64,000 nt of DNA from Xanthobacteraceae bacterium (GTDB taxonomy: Bacteria > Pseudomonadota > Alphaproteobacteria > Rhizobiales > Xanthobacteraceae): assembly GCA_030041005.1 (NCBI GenBank), contig JASHOR010000043.1, positions 1 to 64,000 on the forward strand, given 5' to 3'. The position numbers and the translations under genes were made by a program. This document shows, piece after piece, positions 1 to 64,000 of the stretch. The number at the start of each line of letters is the position of its first letter. Position 1 is the first letter of the stretch. The notes beneath the pieces were generated by a model. The model had not been told where the DNA came from and did no database searches. It saw only the letters and a list, made by a program, of their open reading frames with translations.

Positions 1-201
1 GCCCCTGACGTCCCGCTTGCTCCCGACGATCGCGTCGTCGCCAGCAATCTCACCCTGCACGAGCTGTTCGCGCAACAGACCGCGCGCATGCTGGAGCGCG
101 CCGACCTCAGCGAGGAGCAGAAGCAGAGCCTGCTCATCGGCATGAGCTGCCCCTGCTGCGGCGCCGGCGGGTTTTCATTTACGGCGAAACTGAAGCGGTG
201 A
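1..201 (+). CDS. C-terminal fragment of an unidentified Cys-containing small protein
   Basis: The reading frame is open from the first base of the window and ends at a TGA (199-201), giving the last 66 residues of a protein whose start lies outside. The visible part has an acidic/helical stretch (LHELFAQQTARMLERADLSEEQ) followed by a CPCCGAGG cysteine cluster near the C terminus that could bind a metal, and a basic end. I do not recognise the family. Base composition is GC-rich like the chromosomal backbone, in contrast to the following restriction-modification genes, so it probably marks the edge of the backbone. Confidence 0.5.
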   Translation, partial: APDVPLAPDDRVVASNLTLHELFAQQTARMLERADLSEEQKQSLLIGMSCPCCGAGGFSFTAKLKR

Positions 202-261
202 CCGCACTTTTAGGCTGTGAATGTTCTTGATTTGTTCACAAATAGAATGTAGTGTTTCTCC

Positions 262-915
262 ATGCTTTCTGACTCTATCGACGGCGTGGGCCTCGACCTT
301 CTCGAATTTGCCGGCGAGCGTAAGTTTGCGACCATTCTCGCAGACCCGCCGTGGCAATTTACGAATAAGACTGGGAAAGTGGCGCCGGAGCATCGGCGGC
401 TTTCACGCTATCGCACGCTAACCCTCGACGAGATCAAATCGCTTCCTGTCGCGGACGTCGCTGCGCAGAAGGGGCATCTTTACCTTTGGTGCCCAAATGC
501 CCTTCTGCCCGAGGGCCTCGCAGTGATGAAGGCGTGGGGCTTCATGTATAAGTCCAACATCGTTTGGCACAAAATTCGTAAGGACGGCGGCTCAGACGGG
601 CGCGGAGTCGGCTTTTACTTTCGCAATGTGACTGAACTGATTCTGTTCGGCGTTCGCGGGAAGAATGCACGCACGCTCGCGCCCGGTCGGCGCCAAGTCA
701 ATCTGCTCGCTACTCGTAAGCGCGAGCATTCGCGCAAGCCTGACGAGCAATATGAAATTATCGAAGCTTGCAGCCCTGGCCCGTTCCTGGAGTTATTTGC
801 GCGAGGCACGCGAAAGAATTGGGCCATATGGGGCAACCAAGCGGACGACAGTTACCGGCCGACATGGAAAACCTACGCGAATCATTCTCGCGCTGTTGCA
901 ATTCCGGCTGAATAA
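262..915 (+). CDS. MT-A70 family DNA adenine methyltransferase (type II R-M)
   Basis: A 217-residue protein of the MT-A70 superfamily, which transfers a methyl group from S-adenosylmethionine to N6 of adenine. The catalytic DPPW motif is at residues 28-31 (ILADPPW), followed by family blocks such as GHLYLWCPN, WGFMYKSNIVWHK, VTELILFGVRG and, near the end, PFLELFARGTRKNWAIWGN. Length is normal for bacterial MT-A70 enzymes. The downstream gene on the opposite strand is a BglII/BstYI-like nuclease and the two overlap tail to tail by 34 bases, so this is probably the protective methylase of a type II restriction-modification system. GC content is clearly below that of uvrB and other neighbours, consistent with transfer. 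No clear Shine-Dalgarno sequence precedes the ATG. The recognition site cannot be read from the sequence. Confidence 0.88.
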   Translation: MLSDSIDGVGLDLLEFAGERKFATILADPPWQFTNKTGKVAPEHRRLSRYRTLTLDEIKSLPVADVAAQKGHLYLWCPNALLPEGLAVMKAWGFMYKSNIVWHKIRKDGGSDGRGVGFYFRNVTELILFGVRGKNARTLAPGRRQVNLLATRKREHSRKPDEQYEIIEACSPGPFLELFARGTRKNWAIWGNQADDSYRPTWKTYANHSRAVAIPAE

Positions 916-1733
916 TCAGCGCTGTCGCCTTCAGCTTCGTCGTTAAGCACTTCGTAGAGTGCCTTTTTGCCCTCATTAAAGGTTACGATGCTTTCGGGCA
1001 GGCCAATCAATACGAGCGGGCAAGGATTTCCGACGCCGCGACGAACGCGGTCATCAAGTTTGCGCCAATGCGTAGTGGCTTCGCCAAATTTATCTGCGAC
1101 AAACTTGTCGACAAATGCCTCTCGAAAGGTGAGAGGATTTTTCTTCCTATTAATTCGCGCCTCGATCGCACGTCTTTGTTTGGCCGTTGGCTCATAGCCC
1201 CAAGGCTTCAATGCCTCGAATGACTGAGCTTGTCTTTCATCAACGAACCTTCCAACGAGCGAACGCATGTTTTCATGTAATGTGCGCCCACGAGTTACGA
1301 TTATCCCAACAGAAATGGCGCCATCTGCATGCAATCGCTTGAAATTTTCAAGGTCACGATCAAAGAATGGGTCCTTATTGTTCCATTCAATCTCGAGCGC
1401 CACAGTCCCAGCCAGGTACTCCCTTACGTGGTCAATCTCATGTGAGATTGATTCGCGCTCTTTCCCGTTGATCGTCTTCTTGATTTCAAACTTTGTCTTC
1501 TTCCAACCTGCAGCGTCGAGCGCCCTGCGAAGACGCTGTGTTCCCTTTGCCTCACCCCCACCTCCAGCAATGATTTCTTCAATAGGGACTGAAACACTGG
1601 CCAAAACCGCTTCCAATTCGGCCAAGGCAACGGGAAAATCCAGGGACAGAATCGCCCTGGCGTGAGAGTGAAATTCAATCTGAAAGCCCTTGGCGGACAA
1701 GGCCGCGAAGTCCGGAGGAGGCGCGCTTGCCAT
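882..1733 (-). CDS. BglII/BstYI-family type II restriction endonuclease
   Basis: A 283-residue protein resembling the BglII/BstYI restriction endonuclease family. The diagnostic block is around residues 112-150: ALEIEWNNKDPFFDRDLENF, then RLHADGAISVGIIVTRG, which in this family contains the metal-binding acidic residues (here D101, E114 and E116 are candidates) and a conserved D-R-D-L motif. BglII cuts AGATCT and BstYI RGATCY, so a GATC-core site is plausible but not proven. Its 3' end overlaps the MT-A70 methyltransferase gene by 34 bases in convergent orientation. I chose the ATG at 1733; an upstream TTG at 1760 would add nine residues. The gene is AT-richer than the chromosome around it, as is typical for mobile R-M systems. 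Confidence 0.82.
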   Translation of the reverse strand: MASAPPPDFAALSAKGFQIEFHSHARAILSLDFPVALAELEAVLASVSVPIEEIIAGGGGEAKGTQRLRRALDAAGWKKTKFEIKKTINGKERESISHEIDHVREYLAGTVALEIEWNNKDPFFDRDLENFKRLHADGAISVGIIVTRGRTLHENMRSLVGRFVDERQAQSFEALKPWGYEPTAKQRRAIEARINRKKNPLTFREAFVDKFVADKFGEATTHWRKLDDRVRRGVGNPCPLVLIGLPESIVTFNEGKKALYEVLNDEAEGDSADYSAGIATARE

Positions 1734-1869
1734 ACGCAATACCCAGCAGAATACCCTCAACGGGGCACAGCGATAGCAAATTGATTTGTGCAGATCTACC
1801 AGATGTTACTTGGTCTGGCGCAGCCTCCCAATTAGTCGGATTGGCTATTCTTCGAACTGGAGAACGGAT

Positions 1870-2049
1870 ATGAGGACCGAACCATTCAGAATCCTGAGCC
1901 CACAGAAGTACGACATCGCAACCGAGGTCTTATCGTCAGCGGTTCGCGTATTGCAGGCGATTGGCTTCTCGGAGGAGGAGATACCAAGTCTTTTTGATCA
2001 AGTGGCCACGCGAGGCATTCGTGCACCGCTGTGGCTAGAGCCAATATAA
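1870..2049 (+). CDS. Small hypothetical protein, 59 aa
   Basis: A short frame starting at ATG 1870 encodes 59 residues with a regular amphipathic pattern (YDIATEVLSSAVRVLQAIGF then SEEEIPSLFDQVA). I do not recognise it. The composition looks like a real folded helical protein rather than a shadow frame: no stretch of low-complexity arginine/proline as in antisense frames here. It lies next to the R-M pair in the low-GC patch and could be cargo of the same transferred segment. No obvious ribosome binding site was seen; a longer frame from 1786 in the same phase looks artefactual at its N terminus. Confidence 0.4.
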   Translation: MRTEPFRILSPQKYDIATEVLSSAVRVLQAIGFSEEEIPSLFDQVATRGIRAPLWLEPI

Positions 2050-2336
2050 ATGATAAGCCAAGCATGGCGCACGTCAAACCACGCCGGGCTTACGCTCGTA
2101 ATTCCCGAGTGAGTTGGCCGCGTGATGCTGCGCGTCGACGAGCGGGTGAGCGCGGAAGCGGTGCACTGCTCATCTACTGGCGCAGCGTCGAGCAAAGTCC
2201 ATCGTCTCGGCGCACCCGTTGAACGCGCCGTAACGGCCGATCACGTCATGCTCGCCGGCTGCGCCGCTTCGGCGCAGCCGTCAATGAACGCGACGTTACA
2301 TTCCGCCCGTTGCTCGCCCCTCCGACATGAGGGGGA
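2050..2336. other. Non-coding stretch with one strong hairpin
   Basis: I find no convincing gene here. The only clear structure is a perfect 11-bp stem with a 3-base CTT loop at 2256-2280 (CGGCTGCGCCG / CGGCGCAGCCG), without a T-run on either side. The stretch may be decayed DNA between the R-M patch and the backbone; frames in both strands are rich in Arg/Ser and lack domain-like patterns. Confidence 0.4.
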
Positions 2337-2603
2337 TCAGAAAATCACCAGGCGGTCTGTCGTATCGACATGTTGGATGGTCGTATTGTCGGGCGAAAGG
2401 CCGCGCCTCTTGAGCTTGGTGACGAGCGCTTTGAACGATTTGGCCGTCGCACTGACTTCGCCCTTATGAATACCAACCCACTCCCGCCGCTCAACAAATC
2501 TTGGCCGATTTGACAATACCTTGGCCGGACGAGACAACGCGCGCAACTCACGATCAATCTGCTGCGGCGGAGCGCCGAGCAGCTTTCTCTTCGGTCGTGC
2601 CAC
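2337..2603 (-). CDS. Small DUF5678-like protein, 88 aa
   Basis: A frame of 88 residues begins at a GTG (2603) with a good Shine-Dalgarno (GGGGAG, 7 bases upstream). The C-terminal half, roughly residues 33-88 (RPRFVERREWVGIHKGEV, SFKALVTKLKRRGL, IQHVDTTDRLVIF), has the pattern of the DUF5678 family: a short beta strand with a W-V core, a helix, then a final strand. Members are small proteins of unknown role, often near toxin-antitoxin or mobile genes. The same frame stays open upstream to 2780, but the extra residues are Arg/Ser-rich and lack a start signal, so I used the GTG. The assignment to DUF5678 is from memory of the pattern and is tentative. Confidence 0.5.
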   Translation of the reverse strand: MARPKRKLLGAPPQQIDRELRALSRPAKVLSNRPRFVERREWVGIHKGEVSATAKSFKALVTKLKRRGLSPDNTTIQHVDTTDRLVIF

Positions 2604-2815
2604 TGTCCGTCTCCCCGAAAATCGAATCAGGCTCCAAACAGAGCCGCGCGCATATGAATCTTCGGACCAGGGCTTGACAAGAGCGGCAAAACGACTCGTT
2701 GCGCCGAATCTTCTCAAAGTTGTGGGTAACGGCAAAGTTTGATTCCGACCGCAGAGGCGGCTTGGCCGCTCCGACGACAACGCCGCGGTCGGCCGGCGGT
2801 CGGACGAACGCGGCT

Positions 2816-5959
<3,144 letters not shown>

Positions 5960-6004
5960 GGCCGGAATATGGGACGAGTCCGGCAGCGAGGAAAGTGAGC
6001 CGTT

Positions 6005-6086
6005 TCGTCATTCCGAGCGGAGCGAAGCCATCCAAGTCGGCAGGCTGCTTATGGATTGCGTCGTCGTTTCGCCCCTCGCAATGACG
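6005..6086. repeat. Intergenic palindromic repeat (TCATTCCGAGCGGAGCGAAGC type)
   Basis: The sequence reads CGTCATTCCGAGCGGAGCGA at one end and CGCCCCTCGCAATGACGA at the other, bracketing ATCCA...GGATTG arms. This outline (CATTGCGAGG...GCAATCC) is a common dispersed repeat in alphaproteobacterial genomes. It fills the gap between uvrB and the next gene and may act as a transcript 3'-end structure. Confidence 0.6.
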
Positions 6087-6090
6087 ATGC

Positions 6091-7053
6091 CTATTCCAGC
6101 CTGATGCCCGCGCGCTTGATCACCTCGCCCCACTTCTTCGAGTCGGACGCGATCAGCGCGGCGAATTGTTGCGGCGTGCCCCCGCCGGGTTCGTTGCCGA
6201 TCTTCGCGTTCCACGTGGCGAAGGCCGGCGATTTGATGGCGCGATTGGCCGCCGCGTTGAGCGTGTCGAGAATTGGGCGCGGCAGGCCCGCCGGCGCGAT
6301 CACGCCGACCCAGCCCGGCGCGGAATAACCGGGCACGCCCGCCTCCGCGATCGTCGGCAGATCGGGAAAAGCGGGCGAGCGGTGGTCGCCGCTGACCGCG
6401 AGCGCGCGCACCTGACCCGATTGCGCGAACGGCGCGATCGAATTGAGCGCCTCGAACATGAGCTGCACGCGGCCGGCGATGAGATCGTTGATCGCCGGCG
6501 CGCCGCCCTTGTAGGGCACGTGGACGATGTCGGTACCGGTCATGAACTTGAACAGCTCGCCGGCGACATGGCCGGGCGATCCGTTGCTCGACGAGGCGTT
6601 CAGCAGCTTTCCGGGGTGTGCCTTCGCGTAGGCGATCAGCTCGCGGACCGAATGGAACGGCGTTGTCGGCGACACCGCCAGCAGCAATTGGCTGTACTCC
6701 ATCACCATGATCGGCTGAAAGTCGCGCGCGATGTCGTAGGGAAGGTGCGCGACCAGATGCGGCGCCATCGTCAGCGCCCCGATCGGCGCCATGCACAGCG
6801 TGTAGCCGTCGGGCGCCGACTTGGCGACGATGTCGAGACCGACCGTGAGCGCTCCGCCGGGCCGATCCTCAACGACGACCTGCTGGCCGATCTCCCTGCC
6901 GAGCGCCGCCGCAAACACGCGCGCCACCGTATCGCTGGCGCTGCCGGCGGCCTGTGGGACAACGAGCCGGATCGGATGGTCCGGATACTGCGCCTGCGCG
7001 GCGCTCGCGAGCGTACAGGCGATCACGGCGACGGTCAGTTGCAGGCGACGCAT
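6091..7053 (-). CDS. Bug/TctC-family periplasmic substrate-binding protein (orphan)
   Basis: A 320-residue tripartite tricarboxylate transporter (TTT) receptor. It has a signal peptide (MRRLQLTVAVIACTLASAAQA), the Bug start YPDHPIRLVVPQAAGSASD, the family blocks VVEDRPGGALTVGLD and SAPDGYTL, and VPYKGGAPAINDL near the middle. Such proteins bind carboxylates or other organic anions and present them to TctAB. No TctA or TctB gene lies beside it, so it is an orphan receptor, as is very common in this group of bacteria. ATG 7053 was chosen because the signal peptide begins there; the longer frame upstream runs into a palindromic repeat. The divergent aminotransferase is the only linked enzyme and gives no firm clue to the ligand. 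Confidence 0.9.
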   Translation of the reverse strand: MRRLQLTVAVIACTLASAAQAQYPDHPIRLVVPQAAGSASDTVARVFAAALGREIGQQVVVEDRPGGALTVGLDIVAKSAPDGYTLCMAPIGALTMAPHLVAHLPYDIARDFQPIMVMEYSQLLLAVSPTTPFHSVRELIAYAKAHPGKLLNASSSNGSPGHVAGELFKFMTGTDIVHVPYKGGAPAINDLIAGRVQLMFEALNSIAPFAQSGQVRALAVSGDHRSPAFPDLPTIAEAGVPGYSAPGWVGVIAPAGLPRPILDTLNAAANRAIKSPAFATWNAKIGNEPGGGTPQQFAALIASDSKKWGEVIKRAGIRLE

Positions 7054-7069
7054 GTGCGGCTCCCGCCTC

Positions 7070-7161
7070 CCGTCATGCCCGGCTTCATGCCGGGCATCCA
7101 CGTCTTTACTTTGCGAATAGCTTAAAGACGTGGATGGCCGGGACAAGCCCGGCCATGACGC
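7070..7161. repeat. Dispersed palindromic repeat between divergent genes
   Basis: CGTCATGCCCGGC...GCCGGGCATCCACG at the left is mirrored by CGTGGATGGCCGGG...GCCCGGCCATGACG at the right, with a CCACGTCTTT / AAAGACGTGG inner stem. Folded it would give a cloverleaf-like structure with two terminal hairpins. It is a known style of dispersed repeat in Bradyrhizobium-like genomes. Confidence 0.75.
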
Positions 7162-7203
7162 GCTAGTCTCGCCCGCAGGGAGAAAGTGTCAAGAGCAGGC
7201 ATC

Positions 7204-8436
7204 ATGAGTGCATTCGACTTCGCGCCGTTGCTGGCCACCGGCCTGCCGCCGCCGGCCGTCAAATGGAACGGTTTTGCTCGATACAATTTCATCGGCGGCC
7301 ATAACGCGTCCGAGCACGTTCCGGTCGACGATCTGCTCGCCGCGGTAACTTCGGTGCTCCGGCGCGAGGGCGCGACGCTTGCGACCTACGGCCTGCAAAG
7401 CGGTCCGCAGGGCTACAGGCCGCTGCGCGACTTTCTCGCCGCCAAGCTCGAGCGCACCGCCGGCGTTTCCTGCACTGCCGACGACATCCTCATCGTGTCC
7501 GGATCGCTGCAGGCGCTCGATCTGGTCAACGGCATTCTGTTGTCGCGCGGCGACACCGTCATCGTCGAGCAGGATACCTATCAGGGCGCGCTGACCCGGC
7601 TCGCCCGGCTCGGCGTCAACGCCGTCGGCATCCCGCTCGACCGCGACGGCATGCGCATGGACGCGCTGGGCGCGGCGCTCGAAGACCTCAAGCGGCGCGG
7701 CGTGCGGCCGAAATACATCTATACCGTCCCCACCGTGCAGAACCCGACCGGCACGATCATGCCCGAGGCGCGCAGGCATGAGCTGCTGCGGCTGGCGCGC
7801 CGGTACGGCGTGCCGATCTTCGAAGACGATTGCTATTCCGATTTGATCTGGGACGGTCGCCGCCCGCCGGCGCTGCACGCCATGAGCGAGCACGGCGACG
7901 TCATTCACATCGGGTCGTTCTCGAAGTCGATCGCGCCCGCGCTTCGCGTCGGCTACATCGTCGCAGCGTGGCCGCTGCTGTCGCGGATGCTCGCGCTCAA
8001 GACCGACGCCGGCTCGGGCGCGCTCGAGCAGATGGTGCTCGGCGAATACTGCCCGCAGCATTTCGACGCGCACCTGCCGGGGCTCGTGTGCGGCCTGCGT
8101 GGCAAGCTCGAAACGCTGATGGATGCGCTCAACGAGCAGTTCGGCACCGCGGCCGAGTTCGACGATCCGAAGGGAGGCATCTTTCTGTGGGTGAAGCTGC
8201 CGGACGCGGTCGATACCCTGAAACTGGTTCAGCCCGCGCTTGCGTCCGGCGTCTCCATCAATCCGGGCGTCGAATGGTCGACCGATCCGGCGCATGGCAG
8301 AAGCCGCATGCGATTATGCTTCGCCAATCCGTCGCACGAGGCCATCCGCGCCGGCGTCGCCGCGCTCGCCGAAGTCTGCCGCGCCGAGTTCGGCGTGCCG
8401 GACCGCATCGCCAACGTGCAACGCGCGCGGAGGTAG
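7204..8436 (+). CDS. PLP-dependent aminotransferase, class I/II (LysN/MocR-C-terminal type)
   Basis: A 410-residue fold-type I aminotransferase of the 2-aminoadipate aminotransferase-like group. Visible features are TYGLQSGPQGYRPLRDFLA, the cofactor-region VSGSLQALDLV, the YTVPTVQNPTGTIM block, the aspartate/tyrosine pair in FEDDCYSDLIW, and the Schiff-base lysine in HIGSFSKSIAPALRVGYI. The arginine that binds the substrate carboxylate is probably in SRMRLCFANPS. No GntR DNA-binding domain is attached, so it is an enzyme and not a MocR regulator. ATG 7204 is preferred; a GTG at 7186 in frame has poor spacing to its GGGAG. It precedes a 2OG-Fe(II) oxygenase by about 30 bases, so the two are likely co-transcribed, suggesting breakdown or synthesis of an amino-acid-like compound. 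Confidence 0.88.
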   Translation: MSAFDFAPLLATGLPPPAVKWNGFARYNFIGGHNASEHVPVDDLLAAVTSVLRREGATLATYGLQSGPQGYRPLRDFLAAKLERTAGVSCTADDILIVSGSLQALDLVNGILLSRGDTVIVEQDTYQGALTRLARLGVNAVGIPLDRDGMRMDALGAALEDLKRRGVRPKYIYTVPTVQNPTGTIMPEARRHELLRLARRYGVPIFEDDCYSDLIWDGRRPPALHAMSEHGDVIHIGSFSKSIAPALRVGYIVAAWPLLSRMLALKTDAGSGALEQMVLGEYCPQHFDAHLPGLVCGLRGKLETLMDALNEQFGTAAEFDDPKGGIFLWVKLPDAVDTLKLVQPALASGVSINPGVEWSTDPAHGRSRMRLCFANPSHEAIRAGVAALAEVCRAEFGVPDRIANVQRARR

Positions 8437-8466
8437 CCGGCCTCGATAGACCGGGGAGAAGATGTG

Positions 8467-9558
8467 ATGGTCGAAATCATTCACGGCGATCAGGTCGGCG
8501 CCTATGCCGCCTTCGATAATCGGGCGCAGTCGCGCGATCCTCGCCGTGTCGCGGTTGCCGACCTGCCGATCATCGACCTGTCCCCGTTCATGCGCGAAAG
8601 CGCGCAGGCCGACCGCACGCAGACGGCGCGTCAACTCCGCGCCGCGTGCATCGATATCGGCTTCTTCTACGTGACCGGTCACGGGTTCTCGTCCGGCGAA
8701 CTTGATGCCGTCCTGCTCCAGGGACGAAGCTTTTTCGCTCTGCCGCTCGCCGAGAAGATGAAGGTCGCGTCGCGAAACGTGGACATGCCCGGCTTCGTGC
8801 GCACCGGCGGCATCGATCCGGAGAAAAATCGCGACAAGGTCGTCGACCTCAAGGAGCGTTTCTCCGTGACGCGCGAACTCGTGCCCGGCGAACAGGCGCG
8901 TGCGGACTCCAGGATCGGCCGATCGCAATGGCCGAGCCGCGAACGTCTGCCCGCGTTCGAGATCACCATGAAGGGCTATGTGGCGCGTCTGCAGCGCGTC
9001 AGCGTCGCGCTCAACCGCGCCTTTGCGCTGAGCCTTGATCTGCCCGAGGACTATTTCGATGCGCTCTATAAGCGTCCGGATATGACGCTGACGTTCAATT
9101 TCTATCCGCCGGTCGATCCCGCCAGGCTGAAGACGACTCAGTGGAGTTTCTCGCCGCACGCCGATTACACCGCCTTCACCGTGCTGCTGCAGGACACGAG
9201 CGGCGGACTGCAGGCGCGCAATTCGGCCGGTCAATGGATCGACGTGACGCCGAAGGAAGGGACTTTCGTCGTCAATGTCGGCAATCTCCTGGCGCGCTGG
9301 ACCAACGATCTCTACGCCTCGACCCTGCACCGGGCGCTCCACCTCGGCAACGATCCGCGGATATCGGCGGCGTTCTTCGTCTACCCGGACGCGGCAACCG
9401 TCGTGCGCTGCATCGAGACGTGCCGGGGACCAAACAATCCGCCGCGCCATGAGGACGTGACAACGGCGGAGTATGTCCGCGTGCTGCGCGAGGACGCGCA
9501 GCGCACCGGCCGCCCCGCCGTCGCCGCCGATACGGCGCAGCGCCTCAAGGCAATGTAG
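8467..9558 (+). CDS. 2-oxoglutarate/Fe(II)-dependent oxygenase, isopenicillin N synthase-like
   Basis: A 363-residue non-heme iron oxygenase. The N-terminal DIOX_N block is LPIIDLSPFMRE ... CIDIGFFYVTGHG; the catalytic 2OG-FeII domain supplies the HxD pair in SFSPHADYTAFTVLLQD, the distal histidine in ASTLHRALHL, and the RxS-like pair in RISAAFF that binds the co-substrate carboxylate. It has a GGLQ block (DTSGGLQARN) and VNVGNLLARWTND, all standard for this family. Substrate cannot be predicted. ATG 8467 fits GGGGAG about 9 bases upstream; a GTG immediately before it is an alternative. It follows an aminotransferase gene closely on the same strand. Confidence 0.9.
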   Translation: MVEIIHGDQVGAYAAFDNRAQSRDPRRVAVADLPIIDLSPFMRESAQADRTQTARQLRAACIDIGFFYVTGHGFSSGELDAVLLQGRSFFALPLAEKMKVASRNVDMPGFVRTGGIDPEKNRDKVVDLKERFSVTRELVPGEQARADSRIGRSQWPSRERLPAFEITMKGYVARLQRVSVALNRAFALSLDLPEDYFDALYKRPDMTLTFNFYPPVDPARLKTTQWSFSPHADYTAFTVLLQDTSGGLQARNSAGQWIDVTPKEGTFVVNVGNLLARWTNDLYASTLHRALHLGNDPRISAAFFVYPDAATVVRCIETCRGPNNPPRHEDVTTAEYVRVLREDAQRTGRPAVAADTAQRLKAM

Positions 9559-9598
9559 TCACGGCCATGCAAAACAGTCTTGGCCGCTCGGCACGGTC

Positions 9599-9898
9599 TC
9601 AAAAACCCTTCACCGTCTCGGTCACGTGCTCGACTTCGGGCGGGGCGGCAAAGCAATGGCCGACGAGCTTGCGCCATTCCTGGAAATCGGGCGAGCCGCG
9701 AAAGTCGACGGTGTGGTTCTCCAGCGTCGCCCATTGAACGAACAGACGATAGCGCGCCGGCTTCTCGATCGAGCGCCGCAGCTCCATGCCGTGGCAGCCC
9801 TTGGCGCGCTTGAAGATCGGCGCGGCTTGCTTGACGCCGCGCTCGAATTCGGATTCCAGGCCGGGCTTGACCTCGATCTGGGCAATTTCGGTGATCAT
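9599..9898 (-). CDS. Antibiotic biosynthesis monooxygenase (ABM) domain protein
   Basis: A 99-residue single-domain protein of the dimeric ferredoxin-like ABM fold (quinol/heme monooxygenase-like). The typical pattern is seen: first strand ITEIAQIEVKPGLESEFERG, then GCHGMELRRSIEKPARYRLFVQWATLENHT, and the family's FRGSPDFQEWRKLVG helix. Roles in the family include quinone oxidation and small-molecule modification, but none can be assigned here. Start at ATG 9898 is supported by TTGGAG six bases upstream; a TTG four codons earlier overlaps that site. It is convergent with the oxygenase gene. Confidence 0.85.
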   Translation of the reverse strand: MITEIAQIEVKPGLESEFERGVKQAAPIFKRAKGCHGMELRRSIEKPARYRLFVQWATLENHTVDFRGSPDFQEWRKLVGHCFAAPPEVEHVTETVKGF

Positions 9899-9954
9899 GA
9901 TTTGCTCCAATGAAAGAAGGCGCCTCGGCTTGCCTCGCGCTACCTCGTTGCAGC

Positions 9955-11544
9955 TTACCGCAGACCGACCGCTTCGGGATCGATCAAAGGCGTGATGCGG
10001 CGAATGGCGACGCGACGGTTTGCCCGTTCCGGGCCATTTGTCTGAACCTTCAGGAACTGCTTGCCATAGCCTTGGGTTGCCAGGTTCTCGGGAGGAACCT
10101 GAAACTGTTCGGTAAGAGCAACCGCGACCGCCTCCGCTCGCCGGTCCGACAGCGAGAGATTGTCGATGTCGGACCCGACTGCATCGGTATATCCCTCAAC
10201 CAGAAACACTTCCCGCGGGTTGCGCTGGATGGCGCGATTGAGCGCCTGCGCGATCAGCGACAATCGATCGACCTGGTCCGGCGTCAACTGCCAGGAGCCG
10301 GTATCGAAATTGATCTCCAGGTCGAGCCGGGGCATGAACGCCCGCAGCGGTTCGTTGTAGCGGACTTGTTCCAGGGTATAGCGCCGATCGAGCCGCTCTA
10401 CCGGCGGCGCCACCAGCACGTTGTAGATCTGCCCCTCATCGGCGCCGTCGGCATCGACGACGTATTGATCGCGCGGGATGCGGATGACCGGCGGCGGAAG
10501 GTCGAGAAACACCGTGGCGTATTGCGGCCCGGCAAAGCTGTTGTCGATGAGTACGATCTCCCGGCCATCCGGACCTCGGCGTATGCGGCGGAGCAGATGC
10601 CCGTCCGCGTCGCTGTAATCGATGATTTGCGCGCCGTCCGGACGCACGACGGTGGTGATCGTCTCGTCGCCGCGGTGCGCAACGTTCACGTTGCGCGCGC
10701 CCACGGCGAAGCGATCGTCCTCGTTATGCCGAATGAATGTCCGATTGCCTTCCTGAACGATCGTGCGATCAGGTTCGCGGATGATGATTTGATTTCCTTG
10801 ACGCACTTCGTGGCGTTCCGCGCGAATCTGATTGATGCCGGCGGTCGGCGCCCGGCCTTTCGGCGCGAGGAACTCGCCTTTGCTGATCGCCTGTGCCGGC
10901 GGCGGCACCGCAGCCGGATTGCCGGTCGGCGGGGCGCGCCGTGTGGCGGCAGCCGACGGCTGCGGTGTGCCGCCCGGCGCCATGCCGGGATGGCGTGCGG
11001 CCGCAGGCGGCGTCATCGCGCCCGACCCTGTCCGCTCGTGATGAGAGATGGTTCCAGGCGTTTGTTGCTGCATCTGACGGTTCGATCCCGAGCGTTCGCT
11101 CACCGGCGGCTTGCCCGGCACCTGTGGAGAAGCGTGCCTTTCCGGGACGGTCGGTCCGGGCTTTTCATTCGGGTGTCGCGGCGGCGACGGCGGATTCGCC
11201 TGGGCCGGCCGAATTCTCGGCTGCACCGGGTGGGATGGCCCGCCGACATGTGGCGCTTGCGGTCTGTGCAGCGTCGCGGCGCCCGAAGGCGGTTGATGCG
11301 AGGTCTGCGGAACCTGCGGCGATAATGGGCGACGGACGGCTTGCGGCGCGGGTTTCTTTGGAGCCGCCGGATGTACAGGCTTCTTTTGCCCGGGATGCTT
11401 GGCATCGTCCTGTTGATTGGCGGGGCCCGCCTGCGCGAGCACCTCCGCGCGCAATGGCGCGGCAAACAGGTTCGGTCTTAGCGCCATCGCGCCGGCACCC
11501 AACAGGGCGGCACTGGCAAGGACAAGGGACCGAGTAGCGCGCAT
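9955..11544 (-). CDS. OmpA-family protein with Pro-rich exported N terminus
   Basis: A 529-residue exported protein. It starts with a signal-like sequence (MRATRSLVLASAALLGAGAMA), continues with about 200 residues of Pro/Gln/His-rich low-complexity sequence, then a middle region with repeated NRTFIRHNEDDRF- and VRPDGAQIIDYSD-type strands, and ends in an OmpA C-terminal domain (LEINFDTGSWQLTPDQ ... FLVEGYTDAVGSDIDNLSLSDRRAEAV ... GYGKQFLKV ... ERANRRVAIRR). The GYTDAVG and R-A-x-x-V motifs are those that bind peptidoglycan. It probably tethers an envelope component to the cell wall. The long proline-rich part could span the periplasm. ATG 11544 starts the signal peptide; the upstream in-frame extension looks non-coding. 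Confidence 0.9.
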   Translation of the reverse strand: MRATRSLVLASAALLGAGAMALRPNLFAAPLRAEVLAQAGPANQQDDAKHPGQKKPVHPAAPKKPAPQAVRRPLSPQVPQTSHQPPSGAATLHRPQAPHVGGPSHPVQPRIRPAQANPPSPPRHPNEKPGPTVPERHASPQVPGKPPVSERSGSNRQMQQQTPGTISHHERTGSGAMTPPAAARHPGMAPGGTPQPSAAATRRAPPTGNPAAVPPPAQAISKGEFLAPKGRAPTAGINQIRAERHEVRQGNQIIIREPDRTIVQEGNRTFIRHNEDDRFAVGARNVNVAHRGDETITTVVRPDGAQIIDYSDADGHLLRRIRRGPDGREIVLIDNSFAGPQYATVFLDLPPPVIRIPRDQYVVDADGADEGQIYNVLVAPPVERLDRRYTLEQVRYNEPLRAFMPRLDLEINFDTGSWQLTPDQVDRLSLIAQALNRAIQRNPREVFLVEGYTDAVGSDIDNLSLSDRRAEAVAVALTEQFQVPPENLATQGYGKQFLKVQTNGPERANRRVAIRRITPLIDPEAVGLR

Positions 11545-11855
11545 GCATGAACCCCCCGCTGCAAAAGCGCGATAGGGAAGGTGAATGCGGTGATTCGATG
11601 GCTCGGAATGGCGGCAGAGGCCTCCGGCGCAGCTCTGCCCGAAGCAAGGCGCATATTGTGTCTGGCCGCGGTCCGAATTGTGGGATTGGCGGGCGAGTAT
11701 AATGCGGCCGCCAAAATCGGGAACTCGATCGCGTCCCAGCAGGTCTGCCGGCTCGCGAACCGACAAGGTCGGTCATATTGTCATATCAACGAGGTCGCAG
11801 CGCGATCGTGGCATAGTTATAGAGTGGTGGGGCAGCGGGCGAATGGAGCAGGGCC
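11545..11855. promoter_or_regulatory. Divergent intergenic region, OmpA-like / Rap1a-like
   Basis: This 311-base gap separates two divergent genes and should hold both promoters. A TATAAT hexamer lies at 11698-11703 on the plus strand, with no good -35 box at the ideal distance (GAATTG 17 bases upstream is weak). A small inverted repeat ACCGAC-AAG-GTCGGT is at 11759-11773. Nothing coding was recognised. Confidence 0.35.
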
Positions 11856-12365
11856 ATGACGACGCGGAATGTCGAGCGGGATAGCACATTGACCACAGTC
11901 GCATTGCAAGCGCGCCGCGGTCCGGGGCTTGTCTTGGCAGCGTTGCTTTGCGCTGTTCTCTGCTCGGCCGCGGTAAAACCTGCGGTGGCTGCGCCGCCAA
12001 GTGATCTGCTGCGAAGCTGCGAGGCAGTGATCGCAGGGGGGCGGACAGCGGGCGCGCGCGGCGTAGATATCCCCCGCCGCGGGCTGCGTTGCTGGTATTA
12101 CATGTCGGCGGTGCAAGAGATGTCAGTGCTGGTGGACCAAAATGGACAGCCGCTGCTCGGCATCTGCGCGCCCGAGAAGACTACGTTGCTGGATTACGTG
12201 CGCATTTTCGTGCGCCATGTCCGTCAGCCGGGCGTCAAAGCCCGACAAAACGCTGCGGCGATGGCCGTTGAGGCACTCGGTGCGGCATTTCCGTGTGGAC
12301 GCCGGGGGACTGCAGATCGAAGCCGCGGGGCTGCAGATCGGAAGCCGTCAAAATCGCCTGCTTAG
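11856..12365 (+). CDS. Rap1a/Tai-domain exported protein
   Basis: A 169-residue protein with an N-terminal membrane/signal segment (LVLAALLCAVLCSAAVKPAVA) and a Rap1a/Tai-type domain: LLRSCEAVI, then CWYYMSAVQEMSVL, GICAPEKTTLLDYVRIFVRHV and MAVEALGAAFPC. The four spaced cysteines are the family's disulfide pattern. Named members (Rap1a, Tai) are periplasmic immunity proteins of peptidoglycan amidase effectors, but most homologues in alphaproteobacteria are uncharacterised and are not beside an effector, as here. The C-terminal 22 residues are Arg/Ser-rich and encoded by a short direct repeat (CTGCAGATCGAAGCCG-like), so they may be a recent extension. Confidence 0.7.
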   Translation: MTTRNVERDSTLTTVALQARRGPGLVLAALLCAVLCSAAVKPAVAAPPSDLLRSCEAVIAGGRTAGARGVDIPRRGLRCWYYMSAVQEMSVLVDQNGQPLLGICAPEKTTLLDYVRIFVRHVRQPGVKARQNAAAMAVEALGAAFPCGRRGTADRSRGAADRKPSKSPA

Positions 12366-12382
12366 CGAGCGATGCAGGCGAT
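12353..12382. terminator. Convergent terminator-like hairpin
   Basis: A perfect 9-bp inverted repeat, ATCGCCTGC (12353-12361) and GCAGGCGAT (12374-12382), sits between two convergent genes and overlaps the stop of the Rap1a-like gene. On the minus strand the stem is followed by TTTT, so it could terminate the glycosyltransferase-like transcript; on the plus strand there is no T-run. Confidence 0.45.
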
Positions 12383-12402
12383 CGAAACCGAGGTCGGCCA
12401 CG

Positions 12403-13713
12403 TCACCCGAGGGGCGCACCGAACAGGCGAAACACGATCGGCCCGGCGATCAGGAAGCCGAGCAATGCGTTGCGCCAGCGAGCGCTCTCGATCGCCGTCG
12501 CCAGCGACAGTCCCGCCAGGGGCACGATCGCGATCAGCGGCAGGTAATAGCGCGGATAGGCGTCCAGCAGCCAGCCGGTGGCGACGTAGCGGCCATAGCT
12601 GTAGGTGACATGGATGGCGAACGTCGTGACAATCGCCAGCGCGCCGCATGCGACGACGACGTCGAGCGGGGCTTCCTTGCCGTGCCGCAGCCGCCGCAGC
12701 GACAGCGCCGTTCCGGCCAAGGCGCAGACGAGCGCCGCCGCCGGAATGACCAGCATCGCGTAATTGAAAATGCCGCGCGCGGACAGCGCCGGCATCCAAT
12801 CCACGATGAAGGCGACGATGAAATAGCCGAGATAGCCGGGGAACGATTTCCGCGGGAGATCGGTCCAGCCGGCGGCGCGCGCGCCGTTCTCGATCAGCGC
12901 GATCTGCGCCGGCGTCTCCGGCGTGGGACTGCCGTAGTGCAAGGTGAAGTAGAGATAGGGGACGGCCGCAAGGGCCGCCACGGCGAGCAGCGCCACCGCC
13001 CAGCTCCAGGGCCGCGGTAATCGCCCGCGCCACACAAGATAAGCCATCACGCCCGCGACCGTCGGCGCGGTGAGCAACAATCCGGTGAGCTTGGCCCAAC
13101 CCGCCGCGACGATGCCGCATAGAGCGAGCGCGAGCCAGCGATCGCGACCGGTGCAAAGGCATTGCCACAGTCCAAGCAGGGTCAACGCGCCGCCGAGGAA
13201 CGCCAGATCGTCGTTATTGACTGCGCCGGCAATCGGCACCAGCACGGGAATGCAGGCGAGCGGAACGGCGTACGCGTAGAATTGTTCGCGCGGGAAACGA
13301 CCGCCAAGCCCGAGGCCGAGCAAGGCGGCAAGGCCGCACGCGGCGATCGCCACGTCGATCAGACGGTCGGCGAGCAGCGCCCGCGGATGCCCCTCAAGCT
13401 TCGGGCCGACGACCGCAAGCAGGTCATAATAGATCGGCGGGTGATTGAGATAGTTGGCCCGATCGGTGAAGCGGAACGTGCGCGGATCGAGGAGCCGCAT
13501 GTCGTCGAGCGCAGGCCAGGCGCTGCCGGTGTGCTGGACGTGGGCGACATAGGAGGCATGCGCCACCTCGTCGAATCCTTTGGTAATGTCCTTGCGCTGA
13601 GCGCTGACCACCGCCGCCGCTGCAAACAGAGCGATAATGATTGCGGCGGCGAGAAGATTTCCCGCCGCCGGGAAGGTCAGCGTGGGCGCCACATCGGCAG
13701 AAGCGCTTGCCAT
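12403..13713 (-). CDS. Polytopic membrane glycosyltransferase-like protein (GT-C type)
   Basis: A 436-residue integral membrane protein with about 10 hydrophobic segments (for example LLAAAIIIALFAAAAVVSA, VAIAACGLAALLGLGLG, WAVALLAVAALAAVPYLYF, IVPLAGLSLATAI). The first periplasmic loop carries the acidic motif KGFDEVAHASYVAHV and a later loop NYLNHPPIYYDL, an arrangement typical of GT-C lipid-phosphosugar-dependent glycosyltransferases related to ArnT/PMT. NNDDLAFLGGALTLLGLW resembles the same superfamily. Sugar donor and acceptor cannot be predicted. It is a stand-alone gene, followed by a hairpin and preceded by a pair of long hairpin repeats. Confidence 0.7.
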   Translation of the reverse strand: MASASADVAPTLTFPAAGNLLAAAIIIALFAAAAVVSAQRKDITKGFDEVAHASYVAHVQHTGSAWPALDDMRLLDPRTFRFTDRANYLNHPPIYYDLLAVVGPKLEGHPRALLADRLIDVAIAACGLAALLGLGLGGRFPREQFYAYAVPLACIPVLVPIAGAVNNDDLAFLGGALTLLGLWQCLCTGRDRWLALALCGIVAAGWAKLTGLLLTAPTVAGVMAYLVWRGRLPRPWSWAVALLAVAALAAVPYLYFTLHYGSPTPETPAQIALIENGARAAGWTDLPRKSFPGYLGYFIVAFIVDWMPALSARGIFNYAMLVIPAAALVCALAGTALSLRRLRHGKEAPLDVVVACGALAIVTTFAIHVTYSYGRYVATGWLLDAYPRYYLPLIAIVPLAGLSLATAIESARWRNALLGFLIAGPIVFRLFGAPLG

Positions 13714-13752
13714 GGAGCCGACAAATGCATGCGCAGCGGTTAAATATTCGCT

Positions 13753-13912
13753 AGTGTCCCGATTCCGAAGTTCGCATCATTATGCGGCACCCTCGTTTGC
13801 GAACTTCGGAATCGAAGGACACCAGCACTTATTGATCTCGTGTGGCTTTGGTTCAGAAGTCCGCATGACAAGGTCGCGGCAGGAATGGATGCGGACTTCT
13901 GAACCGCCACAC
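13753..13912. repeat. Tandem pair of long hairpin repeats
   Basis: Two hairpins in a row. The first has perfect 17-bp arms, CGATTCCGAAGTTCGCA (13760-13776) and its complement (13798-13814), with outer GTGTCC/GGACAC. The second has perfect 17-bp arms, GGTTCAGAAGTCCGCAT (13850-13866) and its complement (13889-13905), with outer GTGTGG/CCACAC. The spacer contains CACCAGCACTTA. A second copy of this composite design is at 59602-59760. Confidence 0.85.
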
Positions 13913-13972
13913 TAGGACGTGCGGCTGGCCCTTCGACACGGCAAGCGGAGGGAGCGACGCGATGGAGGAATC

Positions 13973-15154
13973 ATGCCCGCCACCTATTCAGAAGAAGCGA
14001 ACAATTTCCGGCTCATCGGTCATGATGCGTCGGCGGCATGGGGCGGCGGTTCGCTGGTGCAGGTGCACAAGGGTCATGCCTATGTCGGCGCGGTCGGCGG
14101 CTCAAGCTACAACGGGCCGGAAGGGTTCACCGTGCACGACGTGCGTGATCCGAGGAAGCCGAAAAAAGTCGGGGAATTCCGCGCGCCGCCAGGAATTCAT
14201 TGCCACAAGCTGCGCATCGTCGGCGATGACCTGCTGTACGTGAATTCCGAGCGGCTCGCCGGCGACAAGGGCAAGAACGCGCGTGCCGGCTTCTTCATCT
14301 TCGACGTATCGACGCCGTCGGCGCCGAAGCCGGTCGGCTTCTACGACATGCCGGGCTCCGGCCCGCACCGCTTCGGCGTCGATCTCGATCGCGGGCTCGC
14401 CTTCATGCCCAACGATGCGCCCGGTTGGACCAAGCGCGTGATCTGGACTCTCGACATCAAGAACCCGCTCAAACCGCAAGTGATCAGCATCTGGGGCCTG
14501 CCGTGGATGAAGACCGATTCCGATGAAGTCGGCGACGATCCGCATCCGGCCGAGGAGGCGACGACATTGCACGGTCCGCCGATGATCCGCGGCAACCGCA
14601 TGTATTGCGCCTGGTGGGGCGGCGGCATCTCGATCATCGACTGCACCGATCTTTCCGCCATGAAGCTTCTCGGTCACACCAAATGGTCGCCGCCGTTTCC
14701 CGGCTCCAACCATACGCTGTGGCCGATCGGCGACCGCCCTTATCTCGTTGCCACCGACGAGGCGCGCGCCAAGCAGAAATACTGGGATGCGCAGTTCATG
14801 TGGGTGATCGACGCCCGCGAAGAAACAAACCCAGTGCCGGTTTCGACCTTCATGGCCGAGCGCGAGAAATATTACGACCGTCCGGGCCGCTTCGGCGCTC
14901 ACAATATTCTGGAGAATCTGCCCGCCAACGGGCCGTGGAAGGACATCGTGTTTCTCACGTATTTCAACGCCGGGCTGCGCGCGGTGAACGTGGCCGACCC
15001 GCTGCATCCGAAAGAGGTCGGCTGCTACGTGCCGGAAACGCCGGAAGGCACGCCCGGCATCCAGTCCAACGACATCGGCTGCGACAGCGAGGGGCGGCTC
15101 TATCTGATCGACCGCTGGGGCCAGGGCATGCACATTCTGGAATACACGGGGTAA
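13973..15154 (+). CDS. LVIVD-repeat (beta-propeller-like) protein
   Basis: A 393-residue protein built of repeated strands of the LVIVD type: FTVHDVRDPRKPKKVGEF, FFIFDVSTPSAPKPVGFYD, IWTLDIKNPLKPQVISIW, ISIIDCTDLSAMKLLGH and LRAVNVADPLHPKEVGCYVP. Each has the 'description, D-(V/I)-x-x-P, P-x-x-V-G' rhythm, as in choice-of-anchor and selenium-binding-like propellers. There is no signal peptide, so it is probably cytoplasmic. It has several His pairs (HCHKLRI, PHRFGVD, GSNHTLWP, GAHNIL) that could form a metal site at the propeller centre, but this is inference. GGAGGA just before ATG 13973 fixes the start. A Bug receptor follows on the opposite strand. Confidence 0.75.
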   Translation: MPATYSEEANNFRLIGHDASAAWGGGSLVQVHKGHAYVGAVGGSSYNGPEGFTVHDVRDPRKPKKVGEFRAPPGIHCHKLRIVGDDLLYVNSERLAGDKGKNARAGFFIFDVSTPSAPKPVGFYDMPGSGPHRFGVDLDRGLAFMPNDAPGWTKRVIWTLDIKNPLKPQVISIWGLPWMKTDSDEVGDDPHPAEEATTLHGPPMIRGNRMYCAWWGGGISIIDCTDLSAMKLLGHTKWSPPFPGSNHTLWPIGDRPYLVATDEARAKQKYWDAQFMWVIDAREETNPVPVSTFMAEREKYYDRPGRFGAHNILENLPANGPWKDIVFLTYFNAGLRAVNVADPLHPKEVGCYVPETPEGTPGIQSNDIGCDSEGRLYLIDRWGQGMHILEYTG

Positions 15155-15199
15155 CGATTGCCGCGAAGCATGGATTGCTTCGTTCCGCTTCGCTTTCAT

Positions 15200-16177
15200 T
15201 TAATTGAGCGTGATATGGGCCCGCTCGATGACCGTGGCCCATTTCTGTTTCTCGCTGGCGATCAATCTGGCGAGATCGGCCGGCGCGCCGCCCATCGGCA
15301 CGCCGCCATATTTGGCGAAGCTCGCCTTGATCGAAGGCTCGGCGAGGACTGCGTCGATCTCCTTGTTCAGCTTGTCGACGATGTCCGTGGGCGTGTTCTT
15401 CGGTGCGACGATGCCATGCCAGATGGCGGTGTCGTAGCCCGGCACGAATTTCCCCAACGGCGGCACGCCGGGCAGCGCGGCCGAGGGTGTCGCGCTGGTG
15501 ACGGCGAGCGCGACAAGCTTGCCCGACCTGACCTGCGCGATGACGACCGGCATCGGCGCGATCAAGACCTGCACCCGGCCGGCGATCAGGTCCGGCACCG
15601 GACTGCCGCGATAGGGGACGTGAACCATGTCGATGCCGGTCTTCATCTTGAACAACGCGCCGTTGATGTGCGGCGCGCTGCCGTTGCCGAACGAGGCAAA
15701 ATTGAGCTTGCCCGGATGAGCCTTGCCGTAAGCGATCAGTTCGGGAACGGTCTTGATGGCGAGCGTCGGACTGACGGTCAGAACCAGCGGCGACTTGAAT
15801 GTTATCGCGACCGGCGCGACGTCGCGGGTGATATCGAAATCCAGATGCGGGTAGAGCGTCGCGTTGACGGTGTTGGTGACGGTCATCGCCAGCAGCGTGT
15901 AGCCGTCGGGGGCGGCATGGACGACGGCATCGGCGGCGATATTGCTGCCGGCGCCGGGGCGGTTTTCAACCACGAACTGCCGGCCGAGCCGCGCCGACAG
16001 CGCTTGCGCGATCAGGCGAGCGACCACGTCGGTCGCGCTTGCCGCGGGGAAACCAACCAGGATGCGCACCGTCCGGGTCGGATAATCGAGCGCCCATGAA
16101 GGATGCGACAATAGCGGCAACACGGCGGTGCCGGCCGCCAGTGCGAGCAACCTCCGACGCTGAATTTCGACGCTCAC
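15200..16177 (-). CDS. Bug/TctC-family periplasmic substrate-binding protein (orphan)
   Basis: A 325-residue TTT receptor. The N terminus has an RRR motif before a hydrophobic stretch (QRRRLLALAAGTAVLPLLSHPSWA), which could be a twin-arginine-like or ordinary signal peptide. Bug blocks follow: YPTRTVRILVGFPAASATDVVAR, VVENRPGAGSNIAAD, AAPDGYTLLAM, VPYRGSPVPDLIAG and GIVAPKNTPTDIVDKLN. It starts at GTG 16177 with GGGAGG seven bases upstream. No TctAB genes are nearby. It shares the family but little detail with the receptors at 6091 and 49163, suggesting a different ligand. Confidence 0.9.
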   Translation of the reverse strand: MSVEIQRRRLLALAAGTAVLPLLSHPSWALDYPTRTVRILVGFPAASATDVVARLIAQALSARLGRQFVVENRPGAGSNIAADAVVHAAPDGYTLLAMTVTNTVNATLYPHLDFDITRDVAPVAITFKSPLVLTVSPTLAIKTVPELIAYGKAHPGKLNFASFGNGSAPHINGALFKMKTGIDMVHVPYRGSPVPDLIAGRVQVLIAPMPVVIAQVRSGKLVALAVTSATPSAALPGVPPLGKFVPGYDTAIWHGIVAPKNTPTDIVDKLNKEIDAVLAEPSIKASFAKYGGVPMGGAPADLARLIASEKQKWATVIERAHITLN

Positions 16178-16324
16178 GGCTTCCTCCCGAGTTTATCGCG
16201 ATCCCCGGCTGCCTGCGTACAAGACGGCGAGGGTCAGAATTTCACGGCTTGCCTGTCGATAGAAGTGCAGCAGGCTTCTCTGCGTCAACCGGGCTCCGCA
16301 TCGACCGAGGGGGCGGTTGCGTCA

Positions 16325-17428
16325 TCATCCCGGCAGCCCCACGCATTTTTGCGGCGGCAGGCCGAGGGTGACGGCCTGGCCGATCTGAAATTCATCGCTG
16401 CGCAGCCGCGCGCGCAATTCCCGATCGCCCAGATCGACGATGTAGTCGACGACCTCGCCGAGGAAGACGCGGTTGACGATTTTGCCGTTAAGCGCGTTCA
16501 GTCCGTCGGTCGGCGCACCGACGGCGGCGCCGTCGAACAGCAAAATATCCTCGGGCCGCGCGATGACCAGCGCCCTCATTCCGGCGTCGATCGGTTCGGC
16601 GAAGATGCAGTGCATGAGGCCATGGGCGGTGTCGACGCGGGTGAGGTTGCCCTGCGTCCCGCGCACCGTGCCGGGCAGAAAATTCGCCGAGCCGACGAAA
16701 TCGGCGACGAACCGGCTGTTCGGCTGGCGATAGATGTCCTGCGGGGCGCCGCGCTGAACGATGCGGCCGGAGTCGAACACGGCGATCTCGTCCGACAAGG
16801 CCAGCGCCTCGGACTGGTCGTGCGTCACATAGACGGTGGTGATGCCGAGCGAACGCTGCAGGCGCTTGAGTTCGAGCCGCATCTGCTCGCGCAGCTTGGC
16901 ATCGAGGTTCGACAGCGGCTCGTCGAGCAGCAGGATCGCCGGCTCGTGCACCAGGCCGCGGGCGAAGGCGAGCCGCTGTTGCTGTCCGCCGGAAAGCTGC
17001 GTCGCCGGACGCCACGCGAAACCGGTGAGCTGCACCAGGTCGAGCATGCGCGACACCCGCTCCCTGATCTCGGCGGCGGAATATTTCTTCGCGCGCGACA
17101 CCCGTAGCGGGAAGGCGACGTTCTCGAACACGCTCATATGCGGCCAGATCGCATATGACTGGAACACCATGCCGATGCCGCGGTCGCTCGCCGCCACGAA
17201 AACGCGTTTGGCCGAATCGAAGACGGTGCGGTTGCCGATGACGATGCGGCCCGTCTGCGGGCGCTCGAGGCCGGCAAGGCAGCGCAGCGTCGTGGTCTTG
17301 CCGCAGCCCGATGGGCCGAGCAGCGTGATGAGCTTGCCGGTCTCCACTTCGAGGCTGATGCCGTCGACGGCGCGCACTTCGGCACCGGCGGCGAGAAAGG
17401 ACTTATGCAGGTTCTCGATCGCGAACAT
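16325..17428 (-). CDS. ABC transporter ATP-binding protein, iron/phosphonate/polyamine type
   Basis: A 367-residue importer ATPase. Walker A is GPSGCGKTTT, the Q-loop follows in MVFQSYAIWPHMSVFENVAFPL, the signature is LSGGQQQRLAFAR, Walker B is AILLLDEPLSNLD and the switch histidine is in VTHDQSEALALSDE. The last third is a TOBE-type regulatory domain (ILLFDGAAVG ... GKIVNRVFLGEVVDYIVDLG). This is the ATPase of the fused permease and binding protein encoded upstream in the same direction (17560-20577). The family moves Fe3+, 2-aminoethylphosphonate, thiamine or similar. A repeat-like hairpin (CTCCCCGCAAAAGGGAGG) lies in the gap before it. The ATG at 17428 starts the domain; no good ribosome site is visible. 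Confidence 0.92.
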   Translation of the reverse strand: MFAIENLHKSFLAAGAEVRAVDGISLEVETGKLITLLGPSGCGKTTTLRCLAGLERPQTGRIVIGNRTVFDSAKRVFVAASDRGIGMVFQSYAIWPHMSVFENVAFPLRVSRAKKYSAAEIRERVSRMLDLVQLTGFAWRPATQLSGGQQQRLAFARGLVHEPAILLLDEPLSNLDAKLREQMRLELKRLQRSLGITTVYVTHDQSEALALSDEIAVFDSGRIVQRGAPQDIYRQPNSRFVADFVGSANFLPGTVRGTQGNLTRVDTAHGLMHCIFAEPIDAGMRALVIARPEDILLFDGAAVGAPTDGLNALNGKIVNRVFLGEVVDYIVDLGDRELRARLRSDEFQIGQAVTLGLPPQKCVGLPG

Positions 17429-17559
17429 GCGATTACGGTTGGTCTGGTGCGGATTTGCGCACGGCGCCGTGCCGCCTTCGGCATGCTCCTCTCCCCGCAA
17501 AAGGGAGGGAGCATGAGACGGTTCGCCGACTGGTTTGCTGCGGTCTCATTGGAAATGTT

Positions 17560-19344
17560 TCAGCCTGTCGAGCGCGCCATCGCACTACCGCCCCGCGTGC
17601 GCCGATGCACGCGCGTTTCCAGGTAGCGCAGCCCGGCGACAATGAGGAGGAGCGGGGCGATTTGCAAAATGCCGAGCGCCGCCACTGCGCCGTAGCTGCC
17701 GCCTTCCTCCCACATGGTCAGGCTGATGGTGGCGAGCACGTTGGTGCCGGGTCCGATGAGAAAGATCGATGCGCCCAATTCCCGCACCGACAGGACGAAA
17801 GTGTAGATCCAGGCGGCGAGCAGGAACGGCAGCAACAGCGGCAGCACCACGCGCCACAACACCTGGCCGGGCAGCGCACCCGATATCTCCGCCGCCTCCT
17901 CCAGCTCGCGATGGATTTGCGCAATTCCGTTCGATGCAAACCGCATTCCGTAGGGCAGGGCCAGCGTCGCGTAGGCGATGAAGAGAATCCAGATCGTGTC
18001 GTAGACCCCGATCGGGATCACCAGATAGGTAAACAGAATGCTGGCGCCGATGATCACGCTCGGAATGGCAATCGGCGCCGAAGCCAGCGCATCGAGCAGC
18101 CAGGCAAGACGCGATGCCGAACGGCGCGCGATCCAGGCCATCACCAGCGTGAGCGCGACCGCGAACGTCGCCGCCATGGCCGAGACCAGAACGCTGGTCC
18201 GTACCGCATCGAGGAAAATCGGGTAGCGCAGGATATAGGCGTAGTTGGCCAGCGTCGCCGACGGCGGCGAATTCATGAACGGCTGCGACAGGTTGGAGAA
18301 GAACGATTGCCACGCCAGCGTGAACAGCGGCACGCCGAGCGCAATCAGGAACACGCCTACGATGCCGATAGACACCGGCCAGCGCCAGCGGCCGAGCGCG
18401 ATGCGGGTCGGCATGTAGCCCTTTCCGGTAATGGTGGCGAAGGCCTCGGCGTTGCGCGTCGCCCGCCGGTAGAAATAGACGGCGACGAGGCAGACCCCGA
18501 GCAGCGTGAGGCTGAGCGCGCTGGCGACGCCGAATTCCGGCGGCGTCTCGACGGTGGCGTTCTGGATCGCGGTGGTGAACACGTCGATGCGCGCCGGCAG
18601 GCCGATCACGCGCGGCACTTCGTAGGACGACAGCCCCATGATGAACAGGAGCAAGAGACCCGAGAGGATGGCGGGGCGAAGGAGCGGCAGCGTGATTTTC
18701 GGCAACACCTGCCGGTAGCGCGCCCCGGAGACCACGCCGGCCTCCTCCATGCGCACGTCGAGGGCGCGGAGCGCCGGGCCGAGGATCAGGTAGGCGAGCG
18801 GAAAATAATGGCTCGACAGCGTCCAGATCATGCCGGCCATCGAATAGATATTGAACGGCGCGGCGCGAAGCCCGAACGCCGATTTCAGCGCCGCATTGAC
18901 CCAGCCGATATTGGGGCTGAGCACGAAAATCCACGCCATGGCCAGAAGCAGGCCTGGAATGGCGAAGGAAATCAGCGCCAGGTTGTGAAACAGCGTGCTG
19001 CCCGGCGCGTCGGTGCGTTCCACCACCCAGGCGATGGCGCCGCCGATCGCGAAGGTGACGATCGCGGTGCCGGACGCGTAGATCAGCGAGTTGCCGATGA
19101 GCGGCAGCATGCGCTCGCTGGAATAGGCCTCGACGAAATTGTCGAACGTGAACGCGCCGAAACCCAGTCCGGTGTCCTCGGTGAACGCCGTGAGCAGCAA
19201 TCCGGCCAGCGGCACCAGCACCAGCCAGAGGCCGATGACGACGCAGACGATCAGCAGAAGATTCGGCCGCCGCCAGCGCCAGCGCGGCAGCCTGAATACA
19301 TCGCGGGCCGGATCGATGGCAGCCACGTACTGTGCTCCGCTCAC
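17560..19344 (-). CDS. ABC transporter permease, fused double-domain (FbpB-like)
   Basis: An inner-membrane permease with two binding-protein-dependent transport domains in one chain, about 594 residues and about 12 membrane segments. EAA-like loops are visible at ARYRQVLPKITLPLLRPAI in the first half and AAEISGALPGQVLWRVVLPLL in the second. This architecture is typical of ferric iron and aminoethylphosphonate importers. The frame continues upstream through a dispersed palindromic repeat to an ATG at 19485; I prefer GTG 19344, which follows AAGGAG at about 11 bases and leaves out the repeat-encoded Ser/Pro/Arg residues. If the longer start is used, the repeat would be a cytoplasmic N-terminal tail. 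Confidence 0.88.
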   Translation of the reverse strand: MSGAQYVAAIDPARDVFRLPRWRWRRPNLLLIVCVVIGLWLVLVPLAGLLLTAFTEDTGLGFGAFTFDNFVEAYSSERMLPLIGNSLIYASGTAIVTFAIGGAIAWVVERTDAPGSTLFHNLALISFAIPGLLLAMAWIFVLSPNIGWVNAALKSAFGLRAAPFNIYSMAGMIWTLSSHYFPLAYLILGPALRALDVRMEEAGVVSGARYRQVLPKITLPLLRPAILSGLLLLFIMGLSSYEVPRVIGLPARIDVFTTAIQNATVETPPEFGVASALSLTLLGVCLVAVYFYRRATRNAEAFATITGKGYMPTRIALGRWRWPVSIGIVGVFLIALGVPLFTLAWQSFFSNLSQPFMNSPPSATLANYAYILRYPIFLDAVRTSVLVSAMAATFAVALTLVMAWIARRSASRLAWLLDALASAPIAIPSVIIGASILFTYLVIPIGVYDTIWILFIAYATLALPYGMRFASNGIAQIHRELEEAAEISGALPGQVLWRVVLPLLLPFLLAAWIYTFVLSVRELGASIFLIGPGTNVLATISLTMWEEGGSYGAVAALGILQIAPLLLIVAGLRYLETRVHRRTRGGSAMARSTG

Positions 19345-19354
19345 GCCGCTTGCG

Positions 19355-19536
19355 GCTCCTTCTCCCCGCATGCGGGGAGAAGGTCGGGATGAAGGGGCTT
19401 GGCCGCTGGGCTCGAATAGTGACAGCGCCCCCTCACCCGGCGCGCCTTGCGCCGAAGCGATGCTTTGCATCGCGTTCTTAGTCAAACAACGGCGGCCGGA
19501 GGCCGCCTGCGCCTCTCCCGGCGCGCGGGGAGAGGT
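19355..19536. repeat. Dispersed palindromic repeat between ABC transporter genes
   Basis: Outer hairpins TCTCCCCGCA-TGCGGGGAGA (near 19361-19380) and CTCTCCCGGCGCGCGGGGAGAG (near 19512-19534) flank a segment with GCCCCCTCACCCG, plus a short palindrome GATGCTTTGCATC. It is the same family as the element inside the uvrB 3' end but with an extra insertion. It separates the binding-protein gene from the permease gene. Confidence 0.8.
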
Positions 19537-19542
19537 GAGAAT

Positions 19543-20577
19543 TCACTGCCCCTTGAACAACGCGTTGAACTTCTGCTGCCACTTGTGCTCGTCCTGTGGC
19601 GACAGCGATACCGTGATCACTTTCTTTTTGTTGAGCGCGGCGACGATGCCGGGCGGATTGGACTCGACGTCGGGACGCGTCGGAATGCGGCCGAACTTGG
19701 TGAGAAACGTCTCGCATTCCTTGCTGAGCGCGAAATTCGCCGCGAGCAGGGCGGTGTTCGGATGCGGCGCTTTGACACTGATGCCCACCGCGCCGAAGGT
19801 CAGCGCCACCGGATTGAGCGCGAAATAATTGATCGGGCCGCCCTTCAGTCGCACATTCTCGGTGAGATTGACGAAGTTGTTCAGCGACAGCCAGTATTCG
19901 CCGGAGCCGACCGAGCGCGCCTGCGCCAAATGGCCGTTGGTGAGCACCGGGTGCAGGGTTGCGACGATGCTCTTGATCAGCGCCGTGGCTTTGTCGTCGC
20001 CGAAATATTGGTCCATGGCCCACAGCCACTCGCTGTCGGTCGCGTCGATGGCGATATGGCCGGCCCACTCCTTGTGTTTTGCGAAATCCGCATAGCTCGT
20101 TGGCAGGTCGGCGGCCTTGACGAACTTGGTGTTGAAAGCGGGCGAATTGTAATTGGCATAGAGCCCGTACCAGCGTCGTCCCGGATCGCGCGCCTGAGCC
20201 GAAATGTTCTTCGCTTCCGGCGGGTCGAACGGCAACAGGAGCTGCGGCGGGATTTTGTCGATGGTCCCGAGCTGCGCCACGTCCCACGATTTCTGGTTGC
20301 CGCGATATTCGAGCACCATGCGCGCCATCAGCGGCGGATCGGCGCCGCGCACATAATTGACCTTGATTCCGGTGGCGTCGGTGAACAGCTTCCACAGCGG
20401 CAAACCTTCGCCCTCGTTGGTGTCGGAATAGATGGTCATCGTGCCGCCCTCGGCCTTGGCGGCGGCCAGGAGCTTGGGGTCGAGCCAGGCGTGCGACTGC
20501 TGCGCGCGGGCGTGACCGACGAAAAACGATGCGAGCAACAAGCCGGCGAGCGCGGCTCCGTTAAGCTGGCGAAACAA
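19543..20577 (-). CDS. ABC transporter extracellular solute-binding protein (family 1, iron-type)
   Basis: A 344-residue periplasmic binding protein with signal peptide (LAGLLLASFFVGHARAQ). It has the Fbp/AfuA-like opening LLAAAKAEGGTMTIYSDTNEGEG, then WKLFTDATGIKVNYVRG and, near the end, SKECETFLTKFGRIPTRPDV. It begins the transcript of the fused permease and ATPase encoded downstream. Start is a TTG (20577) with AAGGGAGGAG five bases upstream, which is unusual but well supported. A single family match does not define the ligand: iron, phosphonates, and organic acids are all possible. Confidence 0.88.
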   Translation of the reverse strand: MFRQLNGAALAGLLLASFFVGHARAQQSHAWLDPKLLAAAKAEGGTMTIYSDTNEGEGLPLWKLFTDATGIKVNYVRGADPPLMARMVLEYRGNQKSWDVAQLGTIDKIPPQLLLPFDPPEAKNISAQARDPGRRWYGLYANYNSPAFNTKFVKAADLPTSYADFAKHKEWAGHIAIDATDSEWLWAMDQYFGDDKATALIKSIVATLHPVLTNGHLAQARSVGSGEYWLSLNNFVNLTENVRLKGGPINYFALNPVALTFGAVGISVKAPHPNTALLAANFALSKECETFLTKFGRIPTRPDVESNPPGIVAALNKKKVITVSLSPQDEHKWQQKFNALFKGQ

Positions 20578-20689
20578 TGGCTCCTCCCTTGGGCGCCCAT
20601 CGAACCGGCGGGCGTCTCGTCGGGGCGATTACAGCATCCCCGGTGATGGCCGTCGAGGTCTCGAACGCCGCACGCCGCCGCGCGTCGGC

Positions 20690-21784
20690 TCACTTTTCAT
20701 AGGCGTGCCAGTTCGGCTCCGCCGGCGGCTCTTGCGGCACGAACCCGAAGGCGTGCTCGAAGCGTTTGGCGTAGCGCGGCCACACCTGCGGGTTGACGAT
20801 GCGGGCCACGGGCTTGCCGTCAAGCGCGTCGAGCATCTGCTCGGCGGCAAACTGCCCCATGCGCGTGCGCGCCTCGCGGGTGACGCCTGCCATATGCGGG
20901 GTGACGATGACGTTGTCGTATTTCATCAACGGGTGCTGCGCCGCCGGCGGCTCCTTCTCCCAGACGTCGAGCCCGGCGCCGGCGATTTTTCTGTCCCGCA
21001 GCGCGGCTTCGAGCGCCTCTTCGTCGTGGATCGAGCCGCGCGCCGTGGTGATGAAATAGGCGGTCGGCTGCATCAGCGCGTATTGGCGGGCGCCGATCAT
21101 CATCCTCGTCTCGTCGGTCAGCGGGCAGTTGATGGAAACGAAATCGGAGCGGCGCAAGAGGTCGTCCAGCTCGACCTTGGCGGCGCCGCGCGCACGCAGC
21201 GTTGCGGCATCAAGATAAGGATCGTAGGCCAGCACCTGCATGCGCAACAGCGTGCCGGCGAGTTCGGCGATGCGCCTGCCGACATTGCCCAGCCCGACGA
21301 TGCCGAGAGTTCTGCCGAATGCCTCGCCGCCGATATAGTCCATGCGTCTCGCGAGCGTGCCGGCGCGCAGCGCGCGGTCGGACTCGCCGACCCGCTTGAT
21401 CAGGCACAGCATCACGCCGATGACGTGTTCGGCGACCGCTTCGGCGTTGCCGCCCGACTGATTGACGACGAGGATGCCGCGCGCGGTGCAGGTCTTGACA
21501 TCGACGGTGTCGTAACCGGCGCCATTGGTGGAAACGATCAGCAGGTTCGGCGTCTGCTGCAGAAGTTCGGCTTGGGCCTGATAGTGCCGCACCAGCTCGT
21601 CGCGCGCCGAGCCGATCTGATAGGCGTGGGCGGCGCCGAGCACTTCGGCGACTGCCGCGTGCGGGCTCGCCTGCTCGATCATGTCGAGCCGCACGTCGCC
21701 ACGCTTGCCGAGGATTTCCGCAAATCCCACCGGCCGGTGCGGTACGACGCAGAAAACGCGCTTGTTGTTGACGGTATTGTTCAT
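20690..21784 (-). CDS. D-isomer-specific 2-hydroxyacid dehydrogenase
   Basis: A 364-residue NAD(P)-dependent oxidoreductase. The Rossmann motif is LGIVGLGNVGRRIAEL, the catalytic arginine region is FITTARGSIHDEEAL, the glutamate is in GLDVWEKEPP and the acid/base histidine is in VIVTPHMAGVTREAR. Family members reduce 2-oxoacids to D-2-hydroxyacids or act as 3-phosphoglycerate or glyoxylate dehydrogenases; the conserved core alone does not fix the substrate. ATG 21784 has GGGGGA about 10 bases upstream. It lies between the iron-type ABC importer and an MmgE/PrpD gene on the same strand, and may form a catabolic group with them. Confidence 0.9.
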   Translation of the reverse strand: MNNTVNNKRVFCVVPHRPVGFAEILGKRGDVRLDMIEQASPHAAVAEVLGAAHAYQIGSARDELVRHYQAQAELLQQTPNLLIVSTNGAGYDTVDVKTCTARGILVVNQSGGNAEAVAEHVIGVMLCLIKRVGESDRALRAGTLARRMDYIGGEAFGRTLGIVGLGNVGRRIAELAGTLLRMQVLAYDPYLDAATLRARGAAKVELDDLLRRSDFVSINCPLTDETRMMIGARQYALMQPTAYFITTARGSIHDEEALEAALRDRKIAGAGLDVWEKEPPAAQHPLMKYDNVIVTPHMAGVTREARTRMGQFAAEQMLDALDGKPVARIVNPQVWPRYAKRFEHAFGFVPQEPPAEPNWHAYEK

Positions 21785-21926
21785 CGGAAACGCTTTCCCC
21801 CGATTTGACGCACGCATCAGGTATCCAGCCTACAGCATATTCCGCTTGATTAGGAACCGCTCGCAACGAGCGCTCGTGATGCATCGAACCGTCGGTCAGG
21901 CGCGCCGCCGCCGACCGTCCTCCTGC

Positions 21927-23273
21927 TCAAGCGGCCGGCACAGTGAGGCCTGCGAGTGCGTCGATCCGCTCGGCATCCTCGACGTGCCAGATGGCGTCGA
22001 TCAGCGGCGCGATGTCGTGGCGCGGGTCCCACTGCGCCGCGGCGGCGCCGAGCTTGTCTTCCAAATCCCGATCGGTCATGGGATTCAGGTCGCTGCCGCG
22101 CGCGGCCTGCTGCGACAGCCTATGCACTCTGCCGTCGGTGGTGGCGATCTCGACCATCGCGGCGATCGTGGAGAGGGTTTCGTCGCGGGCCACCGCGATC
22201 CTATCGCGCAGCGCCGTGATTTGCGCATCCTGCACGCAGGCGTCGGTGAACTCGGCGGGCCCGGCCTTGCCGGTGAGCAGGGCGGCAGCGACGGCGTGCT
22301 GTACGCTGACCTGTGCTTCGCGGCCGGTCGCGATGTTGGGGCGGTCGGCGCGCAGCGCAAGCAGCGGATTGCCGGTCACCACGACCTTCTCCACCGCCGC
22401 CGACGGATTGCTGCGCCGCCAATCGAGTACGCAATCGAGCGCCGGATGAATGACGAAGCCGCACGGATACGGCTTGTAGGATGTTTTGAGAATCTCCCAG
22501 GTATTGCCGAGGCCTTCGCCGATGCGCGACAGATCGGGAGTTTCGCCGAGCGCGTGGTAATAGCCCTGCAGTCCGGTCAGCGGCTCCGGCGGTCCGGCGA
22601 AATGGCGCGCCGCCAACAGCGCCGACCAGAGGCCGTTGCGCGCCGCGTTGCCGACGCTCACGCTCTTGGCCGGCGTGCCCAGGCACTCGCACAGCCCGGC
22701 GGCCTGCGTCGCCGCGATGCCAAGCGCCCAGGTCATCCGCTCGGTGTCAAGCCGAAGCAGCTTGCCGCAACCGGCCGCGGCACCGAACACCCCGCAGGTC
22801 GCCGTGATGTGCCAGCCCTTGTTGTAATGGTTCGGCGACATCGCCAGCCCAACGCGGCACGCGACCTCCTGGCCGAGCACCAAGGCCAGCAGCAGATCGC
22901 GGCCGCTCACGGGAGTGAGTTCGCCCAACGCCAACAGTGCCGGGGCCAGTGGCGCGGTCGGGTGGATCGCGGTCGGCGTGTGGGTATCGCAGAAATCGAG
23001 GACGTTGGCGCCGGCGGCGTTGATGAACGCCGCCGCAAGCGCGTCGATGCGCTCGCGCCGTCCGATCAGGGTTGCCCGGCTGCCGCCGGAAAAGCCGGCA
23101 AGCGTCGCCAGCGCCGTCTCCACGGTCGCATCGCGGCAGCCGGCGAGCGCCACGGCAAAGAAATTCATCAGCGAGCGCCTGGCCTGGTGCGTGGCCGTCG
23201 CCGGCAGCCCATCCCATCCGGTGTCCACGACCAGGTGGACCAGTCTTTCGGTCACCCGCGGATTTTGCCGCAT
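21927..23273 (-). CDS. MmgE/PrpD family protein
   Basis: A 448-residue protein of the MmgE/PrpD superfamily, which includes 2-methylcitrate dehydratase, cis-aconitate decarboxylase and itaconate-related enzymes. Typical blocks are DTHTPTAIHPTAPLAPALLALGE, VLGQEVACRVGLA, GWHITATCGVFGAAAGCGKLL, LGIAATQAAGLCE and the SYKPYPCGFVIHPALD segment that lines the active site. The frame reaches a TTG nine codons upstream (23300); ATG 23273 with AAAGG upstream is preferred. It is on the same strand as the hydroxyacid dehydrogenase, 142 bases upstream of it. The exact reaction is not evident. Confidence 0.9.
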   Translation of the reverse strand: MRQNPRVTERLVHLVVDTGWDGLPATATHQARRSLMNFFAVALAGCRDATVETALATLAGFSGGSRATLIGRRERIDALAAAFINAAGANVLDFCDTHTPTAIHPTAPLAPALLALGELTPVSGRDLLLALVLGQEVACRVGLAMSPNHYNKGWHITATCGVFGAAAGCGKLLRLDTERMTWALGIAATQAAGLCECLGTPAKSVSVGNAARNGLWSALLAARHFAGPPEPLTGLQGYYHALGETPDLSRIGEGLGNTWEILKTSYKPYPCGFVIHPALDCVLDWRRSNPSAAVEKVVVTGNPLLALRADRPNIATGREAQVSVQHAVAAALLTGKAGPAEFTDACVQDAQITALRDRIAVARDETLSTIAAMVEIATTDGRVHRLSQQAARGSDLNPMTDRDLEDKLGAAAAQWDPRHDIAPLIDAIWHVEDAERIDALAGLTVPAA

Positions 23274-23366
23274 GCCGGGCCTTTCGAGTTCGATTGACAA
23301 AGGGGCCGACCGTCGATTTCACTTGTCCCGTCAGCCTTTGGCGGTCGAGTTCACAAAGCTCATGTC

Positions 23367-23450
23367 AAGTCGCTTGCCAAGTCTCTTTCCGAGTCTCTTT
23401 CCAGGTCCCTTTCCAGGTCGCTTGCAAAGTCGCTCGCCAAATCACTTGCC
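23367..23450. repeat. Seven tandem degenerate 12-bp repeats
   Basis: Seven consecutive 12-base units with consensus AAGTCGCTTGCC / AAGTCTCTTTCC run without spacers from 23367 to 23450. They lie in the leader between the MmgE/PrpD gene and the first TRAP receptor gene, ending about 70 bases before its start. The unit is not palindromic. A frame across it would read a 4-residue repeat, but no gene is likely. Confidence 0.9.
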
Positions 23451-23521
23451 TGCCGCAACTCATTTGTCGTGGCAGACCTTGGCGGCCCGATGCCGCCAAA
23501 ACGAAAACCGGGAGGATCGAC

Positions 23522-24553
23522 ATGCAACCTAAACAAAATGGAAAACGCTGGCGAGCGGCGGCCGTCACGGCGGCCTTCGTTTTGTCTCTGGTCGCGGCGC
23601 AAACCGTGGCACACGCGGCCGACGGCAAGACCTATGTGATGAAGCTCGGGTTCGCCACCATCAACGACGCCCAGCATGAATGGGCCAGACGATTCGTGGC
23701 GATGGTGGAGAAGGATTCCGGCGGCCGGATCAAGGGGCAGATGTATCCCGCCAGCCAACTCGGGCCGATACCGCGCGAGATCGAGGGCGTTCAGTTCGGC
23801 GCCATCCAGGGCTATATCGGTCCGCCCGAATTCCTGGTCGGCGTCGACGATCGCTTCGAGGTGCTGTCGGCTCCCGGTCTCGTCACCGACATGGCGCACG
23901 GCATCCGCATCACTCAGGATCCGCAATTGCAAAAGATGATGTTCAGCCTGGGCGCCGACAAAGGCATCCACGGCGTCGCGCTGTTCGTGTCGCAGCCGTC
24001 TTCGATCGTCTCGCGCGACCCGATCCGCCACCTCTCCGACATCAAGGGCAAGAAGCTGCGCGTGCTCGCGGCCGACATGCAGCAGGAAATGCTCAAGCGG
24101 CTCGGCGCCTCGCCCATCGCGATGACGCTCGGCGACGTGCTGCCGGCCATTCAGCAGGGCGCTATCGACGGTGCGGTGCTGGCCGTCACGGTCGATGCCA
24201 CCATGCACTACTACGACGCCGCCAAATACATTACCGAGACCGGGCAGCCGTTCATCTTCTCGATGGCGTTCCTGTCCAAGAAATGGTTCGACGGCCTGCC
24301 CACGGATTTGCAGACGATTCTCACTACCGATGCCGGCAAGGCCGCAGCCGAGGTCAATCCTTGGGCGGCGAATTTCTACCAAAAGGAATCCGAACTCTGG
24401 AAGCAACACGGCGAAATCGTCAAGCTGCCGGCGAACGAGCAGGCCGCGATGATGAATACGCTGGAAACGGTCGGTCAGGATGTGGTGAAGCGCCGGCCGA
24501 ATCTGGCGCAGGCGTATAGCGTCTTCGTCCAGGCGGCCAGGCGGACGAAATAA
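23522..24553 (+). CDS. TRAP transporter substrate-binding protein DctP (copy 1)
   Basis: A 343-residue periplasmic receptor of the TRAP family. The signal peptide is WRAAAVTAAFVLSLVAAQTVAHA. The core has KLGFATINDAQHEWARRFVAMV, GGRIKGQMYPASQLGPIPREIEGVQFG, the conserved region LSDIKGKKLRVL and the carboxylate-binding arginine within it, then LPAIQQGAIDGAV and KKWFDGLPTDLQ. These proteins bind organic acids for Na+-driven import with DctQ and DctM, neither of which is in this window. GGGAGG lies seven bases before ATG 23522. A close paralogue follows immediately downstream. Confidence 0.92.
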   Translation: MQPKQNGKRWRAAAVTAAFVLSLVAAQTVAHAADGKTYVMKLGFATINDAQHEWARRFVAMVEKDSGGRIKGQMYPASQLGPIPREIEGVQFGAIQGYIGPPEFLVGVDDRFEVLSAPGLVTDMAHGIRITQDPQLQKMMFSLGADKGIHGVALFVSQPSSIVSRDPIRHLSDIKGKKLRVLAADMQQEMLKRLGASPIAMTLGDVLPAIQQGAIDGAVLAVTVDATMHYYDAAKYITETGQPFIFSMAFLSKKWFDGLPTDLQTILTTDAGKAAAEVNPWAANFYQKESELWKQHGEIVKLPANEQAAMMNTLETVGQDVVKRRPNLAQAYSVFVQAARRTK

Positions 24554-24673
24554 TCCGCGGCCCGGCGTGCCGGATTTGCGCCGCACGGCGCACCGGCATC
24601 CGGGTCCCGCATTGCTACGCAGCTATATCGAAGAGCCCGGACAACGGGCCGGTTTAGCAACCGGGAGGAACAG

Positions 24674-25699
24674 ATGCGTCTTGGAAAACGCGGAATTCCG
24701 GCGCTGGCGGCGACCGTCGCGTCCATTGTGTTGTTGGTGTTGACGCTCGGCGCGGCGCGCGCCGCCGAAGGCCAGACCTATGTGATGAAGCTCGGCACGG
24801 CCACCATTCACGAATCGCAGCACGAATGGTGCAAGCGCTTTGTCGCCATGGTGGAAAAGGACTCCGGCGGCAGGATCAAGGGACAGATCTATCCGGCAAG
24901 CCAACTGGGGCCGATTCCGCGCGAGATCGAGGGCGTGCAGTTCGGCTCGATCCAGGGCTACGTGGGTCCTCCCGAATTTCTGGTCGGCGTCGATCCCCGC
25001 TACGAGGTGCTGTCCGCCCCGGGCCTCATCACCAGCATGGCCCAAGGCATCCGCGCCGCGAGCGATCCGCAGTTGCAGAAGATGATGCTGAGCTTCGGCG
25101 CCGACAAGGGTATCCGCGGTGCCGCGTTGTTCGTGGCGCAGCCTTCTTCGGTGATCACCCGCGATCCGATCCGCCATCTCGCCGATTTCAAGGGCAAGAA
25201 GCTTCGCGTCCTGGCTGCGGACATGCAGCAGGCGATGCTCAAGCGGCTCGGCGCCTCGCCGGTGGCCATGACGCTTGCCGACGTGTTGCCGGCTATCCAG
25301 CAGGGCACGATCGACGGCGCCGTCGCCGCCATGACGGTTTACACCACGATGCATTATTGGGATGCCGCCAAATACGTGACCGAGACCGGCCAGCCCTTCA
25401 TCTTCTCGATGGTGTTTCTCTCCAAGAAGTGGTTCGACTCGCTGCCCAAGGACCTGCAGACCATCATCGATACCGATGCCGGCAAGGCTTCCGCAGAGGT
25501 CAATCCCTGGGAGGCTGCGTTCTATGCCAAGCAGCGGCAGATTTGGGCGCAGCACGCCAAGCTCATCAGTCTGCCGCCGAACGAGCAGGCCGAGCTGATG
25601 AGAACGCTCAAAGCGGTGAGCGCCAGCGTGGCCAAGCCCAAGCCCGCGCTGGATCAGGCCTATCAGGTCTTTGCCGAAGTGGCGAAGCGGACGAAATAG
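24674..25699 (+). CDS. TRAP transporter substrate-binding protein DctP (copy 2)
   Basis: A 341-residue TRAP receptor very similar along its whole length to the protein at 23522-24553 (shared blocks YVMKLG, ASQLGPIPREIEGVQFG, RDPIRHL, KGKKLRVLAADMQQ, MLKRLGASP). It has its own signal peptide (LAATVASIVLLVLTLGAARA) and strong ribosome site (GGGAGGAA). The pair is clearly a tandem duplication; the differences, mainly in the region after YPASQ and near the C terminus, may reflect altered ligand preference. No membrane subunits are linked. Confidence 0.92.
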   Translation: MRLGKRGIPALAATVASIVLLVLTLGAARAAEGQTYVMKLGTATIHESQHEWCKRFVAMVEKDSGGRIKGQIYPASQLGPIPREIEGVQFGSIQGYVGPPEFLVGVDPRYEVLSAPGLITSMAQGIRAASDPQLQKMMLSFGADKGIRGAALFVAQPSSVITRDPIRHLADFKGKKLRVLAADMQQAMLKRLGASPVAMTLADVLPAIQQGTIDGAVAAMTVYTTMHYWDAAKYVTETGQPFIFSMVFLSKKWFDSLPKDLQTIIDTDAGKASAEVNPWEAAFYAKQRQIWAQHAKLISLPPNEQAELMRTLKAVSASVAKPKPALDQAYQVFAEVAKRTK

Positions 25700-26192
25700 T
25701 CAGAGCGCCGCAGCACGTCCGTCACTGCGGACGCAGCGGCGCTTCCAAGGGCGCAATCGCTTCGTCGCCGCGCTTTTCGCGGCGGCGTTCCGTCCCTTCG
25801 ATGCGATCTCGTTCTCGGCCGTTGACCGCTGCCAAGCGAGCAGTCGTCGGCGTGTGCAACCGGGCCAGGCGCCCCCCCCGAACTTGCGCCGCGTCAGATT
25901 GCCGCTCGCAGCCAAATTTGGGCCAACTTTCGAACAACAAATATCTAACAAATAAATCGAATCGCCGGACAAGCCGGCAAAAGTTTGGCGCATTTCTGCG
26001 TCCGCATAGTTGCGATGCAAACGAAGAGGCGCTGGACGCCATCATCGATGCTATAGGCGCGCGGTCTCACCTGCTGGTGAGGCGCTTCCATTTGTTTGAT
26101 CTCGCCATCAACCTCACGGTTTGGCGAGTTTTTTTATTGGCACGTGGAAGCACAGCGAACGTCATCGTGAGTAACGAGTAGGAGTAGTTCGA
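25700..26192. other. 493-base intergenic region with possible small RNA
   Basis: No protein gene was recognised. The first half is GC-rich with scattered short inverted repeats (GTCGCCGCGC...GCGGCGGCG). The middle (about 25910-26010) is AT-rich (CAACAAATATCTAACAAATA) and promoter-like. The end holds two hairpins listed separately (26066-26135). The next gene's ribosome site is AGGAG at about 26181-26185. Confidence 0.4.
26066..26135 (+). ncRNA. Candidate small RNA or leader with terminator
   Basis: Two hairpins follow each other: CTCACC-TGCT-GGTGAG (26066-26081) and CTCGCCA (26101-26107) paired with TGGCGAG (26122-26128) directly followed by seven Ts (26129-26135). The second is a convincing rho-independent terminator, yet no protein gene ends here, so a short independent RNA or an attenuating leader for the next gene is the simplest reading. 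The 5' end and promoter are not determined. Confidence 0.45.
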
Positions 26193-26852
26193 ATGAAGTT
26201 GACGAACGTAGCAATAGCCGTTGCGGCCATGTGTGTGTTTGGGCAAACCGCTCAGGCGCGAGGATATCATTATCGATACGGCTATCGACATCGCGCGAGT
26301 CGGCACGTTCTATCGCAGCGCTATCTCGAGCGGGCGGGATATCCATATGATGAAGGAGCAACCTACGACCAGAATTGGGGACAATGGCCGTCCGGTTATC
26401 CGGCACAGTCCCGCCGTCGTTTTTACGCCGAACGACGCGAGCATTCAGGCTATCAGCCGTGGCACGAGTATTCAGCCTATCAGCCGTGGCACGAAGATTC
26501 CGCTTATTCGCGACGGCGCACTTATCTCGCGCGACGCCATCATACAGGCTACGCCGAACACACCGCCTATCGCGGCGGATATGGCCCGCGTCCGGCGGAG
26601 TGGTGTGGTTGGGAGATGCGGCATCTCGTCGGCGCCGACCCTGGTCCGCAATACAATCTCGCGCGCAATTGGGCGCATTGGGGTCATGCCGGCCCCGCAG
26701 GCGTCGGTGCGGTCGTCGTCTGGCCGCACCATGTCGGCAGGATCGTGGCCCAGGAAAACGGGGAGTGGGTGATCGAGTCCGGCAACGACGGCCACCGGCT
26801 GCGCACCCGGCCGCGCTCCATTGCCGGAGCGATTGCCATCCGCTGGGGATGA
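26193..26852 (+). CDS. Exported CHAP/NlpC-like protein with Tyr-rich spacer
   Basis: A 219-residue protein with a short signal peptide (LTNVAIAVAAMCVFGQTAQA). The middle third is rich in Tyr, Arg, His and contains imperfect repeats (SGYQPWHEY / SAYQPWHED). The C-terminal third has RPAEWCGWEMRHLVGAD, LARNWAHWG and VGAVVVWPHHVGRIVAQE ... IESGNDG, with the Cys and His spacing of CHAP-like cysteine peptidases or amidases found in many Bradyrhizobium secreted proteins. It may act on the cell wall or be a catalytically weak relative. AGGAG precedes ATG 26193 and a strong terminator follows at 26889, so it is probably transcribed alone. Confidence 0.75.
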   Translation: MKLTNVAIAVAAMCVFGQTAQARGYHYRYGYRHRASRHVLSQRYLERAGYPYDEGATYDQNWGQWPSGYPAQSRRRFYAERREHSGYQPWHEYSAYQPWHEDSAYSRRRTYLARRHHTGYAEHTAYRGGYGPRPAEWCGWEMRHLVGADPGPQYNLARNWAHWGHAGPAGVGAVVVWPHHVGRIVAQENGEWVIESGNDGHRLRTRPRSIAGAIAIRWG

Positions 26853-26888
26853 GCCCCTCATCCAAACACGACAAAGTCGCATGGCAGG

Positions 26889-26917
26889 CCGCCCGGGAAA
26901 CCGGGCGGTTTTCTTTT
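26889..26917 (+). terminator. Rho-independent terminator
   Basis: A perfect 8-bp stem, CCGCCCGG and CCGGGCGG, with a GAAA tetraloop, followed by TTTTCTTTT. It lies 37 bases after the stop of the CHAP-like gene. Confidence 0.9.
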
Positions 26918-27023
26918 ATCGTAGCGCGTACTGCATTCTCATAGTCCTTGATCGCCGGTATAAGCTTTCCTTCCCCGCCGCGTTTGGCCCGCGGCTGAGG
27001 AGAGTAACGTCAAGGAGGCTTGC

Positions 27024-29357
27024 GTGAACAAATTCGGCATTGGTCAGCCCGTCCCGCGAGTCGAGGATCCCCGCTTCATCACCGGCCGCGGCCGTTATGT
27101 CGACGACTTCGATCTGCCGCGGCAGTGCTACGGCGTGCTGCTCATGTCGCCGCACGCGCACGCCCGTCTCAAGCGCGTGGACAAAACCAAGGCCCAGGCG
27201 GCCGAAGGGGTGCTCGCCGTCCTCACTGGCGAGGATGTCCTGGCCGACAGGCTCGGCGGCCTGGCGCCGCCGATGCCCGAGGACATGGGCGGACCCAAAG
27301 GCTTTCGCACCCCGCGGGCGATCCTGGCGACCGACAAGGTGCGCGCGGTCGGCGAGCGCGTTGCCTTCGTCGTCGCCGAGACCTTGGCGCAGGCGCGCGA
27401 TGCCGCCGAACTGATCGAAGTCGATTACGAGGTGCTGCCCGCGGTGGTCGATGCCGAGGACGCGGTCAAGCCCGGCGCGCCCGTCGTGTGGGACGAAGCG
27501 CCCAACAATGTCTCCTTCGCGCTGATGATGGGCGACAAAGATGCAACCGACGCTGCCTTCGCTGCCGCCAAGCACGTGGTGTCGTTGAAAATCCGCAACA
27601 CTCGCGTGACCGCCAATTCGATCGAACCGCGCGCTGCGCTCGGCCAGTATCATCCCGACAGCGACAGCAGCACGCTTTACTCGACCTCGCAAAATCCGCA
27701 CGGCACCCGTTCGTCCGTGGCCGGACAGGTGCTCAACGTTCCGGAAACGAAGCTGCGCGTCATTTCGCCCGACGTTGGCGGCGGCTTCGGCATGAAACAT
27801 GGCGGCTATCCGGAGGACGCGCTGGTGGTATGGGCCTCGCGCCACGTTGGCGGCCGGCCGGTCAAATGGGTATCGACCCGCGCGGAAGGGCTTCTCGGCG
27901 ACTCGCAAGGCCGCGACCAGGTGGTCACCGGCGAGCTTGCGCTCGACGAGCGCGGCAGGATTCTGGGCTTGCGCGTCAATGCGCTGCACAACATGGGCTC
28001 GCACGTCTTCGGCGCGGCGATGGTGGTGCCGTTGTTCGCGATACGGCTCGCGCCCGGCGTCTATCAGGTCCCGGCGGTGCACGCGGTCTGCCGGGCGGTG
28101 CTCACCAACACCATCCCGCTGGCCCCTTATCGCGGGGCCGGGCGGCCGGAGGCGACTTATCTGATCGAACAATTGCTTGATCGCGCCGCACGCGTCATCG
28201 GCATCGATCCGGTCGAGATCAGGCGTCGCAATTTCATTCCCGCCGCCGCCATGCCGCACAAGATCGGCACCGGCGTCACCTATGACAGCGGCGATTTCAC
28301 CCACGTCATGGATGAATGTTTGAAGCTCGGCGATTGGAACGGCTTTGCTGCGCGCGCCGCGGATTCGAAAAGGCGCGGCAAGCTGCGCGGCCGCGGCATC
28401 GGCTATTTCCTCGAAGAGGCGGCGGTGTTCAACGAGCGGATGGTGCTGCGCTTCGATCCGAGCGGCATGCTGACGATCCTGGCCGGCACGCACTCGCATG
28501 GCCAGGGCCACAACACCGTGTACGCGCAGATGGTGCACGAATGGCTCGGCGTGCCATTCGAAAATATCCGCTTCGTGCAGGGCGACACCGATGCGGTGCC
28601 GATCGGCCGCGGCACTTACGGCTCGCGCTCCATGCACGTGGGCGGCAACGCGCTCAGGCGCGCTGCCGACGCCATCGTCGAGAAGGCCAGGCCGATGGCG
28701 GCGATGATGCTGGAAGCCGCGGCCGGCGACATCGAGTTCAAGGACGGGGCCTTCCGCATCGTCGGCACCGACCGGGCGCTGCCGCTCACCGCGGTGGCGC
28801 AGGCGTTCTATCGGCCGGCGATGCTGCCGCCGCAATTCGACGTCGGCCTGGAAGCCTCGGGGACCTTCGCCGCCGAGCCGGCAAATTTCCCCAATGGTTG
28901 CCACGTCTGCGAAGTCGAGATCGATCCGGAGACGGGCGCCGTGACGCTCGACCGTTACGCCGCGGTGGACGATGTCGGCAGGATCATGAACCGGCTGCTT
29001 TGCGAAGGCCAGATTCATGGCGGCGTGGCGCAAGGAGTCGGCCAGGCGCTGATGGAGCGCATCGTGTTCGACCAGCAGGGTCAACTTATCACCGGCAGCT
29101 TCCAGGATTACGCCATGCCCCGCGCCGATGACTTCCCCGCGCTGCAAACGGAGCTGACGGAGGTGCCGGCGCGCACCAATCCGCTCGGCGTCAAAGGCGC
29201 GGGCGAGGCCGGCGCCACCGGCGCGCCGCCGGCGATCATCGGCGCCGTGCTCGATGCGCTGTGCCCGCTCGGCATCGACCATATCGACATGCCGGCAACG
29301 CCGTCGCGCGTCTGGGCGGCGATCAAGGCGCACGAAACCAAGGCCGCGGCGGAGTAG
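27024..29357 (+). CDS. Xanthine dehydrogenase-family molybdopterin-binding subunit
   Basis: A 777-residue large subunit of the molybdenum hydroxylase family (xanthine dehydrogenase, aldehyde oxidase, CO dehydrogenase). The first domain opens with VPRVEDPRFITGRGRYVDD; the molybdopterin domains have PDVGGGFGMKHG, LAPYRGAGRPEATYLIE, GTHSHGQGHNTVYAQ and the active-site glutamate in GVKGAGEAGATGAPPAI. These enzymes normally need FeS and FAD subunits, but neither is adjacent, so partners must be encoded elsewhere or the subunit is an orphan. The CO-dehydrogenase-specific Cys loop (VAYRCSFR) is absent, so it is not a form I CODH. GTG 27024 follows AAGGAGG. Confidence 0.93.
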   Translation: MNKFGIGQPVPRVEDPRFITGRGRYVDDFDLPRQCYGVLLMSPHAHARLKRVDKTKAQAAEGVLAVLTGEDVLADRLGGLAPPMPEDMGGPKGFRTPRAILATDKVRAVGERVAFVVAETLAQARDAAELIEVDYEVLPAVVDAEDAVKPGAPVVWDEAPNNVSFALMMGDKDATDAAFAAAKHVVSLKIRNTRVTANSIEPRAALGQYHPDSDSSTLYSTSQNPHGTRSSVAGQVLNVPETKLRVISPDVGGGFGMKHGGYPEDALVVWASRHVGGRPVKWVSTRAEGLLGDSQGRDQVVTGELALDERGRILGLRVNALHNMGSHVFGAAMVVPLFAIRLAPGVYQVPAVHAVCRAVLTNTIPLAPYRGAGRPEATYLIEQLLDRAARVIGIDPVEIRRRNFIPAAAMPHKIGTGVTYDSGDFTHVMDECLKLGDWNGFAARAADSKRRGKLRGRGIGYFLEEAAVFNERMVLRFDPSGMLTILAGTHSHGQGHNTVYAQMVHEWLGVPFENIRFVQGDTDAVPIGRGTYGSRSMHVGGNALRRAADAIVEKARPMAAMMLEAAAGDIEFKDGAFRIVGTDRALPLTAVAQAFYRPAMLPPQFDVGLEASGTFAAEPANFPNGCHVCEVEIDPETGAVTLDRYAAVDDVGRIMNRLLCEGQIHGGVAQGVGQALMERIVFDQQGQLITGSFQDYAMPRADDFPALQTELTEVPARTNPLGVKGAGEAGATGAPPAIIGAVLDALCPLGIDHIDMPATPSRVWAAIKAHETKAAAE

Positions 29358-29420
29358 CCCTTTTCTTCCTCGCCCGATGCGAGCGGGGAGGATGGCGGTC
29401 AAGGAATTGAACGCGTCCTG

Positions 29421-30176
29421 CTATCGGGCGAGGCCGTAGCGGTGCAGGTCCGCCCCGTGCACGTCGAGCCATACCTTGGCGCGCTCATGATCCGGGCACA
29501 GCCGCTGCACGAGGCGCCAGAATCGGACGGAATGATTCATCTCGACGAGATGCGCCACTTCATGAGCGGCGAGATAATTGAGCACGTGGCTCGGCGCCAG
29601 AATGAGCCGCCAAGAAAACGACAGCGCGCCGGTCGTGGAGCAGGAGCCCCAACGGCTCGATTGATCGCGCACGGTGACGCGCGCGATGCGGACGCCAAGT
29701 TCGTCGGCAAAGCGCCGGCTTGCCGTTTCCAGTTCGCGTTTGGCTTCGCGGCGCAGGAAATCGCCGATGCGGCGGTCGATGTGCGGCGCCAAGCCGGCGA
29801 CGCAGAGGACATCGATCCCGGCGTCATCGTGCTCCGTCCATACCGTGCCGCGCAGTTCGCGACGGTGCACGATGCGATGCGGCACCCCGCGCAACGGCAC
29901 CATGACGCCGTCCGCGAACGGCGCCGCCTTCGGCAGCCGGTCGAGCCGCGCGGCAATCCAGCCGCCGTGCTTTTGCGCGAACTCGCGCGCTTCCTTGAGC
30001 GTGCCGCGCGGCGGCATCGTCAGTACGACGTCGCGCGTGGCCGATTGGATGCGCAGCGTGTAGCGGCGCGCCTGCCGGTGCCGGCGTAAGCGAACGAGAT
30101 AGACCGATCTGTCGAAGACGACCTCGATCGCCTGCGGTTCACTCGGCCGGCGATAGAGCAGCGCGTGCTGCGGCAT
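29421..30176 (-). CDS. YgjP-like/M48-type zinc metallopeptidase domain protein
   Basis: A 251-residue protein of the YgjP/DUF45 family. The zinc motif HEVAHLVEMNH (HExxH plus a third His five residues on) is near residue 215, preceded by the family signature RWGSCSTTGALSFSWRLILAP and followed by CPDHERAKVWL. The N-terminal half has strands such as VRLRRHRQARRYTLRI and VVLTMPPRGTLKEA. The substrate is unknown; members often accompany restriction or repair genes in other bacteria but not here. ATG 30176 was chosen; an in-frame GTG at 30254 would add 26 residues without conserved sequence. Confidence 0.88.
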   Translation of the reverse strand: MPQHALLYRRPSEPQAIEVVFDRSVYLVRLRRHRQARRYTLRIQSATRDVVLTMPPRGTLKEAREFAQKHGGWIAARLDRLPKAAPFADGVMVPLRGVPHRIVHRRELRGTVWTEHDDAGIDVLCVAGLAPHIDRRIGDFLRREAKRELETASRRFADELGVRIARVTVRDQSSRWGSCSTTGALSFSWRLILAPSHVLNYLAAHEVAHLVEMNHSVRFWRLVQRLCPDHERAKVWLDVHGADLHRYGLAR

Positions 30177-30519
30177 GATGGTTACCCCGAACCCGACCCC
30201 CGGGGATGGATTCTGCCATATCCGGCGCGCAGCGTAGCCCCCTTCCTCAGTCACTGTTTTTCATACCAGATTTAGGGATGGCGGGACCATCGGCCCCCAA
30301 TGGGACGTGTCCAAGTGCGATGAATCATTGTTCAATTCTTGAGGCAAAGACGGTTGCCAAATTGACGCCCGATGATTCTGAAATTCTCCCGCATGATCAG
30401 AACGTTAGGACGCGCCGCGGCGCTTGCGGCGGTCATTTCGGGCGATTTGTTCGATGAACAGCGCCTTTTGCGGCCGGGTCCGCCCGCGCCGAGGCGCCTG
30501 CGTCGGCGAGACTGGCGGA
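30177..30519. other. Non-coding gap with a possible gene remnant
   Basis: No intact gene is evident. A plus-strand frame at 30371 begins MILKFSRMIRTLGRAAALAA, which looks like a signal peptide, but it degenerates after about 30 residues into Arg/Pro-rich sequence, so it may be the broken start of a lost exported protein. AT-rich sequence near 30320-30400 could hold a promoter. Confidence 0.3.
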
Positions 30520-31890
30520 TTAGACCTGATGCAGTGCGCTACTGCCGTTATGGCTGCGGCGCTTGGCGAAGGTGTTGCGCGAAGCGCGGCTGATGTGGCC
30601 TACGGACAGGACAAAATCGGCGATCCGGGGAGCGATTTCGGCCCGGAAGCGCGATCCGTTGAAAACGCCATAATGTCCGACGCCCGGCTGCAGCCAATGC
30701 GCTCGCCGGTCCGCCGGCACGTTCGCGCACAGGGCGTGCGCCGCTTCGGTTTGCCCGACGCCCGAAATGTCGTCGTGCTCGCCTTCGATCGTCAGCAAGC
30801 CGGTGCGCCTGATCCGGCCCGGATCGATCGGCCGGCCACGATGGGTCATCTCGCCGAGCGGCAGCGCGTGGCGAACGAAGACGACCTCGACCGTCTGCAG
30901 ATAGAACTCGGCGGCAAGATCCATCACCGCCAGATATTCGTCGTAGAATTCCTTGTGCTTCTGCGCCGAATCGCCGTCGCCGCGCACCAGATGCAGAAAC
31001 AATTGTTTGTGCGCCTCGATGTGCCGAGCCAGGTTCATGCTGACGAAGCCGTTGAGTTGCAGAAAGCCAGGATAGACATCGCGCATGAAGCCGGGATTGG
31101 GAAACGGCACCTTGGTGATGACGTGATTGCGGAACCAATCCGTACCGCGCTTCTCGGCAAGATCGTTCACCGCAGTTGGATTGACGCGGGTGTCGATCGG
31201 GCCGCCCATCAGCACCATCGACGTCGGCACATGCGGATCGTCGTCCGCCTCCATCAGCGACACGGCGGCGACGACCGGCACCGACGGCTGGCACACCGCG
31301 ATCACGTGGGTTTCGCCGCCGAGCGTGTGCAGCATCGCGATGAGATAGTCGATATAGTCGTCGAGATCGAAGCCGCCTTCCGACGGCGGCACCATGCGAG
31401 CATCGATCCATTCGGTGACGTAAACGTCGTGGTTGGGCAGGAATGCCTCGACCGTGCCGCGCAACAGCGTCGGGTAATGGCCCGACATCGGCGCCACGAT
31501 CAACAGCCGCGGCTGTGGGCGATTGGGCTCGCGGTCGAAAATCCGCTCGAAATGGAGGAGTCGGCAGAACGGCCGTTCCCAAACAGTCTTGATCTGCACC
31601 GGCACGCGCTCGCCGCCGACTGTCGTCGAGGAGATGAGCCATTCGGGCCGGCCGTAGCGGCGCGTGGAACGTTCGAACAGCTCGCAGGCGGCCGCGATCG
31701 ATTTTCCATACGTGGTGAACGAGAGCGGGTTGACCGGGTTCTTGAAAAACAAGCGGGTGGCGTCGGCCCATGCCCGGGACGGGTTGAGCGCCACATGGCT
31801 CATTTCGTAGAACCAATACAAAGGTGTCGAGAGCAAAGTGCCGTTCTGGCCGGGCGTGGTGGGCGCGCCGCCGAACTCCCCGATCGCCAT
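30520..31890 (-). CDS. phaZ: Intracellular polyhydroxyalkanoate depolymerase
   Basis: A 456-residue PhaZ1-type enzyme that mobilises cytoplasmic polyhydroxybutyrate granules. The usual N-terminal region is LYWFYEMSHVALNPSRAWADATRLFFKNP. The lipase-box-like site has cysteine as nucleophile (VIAVCQPSVPVVAA), as known for Ralstonia PhaZ1, and the C-terminal part supplies the acid in TIEGEHDDISG and histidine in WLQPGVGHYGVFNG. No granule domain or signal peptide is present. ATG 31890 follows GGGG at a suitable distance; ATG 31944 in the same frame is possible but has no ribosome site. It indicates that the cell stores PHB, fitting a rhizobial-type organism. Confidence 0.93.
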   Translation of the reverse strand: MAIGEFGGAPTTPGQNGTLLSTPLYWFYEMSHVALNPSRAWADATRLFFKNPVNPLSFTTYGKSIAAACELFERSTRRYGRPEWLISSTTVGGERVPVQIKTVWERPFCRLLHFERIFDREPNRPQPRLLIVAPMSGHYPTLLRGTVEAFLPNHDVYVTEWIDARMVPPSEGGFDLDDYIDYLIAMLHTLGGETHVIAVCQPSVPVVAAVSLMEADDDPHVPTSMVLMGGPIDTRVNPTAVNDLAEKRGTDWFRNHVITKVPFPNPGFMRDVYPGFLQLNGFVSMNLARHIEAHKQLFLHLVRGDGDSAQKHKEFYDEYLAVMDLAAEFYLQTVEVVFVRHALPLGEMTHRGRPIDPGRIRRTGLLTIEGEHDDISGVGQTEAAHALCANVPADRRAHWLQPGVGHYGVFNGSRFRAEIAPRIADFVLSVGHISRASRNTFAKRRSHNGSSALHQV

Positions 31891-32093
31891 CAATGACCCC
31901 TGCCCAGTTTGCTGCAGTGCAGCAGTTCCACGATGATCTGTCATATTGCCATCGTAAATGCAATTTTTTCGTCACCAATTAGGTATGGAGAAGGACTTTT
32001 CCGCGCTATTCGCAGCGCACATGGCAGCCCATTCGGGGATTTTTCGCCGGCCGGAACCGCCGCCGGAACCGGGGAACCGAGTGAAGAACCAGG

Positions 32094-32915
32094 CTACTCG
32101 CCGGTCTGCATCAGCGTTCCGTGGCGGCGCGCGCTGCGCAGCAGCAGCAGGAACCCGGCGAGGCCGGCGGCAAAGAACGCCATGTTCAATCCGAGCGCGT
32201 CGATCATCAGGTCGCCGCGAAACGCCTTGTGGATCAACAACGCGCGCATGCCTTCGAAGACGTAGGTCGGCGGCAGCGCCCAGGCCACGGGCTGCAGCCA
32301 GAGCGGCAGCGTCGTCACCGGGTAATAGACGCAGGTCAAAGGCATGAACAGGAACATGATCGACCAGGCGAAGTTCTCCGCGCCCATGCCATTGCGCAGA
32401 ATAAGGCCGGAGACAAAAATGCCGATCGCCCAGGAGGTCAACATCAGATTGAAGAAGAACGCCACCAGCGCGAGACCCAGCGCATAGAGATTAAAGCCGA
32501 AGAATGCGATGGCCAGAAACGTCACCGGCACGGCGCCGATCGACAGACGCACCACGCTCATCACCATCAGTGCGGAGATGAATTCGAACGGGCGCAACGG
32601 ACTCATCATCAGGTTGCCGATGTTGCGCGACCACATTTCCTCCAGAAACGATACCGAGTAGCCGAGCTGGCCGCGAAACAGGATGTCCCACAACAGTACG
32701 GCGCCGATGAAAGTGCCGCCGGCGCGGGCAAAGAAGCCGGCATTGTTGGCGATGTAGTATTGCAGGAACCCCCACGTCAGCATCTGCACCGTCGGCCAGT
32801 AGATCAGGTCGAGCAGTCGCGGCCATGACGAGCGCAGCAGATACCAGTAGCGCAGCATCATTGCTGCGACACGGCGAGGGGAGAAGGCGGGAACCGCCGG
32901 CGAGCGCTTCCTCAT
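32094..32915 (-). CDS. ABC-2 type transporter permease
   Basis: A 273-residue membrane protein with six hydrophobic segments typical of ABC-2 exporters (VQMLTWGFLQYYIAN, FIGAVLLWDILFRG, LSIGAVPVTFLAIAFFGF, LVAFFFNLMLTSWAIGIFVSG, WSIMFLFMPLTCVYYP, FFAAGLAGFLLLL). The family patch NMGAENFAWSIMFL-like and PPTYVFEGMRALLIH are visible. It overlaps the upstream ATPase gene by four bases (ATGA), so the two are translated together as an exporter of unknown substrate. Confidence 0.9.
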   Translation of the reverse strand: MRKRSPAVPAFSPRRVAAMMLRYWYLLRSSWPRLLDLIYWPTVQMLTWGFLQYYIANNAGFFARAGGTFIGAVLLWDILFRGQLGYSVSFLEEMWSRNIGNLMMSPLRPFEFISALMVMSVVRLSIGAVPVTFLAIAFFGFNLYALGLALVAFFFNLMLTSWAIGIFVSGLILRNGMGAENFAWSIMFLFMPLTCVYYPVTTLPLWLQPVAWALPPTYVFEGMRALLIHKAFRGDLMIDALGLNMAFFAAGLAGFLLLLRSARRHGTLMQTGE

Positions 32916-33667
32916 TGCGCAGCCTCGCTCTGCGGGCCGCCGCGCGCCACATCGAGGAACACCTCCTCGAGCGTACGCCGGCCGTAACGCGCCAGCAGCT
33001 TCGGCGGCGAATCGTCATCCTCGATACGGCCGCGCTTCATGATGATGACGCGCTCGCACAGCCGCTCGACCTCGGCCATGTTGTGCGAAGCGAGCAGCAC
33101 AGTCGCATGGCGCTCGCGACAATAGCGTTCGAGGTGGGCGCGAACCCAGTCGGCGGTGTCGGGATCGAGCGAGGCGGTCGGCTCGTCCAGCAGCAGGACT
33201 TCCGGGCTGTTGATCAGCGCTTTGGCCAGCGAGACCCGCGTCTTCTGGCCCGCCGACAGCCTGCCGGTCGGCCGGTCGAGCAGATCGGTGAGATCAAGCT
33301 CGCGGCCGAGCTGCGCGATGCGCTCGCGCAAGTCCTCGACGCCGTAGAGCATGCCGAAGATTTTCAGGTTCTGCCGCACGGTGAGCCGCATCGGAACTTC
33401 GACATAGGGACTTTCGAAATTCATCCGTTGCAGGACCTGGTAGCGCTGCCGCGGCATTTCCGCGCCGAGCACGGCAACCCGGCCGGAGGTTGGCGTGACC
33501 AGCCCCATGATTGTGGCAATGGTCGTGGTCTTGCCGGCACCGTTGCCACCCAATAGCCCGGTAATCGAGCCGGGCTTGAGCGTGAACGAGATGCCGTCGA
33601 CGGCGGCCACGGTCTTGTAAATCTTGACCAGGCGATCGATGGCTACGGGCGGTGCGGTGGCGGGCAT
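32912..33667 (-). CDS. ABC transporter ATP-binding protein (export type)
   Basis: A 251-residue ATPase: Walker A GGNGAGKTTT, signature LSAGQKTRVSLAKAL, Walker B EVLLLDEPTASLDPD and switch histidine in LLASHNMAEVERL. The signature has A instead of the usual G (LSAGQ), which is common in drug and polysaccharide exporters. It is the partner of the ABC-2 permease that begins within its stop codon. ATG 33667 precedes the domain directly; the longer frame to 33733 lacks a ribosome site. Confidence 0.92.
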   Translation of the reverse strand: MPATAPPVAIDRLVKIYKTVAAVDGISFTLKPGSITGLLGGNGAGKTTTIATIMGLVTPTSGRVAVLGAEMPRQRYQVLQRMNFESPYVEVPMRLTVRQNLKIFGMLYGVEDLRERIAQLGRELDLTDLLDRPTGRLSAGQKTRVSLAKALINSPEVLLLDEPTASLDPDTADWVRAHLERYCRERHATVLLASHNMAEVERLCERVIIMKRGRIEDDDSPPKLLARYGRRTLEEVFLDVARGGPQSEAAQ

Positions 33668-33795
33668 AACCGCGCAGATGTGGCGCGGACATCCGGCGGA
33701 GGCAAGGGGCCATGGCTGGCATGCCGAAGTCAAATATGGCAGAGCGCCGCGGAAGATGGCACAACGCGACGTGAAGTGCGGAAAGAGCGAGCCGT

Positions 33796-34269
33796 ATGAC
33801 CATGATCGGGCTGGCGCAGGCCGAGCGCATCATCGACGCCATCATCGAGCGTGGCGCTGCATTGCAATGCCGGCCGCTGAGCGTGATCGTGGTCGAGCCG
33901 GGCTGCAAGGTGAAGGCCTTCAAGAAGGAGGACGGCGCCTCGATGATCCGCTTCGAGATGGCCTACGGCAAAGCCTATGCGGCGCTGGCGCTTGGCCGCA
34001 GCTCGAAGCTGGTGCACCGGCGCGCCGAGGAGCGGCCGATTTTCATGCGCTATCTGATCGCCGCAAGCGGCGAGCAGATCTTTCCCGAAGGTGGCGGCAT
34101 GCTGATCCGCGACGGTGACGGCGACGTCATCGGTGCGGTCGGCGTCACCGGCGATACCGAGGACTGCGACGAGGAGCTGGCCGCCTTCGGCATCCGTGCC
34201 GCGGGGTTCAAGACCGACGACGATTGCGCCGGCATGGGCCGAAAGATCGGGCTGATCAAAGCCAAATAG
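33796..34269 (+). CDS. GlcG/HbpS-family protein
   Basis: A 157-residue protein of the GlcG/HbpS (DUF336) family: LAQAERIIDAIIERGAAL, then PLSVIVVEPGCKVKAFKKEDG, IRFEMAYGKAYAALALG and a Gly-rich part LIRDGDGDVIGAVGVTGDT. Members include a secreted heme-binding protein in Streptomyces and glycolate-operon proteins in enterics, but most have no assigned job. Here it lacks a signal peptide. It is 87 bases upstream of a luciferase-like oxidoreductase on the same strand and probably co-transcribed. Confidence 0.85.
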   Translation: MTMIGLAQAERIIDAIIERGAALQCRPLSVIVVEPGCKVKAFKKEDGASMIRFEMAYGKAYAALALGRSSKLVHRRAEERPIFMRYLIAASGEQIFPEGGGMLIRDGDGDVIGAVGVTGDTEDCDEELAAFGIRAAGFKTDDDCAGMGRKIGLIKAK

Positions 34270-34356
34270 GGAGCTTCATTTCCGGGGCGCGGCAATGACG
34301 CGGCGCTGCAGATCGAAAATCGCTGCACGCCGCGCCGAAAGGCAGAACGAGGCACC

Positions 34357-35409
34357 ATGAAAGTCGGATTGTTCGACCACATCGAGGACGGCGCGCGGCC
34401 GCTGACCACGCTGTTCGACGAGCGCCTGCGATTCGCCGAGGCGGCCGATGCCGCCGGCTTTTATTGCCTGCACCTCGCCGAGCATCACGCCACGCCGCTC
34501 AACATGGTGCCGGTGCCGGGCGTGTTCCTCGGTGCGCTGGCGCGCGCCACCAAGCGCATGCGGCTCGGCCCGCTGGTCTATCTGTTGCCGCTTTATTCGC
34601 CGCTTCGCCTGATCGAGGAAATCTGCATGCTCGATCATCTGAGCTATGGCCGGCTCGATGTCGGCGTCGGCCGCGGCGTGTCGCCCTACGAGCTGAAATA
34701 CCACAAGGTGGAGCACGACGACTCGCGCGACATCTTCTTCGACGCTTACCAGTGCCTCGACACCGGGCTGGCCACGGACCTGCTGACCTACAAAGGCAAG
34801 CATTACGTCTACGAGAACGTGCCGATCGCGCTGCGCCCGCTGCAGCAGCCGCATCCGCCGTTCTGGTACGCGTCGTCGAACGAGATCGGCTCGACCTGGG
34901 CCGGCGAGCAGGGCCTGCACTATGTCACGCTCGGCCCGACGCCCTTCGCCAAGACCAATATCGAGGCGTTCAAGACGGCCTACGCCAAGCGCGGCGCGCC
35001 GGCGCAGCCGAAAGCGGAGTTTCCAGGGGGAATCGTCGTCGGCGTGCAGCGGCATATCTTCGTCGCCGACACCGACGCCGAGGCGCACCGTTACGCCAAG
35101 CCGGCAATGGACGCGCATCTCACCAACATCAACTGGCTGCGCACCAAGCACGGCGTGAGCGGAGCCGGCTCCCTGGTCTCCCGCCTCAACACGCCGCGCG
35201 GAGCGACCTACGAAGACTGTCTCGCCGATGGCACGGCGATCTCGGGCTCCCCGCAAACGGTGCGCGCCGAGATCGAGCGGCAGGTCAAGGAGCTCGGCGT
35301 CAATTACCTGCTCGCCTATCTGTTCCTCGGCACCATGTCGCTCGCCGACGCGTTGCGCTCGCTGCAGCTCTTCAGCGCCGAGGTGATGCCGCATCTGGCG
35401 AAGCTGTGA
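34357..35409 (+). CDS. LLM-class (luciferase-like) flavin-dependent oxidoreductase
   Basis: A 350-residue TIM-barrel flavoprotein. It opens with MKVGLFDHIEDG, then AADAAGFYCLHLAEHHATPLNM, RATKRMRLGPLVYLLPLY, PLRLIEEICMLDHLSYGRLDVGVGRGVSP and ends with the typical FLGTMSLADALRSLQLFSAEVMP. These enzymes use reduced FMN and O2 to oxidise or cleave small molecules; desulfonation is one known activity in the superfamily, but the sequence does not allow that assignment. Ribosome site GAACGAGG lies just before ATG 34357. Confidence 0.9.
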   Translation: MKVGLFDHIEDGARPLTTLFDERLRFAEAADAAGFYCLHLAEHHATPLNMVPVPGVFLGALARATKRMRLGPLVYLLPLYSPLRLIEEICMLDHLSYGRLDVGVGRGVSPYELKYHKVEHDDSRDIFFDAYQCLDTGLATDLLTYKGKHYVYENVPIALRPLQQPHPPFWYASSNEIGSTWAGEQGLHYVTLGPTPFAKTNIEAFKTAYAKRGAPAQPKAEFPGGIVVGVQRHIFVADTDAEAHRYAKPAMDAHLTNINWLRTKHGVSGAGSLVSRLNTPRGATYEDCLADGTAISGSPQTVRAEIERQVKELGVNYLLAYLFLGTMSLADALRSLQLFSAEVMPHLAKL

Positions 35410-35527
35410 TGGGGGCGCTGCGCGACCGCGCCGCAGTGTCTCATCGTCGCGTTCGAAGCGGCTCGATCGCGTGCCAACATCGCTTCCCACCTGCGCGCGG
35501 GGCGGTCGGTGATCGCCGTGCGCGTCT

Positions 35528-36361
35528 CTAATTCCCCGCTCCCTCGGCCCCCTGCTTCGCGTCCGCCCGCAACGCGTCGGGGTGGGGCATGGCGATGACG
35601 TTGTAGCCGCAGTCGACGAAATGGATTTCGCCGGTGACGCCGGCGGAAAGATCGGAGAGGAGATAGAGCGCGGCGCCGCCGAGTTCGTCGAGCGTGACGC
35701 CGCGCTGCAGCGGGGAATGCCGCTGCTGAAACGCGAACATCATGCGCGCGTCGCCGATGCCGGCGCCGGCCAGCGTGCGGATCGGGCCGGCGGAGATGGC
35801 GTTGACGCGGATGCGGTCCTTGCCGAAATCGACCGCGAGATAGCGCACCGAAGCTTCGAGAGCGGCCTTGGCCACGCCCATGGCGTTGTAGTTCGGCATG
35901 GCGCGCAGGCCGCCGTTATAGGTGAGCGTGAGCATGGCGCCGCCATTGGTCATCATCGCCGCCGCGCGTGCCGCGACCTCCGTGAACGAGAAGCAGGAAA
36001 TCACCATGGTGCGCACGAAGTTTTCGCGCGTGGTATCGGCGTAGCGGCCGGTGAGCTGGGTCTTGTCGGAAAAGCCGATGGCATGGACGAGGAAATCGAG
36101 TGTTCCCCATGTCCGCCCAAGCTCGGCAAAGACCGTATCGACCGATGCGATATTCTCGACGTCGCACGGCAGCATCAGGTCGGCCCCCACCGAGGCGGCG
36201 AGCGGTTTTACGCGCTTGCCGAGCGCATCGCCCTGATAGGTAAAGGCCAGCGTCGCGCCGTGCGCCGCGAGCGTCCGGGCGATACCCCAGGCGATCGAAT
36301 GATCGTTGGCGACCCCCATGATCAGGCCGCGCTTGCCGTGCATCAAACCCTGCTCAGTCAT
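35528..36361 (-). CDS. fabI: Enoyl-[acyl-carrier-protein] reductase (NADH)
   Basis: A 277-residue short-chain dehydrogenase-type enoyl-ACP reductase, the last step of fatty acid elongation. It has the divergent FabI nucleotide motif GVANDHSIAWGIARTLA, the middle block DFLVHAIGFSDK, and the catalytic Tyr/Lys pair in NYNAMGVAKAALEASVRYLA (FabI Y-x6-K spacing). It is downstream of fabB on the same strand, separated by a palindromic repeat, completing fabA-fabB-fabI. The C-terminal tail (DALRADAKQGAEGAGN) is typical of the rhizobial form. Confidence 0.95.
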   Translation of the reverse strand: MTEQGLMHGKRGLIMGVANDHSIAWGIARTLAAHGATLAFTYQGDALGKRVKPLAASVGADLMLPCDVENIASVDTVFAELGRTWGTLDFLVHAIGFSDKTQLTGRYADTTRENFVRTMVISCFSFTEVAARAAAMMTNGGAMLTLTYNGGLRAMPNYNAMGVAKAALEASVRYLAVDFGKDRIRVNAISAGPIRTLAGAGIGDARMMFAFQQRHSPLQRGVTLDELGGAALYLLSDLSAGVTGEIHFVDCGYNVIAMPHPDALRADAKQGAEGAGN

Positions 36362-36369
36362 TCCCGCAC

Positions 36370-36540
36370 TCCGCCACTTTCCTTCGGCCCCTCAAGGGCG
36401 AGAGCTAGGGAGGGGGACGGTCGCGAAGCGAGAGGTTTACCCCCTCCCGACGCTTCGCCATAGCCGATGCGGCGGCATCGGCGTCCAAAAAATAGCGGCC
36501 AATAGCCGCCGCTGCCTCCCCCGCAAAGGGGAGAGGTGAT
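36370..36540. repeat. Dispersed palindromic repeat between fabB and fabI
   Basis: CCTCCCCCGCAAAGGGGAGAGG (about 36516-36538) and CCCCTCAAGGGCGAGAGCTAGGG with GGGAGGGGGAC and CCCCCTCCCGAC form the same type of mosaic hairpin cluster seen at 3076, 5683 and 19355. GATGCGGCGGCATC and GCGGCCAATAGCCGC are further small palindromes. It fills the fabB-fabI gap. Confidence 0.7.
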
Positions 36541-36553
36541 TGGATAAGACGTG

Positions 36554-37771
36554 TCAAGCATCTACGTGCTTGAGCACAATGGAAGCGTTGGTCCCGCCGA
36601 ACCCGAATGAGTTGGAAAGCACGCAGCCGACGGTAACGCCGTCACGGCGCGCGCGCACAATCGGCATGTCGGCGAATGCGGGATCGAGATTTTCGATGTT
36701 GGCGCTCTCGCAGATGAAGCCCGAGTTCATCATCAAGAGCGAATAGATCGCCTCCTGCACGCCGGCCGCGCCCAGCGAATGGCCGGTGAGCGATTTTGTC
36801 GCCGAGATCGGAGGGCACTTCGCGCCGAACACTTCGCGGATCGCCTCGATCTCCTTGAGGTCCCCGATCGGCGTCGAGGTGGCGTGCGGATTGATGTAGT
36901 CGACCGGCGGCTTGACGGAAGCCAGCGCCATGCGCATGCAGCGCACCGCGCCTTCGCCCGAGGGCTGCACCATGTCGGCGCCGTCGGAGGTGGCGCCGTA
37001 GCCGGCGACTTCGCCGTAGATCTTGGCGCTCCGCGCCTTGGCGTGATCGAGCTCTTCGAGCACCAGGACGCCGGCGCCGCCGGCGATCACGAAGCCGTCG
37101 CGGTCGGCGTCGTAGGCCCGCGAAGCCTTTTCCGGCGTCTGATTGAAGTTCGACGACATCGCGCCCATGGCGTCGAACAAGACCGACAGGGTCCAGTCGA
37201 GTTCCTCGCAACCGCCGGCGAAGATCACGTCCTGCTTGCCCATCTGGATGGTCTCGAAGGCATTGCCGATGCAGTGGTTGGAGGTCGCGCAGGCCGACGA
37301 GATCGAATAGTTCACGCCCTTGATCTTGAACCAGGTCGACAGCGTTGCCGAAGCGGTCGAGGACATTGCTTTGGGTACGGCGAACGGGCCGACCCGCTTC
37401 GGGCCCTTGCTGCGCGCGATGTCGGCGGCTTCGACGACGGTGCGCGTGGATGGGCCGCCCGAACCCATGATCAGGCCGGTCCGCTCGTTGGAAATGTCGG
37501 GTTGCTCCAGGCCGGAATCGCGGATCGCCTGTTCCATGGCGACGTGGTTCCAGGCGGCGCCGCCGCCGAGAAAGCGCATGGCGCGGCGGTCGACCGTCTC
37601 GCCGGCGTCGAGTGTTGGGGCGCCGTGGACCTGACAGCGGAAGCCCAGCTCGGCGTATTTGTCGGCGCGCACGATGCCCGATTTGGCCTCGCGCAACGCG
37701 GCCAGCACTTCCTGCGTGTTGTTGCCAATGGATGAGACGATGCCCATCCCGGTGACGACCACACGCCTCAT
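36554..37771 (-). CDS. fabB: 3-oxoacyl-[acyl-carrier-protein] synthase I
   Basis: A 405-residue condensing enzyme of unsaturated and saturated fatty acid synthesis. It starts [17 protein letters not shown]; the nucleophile is the cysteine in [16 protein letters not shown], and the catalytic histidines are in [11 protein letters not shown] and TGHSLGAAG. The terminal block [13 protein letters not shown] is normal. It follows fabA, with an alternative ATG at 37807 overlapping the fabA stop (ATGA); I prefer ATG 37771, which has GAGG five bases upstream and matches the usual N terminus. Co-translation with fabA is likely either way. Confidence 0.95.
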
Positions 37772-37803
37772 CTTCGCCTCGTCTGATTGAGCGCGTCCGG
37801 CGC

Positions 37804-38331
37804 TCATGCCCCGCTCGGCTGCGCTTCCGCGTTGCGGAACAGGCCGACCTTAAGGTCGAGCGCACGATAGATCACGTCGCCGTCCGCCGACAGCCAGCCG
37901 TCGGCGATGCCAAGCACCAGCTTCGAGCGCATGACGCGCTTGATGTCGATGCCGTAAACGATGTTCTTCATCGTCGGCAACACCTGACCGCTGAACTTGA
38001 TCTCGCCCATGCCCAGTGCCCGGCCCTTGCCCGCCCCGCCGATCCAGCCGAGAAAGAAACCCAGCAACTGCCACAGCGCATCGAGGCCGAGGCAGCCGGG
38101 CATCACCGGATCGCCCTTGAAATGACAGGGAAAGAACCAGAGGTCGGGCTTGAGATCGAGGACCGCGCGCACCAAACCCTTGCCGTACTCGCCGCCGACC
38201 TCCGCAATTTCGCAAATCCGATCGAACATCAGCATCGGCGGCAGCGGCAGTTGCGGGCCTTCGGCGAACAGCTCGCCGCGGGCACAGGCCAGCAGGTCCT
38301 CATAGTCAAAAATCGAGCGGCGCTCGGACAT
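37804..38331 (-). CDS. fabA: 3-hydroxydecanoyl-[acyl-carrier-protein] dehydratase/isomerase
   Basis: A 175-residue hot-dog-fold enzyme that makes and isomerises 2-decenoyl-ACP, opening anaerobic-type unsaturated fatty acid synthesis. The catalytic histidine is in [15 protein letters not shown] and the aspartate in [13 protein letters not shown]. It begins [17 protein letters not shown]. An upstream in-frame ATG at 38361 is possible, but the conserved start is 38331, with GGAG nine bases before. It leads the fabA-fabB-fabI group and is divergent from irr, a conserved gene order in Rhizobiales. Confidence 0.95.
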
Positions 38332-38417
38332 CCGCATCGTCTCCGCCTCGGCTGGGGCCATTCTTCAAAGCCTTCAAAGCCCGCAGCATAACCATATGGG
38401 GACAAATGGGCAAAGCC

Positions 38418-38449
38418 GCAAAGCCGCCTCCGCCGACCGGCGGCTTTGC
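38418..38449. promoter_or_regulatory. Perfect 11-bp inverted repeat between fabA and irr
   Basis: GCAAAGCCGCC (38418-38428) and GGCGGCTTTGC (38439-38449) form a perfect dyad with a 10-base centre. It sits between the divergent fabA and irr starts, just upstream of the irr promoter. It might be an operator or a transcript hairpin; neither can be proved from sequence. Confidence 0.55.
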
Positions 38450-38460
38450 AAAGTCCAAAG

Positions 38461-38488
38461 TTGCGGTCGGCGCAAGGCCGGGTATAAT
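38461..38488 (+). promoter_or_regulatory. Sigma-70-type promoter for irr
   Basis: TTGCGG at 38461-38466 and a consensus TATAAT at 38483-38488, 16 bases apart, lie about 80 bases upstream of the irr start in an otherwise GC-rich region. A good match for a housekeeping promoter. Confidence 0.65.
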
Positions 38489-38568
38489 GCCTTTGCTTGC
38501 AACAATCTGCTTCGGGGCTCTGGCCGGTCCGGCCGCAGGGCGCCCACGTGGTACAGGTAAATGACTAA

Positions 38569-39066
38569 ATGACACAGACGCGTCCAACCGTTTTCGGGTC
38601 CACTTTTCAAACGCGCACGGAGCCCCTGCCGGAGGGCCGGGGCGACCTCAACGGCTGCCCCTGGCACGACGTGAAGTCCAAGTTGCGCGAAGTAGGGTTG
38701 CGGCCGACTCGCCAGCGCATGGCGCTTGGCTGGATTCTCTTCGCCAAAGGCGATCGCCACGTGACGGCGGAAATGCTCTACGATGAAGCCACCCGCGCCA
38801 AAGTGCCGGTGTCGCTCGCCACCGTCTACAATACCCTGCACCAGTTCACCGAAGTCGGCCTTCTGCGCCAGGTCGCGGTCGATGGGTCGAAAGCCTATTT
38901 CGATACCAATAATTCCGAACACCACCACTTCTTCATCGAGGATGAGAACGACCTGTTGGACATCCCCTTGAGCGACGTTGTGGTGGGCAGGGCGCCGACT
39001 CCGCCCGAGGGCTACGAGATCGCCCGCATCGATGTGGTGGTGCGGCTCCGGCGCAAGCAGCGCTGA
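38569..39066 (+). CDS. irr: Iron response regulator Irr (Fur family)
   Basis: A 165-residue Fur-superfamily transcription regulator that in Rhizobiales accumulates under iron limitation and controls heme and iron genes. It carries the heme regulatory motif GCPWHDV with Cys30, known from Bradyrhizobium japonicum Irr to mediate heme-triggered degradation, and the second heme-site histidines HHH at 118-120. The DNA-binding winged helix is in LREVGLRPTRQRMALGWILF to VSLATVYNTLHQF. The presence of the Cys motif suggests the rapid-degradation form rather than the Cys-less form of some rhizobia. A tiny upstream frame (ATGACTAAATGA at 38561) overlaps its start codon. Confidence 0.96.
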   Translation: MTQTRPTVFGSTFQTRTEPLPEGRGDLNGCPWHDVKSKLREVGLRPTRQRMALGWILFAKGDRHVTAEMLYDEATRAKVPVSLATVYNTLHQFTEVGLLRQVAVDGSKAYFDTNNSEHHHFFIEDENDLLDIPLSDVVVGRAPTPPEGYEIARIDVVVRLRRKQR

Positions 39067-39163
39067 CGGCAACCATCCCCGGCCCACCGGCAAGAACCCG
39101 GATTTTACAGCCGCCGCATCGCGCCGTTTGGCTTGGCGCCGCCCTTTGCTTTGCGTGCGGAAC

Positions 39164-39946
39164 TTAAGCGCCGCGACTATCTGCCGACGGGGGCGGCGCG
39201 ACAATGCGCGTTTCGGTGGCAAAGCCCCAAGCCGGATCGAACCGGTGAATGTGATAGACCGGGCAGGTCTGCATTTGCGCCGGGTACTCGCCTCTGCGCA
39301 GCGTCGTCGCAATGCATTGAACCACGGTTGCGGGAATGCGCCCGACATGACCCGCCGCGGCGCGGTGAACATGGCCGCTGAATACGGCGATCACCCGGCC
39401 TGAGTGCTGCAGCGCCTGGCGCAGTCTCTCCATTGTTTCCGCATCGGTAAAATGCAGCCGGTCGGGACCGACCATGACTTCAAACGGCGGATGGTGGGTG
39501 AACACTGCGATCGGCTTGGCGCCGTCGGCTTCGGTCAGGTCGATCAAACGTTCAACCCGTTCGCGACAAAAGTCGCCCTTGTTGCCGGTCGAAAGCGTGT
39601 CGAGCGCAATCAGCCTGATCGGGAAGCCGTCGATTGCGTAGTCGATAAAATCGGAATCCGGCGCAAGATATCCCGATGCCGAGAACGCTTCACGCAGCCT
39701 CGGCCTGCTGTCCTTGTTGCCGGCAAGGACAAAGACCGGCGCGCGCGCCTTCGCGAGGATGGCCGCGGCGCGCGCGTATTCGTCCGCTCGTCCGTTGTGA
39801 ACGATATCTCCGGTGTGAACGATCACGTCGGGAGGCGGATCGAGCGCGTTGAGATCGGCAATGGTGTGCTCGAAGTCCCGTAGTCGCTGATCGGCGTCGG
39901 GAGAATCGAGCGCGAGGTGCGTGTCTGAGATTTGCGCGATGATCAT
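39164..39946 (-). CDS. Calcineurin-like metallophosphoesterase (CpdA-like)
   Basis: A 260-residue dinuclear-metal phosphodiesterase/phosphatase of the CpdA-like group. Motifs: DTH at 8-10, GDIVHNGR at 46-53, GNKD at 76-79, FTHHPPFE near 149-156 and GHVH at 191-194. Motif III normally reads GNHD; here the histidine, which assists catalysis, is lysine, so activity may be altered. The gene is 10 bases downstream of sat and is the last of the apr-sat group on the same strand. In that setting it could clear a nucleotide by-product such as APS or PAP-like molecules, but this is speculation; a general cAMP or nucleotide phosphodiesterase is equally possible. Confidence 0.85.
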   Translation of the reverse strand: MIIAQISDTHLALDSPDADQRLRDFEHTIADLNALDPPPDVIVHTGDIVHNGRADEYARAAAILAKARAPVFVLAGNKDSRPRLREAFSASGYLAPDSDFIDYAIDGFPIRLIALDTLSTGNKGDFCRERVERLIDLTEADGAKPIAVFTHHPPFEVMVGPDRLHFTDAETMERLRQALQHSGRVIAVFSGHVHRAAAGHVGRIPATVVQCIATTLRRGEYPAQMQTCPVYHIHRFDPAWGFATETRIVAPPPSADSRGA

Positions 39947-39956
39947 GGGGCTGAAC

Positions 39957-41138
39957 TTAGGCCTTCGCGAGCAGGCCCGCGTAATACTCCCTGAGGATTG
40001 CTACCACCTCCGGCCGGCTGAACTCGGGAGGGATTTCCGCGCCGGTGGAGAGCATTTCGCGCTGTTGCGTGCCGGAGATCGAAATTTGATATTTCGGATC
40101 GTGGGGGCACGTTTTCGCCGTCGCCATGCCGTAGCATTTCCGGCAGTAGAAGGTGACGTCGATCTTCAGCGGCTGGGTGACCAGAGCGCCGGGCCACAAC
40201 TGGTCGAAGATGCGCTGCGAATCGAATGGGCCGTAGTAGCTGCCGACGCCGGCGTGGTCGCGGCCGACGACGAGGTGCGAGCAGCCGAAGTTCTGGCGGA
40301 TGAGGGCGTGCAGGAGCGCCTCGCGCGGGCCGGCGTAGCGCATCTCGATCGGGTAGCCCGCCTGAATGACCGTTCCCGGACGGAAATAATTGTCGATCAT
40401 CGCCTGGATGGCGCGGGTGCGCACCTCGGCGGGAATATCGCCCGCCTTCAATTTTCCCAGCACCTGATGGATGAAGACGCCGTCCGATACCTCGACCGCG
40501 ATCTTCGCCAAGTATTCATGGCTGCGGTGCATCGGATTGCGGGTCTGGAAAGCGGTGACCTTTGACCAGCCCCGTTCGAGGAACATGGCCCGCGCCTCGG
40601 CGGGTCGGATGTAGAGCTGCGGATATTTGGCGGGATACTCGCCTTCGCTCAATGCCGCGACCGGTCCGGCGAGATTGATTTCGCCCTGCGCCAGGACTTT
40701 CGCCACGCCCGGATGCTTCGGATCGGTGGTGCGATAGACGTGCTCGGACTCGAGCCGCTTGTCGATTGAATATTTCTCGCGAACCGCCATGGTGGCGAGT
40801 ATTTCATTGCTCTGCGCATCGACCAGCGCGATCTCCTGTTCGGCGCCGATGCCGTCGGCAAGGTCCTTGCTCACCGACAGCGTGATCGGGATCGGCCAGA
40901 ACACGCCGCCGTCAAGCTTCATGTCGAGGCACGTCCCGCGCCAGTCGTCATGCCCAATGAAACCATCGAGCGGCGTATAGGCGCCCATCGCCAGCATGAA
41001 GACGTCGGAGACCGCACGCGAGTCGAGCGGAATCTTCTTGAGCTTCTCCGCCCGTTTGCGTTCCTCGGCCCGCTCCGACTGCGGCAGCAGGCGCGGCTTG
41101 ACCGACTCCGAGCCGTGCGGAGGTACGAGATGCGGCAT
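39957..41138 (-). CDS. sat: Sulfate adenylyltransferase (ATP sulfurylase), dissimilatory type
   Basis: A 393-residue homo-oligomeric ATP sulfurylase. The substrate motif QTRNPMHRSHEYL is at 198-210 and GRDHAG at 292-297; the C-terminal half has a Cys cluster (FYCRKCYGMATAKTC) typical of dissimilatory Sat. In sulfur oxidisers it runs backwards: APS plus pyrophosphate gives sulfate plus ATP. It is not the CysDN type used for assimilation, and no APS kinase domain is attached. It is downstream of aprM-aprB-aprA and three small genes on the same strand, only 6 bases from the preceding one, so an operon is very likely. This makes sulfite oxidation, not sulfate activation, its probable task here. 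Confidence 0.95.
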   Translation of the reverse strand: MPHLVPPHGSESVKPRLLPQSERAEERKRAEKLKKIPLDSRAVSDVFMLAMGAYTPLDGFIGHDDWRGTCLDMKLDGGVFWPIPITLSVSKDLADGIGAEQEIALVDAQSNEILATMAVREKYSIDKRLESEHVYRTTDPKHPGVAKVLAQGEINLAGPVAALSEGEYPAKYPQLYIRPAEARAMFLERGWSKVTAFQTRNPMHRSHEYLAKIAVEVSDGVFIHQVLGKLKAGDIPAEVRTRAIQAMIDNYFRPGTVIQAGYPIEMRYAGPREALLHALIRQNFGCSHLVVGRDHAGVGSYYGPFDSQRIFDQLWPGALVTQPLKIDVTFYCRKCYGMATAKTCPHDPKYQISISGTQQREMLSTGAEIPPEFSRPEVVAILREYYAGLLAKA

Positions 41139-41144
41139 GGCGGT

Positions 41145-41303
41145 CTACGGCCGTTTCGGAGTCTGGTATTCAACTTCCTTCTGGAACGGCTCCCAGACGG
41201 TTTCGAAACCGACAAATCCCTTTTCGTTTGCCGGTTTCTGACGCGTCGTCAGAAAGCGCGTGTGGCCGTCGGGAACTTGGGTGATGGGTTTTTGCTCGCT
41301 CAT
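41145..41303 (-). CDS. Small hypothetical protein in apr-sat operon, 52 aa
   Basis: A frame of 52 residues from ATG 41303 (AAGGTG about 5 bases upstream): a polar protein with GHTRFLTTRQKPANEKGFVG in the middle and WEPFQKEVEYQTPKRP at the end. An earlier ATG at 41342 overlaps the stop of the FKBP-like gene (ATGA) and would give 65 residues. I do not recognise it. Its position six bases before sat and the tight packing of the operon make it likely to be a real gene; a role in supporting Sat or Apr assembly is only a guess. Confidence 0.6.
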   Translation of the reverse strand: MSEQKPITQVPDGHTRFLTTRQKPANEKGFVGFETVWEPFQKEVEYQTPKRP

Positions 41304-41338
41304 AAAGTCACCTTCTGCATTGAAGCTGGGCTTGTCAT

Positions 41339-41848
41339 TCAAACGGGCCGCATGAGTGATGGGTCGATAGCCGCCTGGGCGCCGATCGCTCCGCCTGCTC
41401 TTGCTTCCTCATCGGTCGGTTCGCGTACAGTCACGATCTCGAGCGTAAAGACGACCTCTCTGCCGCAAAGCGGATTGTTGCCGTCGACCGTCAGCGTCTT
41501 GTCGTCGGCCCTCGTCACCAGAAAGCTGCGGGTCTGGCCCTTGTCGTTCTCCATGAGGATGGAAGTGCCGACCTTCCGGTATTCCTCGGGAACGTTCTCG
41601 ATGTCATCCGTAAAAACCAGGGACTCGTCTCTGGCGCCGAAGATCCGATTGCCGTCGATCGGCACCTCGATGATCTCGCCTGCGGATCTGCCCTCCAGTT
41701 GCATGTGCACGAAAGGGGCCAGAATCTCATTGTGTCCGTGAACATAGCCCAGCGGAAATTCGACCATGGTGAGGACATTCCCCGACTTCTTGTCGGTCAC
41801 CTTGTAGGTGAGTTCGACATATTTGCCGTCGTGGATGGTTTCGTTCAT
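41339..41848 (-). CDS. SlyD/FKBP-type peptidyl-prolyl isomerase
   Basis: A 169-residue SlyD-like FKBP. The N-terminal FKBP strand is YVELTYKVTDKKSGNVL, followed by FPLGYVHGHNEILAPFV where FKBPs have the GxGxxxPxxE segment, an insert-in-flap domain in the middle, and the closing VDGNNPLCGREVVFTLEIV that matches the DGNHPLAG motif of SlyD. It lacks the His/Cys-rich metal tail of E. coli SlyD. It sits between an unknown gene and the 52-residue gene in the apr-sat operon, suggesting a folding helper for the flavo-iron-sulfur enzyme or its partners. Confidence 0.82.
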   Translation of the reverse strand: MNETIHDGKYVELTYKVTDKKSGNVLTMVEFPLGYVHGHNEILAPFVHMQLEGRSAGEIIEVPIDGNRIFGARDESLVFTDDIENVPEEYRKVGTSILMENDKGQTRSFLVTRADDKTLTVDGNNPLCGREVVFTLEIVTVREPTDEEARAGGAIGAQAAIDPSLMRPV

Positions 41849-41864
41849 GCCGAATCTGAACCGC

Positions 41865-42272
41865 TCAGAAGATGGACGCGCCGAAAATCTTTATCTTTCC
41901 ATCCTCATAGCCGAGGACGAGCCGGCCAAGCCATTCACCGTTCCTTTTGGTGCTGCGTTGCCGGTAGAGAACCGTCACATGCTCGCCTCGGCGGATAATG
42001 CCGAGATAGTCGGCGTCTTCGGACAGATTCCTGGCAAGCTCGCTGTTGGCGAATTGGTGGCCAACCGTAACCTGATCCATGGCAAGCGCCATGGAACTGG
42101 AGAAATTCTTCACGAACTCTCCGTACTTGCCTTCGTTCGAATTCTTGATGAGATCGCGCCACAGAGGCTCGGCTATGGTCCGTATCTCTTCGTCGGTTTG
42201 TTCAACAATGTTCACGCGTAGTTCTCTGGGCTCGTGAAAGACCGGACTTGCAGAGTGCATCGACAGCGACAT
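41865..42272 (-). CDS. Conserved hypothetical protein in apr operon, 135 aa
   Basis: A 135-residue cytoplasmic-looking protein without membrane segments: EIRTIAEPLWRDLIKNSNEG, then YGEFVKNFSSSMALAMDQV, RNLSEDADYLGIIRRGEHVTVLYRQRS and EWLGRLVLGYEDGKIKIFGASIF. The helix-then-sheet order ending in a strand pair resembles small alpha+beta (NTF2-like) domains, but I cannot assign a family. It is 59 bases downstream of aprA and 16 bases upstream of the FKBP-like gene. An accessory part in AprBA maturation or regulation is plausible by position only. Confidence 0.65.
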   Translation of the reverse strand: MSLSMHSASPVFHEPRELRVNIVEQTDEEIRTIAEPLWRDLIKNSNEGKYGEFVKNFSSSMALAMDQVTVGHQFANSELARNLSEDADYLGIIRRGEHVTVLYRQRSTKRNGEWLGRLVLGYEDGKIKIFGASIF

Positions 42273-42331
42273 GGTGGTCTCTCTTCGCTTCCGGGCGGAC
42301 GCTCAACGCGATCGTTCGCACGGAAGGATTA

Positions 42332-44200
42332 TTACTCGTTCGCCCCAGCCAGATGGTAACAGGGCGCCTTTTCCATGGTGTATTCGCCGGTCTTCGGATC
42401 GCGGCGCGAAACAGTCAGCACGTGCCAGTTTGCGTCGTCCACCTTCATGGCGTCGCCGCGGTAGTAGTAGCCCGGCCACCGAGTCTCCTTGCGAAACAGC
42501 GTGTGCTGCGTGACGCACTCTGCGGCGCGATGTCGGTGCTTGAGTTCCCACGCGCGCAGCAACTCGTGAATATCCTTGGCGCCCAGGCTCTCGAGATCTT
42601 CCTCCATGACCTTGAGTTTCTTGAGTGCGATATTCAGGAGCTTATCGTTTGTCATGTAGCTGACCGTCACGCCGCCGCAATATTCGTCCATGAGCTTCTG
42701 CAGACGATCCAAGCCCTGCTTGGGATTGATGTAGTGCGGGTTGACGTCGCCGGCCACGATCTCATTGCGGTAGATCTTGTAGTGCTCCAGCGGCTTGTAG
42801 ATCTCCTTCTTGCGGCGGTTGATCTGCTCGTCGGATACGACGATGCCTTCGGCCTTGCCGTCATCGATATATTTACAGGCAGCCTTCGCCGCGAGACGGC
42901 CCTCGGTGAACGAGCCGGATGAAAAGGCGTGCGGCGTGCCCCCGACCGCGTCGCCGGCGCCGAACAGACCTTCGACCGTCGTCATGCGGTTGTAGCCCCA
43001 GAAATACTCGGGCGGCGAAACGTCCTCGGGACCCGAGCACCAGGCGCCCGAGCACGTCGCATGCGAGCCCATGACGTAGGGCTCCGATGTCGTCAGTTCG
43101 GGGTTCTCGTTCTTCGGGTCCACGTCGGTCGAAGCCCAGAGGACGGCCTGGCCGATGGTCATGCCGAGGAAGTTTTCCCAGCCGACTTCTTCCAGATGAG
43201 GATCCTGGAAGGCCTTCATGGTCACCATGTGAATGGGACCGCGGCCTGCATTCACTTCACTGATTATGCAATGGTTGCGCAGACAGGTCGGGATCGGCCT
43301 ATGGGTCAAGTGCGACGCTTCCGGATCCAGGTATTCCTTTCCGACCATTTTCTGAAGTTCGGGGAACCACTTGGATTCATACTCCTCGCCCAGACAATTC
43401 TGCGTGTAAGTCTTCAGGTGCAGGAAGTAGGCACCGACCGGACCGTAGCCGTCCTTGAAACGCGCCAACACGATGCGGTTTTCCATCTGAGTCATCTTGG
43501 CGCCGGCTTCGATCATGAGCCCATAGGCAGACGCTGACGACCATGGCGCATACCAGGTACGTCCGGAACCTTCGCCCACCGAACGCGGCTTGAAGATATT
43601 GGAGGCGCCTCCCGCGCCGCAGATCACGGCCTTGGACTTGAAGACGTGATAGTTGCCTGTGCGCACATTGAAGCCGACTGCGCCGGCAACCCGGTTCTGC
43701 TTGCTCTCATCCATCAGCAGGTGAGTGACGCAGATGCGATTGAACACCTTGTCGGCGGATTTCTTGGCGGCCTCGGCCACGATGGGCTTGTAGGACTCGC
43801 CATGAATCATGATCTGCCATCGCCCCTCACGCAGATAGCGCCCGGTCTTCGGGTCGCGCATGATGGGCAGGCCCCACTCTTCGAATTGGTGCACCGTGGA
43901 GTCGACGTGACGGGCCATGTCGAACAGCAAGTCTTCGCGCACCAGCCCCATCAGATCGATACGAGCGTAGCGGACATGGTCCTCCGGATTATTCTCACCC
44001 CATCGGGTCCCCATGTAGCAGTTGATGGCGTAAAGGCCTTGGGCGACCGCGCCGGAGCGATCGATATTTGCCTTCTCGGCAATAACGATCTTCTTGTTCT
44101 GACCCCAGAATCTGGCCTCCCAGGCAGCGCCGCTGCCGCCGAGGCCTGAGCCGACGACCAGGATATCGATGCTGTCCTCGACGATTGTTTTGTAGGCCAT
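42332..44200 (-). CDS. aprA: Adenylylsulfate (APS) reductase, alpha subunit
   Basis: A 622-residue FAD-containing subunit of the fumarate-reductase/succinate-dehydrogenase superfamily. The FAD dinucleotide motif is ILVVGSGLGGSGAAWEARFW; other family blocks are IDRSGAVAQGLYAINCYMG, GEGSGRTWYAPWSSASAYGL, RPIPTCLRNHCIISEVNAGRGP, GSHATCSGAWCSGPEDVSPPE and GLFGAGDAVGGTPHAFSSGSF. With AprB it interconverts sulfite plus AMP and APS. It overlaps the aprB stop by one base (TGATG). No dsr genes occur here and the setting contains Xsc, so the likely direction is sulfite oxidation, as in phototrophic and chemotrophic sulfur oxidisers and SAR11-type bacteria. Confidence 0.97.
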   Translation of the reverse strand: MAYKTIVEDSIDILVVGSGLGGSGAAWEARFWGQNKKIVIAEKANIDRSGAVAQGLYAINCYMGTRWGENNPEDHVRYARIDLMGLVREDLLFDMARHVDSTVHQFEEWGLPIMRDPKTGRYLREGRWQIMIHGESYKPIVAEAAKKSADKVFNRICVTHLLMDESKQNRVAGAVGFNVRTGNYHVFKSKAVICGAGGASNIFKPRSVGEGSGRTWYAPWSSASAYGLMIEAGAKMTQMENRIVLARFKDGYGPVGAYFLHLKTYTQNCLGEEYESKWFPELQKMVGKEYLDPEASHLTHRPIPTCLRNHCIISEVNAGRGPIHMVTMKAFQDPHLEEVGWENFLGMTIGQAVLWASTDVDPKNENPELTTSEPYVMGSHATCSGAWCSGPEDVSPPEYFWGYNRMTTVEGLFGAGDAVGGTPHAFSSGSFTEGRLAAKAACKYIDDGKAEGIVVSDEQINRRKKEIYKPLEHYKIYRNEIVAGDVNPHYINPKQGLDRLQKLMDEYCGGVTVSYMTNDKLLNIALKKLKVMEEDLESLGAKDIHELLRAWELKHRHRAAECVTQHTLFRKETRWPGYYYRGDAMKVDDANWHVLTVSRRDPKTGEYTMEKAPCYHLAGANE

Positions 44201-44679
44201 CAGTAATACACGCCTTTCTTCATCGTGAGGCCGGCCGACTGGAGCGTACGCAAATCGCCGTCATCCATGCGGATCCACTTTGGCTCATTGTACAGCAACT
44301 GGCTGTCGCGCATTTCTTTGCTCGGAGGGGGAACGTCGGCGAGCTTCGGGATCGCCGTTCCCCAAGGCTTGGTCGTGATCGGCGACAGGAAATTCTTTTC
44401 CGTGCCGTTGCGATATTTGATCTTCCAGGCGATCGTGCCTTTCTCTTCGTCACGGATGACGCGAACGCTGTGACCGAGTGGGGCGAAGTCGGCATATCCG
44501 CGCACGTCGATCGCATTCTGCGGGCAAGCCTTGACGCAGGAGTAGCACTCCCAGCACATGCTCGGCTCGATGTTGTAGGCGCGACGATAAGTCTGATCGA
44601 TGTGCATGATGTCAGAGGGACAGATGTCGACACAATGTCCGCATCCGTCGCACCTTGTCATGTAGACAAAGGTTGGCAT
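44200..44679 (-). CDS. aprB: APS reductase, beta (iron-sulfur) subunit
   Basis: A 159-residue ferredoxin-like subunit with two [4Fe-4S] motifs: C10-x2-C13-x2-C16-x3-C20 (RCDGCGHCVDIC) and C42-x2-C45-x2-C48-x3-C52 (MCWECYSCVKAC). After the second cluster come the AprB-specific tail segments LGHSVRVIRDEEKGTIAWKIKYRNG and FLSPITTKPWGT, which wrap around AprA. It passes electrons between AprA and the membrane partner AprM. It lies 45 bases after aprM and overlaps aprA by a base. Confidence 0.97.
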   Translation of the reverse strand: MPTFVYMTRCDGCGHCVDICPSDIMHIDQTYRRAYNIEPSMCWECYSCVKACPQNAIDVRGYADFAPLGHSVRVIRDEEKGTIAWKIKYRNGTEKNFLSPITTKPWGTAIPKLADVPPPSKEMRDSQLLYNEPKWIRMDDGDLRTLQSAGLTMKKGVYY

Positions 44680-44724
44680 TGGTTCGGCTCCCTGGCTAAT
44701 CGCATAGAACTTGCGAGCTGCTTT

Positions 44725-45567
44725 CTAATAGTGGCGCGGCGCTTCGCGTTTGATGCCAAGTCCCATTCGCATTGGAGCTTTTTGCAAGAGCTCCATGGAA
44801 TGTCGTTTCCGTTGTTCGGGATCGTCACGAGTCAGCGTCGGCAAATTCTGGGCTGAACCATTGGCCTTCGATACGCGTTTCTCGAATGCCGCGGCCGGCT
44901 TGAAAAACATGTGCGAGAACTTCGACCACGGGATCGACACGAACAGCGCCGTGGTGGCGAGGAGATAGAGTCCCAGGAACACATCGGCTGCGATCGTGTT
45001 GCCGGCGGTCTGCAGCCAAGCCCAGATCAGCGCGAGCGTGGCGCCCGCCACCAGGAGCAGGATGAACATGTCGGCGCGCACGATGCGTAATATCGCGTTG
45101 CCTTCAGCCGCGACGTCGACCCGGATGAAAAACCAGAACCAGTAGCCGCCGGCGCAGATCATCAGCGCGCCGATGTACCAAAGCGTCGCCAGATACGCAG
45201 GACCCGGATCGGCCGGCGTCGGGTAAGCGAAGACCATGATGACGGTGGTCACGACGTAGATCAGAAAGCCGTACATTCCGAGGAGATGGGAAATTCTGCG
45301 GCGCACGTTGCAAAACTCGCCGGACGCCATGACGTCGACTACGGCGGTTTGCACTGCGATGGCGATCATCTCGCCGCCGCCGACCTGATGCTCGGCCTTC
45401 TTGCCGGAGTCGCGCCAGTTGTCGAAAAAATACTTGGCGCTTTTCTTATGTATCGTGTCGAGGAGCGTGCCGCCCGCGACCAGAACGATCATGACGATAA
45501 CGTAGGCCTGCATGAGCACGACGGGGACGGCCCCCGAAAGCTCGGCGAAAGGATTGGTCGTGAACAT
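44725..45567 (-). CDS. aprM: AprM-like membrane anchor of APS reductase
   Basis: A 280-residue membrane protein with about six hydrophobic segments (VVLMQAYVIVMIVLVAGGTLL, LLGMYGFLIYVVTTVIMVFAY, YLATLWYIGALMICAGGYWFWF, MFILLLVAGATLALIWAWL, VFLGLYLLATTALFVSI). The conserved FxxxR-type cytoplasmic loops and the tail FSHMFFKPAAAFEKRVSKANG are like AprM proteins that replace QmoABC in many sulfur oxidisers and link AprBA to the quinone pool. Histidines facing the membrane (SHLLGMYG, SHMFF) could hold heme. It is the first gene of the operon, 177 bases from the divergent LysR gene. Confidence 0.85.
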   Translation of the reverse strand: MFTTNPFAELSGAVPVVLMQAYVIVMIVLVAGGTLLDTIHKKSAKYFFDNWRDSGKKAEHQVGGGEMIAIAVQTAVVDVMASGEFCNVRRRISHLLGMYGFLIYVVTTVIMVFAYPTPADPGPAYLATLWYIGALMICAGGYWFWFFIRVDVAAEGNAILRIVRADMFILLLVAGATLALIWAWLQTAGNTIAADVFLGLYLLATTALFVSIPWSKFSHMFFKPAAAFEKRVSKANGSAQNLPTLTRDDPEQRKRHSMELLQKAPMRMGLGIKREAPRHY

Positions 45568-45645
45568 CGCTTGACGTTCCCCGGTAAGGTCGACTTGCGA
45601 GCGACACGATAACGACGGGAGGCGTGCCGCGCAATGAAATGTTTT

Positions 45646-45684
45646 GATTTATCTATTGTTTTTGTCGTATCTATAGGATAAATC
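45646..45684. promoter_or_regulatory. Probable LysR operator/promoter between aprM and lysR
   Basis: GATTTATC (45646-45653) and GATAAATC (45677-45684) are perfect inverted arms 23 bases apart, in a strikingly AT-rich stretch of a GC-rich genome. Between them ATCTAT occurs twice (45651 and 45669 regions). This is the expected place and form for a LysR-type regulator site controlling the divergent apr operon and its own gene. Confidence 0.6.
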
Positions 45685-45744
45685 GATTGGTTGCTGAGGC
45701 CTCATCCGTCGCGGATCTTCCGTTCGCCATCACGTGCAATCGCC

Positions 45745-46755
45745 ATGACGCTTGATCAACTGCGCGTCTTCATTGAGGTCGCCGAACGCGGACATGTGAC
45801 GCGCGCGGCCGAATCGCTGGGTATGAGCCAGTCGGCGGCGTCGGCCGCCGTCGCGGCGCTGGAAAGCAGTTATCAGATCAGGTTGTTCGATCGCGTCGGC
45901 CGCGGCATTCAACTCACCGAGACCGGTCGCATTTTCCTGCGCGAGGCGCACGCGGTGCTCGATCGCGCTTCGATGGCTCGTTCGGTGCTGCAGGATCTCG
46001 CCGGTTATCCGGCCGGCCCGGTCGCCATCGCCGCCAGCCAGACGATCGCCACCTACTGGCTGCCCCGCCGGCTGGCGTCGTTTCACGCCGCCAATCCGCG
46101 GGTGCGGCTTAACGTCGTGATCCGCAATACGCACGACGTCGAGAATGCGGTCGTCGAAGGCGAAGCCAATGTCGGTCTGGTGGAGGGCCCGACTCAGCAT
46201 CCGGCGCTGTTGCGTCAACTCATCGATCATGATCGCCTCGTGCTTGTGGTCGCTCCCGATCAACCGCCGGTACCGGTCACCGCCTCGGGGCGAATCGATC
46301 TTCGCGCCATCACCTGGGTGGTCCGCGAGGCTGGTTCGGGCACCCGCCATGGGCTTGAGGATTTGGCTCGCCGTCACGGCCTTTCGCTCGAGGACCTCAA
46401 CGTCTCGCTGGTGTTGCCGAGCAACGAGGCCGTACGCGAGGCGATCGAAGCCGGCGCCGGCGCCACCGTCATCTCGCGCCACGTCGTCGCCTCCGCGATC
46501 GCCGCCGGTACGCTCACCGCGATTCCGGTTGAATTGCCGCCGCGCGAATACGCGCTGCTTCGCCACCGCGACCGCCACGAGATCCCGGCACAGCAGGCTC
46601 TCGTGGTTCACTTGACGGGCGGCGTGGATCGGCAATCGGATTTATTTGAGACACCGTCGCAGGCGAAGGCCTCGCCCGCGCCGGCGGCCAAGGCGCAACC
46701 GAACCGGGCTGCAGGCGCGCTTGGTCAAGCGGGTTCGAGCGGCCGGCGAAGGTAA
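45745..46755 (+). CDS. LysR-family transcriptional regulator
   Basis: A 336-residue LysR-type regulator. The N-terminal helix-turn-helix is MTLDQLRVFIEVAERGHVTRAAESLGMSQSAASAAVAALE; the effector domain follows from about residue 90 (AGYPAGPVAIAASQTIATYWLPRRLASF ... VRLNVVIRNTHDVENAVVEG). The last 40 residues are Ala/Arg-rich and not part of the family. It is divergent from aprM with a candidate operator between, so it probably senses a sulfur metabolite (sulfite, APS or similar) or a sulfonate intermediate and activates aprMBA-sat. ATG 45745 starts the domain. Confidence 0.9.
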   Translation: MTLDQLRVFIEVAERGHVTRAAESLGMSQSAASAAVAALESSYQIRLFDRVGRGIQLTETGRIFLREAHAVLDRASMARSVLQDLAGYPAGPVAIAASQTIATYWLPRRLASFHAANPRVRLNVVIRNTHDVENAVVEGEANVGLVEGPTQHPALLRQLIDHDRLVLVVAPDQPPVPVTASGRIDLRAITWVVREAGSGTRHGLEDLARRHGLSLEDLNVSLVLPSNEAVREAIEAGAGATVISRHVVASAIAAGTLTAIPVELPPREYALLRHRDRHEIPAQQALVVHLTGGVDRQSDLFETPSQAKASPAPAAKAQPNRAAGALGQAGSSGRRR

Positions 46756-46832
46756 ATTCTGTCGCGGATCGAAGCGCGCCTGCGGCAGGCATTCGGAGCG
46801 GGGTGGCGCGCGGTTGGCATCCCGCCCGGCGA

Positions 46833-47819
46833 CTATGTCGTCGCCAACACCACCGCGCAGGTGGCCACGGCGTCCTCGACGCTCGCGCCCCGCGACAAAT
46901 CGCTGATCGGTTTGGCAAACCCCTGAAGAAACGGACCGATGGCCTTGGCGCCGCCGAGCCATTGCGTGAGCTTGTATCCGATATTGGCCGCATCGAGATC
47001 GGGAAATACCAGGACGTTGGCGTGCCCGGCGACTTCGCTTGCTTGCCTGAGCTTTTTTTGCGCCACCGCAGGCACGAGTGCGGCATCGGCCTGCAACTCG
47101 CCGTCGATCATCAGATCCGGCGCCCGCTCGCGCGCCAGCGCCACCGCCCGGCGCACCTTGTCGATTCGTGGATGCTGTGCGCTGCCGTGGGTCGAGAACG
47201 ACAGCATGGCGACACGGGGCCGTTCGCGCAGCAGCTTCTCGGCGCTTCGCGCCGAGGCGATGGCGATGTCGGCAAGCGCCGGAGCATCCGGCTCGGCATT
47301 GACCGCGCAATCGGCAAAGACCAGCGCCCGCGGCCCGCCGCCGAGAAAGCGCGGAACGAGCAGCAGAAAGAAGCTTGACGGCAGCGCGATGCCCGGGGCG
47401 AGCCCGATGGTGAGCAGACCGGCTTCGATCACCCGCCTGGTCGGATTGGCTGCGCCGGCGACCATCGCTTCCGCATCGCCCTGCCGCACCATCATTCCGG
47501 CGAAATAGAGCGGCCTCGTCATCAGCCGCCGCGCCATGCCGACGGTCATCGTTTCGCGGGCCGCCGCGCAGGCCTCCGCATAGCCGTCCCGCCTTGGATC
47601 GGCGCGCGGATCGGCAATTTCGATCCCCGCCAGTGCGAGGTTCGCGGCGGACGCCAGAGGCCCGATCGTGGCGCTGTTGCCGAGCAGAATCGGGGCCGCG
47701 AGCCTCTCGTCGCGCAACCGGCAGGCCGCCGCGATCAAGCGCGCATCCTCTCCTTCCGGCAATACGATCTTGCGCAGGCGTTTTCTTGCGCTATCAAAAA
47801 CCTCAGTGAGCAGATCCAC
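46833..47819 (-). CDS. pta: Phosphate acetyltransferase
   Basis: A 328-residue enzyme of the phosphate acetyl/butyryl transferase family, containing only the catalytic domain. Visible blocks: [103 protein letters not shown] and [22 protein letters not shown]. It converts acetyl phosphate plus CoA to acetyl-CoA, the step that follows Xsc. I chose GTG 47819 as start because it begins the domain and leaves a 46-base gap to the divergent citrate synthase start; the frame runs on to a TTG at 47891 inside that gene. No acetate kinase is in the window. Confidence 0.93.
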
Positions 47820-47865
47820 TGGTCTCGCTCTGTGAGAAAACCCCGGTTGGCGTGACGAGGCATCA

Positions 47866-49011
47866 ATGACCGAAACAACGGAAGCGATCAAGATTTCCCG
47901 CGGCTTGACAGGCGTTTACTTCGACCGTTCGCCGTGCACGTTCATCGACGGCCGTGCCGGCGAATTGCGCTACCGCGGCTATTCGATTCACAATCTGGCC
48001 GAACATTCCACTTTCGAGGAGACCGCGTGGCTATTGCTGCACGGCGACTTGCCGACGGCAGCGCAGCTCGACCAGTTCGATCGCGAATTGAAACTGGCGC
48101 GAACGCTGCCTGGCGCGATCTACGACATCATCCGTACGGTGAAGAACGCGCATCCGATGGATGTGCTGCGCACGGCGGTCTCCGCGCTTGCCGCCTTCGA
48201 TCCCGAGGTCGCCGACAATTCGCAGCCCGCGGTCTTGCGCAAGGGCGTCCGTCTCACCTCGCAGGTGGCGATGGTCGTGGCGGCGCATTCGCGCATTCGC
48301 GAGGGCCTCGAACCGATCCCGCCCGATCCCGCGCTCGGCCATGCGGCCAATCTCTTGTGGATGCTCAGAGGCGAGAAACCGAGCCGTGATGCCGCCGGGC
48401 TGATCGACCGCGATCTTGTTCTTCACGCCGAGCATGGCTCGAACGCCTCCTCGTTCACGGCGCGCGTGGTGACCGGGACAAAGGCCAACCTGCATGCGGC
48501 GATCACCGCGGCAATCGCCGCGCTGTCCGGTCCGGCCCATGGCGGGGCGGCGGAGGACGTGATGAAAATGGCCGAAGACATCGGCGAGCCGTCGCGCGCC
48601 GCCGATTACGTGAGGGGGAAGCGCAAGGCCGGAGAGCCGATCACCGGCTTCGGCCACCGCGTCTATCGCGCCGAAGATCCGCGCGCCCGCCACATGCGCG
48701 CCGGCGTAGAGAAGCTCTCGAAGGAAATGGGCGAGCCGCGCTGGTACGAGATTCTGCAGGGGGTGGTGACGGCGATGGCGCCCTACGCACGCCACGGCGT
48801 CAACGTCAACGTCGATTTCTATTCCGGCGTTGTCTATCACCTGCTCGGCGTCAAACGCGATCTGTTCGTGCCGCTGTTCGCAATCGGCCGCGTCCCGGGA
48901 TGGGTGGTTCAGGTGATCGAGCAGCAGGAGAACAACATCCTGATCCGGCCGCTCACCCTCTACAGCGGGCCAGAGCCGCGACAGTATCGGCCCCTCGCCG
49001 AGCGCGCGTGA
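47866..49011 (+). CDS. Citrate synthase (short, 2-methylcitrate-synthase-like)
   Basis: A 381-residue citrate synthase-superfamily enzyme. Catalytic histidines are in [14 protein letters not shown] and [13 protein letters not shown], the oxaloacetate-binding block is [20 protein letters not shown] and the catalytic aspartate is in [17 protein letters not shown]. It is of the short type shared by 2-methylcitrate synthase and Gram-positive-like citrate synthases, not the longer hexameric type typical of the main TCA enzyme in alphaproteobacteria. Divergent from pta and directly before tctC, it would condense the acetyl-CoA made by Pta with oxaloacetate. Ribosome site GAGG is five bases before ATG 47866. 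Confidence 0.92.
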
Positions 49012-49107
49012 CGGCAGTCGCCGAGTCCGTCCATGTGTCGCATCCGGTGCGTCGCCGCGCGCTCTTGCGGAGCCTGCATCGCTTGCTATGCTCATTCGTA
49101 AGACTGA

Positions 49108-49130
49108 AAGTCTCATTGGATGAGATTTTG
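49108..49130. promoter_or_regulatory. Palindromic operator upstream of tctC (IclR candidate)
   Basis: AAAGTCTCAT (49108-49117), TGG, ATGAGATTTT (49121-49130) form a near-perfect palindrome with one mismatch, 33 bases before the tctC start. The linked iclR gene makes its product the obvious candidate to bind here and control the tctC-to-ligase transcript. Confidence 0.55.
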
Positions 49131-49162
49131 GTCAGCGGGGGCCGACGCAGGGAGGTGGAGAC

Positions 49163-50131
49163 ATGCAGGTCACGCGCAGATTTACGGTGTTGGCGGCGGT
49201 TGGTGCGATCGGGCTGCCGTTCGGGGCGTACGCGGCTCCCGGCGGCTATCCCGATCATCCGGTCAATTACATCGTGCCGTGGGGACCTGGCGGCGGCGCC
49301 GATCTGCTGGCGCGGACCACCGGCAAGATCATGGGGCAGGATCTCGGCGCGTCGTTTCCGGTGATCAACGTGCCGGGAGCGACGGGCATGGTGGGCATGA
49401 CCAAGCTGCTCACGTCGCCTGCTGACGGCTATACGCTGGCCGTGTTGATCGGAGACACCTACGCGCTCTTGTCCGCTCCGCACCCGGCGTTCACCGAAAA
49501 CCAGGTGACGCCGTTGGGGATCATGATCCAGCAGCCCTCCGGCTATTGGGTCAACACCAACAGTCCGTGGAAGACCTGGCCGGAATTCGTCAAAGCCGCG
49601 AAACAAAGGACGATGAAGGTCGCCATCCTCGGTTTTAACAGCGCTGACGATATCACGACCAACTACTTGAAGACCCAGGGTCTCAAGCTTGAAGGCATTC
49701 CCTACTCGAAGCCGGGTCTTCGCTACACCTCGATCCTCGGCGGCAACGCCGATGTGCTCTACGAGCAGACCGGCGACGTCCGCAGCTATTTCGATGGCGG
49801 CAAGATCCGGCCGCTGATCTTCTTCTACCCGCATCGGCTCAACATTCCGCAATTCGCGAACGTGCCGATCGGCAAGGAATTCGGCTACACCGTCACACTG
49901 CCGCAATTCCGGTCGATTGTGGTCAAGGCCGGAACCGATCCGGCGATCGTCAAGAAGCTCGCGGATGAGCTGCACAAGGTTGCCCAAACGGCGGAATTCA
50001 AGAGCTACCTGAAGAACCAATATGCCGATCCGAGCAGCTACGTGCCGATGGATAAGGCGCGCGTGTTCATGGACGATTGGCTCAAGCAGGCGAAGAAATT
50101 CCGCTCCGAGTCGAAGATGGGAATGCAGTGA
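49163..50131 (+). CDS. tctC: Tripartite tricarboxylate transporter receptor TctC
   Basis: A 322-residue Bug-family periplasmic receptor. Signal peptide MQVTRRFTVLAAVGAIGLPFGAYA, then YPDHPVNYIVPWGPGGGADLLAR, INVPGATGMVGMTKLL, ADGYTLAVLIGDTYAL and PYSKPGLRYTSILGGNADVL. It differs from the orphan receptors in the ligand-facing loops (WGPGGGAD in place of the usual VPFPAGGxxD type) and is followed by its membrane subunits. GGAGGTGGAG precedes ATG 49163. By context it may bind sulfoacetate or another C2-C3 sulfonate; TTT systems usually carry carboxylates, which sulfoacetate is. Confidence 0.92.
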   Translation: MQVTRRFTVLAAVGAIGLPFGAYAAPGGYPDHPVNYIVPWGPGGGADLLARTTGKIMGQDLGASFPVINVPGATGMVGMTKLLTSPADGYTLAVLIGDTYALLSAPHPAFTENQVTPLGIMIQQPSGYWVNTNSPWKTWPEFVKAAKQRTMKVAILGFNSADDITTNYLKTQGLKLEGIPYSKPGLRYTSILGGNADVLYEQTGDVRSYFDGGKIRPLIFFYPHRLNIPQFANVPIGKEFGYTVTLPQFRSIVVKAGTDPAIVKKLADELHKVAQTAEFKSYLKNQYADPSSYVPMDKARVFMDDWLKQAKKFRSESKMGMQ

Positions 50132-50688
50132 ATTCAGACGCTGCAACCACGCCCGTTCGCCGATTGCAAGCAGCGCTGCCCTACGTGGTGGTGCTTGCGG
50201 TCGGCGTTTTCCTCTATTACCGGGCTGATCATTTTGAATTCGAGCAAGCCTCGGGGCGGATTGGGCCCGGCGCATGGCCGAAGCTGGTTCTCCTGCTGAT
50301 GCTGGTCACGGCGCTTTGGGGCATCGTTGCCGCGCTGCGCGGGGGCAGATCGGCGACCGAGCAGGACGCCGACGCCGCGGCGGCCGAGGAGATCGTTCGA
50401 CCGCCGGAGGTTCATCCCTTTCGGGTGTGGATCGCCGTTGCGGCCACGCTGATCTACCTTCTCCTGTTGCCGATAATCGGGTTTTTTCTGGCGACGATCG
50501 TCTTCAGTTGTTCTCTCATGTTGCTCGGCCAGTTCAGGCGCCCTTTCCCGGTGGCGCTATTGAGCCTTGGGGTCGGACTTTTCTTCATGTTCATGTTCAT
50601 GCGCGTGGTCTATGTGGCGCTTCCTCTTGGTGTCGCCCCGTTTAATCAGGTCTCCTATGCGCTGATGGCGGCGATGGGCGTGCATTAG
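50128..50688 (+). CDS. tctB: Tripartite tricarboxylate transporter small membrane subunit TctB
   Basis: A 186-residue four-helix membrane protein of the TctB/DUF1468 family: PYVVVLAVGVFLYYRA, the family signature GRIGPGAWPKLVLLLML, then FRVWIAVAATLIYLLLLPIIGFFLATIVFSCSLML and VGLFFMFMFMRVVYVALPLG. Start GTG 50128 overlaps the tctC stop (GTGA), implying coupled translation. A frame beginning at 50077 inside tctC is an artefact of the same phase. Confidence 0.9.
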   Translation: MNSDAATTPVRRLQAALPYVVVLAVGVFLYYRADHFEFEQASGRIGPGAWPKLVLLLMLVTALWGIVAALRGGRSATEQDADAAAAEEIVRPPEVHPFRVWIAVAATLIYLLLLPIIGFFLATIVFSCSLMLLGQFRRPFPVALLSLGVGLFFMFMFMRVVYVALPLGVAPFNQVSYALMAAMGVH

Positions 50689-50698
50689 GGAACTCGCC

Positions 50699-52249
50699 GT
50701 GATTCTCACCAACCTTGCGCACGGCTTTTTGGAGATTTTTCAGCCGTTCGACCTGCTCATGCTCTTTGTCGGGCTCCTGGTCGGCATGGCGGTTTCGATC
50801 ATGCCGGGGCTCGGCCTGGTCATGGGCGTGGTGCTGGCATTGCCGTTCACCTATCAGATGCCGATCGAGCCGTCGGTGATCCTGCTCACCGCGATCTACT
50901 TCTCCGGTACCTATGCCGGCTGTTTCACCGCCATCCTCTACCGCATCCCCGGCGAGCCGATGGACGTGCCGATGCTGTGGGACGGCTACACCATGGCGGC
51001 GCGCGGCGCGCCGGCCAAGGCGCTCGGCTGGGCGCTGGTCGCCGCGCTGATCGGCGGCCTCGTTTCGTCCGCGGTCATGGTCGCGCTCGCCGAACCGATG
51101 AGCGCAGTCGCGCTCAAATTCGATTCACGCGATTATTTTGCCGCGGTGTTTTTCGGTTTGACCACGGTGGTGGCGCTGGCCGGAAAGTCGATGGTCAATT
51201 CGTTGATCAGCCTGTGCGTTGGCTTGCTGGTCGCCACCGTCGGCATCGACAGCATCTACGGCATTCCCAGGTTCACCTTCGGCGTTCCGGTCCTGCGCGA
51301 CGGCATCCAGTTGGTCGAGGTTCTGGTCGGGATGTACGGCCTCAGCGAGGTGCTGGCGCGCATCGGGCAGGGCCTTCGCGTCGACAGGCTCGATACCACA
51401 TCGCGGCACGTTGCCACGCAGTTTCCCAAACTGCGGGAGATGCTGGGCATAAAGGCCACGCTGTTCCGCAGCACGGTGCTCGGCACGCTCCTCGGCATCG
51501 TGCCGGGTGCCGGCGCCACCATCACCGCGTTCATCTCCTACGGCGTCGAGAAGCAATACGGCCGGCGCCGGCAGCTCCTCGGCACCGGCGTGCCCGAAGG
51601 GATCGTGGCGCCGCAAATCGGGGCTACCGCTTCGGTCGCCGGCCACATGGTTCCGCTGTTGACCCTGGGTCTTCCCGGCAGCGGCGCGACCGCGGTCATC
51701 CTCGCCGCGTTTTTGCTGCACGGCGTGCAGCCGGGCCCGATGCTGCTCGAGGATCCGGCCTCGACCCTTCTGGTCTACACCATTCTCGCGTCGATGTTCG
51801 CCAGCGTCATCGGCATGTGCCTGTTGGGCTTCTTTTGGATCAGGGTGGTCATCAAGGTCCTGACCGTGCCGCAAGGCGTGCTGTCGGCGATCGTGGTGAT
51901 GTTTTGCCTGGTCGGCGCCTATGCCAACCGCAACAACATGTCGGACGTGTGGATGATCGTGATCTTCGGCGTGCTCGGCTATCTGTTCGAGAAATTCAAG
52001 TTTCCAATCTCTCCCATGGTGCTCGGGGCGATCCTCGGGCCGATCGGCGAGACCGCCTTCATGCGCACCATGATCGGCAGCAACAACGATTGGACCGTGT
52101 TCTTCACCGGGCCGATCAGCGGCACGCTGATGGGCGCGTCCGTGCTGGCGTTGAGCTATCCGCTGGTGCGTGAGCTGTTTTCGATGCGGCGGCGGGCTCA
52201 GGCGATGGCGGCGGTAGGCAAAGCGGTCAAGGTGAGCGATGCGCGGTAA
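50699..52249 (+). CDS. tctA: Tripartite tricarboxylate transporter large permease TctA
   Basis: A 516-residue, about 12-helix permease of the TctA family. The signature loops are SIMPGLGLVMGVVLALPFTY, FSGTYAGCFTAILYRIPGEP and, in the second half, GIVPGAGATITAFISYGVEK and PLLTLGLPGSGATAVILAAFLLHGVQPGP. It moves the ligand delivered by TctC, probably with Na+ or H+. It starts at GTG 50699, ten bases after tctB, and overlaps the iclR start. Confidence 0.95.
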   Translation: MILTNLAHGFLEIFQPFDLLMLFVGLLVGMAVSIMPGLGLVMGVVLALPFTYQMPIEPSVILLTAIYFSGTYAGCFTAILYRIPGEPMDVPMLWDGYTMAARGAPAKALGWALVAALIGGLVSSAVMVALAEPMSAVALKFDSRDYFAAVFFGLTTVVALAGKSMVNSLISLCVGLLVATVGIDSIYGIPRFTFGVPVLRDGIQLVEVLVGMYGLSEVLARIGQGLRVDRLDTTSRHVATQFPKLREMLGIKATLFRSTVLGTLLGIVPGAGATITAFISYGVEKQYGRRRQLLGTGVPEGIVAPQIGATASVAGHMVPLLTLGLPGSGATAVILAAFLLHGVQPGPMLLEDPASTLLVYTILASMFASVIGMCLLGFFWIRVVIKVLTVPQGVLSAIVVMFCLVGAYANRNNMSDVWMIVIFGVLGYLFEKFKFPISPMVLGAILGPIGETAFMRTMIGSNNDWTVFFTGPISGTLMGASVLALSYPLVRELFSMRRRAQAMAAVGKAVKVSDAR

Positions 52250-53117
52250 TATCGATCCTGGCGTTACGTCTGCGGCGCGACCCGCGACTGCGGTCCGGCG
52301 CGCGGGCCCCGATGCGGGGAAGGCCGTCGCGCCCGCGGCCGAGCGGGCTATTCGTCCGCACAGGCTTGGCGCCACCGCGCGCTCGTTTGCTATTCTCGAC
52401 CACGTCGCCGCCGCGCAGCGCCCGGTCGACGTGCTCGATATCGTCGGCGCGCTGAAGCTGCCGAAGGCGACCGCCTACCGTCTGGTCGATTGGTTCGTCG
52501 ATCACGGTTATCTGGTGCGCGAACCGGCGCGCAAGCGGCTGATCGTCGGCCCGAGGCTGACCAAGCTCGCGTTCGGCGTGCTGGCGGCATCGATGAGCAA
52601 CGACGTGCCGCATCTCGTCCTGCATCGTCTCGTGCACGCGCTCGACGAGACCTGCAATATCGGCACGCTGCTCAACGGCGAGGTGGTCTATCTTGACCGC
52701 GTCGAGGCCGAGCACTGGCCGCTGCGGCTGCACTACAGGATCGGCTCGCGCGTGCCCCTGCACTGCAGCGCCATCGGCAAGCTCCTGCTCGCGCTCGCGC
52801 CGGCGCCGCGGCGACGGCGGCTGATGCAGAGCCTCGAACTGCGCCGCTTCACCGACAACACCATCGCCGACCGCAGCCGTCTGGACGGCGAGCTCAAGCA
52901 AATCCGCAAGGATCAAGTCTCGTTCGACCGCGAAGAATATCTCGCCGGCGTGGTCTGCATGGCCGTGCCGATCTTCGGTCGCAACGGCGAGACGCTGGCC
53001 GCGCTCGCGGTGCAGGCGCCGGAGGCGCGAATGAACGTTCGCACCGCGCAGGCGCATCTGCCGGCCATGCGGCGCGCGGCCGCGGAACTCGCGGGGATTT
53101 ATCAGGATCAGACATGA
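52239..53117 (+). CDS. IclR-family transcriptional regulator
   Basis: A 292-residue IclR-type regulator. After a 45-residue Pro/Arg/Ala-rich lead, the winged helix is ARSFAILDHVAAAQRPVDVLDIVGALKLPKATAYRLVDWFVDHGYL; the ligand-binding domain includes TCNIGTLLNGEVVYLDRVE, GSRVPLHCSAIGKLLLA and YLAGVVCMAVPIF. It starts within the last codons of tctA (overlap 11 bases) and precedes xsc by 64 bases, so it is inside the same transcript. It probably responds to the sulfonate substrate or an early intermediate and acts at the palindrome upstream of tctC. Confidence 0.92.
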   Translation: MRGNIDPGVTSAARPATAVRRAGPDAGKAVAPAAERAIRPHRLGATARSFAILDHVAAAQRPVDVLDIVGALKLPKATAYRLVDWFVDHGYLVREPARKRLIVGPRLTKLAFGVLAASMSNDVPHLVLHRLVHALDETCNIGTLLNGEVVYLDRVEAEHWPLRLHYRIGSRVPLHCSAIGKLLLALAPAPRRRRLMQSLELRRFTDNTIADRSRLDGELKQIRKDQVSFDREEYLAGVVCMAVPIFGRNGETLAALAVQAPEARMNVRTAQAHLPAMRRAAAELAGIYQDQT

Positions 53118-53181
53118 CCGCCGCGGCCGCGGCAATTGCAATCGCGACCGCGCAATGGAATGACCGAAAAAGGAGAACGCC

Positions 53182-54957
53182 ATGAAGATGACGACGGAAG
53201 AAGCCTTTGTGAAAGTCCTGCAGATGCACGGCATCGAGCATGTGTTCGGCATCATCGGATCGGCCTTCATGCCGATTTCCGATCTTTTCCCCGCCGCCGG
53301 CATTACCTTCTGGGACGTTGCGCACGAGGGCAACGGCGGCATTGTTTGCGACGGCTATACGCGCTCGACCGGCAAGATGGCGATGGTGACCGCGCAAAAC
53401 GGGCCGGGCATCACCAATCTCGTCACCCCGGTCAAGACCGCCTACTGGAACCACACGCCGATGCTGCTTCTCACCCCGCAGGCGGCAAACAGGACGATCG
53501 GCCAGGGAGGCTTCCAGGAAGTCGAACAAATGGCGCTGTTCCGCGACATGGTCGGCTATCAGGAAGAAGTGCGCGATCCGGTGCGGATTGCCGAAGTGCT
53601 CAATCGGGTGATTACCAAGGCCAAGCGCCTGTCGGCGCCGGCGCAGATCAACGTGCCGCGCGATCTGTGGACCCAGGTGATCGACATCGAGCTGCCGGCG
53701 ATCGTGGATTTCGAGCGCCCTGCAGGCGGCGCCAATGCCGTGGCCGAGGCGGCGAAGCTCTTGTCATCGGCGAAGTTCCCGGTGATCCTGTCCGGCGCCG
53801 GTGTGGTGCTGGGCGGCGCCATCCCCGAATGCATCGCGCTGGCGGAGCGGTTGGACGCGCCGGTCTGCAGCAACTATCAGCACAACGACAGCTTTCCCGG
53901 CAGCCACCGGCTGGCGCTCGGCCCGCTCGGCTACAACGGGTCGAAGGCGGCCATGGAGATCGTGGCCAAGGCCGACGCGGTGTTGGCGCTTGGCACGCGG
54001 CTCAATCCGTTCTCGACGCTTCCCGGCTATGGCATCGACTACTGGCCGAAGAACGCCAAGATCATTCAGGTCGATATCAATGCCGACCGGATCGGTCTGA
54101 CCAAGCCGGTCGCCGTCGGCATTTGCGGCGACGCCAAGCTCGTCGCCAAGGCCATTCTGGCGCAGTTGGCGCCCACGGCGGGCGACGCCGGCCGCGATGA
54201 GCGCAAGGCGCTGGTCCATACCGCCAAATCGCGCTGGCTGCAGGCGCTCTCCAGCATGGATCACGAGGAGGACGATTCCGGCACGACCTGGAATGCGGAC
54301 GCGCAGAAGCGCGACCCCGACCGGATGACGCCGCGGCAGGCCTGGCGGGCGATCCAGGCGGGCCTGCCGAAGGACGCCATCATTTCCAGCGACATCGGCA
54401 ACAATTGCGCGATCGGTAACGCCTATCCGACCTTTGAAAAGGGTCGCAAATATCTGGCGCCGGGCCTGTTCGGGCCGTGCGGCTATGGCTTTCCCGCGAT
54501 CATCGGCGCCAAGATCGGCAATCCGGATACCCCCTGCGTCGGCTTTGCCGGCGACGGCGCGTTCGGCATTTCGATGAATGAGATGAGTTCGATCGGCCGC
54601 GAGCAGTGGCCGGGCATCACCATGGTGGTGTTCCACAACTATCAATGGGGCGCCGAGAAACGCAATTCGATCCTGTGGTTCGACGACAATTTCGTCGGCA
54701 CCGAACTCGATCCGAAACTCAGCTTCGCCAAGATGGCCGAGGGCTGCGGCCTCAAGGGCGTGACGGTGCGCACGCCCTCCGCGTTGACCGAGGCGCTGCG
54801 CAGGTCCTGCGACGAGCAGAAGAATGGCGTTACCACCTTCATCGAGGTGCTGCTCAATCAGGAGCTCGGCGAACCGTTCCGCCGCGACGCCATGAAGAAG
54901 CCGGTCCGCGTGGCGGGCATCCGCCGCGAAGACATGCGCGCCCAGCGGGTCGCCTAG
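53182..54957 (+). CDS. xsc: Sulfoacetaldehyde acetyltransferase
   Basis: A 591-residue thiamine-diphosphate enzyme. It converts sulfoacetaldehyde and phosphate to acetyl phosphate and sulfite, the desulfonating step of taurine, isethionate and sulfoacetate breakdown. The N terminus MKMTTEEAFVKVLQMHGIEH and blocks FGIIGSAFMPISDLFP, AYWNHTPMLLLTPQAANRTIGQGGFQEVEQM and NVPRDLWTQVIDIELPAI are those of Xsc rather than acetolactate synthase or oxalyl-CoA decarboxylase. The catalytic glutamate is E49; the ThDP-Mg motif is GDG (457-459) to N486. The strong ribosome site AAAAAGGAG precedes ATG 53182. It begins the enzyme part of the operon with the aldehyde dehydrogenase 27 bases downstream. Confidence 0.96.
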   Translation: MKMTTEEAFVKVLQMHGIEHVFGIIGSAFMPISDLFPAAGITFWDVAHEGNGGIVCDGYTRSTGKMAMVTAQNGPGITNLVTPVKTAYWNHTPMLLLTPQAANRTIGQGGFQEVEQMALFRDMVGYQEEVRDPVRIAEVLNRVITKAKRLSAPAQINVPRDLWTQVIDIELPAIVDFERPAGGANAVAEAAKLLSSAKFPVILSGAGVVLGGAIPECIALAERLDAPVCSNYQHNDSFPGSHRLALGPLGYNGSKAAMEIVAKADAVLALGTRLNPFSTLPGYGIDYWPKNAKIIQVDINADRIGLTKPVAVGICGDAKLVAKAILAQLAPTAGDAGRDERKALVHTAKSRWLQALSSMDHEEDDSGTTWNADAQKRDPDRMTPRQAWRAIQAGLPKDAIISSDIGNNCAIGNAYPTFEKGRKYLAPGLFGPCGYGFPAIIGAKIGNPDTPCVGFAGDGAFGISMNEMSSIGREQWPGITMVVFHNYQWGAEKRNSILWFDDNFVGTELDPKLSFAKMAEGCGLKGVTVRTPSALTEALRRSCDEQKNGVTTFIEVLLNQELGEPFRRDAMKKPVRVAGIRREDMRAQRVA

Positions 54958-54984
54958 GGCAAACGGGAAGGCAGATGAAGGCAG

Positions 54985-56415
54985 ATGTCGATGACCGTGG
55001 CAATGAAGGCGCCGGCCGGCAGCAGCGAGAAGGCGATCGTTGACGATCTGGTGCGGCGCGCGCGAGCGGCGATGGCGGTGTTCGCGGAGGCCGACCAGGC
55101 GCGCACCGACGAGGCGGTGACCGCGCTCGCGTGGTCGCTCTACAATCCGGACCACGCCAGGGAGCTCGCCGCGCTCGCCGTCGCCGATACCAAGCTCGGC
55201 AACGTCCCCGACAAGATCGTCAAGAAGCAGCGCAAGACCTTCGGGACCCTGCGCGACCTTCTCCGCGTCAAGTCAGTCGGCGTCATTGAAGACGATCCGG
55301 CGCGCGGCATCGTCAAATATGCCAAGCCGGTCGGTGTCGTGTGCGCCATCACGCCGTCGACCAATCCCGGCGCCACCCCGGTCAACAAGGCGATGATGGC
55401 CATCAAGGGCCGCAACGCCATTATCATCGCGGCGTCGCCGGCGGGCCTGCGCACGACGTCGCGCGCCGTCGATCACATGCGCGCGGAGCTGAAGAAGATC
55501 GGCCTGCCGGAAGATCTCGTGCAAATCCTGCCGCCGCCGGCCTCCAAGGACATGACGCAGGCGCTGATGCAGGCCGCCGATCTCGTGGTCGCCACCGGCT
55601 CGCAGGACAACGTCCGGCGCGCCTATTCGAGCGGCACGCCGGCGATCGGCGTCGGCACCGGCAACGTGCCGGTGATCATCGACGAAACCGCCGATCTCGA
55701 TGACGCGGCGAAAAAGATTTGCGCCTCGAAAATCTTCGATAACGCGACCTCGTGCTCTTCGGAAAACTCCGTGATCGTCGTCGAGGCGGTCTACGAGGCC
55801 GCACTTGCGGCGCTGGAACGCGTCGGCGGCTATCGCGCCTCGGCGATCGAGAAGGAGCGTATTGAGCGCGCGCTATGGCCCGACGGCCACTTGAGCCGCA
55901 GCTTGATCGCGCGCGACGCCGATGTGTTCGCGCGCGGCTGCGGCCTGCCGGCCGCGGCGGAAAGCAAGAAGTTTTTCATGGTCGAGGAGACCGACATCGG
56001 CCGGGATTATCCGTTCTCCGGCGAGAAACTGTCGCTCGTGCTCACGGTTTACCGGGCGACGAATTTCGACAACGCGATCGAGCGGGCCAACGCCATCCTG
56101 GCGCATCAGGGCCGCGGCCATTCGGTCGGCCTGCACACCAAGGCGATGGACCGGGGGCGAACGCTGGCGGAGCGCGCCGACGTCGTGCGCGTGCTGGTCA
56201 ATCAGGCGCACACCTTCGGCAATGGCGGCGGCTTCGATAACGGCCTGAACTTCACGCTGAGCATGGGGTGCGGCACCTGGGGCGGCAACAGCATTACCGA
56301 GAACCTGAACTACAAGCACTTCCTCAATATCACCCACCTCGTCACCACCATCCCCGAAGACAAGCCGAGCGAGGAAGCGCTGTTCGGCACGTACTGGGCA
56401 AAGTACGGCAAATAG
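54985..56415 (+). CDS. sauS: CoA-acylating sulfoacetaldehyde dehydrogenase
   Basis: A 476-residue acylating aldehyde dehydrogenase of the EutE/SucD/SauS group. The catalytic cysteine is C257 in FDNATSCSSENSVIV; nucleotide and fold blocks are VGVVCAITPSTNPGATPVNKA, VVATGSQDNVRRAYSSGTPAIGVGTGNVPV and, near the end, QAHTFGNGGGFDNGLNFTLSMGCGTWGGNS. Between xsc and an acid:CoA ligase the expected reaction is sulfoacetyl-CoA plus NAD(P)H to sulfoacetaldehyde, as SauS does in Cupriavidus necator sulfoacetate degradation. The sequence does not by itself exclude other acyl-CoA substrates. The start at 54985 has GGGAAGGCAG-like purines upstream; an ATG at 54975 is in another frame. Confidence 0.85.
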   Translation: MSMTVAMKAPAGSSEKAIVDDLVRRARAAMAVFAEADQARTDEAVTALAWSLYNPDHARELAALAVADTKLGNVPDKIVKKQRKTFGTLRDLLRVKSVGVIEDDPARGIVKYAKPVGVVCAITPSTNPGATPVNKAMMAIKGRNAIIIAASPAGLRTTSRAVDHMRAELKKIGLPEDLVQILPPPASKDMTQALMQAADLVVATGSQDNVRRAYSSGTPAIGVGTGNVPVIIDETADLDDAAKKICASKIFDNATSCSSENSVIVVEAVYEAALAALERVGGYRASAIEKERIERALWPDGHLSRSLIARDADVFARGCGLPAAAESKKFFMVEETDIGRDYPFSGEKLSLVLTVYRATNFDNAIERANAILAHQGRGHSVGLHTKAMDRGRTLAERADVVRVLVNQAHTFGNGGGFDNGLNFTLSMGCGTWGGNSITENLNYKHFLNITHLVTTIPEDKPSEEALFGTYWAKYGK

Positions 56416-56432
56416 CGGCAGGCGGGGTCGTC

Positions 56433-57560
56433 ATGAATTTCGAGGAATACGCGGCGAAGTCGCTGGTGCTGGCGCCGGCCGGGATCGCGATACCGCGCGG
56501 CGTTCTCTGCCGCACGGCTGCGGAGGCGGCGCAAGTTGCAGCGGAGATCGGGCCCTGCGTGGTCAAGGCGCAGGTCCCCACGGGAAAGCGCGGCAAAGCC
56601 GGCGGCATCAGGCTTGCGAATACGCCGCAGCAAGCGGCGCAGGTCGCCGCTCAGATACTCGGCATGCGGATCGGCGATTATGTCGTCGAACGCCTTCTGG
56701 TCGAGGAGCAGGCGAAGATCGTGCGCGAGTTCTATGCCGCCGTGCTGCACGATACGGCGGCGTGCCAGCCGCTGATCTTGTTCTCCACCGAAGGCGGCAT
56801 GGATATCGAGGAGATCGCCGCCGCCAAGCCGCAGGCCATTCGGCGGCTCAATGTCGCCATCGACGGCAAGCCGCAAGCGCAGGACATCGCCGGCATGCTC
56901 GCCGGCCTCGCGCTTGGCGCGGCCGAAGCGCAAGTTGCCGGCACTCTGGAGAAACTTTACCGCGCCTATCGCTCGCGCGACGCCGAACTCGTCGAAATCA
57001 ATCCGCTGGCGCAACTCGCCGATGGTCGCGTCGTGGCGCTGGACTGCAAATTCACGCTCGACGATGCCGCCGTCTTCCGCCAGCAGGAGATTGCCGGCAG
57101 CGCCGGCGCCGAAGCGATGACCGCGCTGGAGCGGCGCGGCGCTCAGAACGGTCTCAAGTTCATCCAGCTCGACGGCAATGTCGGCGTGCTCGCCAACGGC
57201 GCCGGCCTGACCATGACCACGATGGACGTGATCCGGCACTTCGGCGGCCGGCCGGCGAATTTTCTCGAGATCGGCGGCGAGGCCTACACCAAATCGGAGA
57301 TTGCGCTCGATCTGGTGCTGTCCAATGCCGGGGTGAAGAGCCTGGTGATCAACTTCTGCGGCGCTTATGCGCGCACCGACGTGATGGCCGACGGCGTGGT
57401 CAAGGCCTGGCACAAGCTCAAGCCGAAGGTGCCGGTGTTCTTCTCGATCCATGGCACCGGCGAAACCGAGGCGGTGGCGCTGGTGCGCTCAGAACTCGGC
57501 ATCGAGCCGTACGATTTCATGGAAGACGCCGTCGCCGCGGCGGTCAAGGCAGCGCAATGA
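56433..57560 (+). CDS. Succinyl-CoA-synthetase beta-like subunit (sulfoacetate-CoA ligase candidate)
   Basis: A 375-residue ATP-grasp subunit resembling SucC. It opens MNFEEYAAKSLVLAPAGIAIPRG and has the grasp segment VVKAQVPTGKRGKAGGIRLA, the Mg-binding VEINPLAQLADGRVVALDCKFTLDD and the C-terminal flavodoxin-like CoA-ligase part GNVGVLANGAGLTMTTMDVI ... PANFLEIGGEA. The nucleotide specificity loop cannot be read with certainty. It is not linked to TCA genes; it follows the acylating aldehyde dehydrogenase by 17 bases and overlaps the alpha gene. Together the two would form acyl-CoA with ATP hydrolysed to ADP and phosphate. Sulfoacetate is the natural substrate in this context. ADP-forming sulfoacetate-CoA ligases of this type (SqwKL) are, as I recall, known from a variant of transketolase sulfoglycolysis. 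Confidence 0.8.
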   Translation: MNFEEYAAKSLVLAPAGIAIPRGVLCRTAAEAAQVAAEIGPCVVKAQVPTGKRGKAGGIRLANTPQQAAQVAAQILGMRIGDYVVERLLVEEQAKIVREFYAAVLHDTAACQPLILFSTEGGMDIEEIAAAKPQAIRRLNVAIDGKPQAQDIAGMLAGLALGAAEAQVAGTLEKLYRAYRSRDAELVEINPLAQLADGRVVALDCKFTLDDAAVFRQQEIAGSAGAEAMTALERRGAQNGLKFIQLDGNVGVLANGAGLTMTTMDVIRHFGGRPANFLEIGGEAYTKSEIALDLVLSNAGVKSLVINFCGAYARTDVMADGVVKAWHKLKPKVPVFFSIHGTGETEAVALVRSELGIEPYDFMEDAVAAAVKAAQ

Positions 57561-58435
57561 TCGTTCGCAAGGAAGACAAAGTCATCGTGCTCGGCATGAC
57601 CGGCAAGCAAGGCACTTTCTGGACCGAGAAAATGCAGGCCTATGGCACCAACGTGGTGGCCGGGATCCATCCCAAACGGGCCGGCGAGACCGCGCTCGGC
57701 GTGCCGGTCTTCGCTTCGACAGCGGAGGCGGTGAGCAAGGTCGGCGGCGATGTCGCCGTGATGTTCATTCCGCCTTCGGCGGCGCGCGAGGCAGCGGTCT
57801 CCGCGGCGGCGGCCGGCGTCAAGCTTCTGGTGGTGCTGACCGAGCACATTCCGGCGCAGGACGTGATGGCGATCCACGCCGCCGCCGCGCGATGCGGAAC
57901 GCGCATCGTCGGACCCAACACTGCGGGCCTGGTGACGCCCGGCGAATGCTTCGTCGGCATCATGCCGGCATTCGTTCCAAGCGTGTTCAAGCCCGGCTCG
58001 GTCGGCGTTATCTCGCGCAGCGGCAGCCTCGGCACGCTCGTCTGCCTGAACCTGACCCGCGCCGGCATCGGCCAGTCCGCCTTCGTCGGCATCGGCGGCG
58101 ATCCGATGCTCGGCACCACCACGCTTGATGCCTTGCGTGCGCTCGACCGGGACGAGGGGACCGAGGCGATCGTCATCGTCGGCGAGATCGGCGGAGCAAT
58201 GGAAGAGGCGGCGGCGCGCCACGCAGCGGCCATGAAAAAGCCGGTGGTCGCCTTCATTGCCGGGCGCGCCTCACCGCCGGGCAAGAAAATGGGTCACGCC
58301 GGGGCGATCGTCACCACGCAGGCCGGCAGCTATGCGGGCAAGCGCAAGGCGCTGGAAGATGCCGGGGTCCTCGTCGTGGATACGCCGCGCCAGATACCCG
58401 AAGCCCTGGCCATCACGCGAAATACTTCTCGATGA
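57557..58435 (+). CDS. Succinyl-CoA-synthetase alpha-like subunit (sulfoacetate-CoA ligase candidate)
   Basis: A 292-residue SucD-like subunit. The CoA-binding domain opens [22 protein letters not shown]; then [23 protein letters not shown]; the phosphorylated histidine is H247 in [12 protein letters not shown], matching the active-site His of E. coli SucD. At the point where SucD has the NCPG motif for succinate/phosphohistidine contacts this protein has VGPNTAGLV, so the acid-binding pocket differs from true succinyl-CoA synthetase. It overlaps the beta gene by four bases (ATGA). The 3' end overlaps the convergent dapE gene by 23 bases. No terminator is evident between them. Confidence 0.82.
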
Positions 58436-59570
58436 TGCTGCGGTAGACCGCCGTCAGCGCGACGAGATCGGCGACGGGTACGCGTTCGTCGACCTGATGC
58501 ATGGTCTGCCCCACGAGGCCGAATTCGAGCACCGGACAGTAATCCTTGATGAAACGGGCGTCCGAGGTGCCGCCGGTGGTGGAGAGCTGCGGCTGTCGCC
58601 CCGTGACTTCGGCAATGGCCGCGGCGGCGAGATCGGTGAACGGGCCCGGCTTGGTCACGAACACGTCGGCGTTCGAGGATGGCCACTCAAGCGAATAGCG
58701 GATGCGCCCGACAGCGGCATCGTGCGCGCGCCGTTCGATCAATGCCTTGAGCGAAGCCTGGCTGTGGTGGTCGTTGTAACGAATGTTGAAGCGCGCGCGG
58801 GCTTCGCCGGGAACGAGGTTTACCGTCGGATTGCCGACGTCGACCGAGGTGAATTCGAGGTTGGACGGATCGAACTGCTCGCTGCCCTCGTCGAGCGGCG
58901 ACTGCATAGCGGCAATCAGCATGACAAGGCCGCGGATCGGATTGTCGAAACGGTTCGGATAGGCGACGTGACCCTGCCGGCCGTGGACGACGAGCGTGCC
59001 GTTGAGCGAACCGCGGCGGCCGGCCTTGATCGTATCGCCCAGCGCCTCGATATTGCTTGGCTCGCCGAGAATACAGTGATCGAATTTTTCGCCGCGTGCG
59101 GCTGCCCATTGCAGCAGCTTGATGGTGCCGTTGACCGCGACGCTTTCCTCGTCGCCGGTGATCAGCAGCGAGATCGAGCCCTGTTTCGGCTTGCCCGCGT
59201 TCGCAGCCAGATAGCCGATCGCGGCGGCGACGAAGCAGGCGATGCCGCCTTTCATGTCGACCGCGCCGCGCCCGTAGAGGATGCCGTCGTCGATCTCGCC
59301 GGCGAATGGCGGATGCCGCCAGGCCTTGGCGTCGCCGGGCGGGACCACGTCGGTGTGTCCGGCGAACGCGAGATTGGGCCGACCGGTGCCGATGCGCGCG
59401 TAGAGGTTTTCGATCGGGGCGGTGCCGGGCTCGGTAAACTTCAGGCGCTGCACGGCAAATCCCGCCTTCGTCAACACGTCATGCAGATAGGCCAGCGCCC
59501 CGCCCTCCTCCGGAGTCACTGACGGACAGCGCAGCAAGTCGCGGGCGATAGCAACCGGATCAGCAGTCAT
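58413..59570 (-). CDS. dapE: Succinyl-diaminopimelate desuccinylase
   Basis: A 385-residue M20 zinc peptidase-family enzyme of lysine and peptidoglycan precursor synthesis. Metal ligands: His in [12 protein letters not shown], Asp in [11 protein letters not shown], the Glu pair in [13 protein letters not shown], Glu in HCILGEPSN and the final His in [13 protein letters not shown]. The dimerisation domain follows the fourth. ATG 59570 is the usual start; the frame extends upstream into a repeat. DapD is encoded nearby on the same strand (60204), with DUF805 between, a common arrangement in Rhizobiales. Confidence 0.95.
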
Positions 59571-59601
59571 CGAATCGTTCCAGCCTTCGCGCCTATGGGG
59601 C

Positions 59602-59760
59602 GGGTTTGACATTCGCGACCCCCTCAAGCCACGAGGCCATGAAGCGAATGTCAAATCCAAAAGCTCCACCAGCACTTAATAGGTGCCAGTGTGGCTTTGG
59701 TTCAGAACTCCGCATGACGAGGTCGCGGCAGAAATGATGCGGACTTCTGAACTGCCACAC
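59602..59760. repeat. Tandem pair of hairpin repeats (second copy)
   Basis: First hairpin: GGGTTTGACATTCGC (59602-59616) against GCGAATGTCAAATCC (59644-59658), 14 of 15 pairs. After AAAAGCTCCACCAGCACTTA comes the second hairpin: GTGTGG, GGTTCAGAACTCCGCAT (59699-59715) and ATGCGGACTTCTGAACT (59737-59753), closing CCACAC. The second half is nearly identical to 13840-13912. The outer base of the element supplies the TAG stop of the DUF805 gene. Confidence 0.85.
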
Positions 59761-60188
59761 TAGGTTCCAGTCAATGGGTCCGGACCATGCCGGTTCGGTC
59801 CCAGCGTGCCTCTGCGGAAGCCGAGTTCGACCAGCAACCCGATGCCGACGATGGAAAACGGCAGAGCGACGACGAACGACAAGGTGCTCGGCTGCTGGTC
59901 GGTGCCCCCCCAGCCGAGAACCATGAACAGGTCGAGCAATACGCTGGCGCCGAAAAAAACAGCAATCAGCCATAGCGGCAGGTCGCGATCGTTGGCGCGT
60001 TTTACCGCAATGGCGAATTCCGGATAGGTGAACGCGAGGTCGACGACGGCGTTGAGCTGGTCGCCTTGGATCTGCTGGGCGACGTAACAGGCGACCGCGT
60101 TGGTCACGGCAACGATACCCATTGCGATCCAGAACGTCTGGCGACCGATACGGCCATGGAAGCTGTCGAGAAGATAGCGCCAATTCAT
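59760..60188 (-). CDS. DUF805 family membrane protein
   Basis: A 142-residue inner-membrane protein of the DUF805 (YhaH-like) family. The typical start is MNWRYLLDSFHGRIGRQTFWIAMGIV, followed by AIAVKRANDRDLPLWLIAVFFG with the family's conserved R-x-H/N-D segment and two further hydrophobic stretches (LSFVVALPFSIVGIGLLVELGF). The C-terminal tail (RRGTLGPNRHGPDPLTGT) has the usual G-x-N-x-x-GPDP motif. Function is unknown. It lies between dapD and dapE; its stop codon is formed at the edge of a hairpin repeat. Confidence 0.88.
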   Translation of the reverse strand: MNWRYLLDSFHGRIGRQTFWIAMGIVAVTNAVACYVAQQIQGDQLNAVVDLAFTYPEFAIAVKRANDRDLPLWLIAVFFGASVLLDLFMVLGWGGTDQQPSTLSFVVALPFSIVGIGLLVELGFRRGTLGPNRHGPDPLTGT

Positions 60189-60203
60189 TGTCGGGGCGCG
60201 CGA

Positions 60204-61061
<858 letters not shown>

Positions 61062-61180
61062 GAAACGATCCTTCTATTGCCGCGGTTTGTCGGGGGAGGG
61101 TCGGGCAATGTCAAGTAATCGTAGCGCGGCTTGAGGGGAGCGAAAGCCGGAATAGGGCGGCGACACCATCCCGGGTTTTG

Positions 61181-61894
61181 CTAACCCGGGCGACAGATAT
61201 GTCGCAAAATCTGTCGCAAAAAGTCCGCCAGATCATCCGTCACGTAGTCGACGTGCGGCGCATCGCGGCCGGCCAATTCCCATTCCTCGCGCAATACGAT
61301 GCCGGCGCCTTTCGGCACCACCAGCACCGTAATCATCCCCAGCCCGTGCGGCACCTCAAGGTTGCGGGCGAGGTCTTCAAAGATCGCCGCACGTGTCGGA
61401 TCGACCGCGTGCCGCTGCAAAAATCGCTGGTAAACGACCGGGCGCGGCTTCGGTTCAAGCTCCGCCGCCTTGATGTCGAACACGTCCTCGAAATGCTGGT
61501 CGATCTCGAGCCGCCGCATCACCGCTTCGGCGTGGTGCCGCGTGCCGTTGGTGAGGATGAGTTTGCGTCCGGGCAAGCCGGCGATCGCCGCCGCGAGCGC
61601 CGGGTTCGGCGTAAGCGGAGAATGGTCGATCTGGTGCACGATTTCGAGAAACTGGTCCGGCTCCAGTCCGTGCTCCTCCATCAGGCCGCGCATGGTCGTG
61701 CCGTAGCGGCGGTAATAGTCCTTCTGCAGCCGGAAGGCCTCGTCGTGGCTGATGTGAAGAAAATCGACGATGTAGTCGCGGATGCGCGCGTCGACCTGCT
61801 GCCAGAGATTGAGGTGATGCGGATAGAGCGTGTTGTCGAGATCGAACACCCAGGTCTCGATCCCGCCGAAACCGCGCCGGCTCGACGGCTTCAT
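61181..61894 (-). CDS. Pyrimidine 5'-nucleotidase-like HAD hydrolase
   Basis: A 237-residue haloacid dehalogenase-superfamily phosphatase of the pyrimidine 5'-nucleotidase (SDT1/YjjG-like) group. Motif I is FDLDNTLYP, with the aspartate nucleophile; motif II KLILTNGTRHHAEAV; the motif III lysine region is ELEPKPRPVVYQRFLQ; and the acidic motif IV is AAIFEDLARNLEVPHGLGM. The helical cap lies between motifs I and II (ARIRDYIVDFLHIS). ATG 61894 gives the usual length; the frame upstream is not conserved. It is 119 bases upstream of dapD on the same strand. Confidence 0.88.
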   Translation of the reverse strand: MKPSSRRGFGGIETWVFDLDNTLYPHHLNLWQQVDARIRDYIVDFLHISHDEAFRLQKDYYRRYGTTMRGLMEEHGLEPDQFLEIVHQIDHSPLTPNPALAAAIAGLPGRKLILTNGTRHHAEAVMRRLEIDQHFEDVFDIKAAELEPKPRPVVYQRFLQRHAVDPTRAAIFEDLARNLEVPHGLGMITVLVVPKGAGIVLREEWELAGRDAPHVDYVTDDLADFLRQILRHICRPG

Positions 61895-61983
61895 TGGCGA
61901 CGACGCGCTCCTGCCATTTTTCACGGCAAGACTTTGAAGGGTTATCGGACCAGTTTCAATCCGGGAGTCCTGGAATTCAGCGA

Positions 61984-62091
61984 ATGCGCAAGAAGCTGCG
62001 GAAAACTGTGCCGTTCTTCGTAGCGATATTTCTCGGCACATTGGCCGCCGCCTTGATCGCCGGCATGGCGATGCTCGCCGCGCATTCTTGA
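61984..62091 (+). CDS. Small single-span membrane protein, 35 aa
   Basis: A 35-codon frame: a basic start (MRKKLRKTV) followed by one 22-residue hydrophobic helix (PFFVAIFLGTLAAALIAGMAML) and a short end. This is the classic form of a small membrane protein with positive-inside topology. It lies in a gap between divergent genes and looks real by composition, but it has no strong ribosome site (TTCAGCGA precedes) and no recognised family. Confidence 0.45.
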   Translation: MRKKLRKTVPFFVAIFLGTLAAALIAGMAMLAAHS

Positions 62092-62107
62092 TCGACCCGG
62101 AGAGCGC

Positions 62108-62341
62108 TCAGCTCGCCTCGCGCCACGCGGTCGCTGGAATCAATCCCCTGAGCGCTCCGTCGTGCAGGCGCACCGGGTCCCGTTCGCCTTCCATCGCCAG
62201 CCGCAGCAGGCTGCGCGCCAATTCGTCGGGCTTGATCGACGTGTTGCCGATCGACTTGAGCGTCAGCCACGCCTCGTCGAAGGCAGCCTCAAGGACGACC
62301 AGCGTTTGCGGATCGAAGGCATTGGTCTGGAATCCGCGCAT
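62108..62341 (-). CDS. Conserved hypothetical protein, 77 aa
   Basis: A 77-residue all-helical small protein: FDPQTLVVLEAAFDEAWLTLKS, then KPDELARSLLRLAMEGERDPVRL and a short end. Similar proteins of about this size are common in Bradyrhizobium relatives, where the pattern 'FDPE-x-L-x-x-L-x-x-A-F-D-x-A-W' recurs; function is unknown. ATG 62341 is used; an upstream in-frame ATG at 62377 lies within the end of the DUF1194 gene. The two are probably co-transcribed, overlapping or nearly so. Confidence 0.7.
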   Translation of the reverse strand: MRGFQTNAFDPQTLVVLEAAFDEAWLTLKSIGNTSIKPDELARSLLRLAMEGERDPVRLHDGALRGLIPATAWREAS

Positions 62342-62351
62342 GCTCCGCTCG

Positions 62352-63221
62352 CTATGGCAGGGATGCAGATGCCGCAATGGCGGAACTGATCGCCGCCGCT
62401 GCGGCGGAATGTTGGCGCAAACTTTGCCGAGTTTGTGACGCTTGCCCCGTCAACGACCGATTGGCGCGTGGCCGGATTGCGGCGATTTCGCTGATCAGCT
62501 TTTTCAAGATCGCGTCGGCGAAACTGTCATAATTCGCCACCGGGATCATGAAGGCGCCGGGACCGCCGATCACATTGTTGTAATAGTAGCGGTCGAGACC
62601 CGGTTCCACCGTCAGGATTGGCAGGCCGTTGATGCTGATACCGGCGGCCACCGCCTCGTCGCGGGCCTGCGTTGCCGGTCGGCCGCTATTGTTGGATCCG
62701 TCGCCGGAAATATCGATGATGCGGCGCGTTCCCTTGAAGGGAGACTGCGCCAGGAGGAGGCGCGAATAGTCGATGGCGCCGCTGATCGAGGTGCCGCCGC
62801 GGAACAGCCGGCGGGGTGCGGCGGCTATTTCGTCGGCGAACGCGTTGGCGCTGGTCTGGTCTTTGATCGGCGTCCAGTCGGCCACCACCACGTGCAGCAG
62901 CGGCCCGGTCCATTGGAACATGGCGACGGCGATCGATTGCGTGGCAAGCGAGCGAATCGCGTTCAGGACTTGCGGGTTGCGGAAGGCGGCCGCGTAACCC
63001 TGTTTCTGCAATTCAAAGCGCCCATTGCTGACACTGAACGAGGTGTCGACAGCGAGCACGAGTGCGACCGAAACTTCGGTCTTGGCAGCGGCGGGCGAAC
63101 CGGGCGGCGGCGTCTGGGCCAGCGCCGTCACCGGGATCAAAGCCAAGACGGCGACCAGCGCGCGCTGCGCCGACGCATGGAGACCGCCGCCAAGGCTGCG
63201 AGCCGCTCGCGTCCTGCTCAT
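62352..63221 (-). CDS. DUF1194 (von Willebrand A-like) exported protein
   Basis: A 289-residue exported protein. After a signal peptide (LVAVLALIPVTALAQ) it has a von Willebrand factor A-like DUF1194 domain: VSVALVLAVDTSFSVSNGRFELQKQGYA with the metal-site DxSxS variant (DTSFS), then SIAVAMFQWTG, RLFRGGTSISGAIDYSRLLL, RRIIDISGDGSNNSGRP and a C-terminal ILKKLISEIA. The metal-site threonine/aspartate (GGTSISGA and DISGDG) are present, so it probably binds a divalent ion and a protein or peptide partner. The last 40 residues are Ser/Ala-rich and overlap the start region of the next small gene. Confidence 0.88.
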   Translation of the reverse strand: MSRTRAARSLGGGLHASAQRALVAVLALIPVTALAQTPPPGSPAAAKTEVSVALVLAVDTSFSVSNGRFELQKQGYAAAFRNPQVLNAIRSLATQSIAVAMFQWTGPLLHVVVADWTPIKDQTSANAFADEIAAAPRRLFRGGTSISGAIDYSRLLLAQSPFKGTRRIIDISGDGSNNSGRPATQARDEAVAAGISINGLPILTVEPGLDRYYYNNVIGGPGAFMIPVANYDSFADAILKKLISEIAAIRPRANRSLTGQASQTRQSLRQHSAAAAAISSAIAASASLP

Positions 63222-63289
63222 TGCCGTCCCGCCATCGCTGCGCGGCAATGCATACTATAAATCCTGACGCGGCGGCATCTCGTCGACGC

Positions 63290-64000
63290 TCAACGCGAGA
63301 GTTGAAACGCGACGAGGGCGCCCAGCATGATGAGTCCCCCGACGGCCTGTATGGGCGCGAGAATCTCGCCGAGCAAAACCGCGCTGAGCAATGCCGCCAT
63401 GAGCGGTTCCAGGTTCATGATCAGCGCGGTGCGGAACGGCCCGATGCGCCAGGTCGAAATGTAGAGCATCAATATCCCGCTTGTCGTGGTGGCTCCAACC
63501 ACGAAAATCGCGAGCCATCCGACCGCGGTTTGCGGCGTACGCCAGTCCATGGTGACCGCCGACGCGACCGCAAAAATAGCCGTCGAGGAAACCAGCGAAA
63601 GCCAGGTCGTCAGTCGCGAATCCGCGTCCTGCAATTCGCTGCGGGCGACAAGGAGAAACGCCGCCCGCGACAACGCCGCCGCGACCGCGAAGGTTATTCC
63701 CACGGCCGACAGGTGTTCGGGATAGGCGCCGATCATCAGCGCAAGGCCGGCGAACGCGACGAGCGCGGCGACGGCGCCCCGCCAGCCGAGCCGTTCGATG
63801 CCGAAGATCCAGCCTCCGATTCCGGTCAACAGCGGATAAATGAAATAGGTGAGAACCGCGATCGGCACGGCGATGCGCTCGATTGCTTCGAACAGGCCGT
63901 ACACTACCGCGGCAAAAAGCACGCCGAGCCCGAGCGAAACGACCTTGCCGCGTGCCGTCATCGGGGCCGGCGGCGGTCCCATGCGCAGATATACGAACAG
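63290..64000 (-). CDS. EamA/DMT-family transporter (5' end beyond window)
   Basis: The reading frame enters from the right edge of the window and encodes 236 residues of a drug/metabolite exporter with two EamA domains. Visible segments include SLGLGVLFAAVVYGLFEAI, IAVLTYFIYPLLTGIGGWIFGI, AALVAFAGLALMIGAY, LAIFVVGATTTSGILMLYIST and LIMNLEPLMAALLSAVLLGE with the family's E-P-x-x-A motif, then AVGGLIMLGALVAFQL. About 60 N-terminal residues are missing relative to the usual 290-300. A possible internal ATG at 63982 would truncate the first domain and is unlikely to be the start. Confidence 0.85.
   Translation of the reverse strand: MFVYLRMGPPPAPMTARGKVVSLGLGVLFAAVVYGLFEAIERIAVPIAVLTYFIYPLLTGIGGWIFGIERLGWRGAVAALVAFAGLALMIGAYPEHLSAVGITFAVAAALSRAAFLLVARSELQDADSRLTTWLSLVSSTAIFAVASAVTMDWRTPQTAVGWLAIFVVGATTTSGILMLYISTWRIGPFRTALIMNLEPLMAALLSAVLLGEILAPIQAVGGLIMLGALVAFQLSR

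Follow-up and report, generated by a model that had tools for sequence, protein, structure and literature searches.

Positions 39,164–58,435 of the window (the whole 64,000-nucleotide stretch of DNA analyzed) hold two tight operons and a bridge between them, based on open reading frame (ORF) calls and family searches (Table 1). The minus-strand operon has the order aprM-aprB-aprA-u135-FKBP-u65-sat-phosphoesterase, with a LysR gene divergent from it, and the plus-strand operon reads tctC-tctB-tctA-iclR-xsc-sauS-sauC-sauD; pta (minus strand) and a citrate synthase gene (plus strand) form the bridge. No gap within either operon exceeds 64 bp, and the array from tctC to sauD (49,163–58,435), which a preliminary description of this DNA had called strand-uniform, does lie on one strand throughout, with intergenic gaps of −11 to +64 bp. 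All genes named in that description are present, and Pfam and NCBIfam scores confirm their families, but it had passed over three ORFs between sat and aprA. Two further corrections are that the first gene of the range encodes a calcineurin-like phosphoesterase and that pta and the tct-sauD array lie on opposite strands. Xsc, SauS, AprA, AprB, Sat, and Pta exceed the cut-offs of their curated models, and chance resemblance was ruled out for the enzymes because family scores are far above cut-offs. A motif scan of positions 45,400–49,400 returned no promoter-like sites (0.6 expected) and four terminator-like sites (3.0 expected).

Table 1. Genes of the apr-sat and tct-xsc-sau operons and the bridge between them, in window coordinates. 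The start codons of lysR, pta, tctB, and sauC were chosen by us within longer ORFs.
Feature	Position	Strand	Evidence
Calcineurin-like metallophosphoesterase	39164..39946	-	Pfam Metallophos 65 bits; 10 bp after sat
sat, ATP sulfurylase	39957..41138	-	NF003166 494 bits (cut-off 387), TIGR00339 386 bits
u65, small conserved protein without family	41145..41342	-	Pfam: zero matches
FKBP/SlyD-like protein	41339..41848	-	NF008008 64 bits (below cut-off 174); PDB SlyD 6e-17
u135, conserved protein without family	41865..42272	-	Pfam, NCBIfam: none above threshold
aprA, APS reductase flavoprotein subunit	42332..44200	-	TIGR02061 1083 bits (cut-off 642); PDB 2fja 5e-193
aprB, APS reductase iron-sulfur subunit	44200..44679	-	TIGR02060 208 bits (cut-off 136); APS-reductase_C 117 bits
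aprM, putative membrane partner of lineage-I APS reductase	44725..45567	-	Place before aprBA; weak QmoC similarity
LysR-type regulator, divergent from aprM	45748..46755	+	Pfam HTH_1, LysR_substrate
pta, phosphate acetyltransferase	46833..47810	-	PF01515 354 bits; TIGR00651 319 bits (cut-off 311)
Citrate synthase (type II / 2-methylcitrate synthase group)	47866..49011	+	PF00285 400 bits; TIGR01800 418, just below cut-off 421
TctC-type binding protein, candidate sulfoacetate receptor	49163..50131	+	PF03401 83 bits
TctB-type small membrane subunit	50128..50688 (ORF opens 50077)	+	PF07331 61 bits
TctA-type large membrane subunit	50699..52249	+	PF01970 430 bits
IclR-type regulator	52239..53117	+	PF01614, PF09339
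xsc, sulfoacetaldehyde acetyltransferase	53182..54957	+	TIGR03457 938 bits (cut-off 676)
sauS, CoA-acylating sulfoacetaldehyde dehydrogenase	54985..56415	+	NF047625 790 bits (cut-off 600)
sauC-type ligase beta subunit	56427..57560	+	ATP-grasp_2, Ligase_CoA; TIGR01016 312 bits
sauD-type ligase alpha subunit	57563..58435	+	CoA_binding, Ligase_CoA; TIGR01019 325 bits (cut-off 353); GHAGAI motif

The models passed by SauS and Xsc are curated equivalog models, and the catalytic Cys motif that the preliminary description quoted for the dehydrogenase was found in the SauS translation (FDNATSCSSENS). The SauC/SauD-like pair is a two-subunit ligase of the succinyl-CoA-synthetase type that is distinct from SucCD, with both subunits below the succinyl-CoA-ligase cut-offs. 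Because the genome encodes another SucC scoring 543 bits against TIGR01016 (vs. 312 for the island SauC), the pair is not its main succinyl-CoA synthetase, and a role as the only one was ruled out. The loop NFCGA(F/Y)AR(T/C)D occurs in all six island-type SauC sequences, in contrast to NIFGGI(V/M)(R/K)CD in all four SucC sequences of the motif set, from which the SucC of genome G349 was left out. We take the GHAGAI motif of SauD to be the phosphohistidine site. TctC, TctB, and TctA are all encoded within the sau operon, as for a SauXYZ-type carrier, and TctCBA is a candidate sulfoacetate carrier.

Matches to the AprB and AprA models, together with an aprM gene before aprBA, identify the lineage-I APS reductase of sulfur oxidizers as defined in PMC2211403, where AprM was proposed to act as a partner of the enzyme. 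Similarity of aprM to QmoC and TcuB is weak, far below the cut-offs of those models, and Pfam and NCBIfam searches of the ORFs scanned at the locus gave no Qmo-type gene. All 75 named AprA loci with room upstream contain aprM. The metallophosphoesterase gene beside sat recurs in three other genomes (G004, G033, and G010) and in 4 of the 80 named AprA loci.

The three small proteins encoded between aprA and sat (u135, the FKBP-like protein, and u65) are nearly constant companions of this type of aprMBA. Of the named AprA loci, 66 extend 3 kb or more downstream; u135 and the FKBP-like protein were each found in all 66, and u65 was found in 61, no farther than 8 kb behind aprA (same strand in 50, other strand in 11). 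An NTF2-like fold is predicted for u135 (structure model pLDDT 82.7; fold matches weak, best E 3.4e-3); its alignment held 34 of the 85 sequences found, together with that of the window, and some u135 ORFs are incomplete.

We searched the genome containing the window (G000, 95% complete) for other sulfur oxidation genes. Neither a DmsC-type SoeC (PF04976) nor a SorA/SorT-type gene was found there, so SoeABC and SorAB were set aside as the sulfite outlet at this level of completeness. The sole Mo-co-dimer gene is, by its scores, SoxC (548 bits, vs. 106 for SorA and 105 for SorT, whose cut-offs are 600 and 570). Lithotrophy linked to rDsr was likewise rejected because the genome search did not find DsrA, which exceeded its cut-off in one of nine genomes searched (G048) and gave partial sub-cut-off matches in G047. 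The genome does encode SoxXYZAB and SoxC with a cytochrome, the gene set for Sox thiosulfate oxidation, and AprBA/Sat may therefore be used for inorganic sulfur oxidation instead of, or besides, oxidation of Xsc-derived sulfite. In the seven relatives that encode both SauS and AprA, a DmsC-type gene, possibly SoeC, is present in four (G033, G042, G047, and G054) and a Mo-co-dimer gene in six.

Of 385 genomes in the class to which the window belongs, 10 have both xsc and aprA (2.75 expected). The preliminary description, which considered a reverse APS pathway linked to xsc unusual, was thus only partly right, and the combined pathway has already been published (PMC10356861). It had also proposed looking for xsc within 15 kb of aprA elsewhere; this is the case in four of these ten genomes (0.1 expected), or three of nine without the window. 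Linkage as a rule was ruled out, as the two genes share a contig in 5 of the 10 class genomes and in 1 of 8 relatives with both. Genes for both SauS and AprA are present in 7 of the 61 relatives, against 2.1 expected (6 of 60 vs. 1.7 without the window, p = 8e-4), and in 7 of the 385 genomes of the class, against 1.4 expected (6 of 384 vs. 1.3 without the window, p = 9e-4). At the genus level, the association within the class sample is weak (3 of 276 genera vs. 0.9 expected, p = 0.056), and the window is the only one of the seven relatives with both in which the two genes share a contig. In the class search for SauS, 10 of 34 matches fell below the cut-off and were dropped, none of these ten genomes being among the 23 with AprA; tblastn matches that spanned under half the query length (<40% in gene-neighborhood comparisons) were also dropped.

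The order tctC-B-A-iclR-xsc-sauS-C-D is kept in the congener G004, where the apr and tct-sauD operons are on different contigs and 6.5 kb of other sequence lies beyond LysR. Genome G033 has xsc, tctCBA, and sauS-C-D together, and in G349 a single contig carries both aprMBA-sat and sauSCD-citrate synthase-pta-xsc within about 28 kb (16.8 kb from aprA to sauS). In G298, sat, aprBA, xsc, and pta are together with no sau matches, and its AprA (49%) is of another type. Of 13 SauS neighborhoods, window included, three lacked a detectable sauC or sauD beside sauS (G042, G047, and G060, the last cut by a contig end).

The preliminary description assigned the locus to a sulfoacetate-to-sulfate pathway, and the gene families, the operon structure, and the gene order recurring in relatives support this. 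We consider complete oxidation of imported sulfoacetate to sulfate the probable function of the island, and from its gene content we infer the substrate, direction of transport, and flux. TctCBA, a tripartite tricarboxylate-type (TTT) carrier in the SauXYZ role, would import sulfoacetate, which the ADP-forming ligase SauCD would convert to sulfoacetyl-CoA and SauS would reduce to sulfoacetaldehyde. With phosphate, Xsc would yield acetyl phosphate, to be converted to acetyl-CoA by Pta and passed into the TCA cycle by citrate synthase, and sulfite. AprBA would then combine this sulfite with AMP to form APS, its electrons presumably passing to the quinone pool via AprM. Finally, Sat would produce ATP and sulfate from APS and PPi. 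More tentatively, and with considerable doubt, we suggest that this single island mineralizes sulfoacetate wholly and that its sulfite is dealt with by a dedicated AprBA/Sat route instead of a molybdenum sulfite dehydrogenase, with ATP from Sat repaying that spent by SauCD. In this reading, the two parts would have been joined independently in two or more families of the class (the window and G349), and oxidative APS reductase would depend on u135, the FKBP-like protein, and u65.

Several observations fit two independent neighboring modules instead, with tct-xsc-sauSCD for sulfoacetate and a laterally acquired, lithotrophic aprMBA-sat under its own LysR, the sulfite for which would come from sulfide, thiosulfate, or elsewhere. 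The divergent LysR, next to aprM in 5 of 91 loci with aprM, is found at 70–85% identity in L031, L051, L052, and L106 (34% in L048). The apr operon also occurs without sulfonate genes nearby: xsc was in none of the fetched flanks of the 80 named AprA loci, although only 42 of these have at least 9 kb fetched on both sides. AprA is 92–95% identical to that of MAGs named Burkholderiales, the Sox genes are in the genome, and in G004, with its separate contigs, a SoxC gene comes after apr-sat. Composition adds a weak signal, as GC (0.53–0.59) and codon-use scores (0.50–0.66, where 15 other genes of the window average 0.71) are low from aprM to u65, but scores for tctB (0.50) and pta (0.60) are low as well. 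Such independence is a serious but rather unlikely explanation, as it sits poorly with the co-occurrence of AprA with both SauS and Xsc above expectation, the close xsc-aprA linkage, the pairing of SauS and AprA in three genomes with no SoxB match (G033, G038, and G349), and the failure to find DsrA in the window's genome. The statement in the preliminary description that both Xsc products are used within one locus agrees with the gene content, and we limit it to that agreement because apr has its own LysR, Sox is encoded, and none of the 80 AprA loci has xsc in its flanks.

ADP-forming ligases are reversible, and SauS-SauCD could in principle work the other way round, turning sulfoacetaldehyde into sulfoacetate and forming ATP, while Xsc competes for the aldehyde. 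The SqwD-SqwKL enzymes of sulfo-TK are described in that direction (PMC12890257). We think this improbable here: no taurine or isethionate entry gene is among the island's annotated genes, the binding-protein-dependent TTT carrier suggests uptake, and Xsc is encoded between carrier and SauS within one operon. It is more improbable still that the substrate of the ligase and dehydrogenase is some other short acid (e.g., succinate, malonate, or sulfopropionate) and that the island is for a different sulfonate or for no sulfonate at all. SucCD-like pairs do handle more than one acid (succinate and malate are named in NCBIfam) and the carrier family is broad, but the SauS score is well over its cut-off, sauS is also near xsc in G004, G349, G038, and G245, and the altered loop is common to all SauC sequences compared.

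Sulfoacetate is an end product of some taurine and sulfoquinovose breakdown routes (PMC12625764; PMC12890257), and the return of its sulfur to sulfate has been little tested. Oxidative APS reductase is usually taken as a marker of inorganic sulfur oxidation; a locus tying desulfonation to energy-conserving sulfite oxidation provides a test case for its marking organosulfur mineralization too, and if it does, aprA surveys would need rereading.

Bilophila wadsworthia and the Arctic sponge symbiont OTU3 likewise have ADP-forming SauCD, SauS, and the TTT carrier SauXYZ (PMC12625764). However, Bilophila reduces sulfoacetaldehyde to isethionate, which is cleaved by IseG (PMC12890257), whereas the window has Xsc in the operon and apr-sat adjacent. 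For OTU3, xsc, pta, rDsr, and Sox genes are stated, and “aprA” is absent from the main text of PMC12625764. The sauST(U) system of Cupriavidus necator H16 shares the SauS route from sulfoacetate to sulfoacetaldehyde but uses the ligase SauT and the single-gene carrier SauU (PMC12625764). “Ca. Taurinisymbion ianthellae” resembles the window in having Xsc, Pta, AprBA, and Sat, the oxidation of sulfite yielding ATP, and differs in starting from taurine (tauABC, tpa) and in having QmoAB-HdrBC in place of AprM; its route is backed by a proteome and sulfate release, and the pathway account in PMC10356861 describes no sulfoacetate branch. Two genomes of 1.2–1.3 Mb (G267 and G357) also have aprMBA and xsc as neighbors, 4.4 kb apart, but sauSCD and sat were not found in the 20 kb fetched of each. 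Both sauSCD-TTT clusters (PMC12625764) and taurine degraders with Xsc and AprBA/Sat (PMC10356861) have thus been published, and among the matches listed from open-licence PMC literature none joins sulfoacetate genes with aprA at one locus. What is new here is the joined locus: both halves have counterparts in other organisms, but it is uncommon for them to be neighbors.

All genes named in the preliminary description were found in the island (39164-58435) by an ORF and family-model scan, and gene content and family scores indicate that the locus is real and was described nearly correctly. Xsc, SauS, AprA, AprB, Sat, and Pta score above curated cut-offs, and the SucC/SucD-like pair (SauC and SauD) scores below those for succinyl-CoA ligase. 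Citrate synthase ends 151 bp before tctC. The flanks appear ordinary, carrying a Fur-family gene and genes for fatty-acid synthesis to the left, and an M20 peptidase and tetrahydrodipicolinate succinyltransferase to the right. The source assembly (4.91 Mb, 188 contigs) has 95% completeness and 3.6% contamination, and the window sequence contains no N.

Arrangement of the island, and positions of related features in the same genome (G000) and in other genomes.
Feature	Position	Strand	Spacing or setting
aprM, aprB, aprA, u135, FKBP/SlyD-like, u65, sat, metallophosphoesterase		minus	intergenic gaps -4 to 59 bp
aprA	42332-44200	minus	
u65, SlyD-like FKBP, u135	41145-42272	minus	between sat and aprA
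metallophosphoesterase	39164-39946	minus	directly after sat
lysR			divergent from aprM, 180 bp away
pta, citrate synthase		minus, plus	bridge between arrays; 55 bp apart, gene starts chosen by analyst
tctC, tctB, tctA, iclR, xsc, sauS, sauC, sauD		plus	intergenic gaps -11 to 64 bp
soxC, G000	L130 6705-8670		beside cytochrome c gene; another contig than window
soxX, Y, Z, A, B, G000	C35 (L136 5698-10138)		contig other than those of window and soxC
soxC and CxxCH ORF, G004	C294 (L106 14153-16109)		behind apr-sat-phosphoesterase
apr and sulfonate genes, G349	G349:C103:35001-71000 (L117/L118)		one contig, ~28 kb
sat, aprBA, xsc, pta, G298	C30 (L114 3145-12102)		within 9 kb

Two SucC-type genes were found in G000 at E ≤1e-40, one on contig C180 (543 bits) and that of the island (312 bits). 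When six island-type SauC sequences (window, G004, G033, G349, G054, G038) were aligned with four SucC sequences (E. coli, G000, G033, G004), the loop NIFGGI(V/M)(R/K)CD, which we take to bind the succinate carboxylate, was present in all four SucC; each of the six SauC has NFCGA(F/Y)AR(T/C)D in its place, and LDVGG of SucC likewise becomes LEIGG. In the island SauD, GHAGAI is retained; this is presumably the phosphohistidine motif, and we therefore expect the ligase to be ADP-forming. One or both ligase genes adjoin sauS in G004, G033, G038, G045 (sauC), G054, G182, G245, G286, and G349.

Residues 10-614 of AprA align with the enzyme structures 2fja and 1jnr (5e-193), which we take to be from Archaeoglobus, and the alignment takes in AIN, TWYA, WQIMIHGES, RFKDGYGPVGA, and GSH, presumably the active-site stretches. 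Among named genome contigs, the top AprA match is a Pseudolabrys MAG (97%), followed by MAGs at 92-95% that are mostly named Burkholderiales/Betaproteobacteria, with one Phyllobacteriaceae (95%); apart from these Pseudolabrys and Phyllobacteriaceae exceptions, most named Hyphomicrobiales-type MAGs lie at 87-91%. The source is likely a Pseudolabrys-like alphaproteobacterium. Lateral exchange of the apr operon appears likely from these sequences. Placement of aprM ahead of aprBA marks the lineage-I sulfur-oxidiser type, which excerpts of one study describe as lacking qmo, with AprM proposed as membrane anchor (PMC2211403).

The small ORFs u65 and u135 and the SlyD-like FKBP gene lie next to aprMBA in 61, 66, and 66, respectively, of 66 named loci, i.e., those with ≥3 kb downstream among 80 best AprA matches, all ≥86% identical and biased to one group. 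No protein family was found for u65 or u135. A structure model of u135 (pLDDT 82.7 from 35 sequences; four helices, four strands) had no PDB match at E ≤0.001; NTF2- and cystatin-like folds are among its best matches (best E 3.4e-3, TM-scores to 0.60). G267 and G357 contain u135 (47%) and no FKBP match, and no paper with both aprM and FKBP was among the literature matches listed. We tentatively propose that the three proteins could be AprBA assembly or stabilising factors. The metallophosphoesterase also follows sat in fetched loci L050, L052, L060, and L081, and in G004, G033, and G010; a role in nucleotide (AMP/APS) turnover would be a guess.

The congener G004 has lysR-aprMBA-u135-FKBP-u65-sat-phosphoesterase and tctCBA-iclR-xsc-sauSCD in the order of the window, each on a contig of its own. 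Behind its phosphoesterase lie a SoxC gene and an ORF in which a CxxCH motif was identified by eye. G033 likewise carries xsc-tctCBA-sauSCD and apr-sat-phosphoesterase on two contigs. In G349, from another family, aprMBA-sat is followed further on by sauSCD-citrate synthase, pta, and xsc. A class-III aminotransferase and a di-haem peroxidase precede aprMBA-sat, and an ABC transporter with NMT1-type binding protein lies beyond xsc; aminotransferase and transporter together look like a taurine entry. No u135 or FKBP match was found beside the G349 AprA, which is 68% identical to that of the window. G298 combines xsc and pta with sat and aprBA of another type (AprA 49%), with no sau match nearby. 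Joining of apr to sulfonate genes is thus recurrent and involves more than one type of apr.

Within the genus, family, and order, 61 genomes were scanned, including that of the window; Xsc, AprA, and SauS exceed cut-offs in 13, 14, and 9 of them, respectively. AprA co-occurs with SauS in 7 (2.1 expected) and with Xsc in 8 (3.0 expected), on one contig in the window only. Across 385 genomes of the class (window included; Xsc 46, AprA 23, SauS 24), the corresponding counts are 7 (1.4 expected) and 10 (2.75 expected). With the window removed and kinship ignored, p is 8e-4 (SauS) and 2e-3 (Xsc) for relatives, and 9e-4 and 3e-4 for the class; counted by genus, SauS-AprA falls to 3/276 vs. 0.9 expected (p 0.056). 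The distance from aprA to xsc is 9.0 kb in the window, 1.6 kb in G298, 4.4 kb in G267 and G357 (one genus), and 22.7 kb in G349, with separate contigs in the other five of the ten; a rough 2d/genome estimate ignoring contig ends gives ~0.1 of 10 within 15 kb by chance. From these results, Xsc-AprA proximity is well above chance, and SauS-AprA co-occurrence is probable, not firm. The preliminary description had called an xsc-linked reverse APS pathway unusual and proposed searching for xsc within 15 kb of aprA elsewhere. The joined locus is indeed uncommon, but the two genes occur together in ten class genomes, and four pairs, including those of G298, G267, and G357, lie within that distance.

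The island probably encodes the full pathway, in which imported sulfoacetate would pass through SauCD/SauS, Xsc, and Pta, and sulfite would be converted to sulfate by AprBA/Sat. It is unlikely, though worth weighing, that a sulfoacetate operon and an independent lithotrophic apr-sat operon are merely adjacent. In G000, no DmsC-type SoeC was found, DsrA had no match, and the only gene of the Mo-co-dimer type codes for SoxC (548 bits, cut-off 420). Thiosulfate oxidation with SoxC should not need sulfite release, which makes lithotrophic use of apr-sat less likely, though still plausible. SoxB exceeds the cut-off in six of nine genomes searched, with no match in G033, G038, and G349. Chance adjacency gains from the seven relatives with SauS and AprA, where four (G033, G042, G047, G054) have a DmsC-type gene (candidate SoeC) and six a Mo-co-dimer gene (candidate sulfite dehydrogenase), and from stretches fetched from G042, G047, and G060, in which neither sauC nor sauD was found beside sauS. 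These results lower our estimate for the full pathway, and the DmsC-type and Mo-co-dimer genes would also speak against a general rule of apr instead of Soe.

The enzymes of the island and their logic are already known. In excerpts of published work, a dominant sponge symbiont has sauSCD with a TTT carrier, resembling B. wadsworthia (PMC12625764), and SqwD/SqwKL in the oxidative direction is described along with SauCD in Bilophila (PMC12890257). Xsc with AprBA/Sat is reported for Ca. Taurinisymbion, where the combination is called infrequent and SAR11, an Olavius symbiont, and sponge symbionts are also named (PMC10356861); an alphaproteobacterial symbiont has xsc, aprAB, and sat (PMC10947273). 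No locus holding both sulfoacetate genes and apr-sat is described in the open-licence PMC literature, as far as the excerpts extend. Bringing these enzymes together in a single locus makes an uncommon variant, and another family provides at least one parallel.
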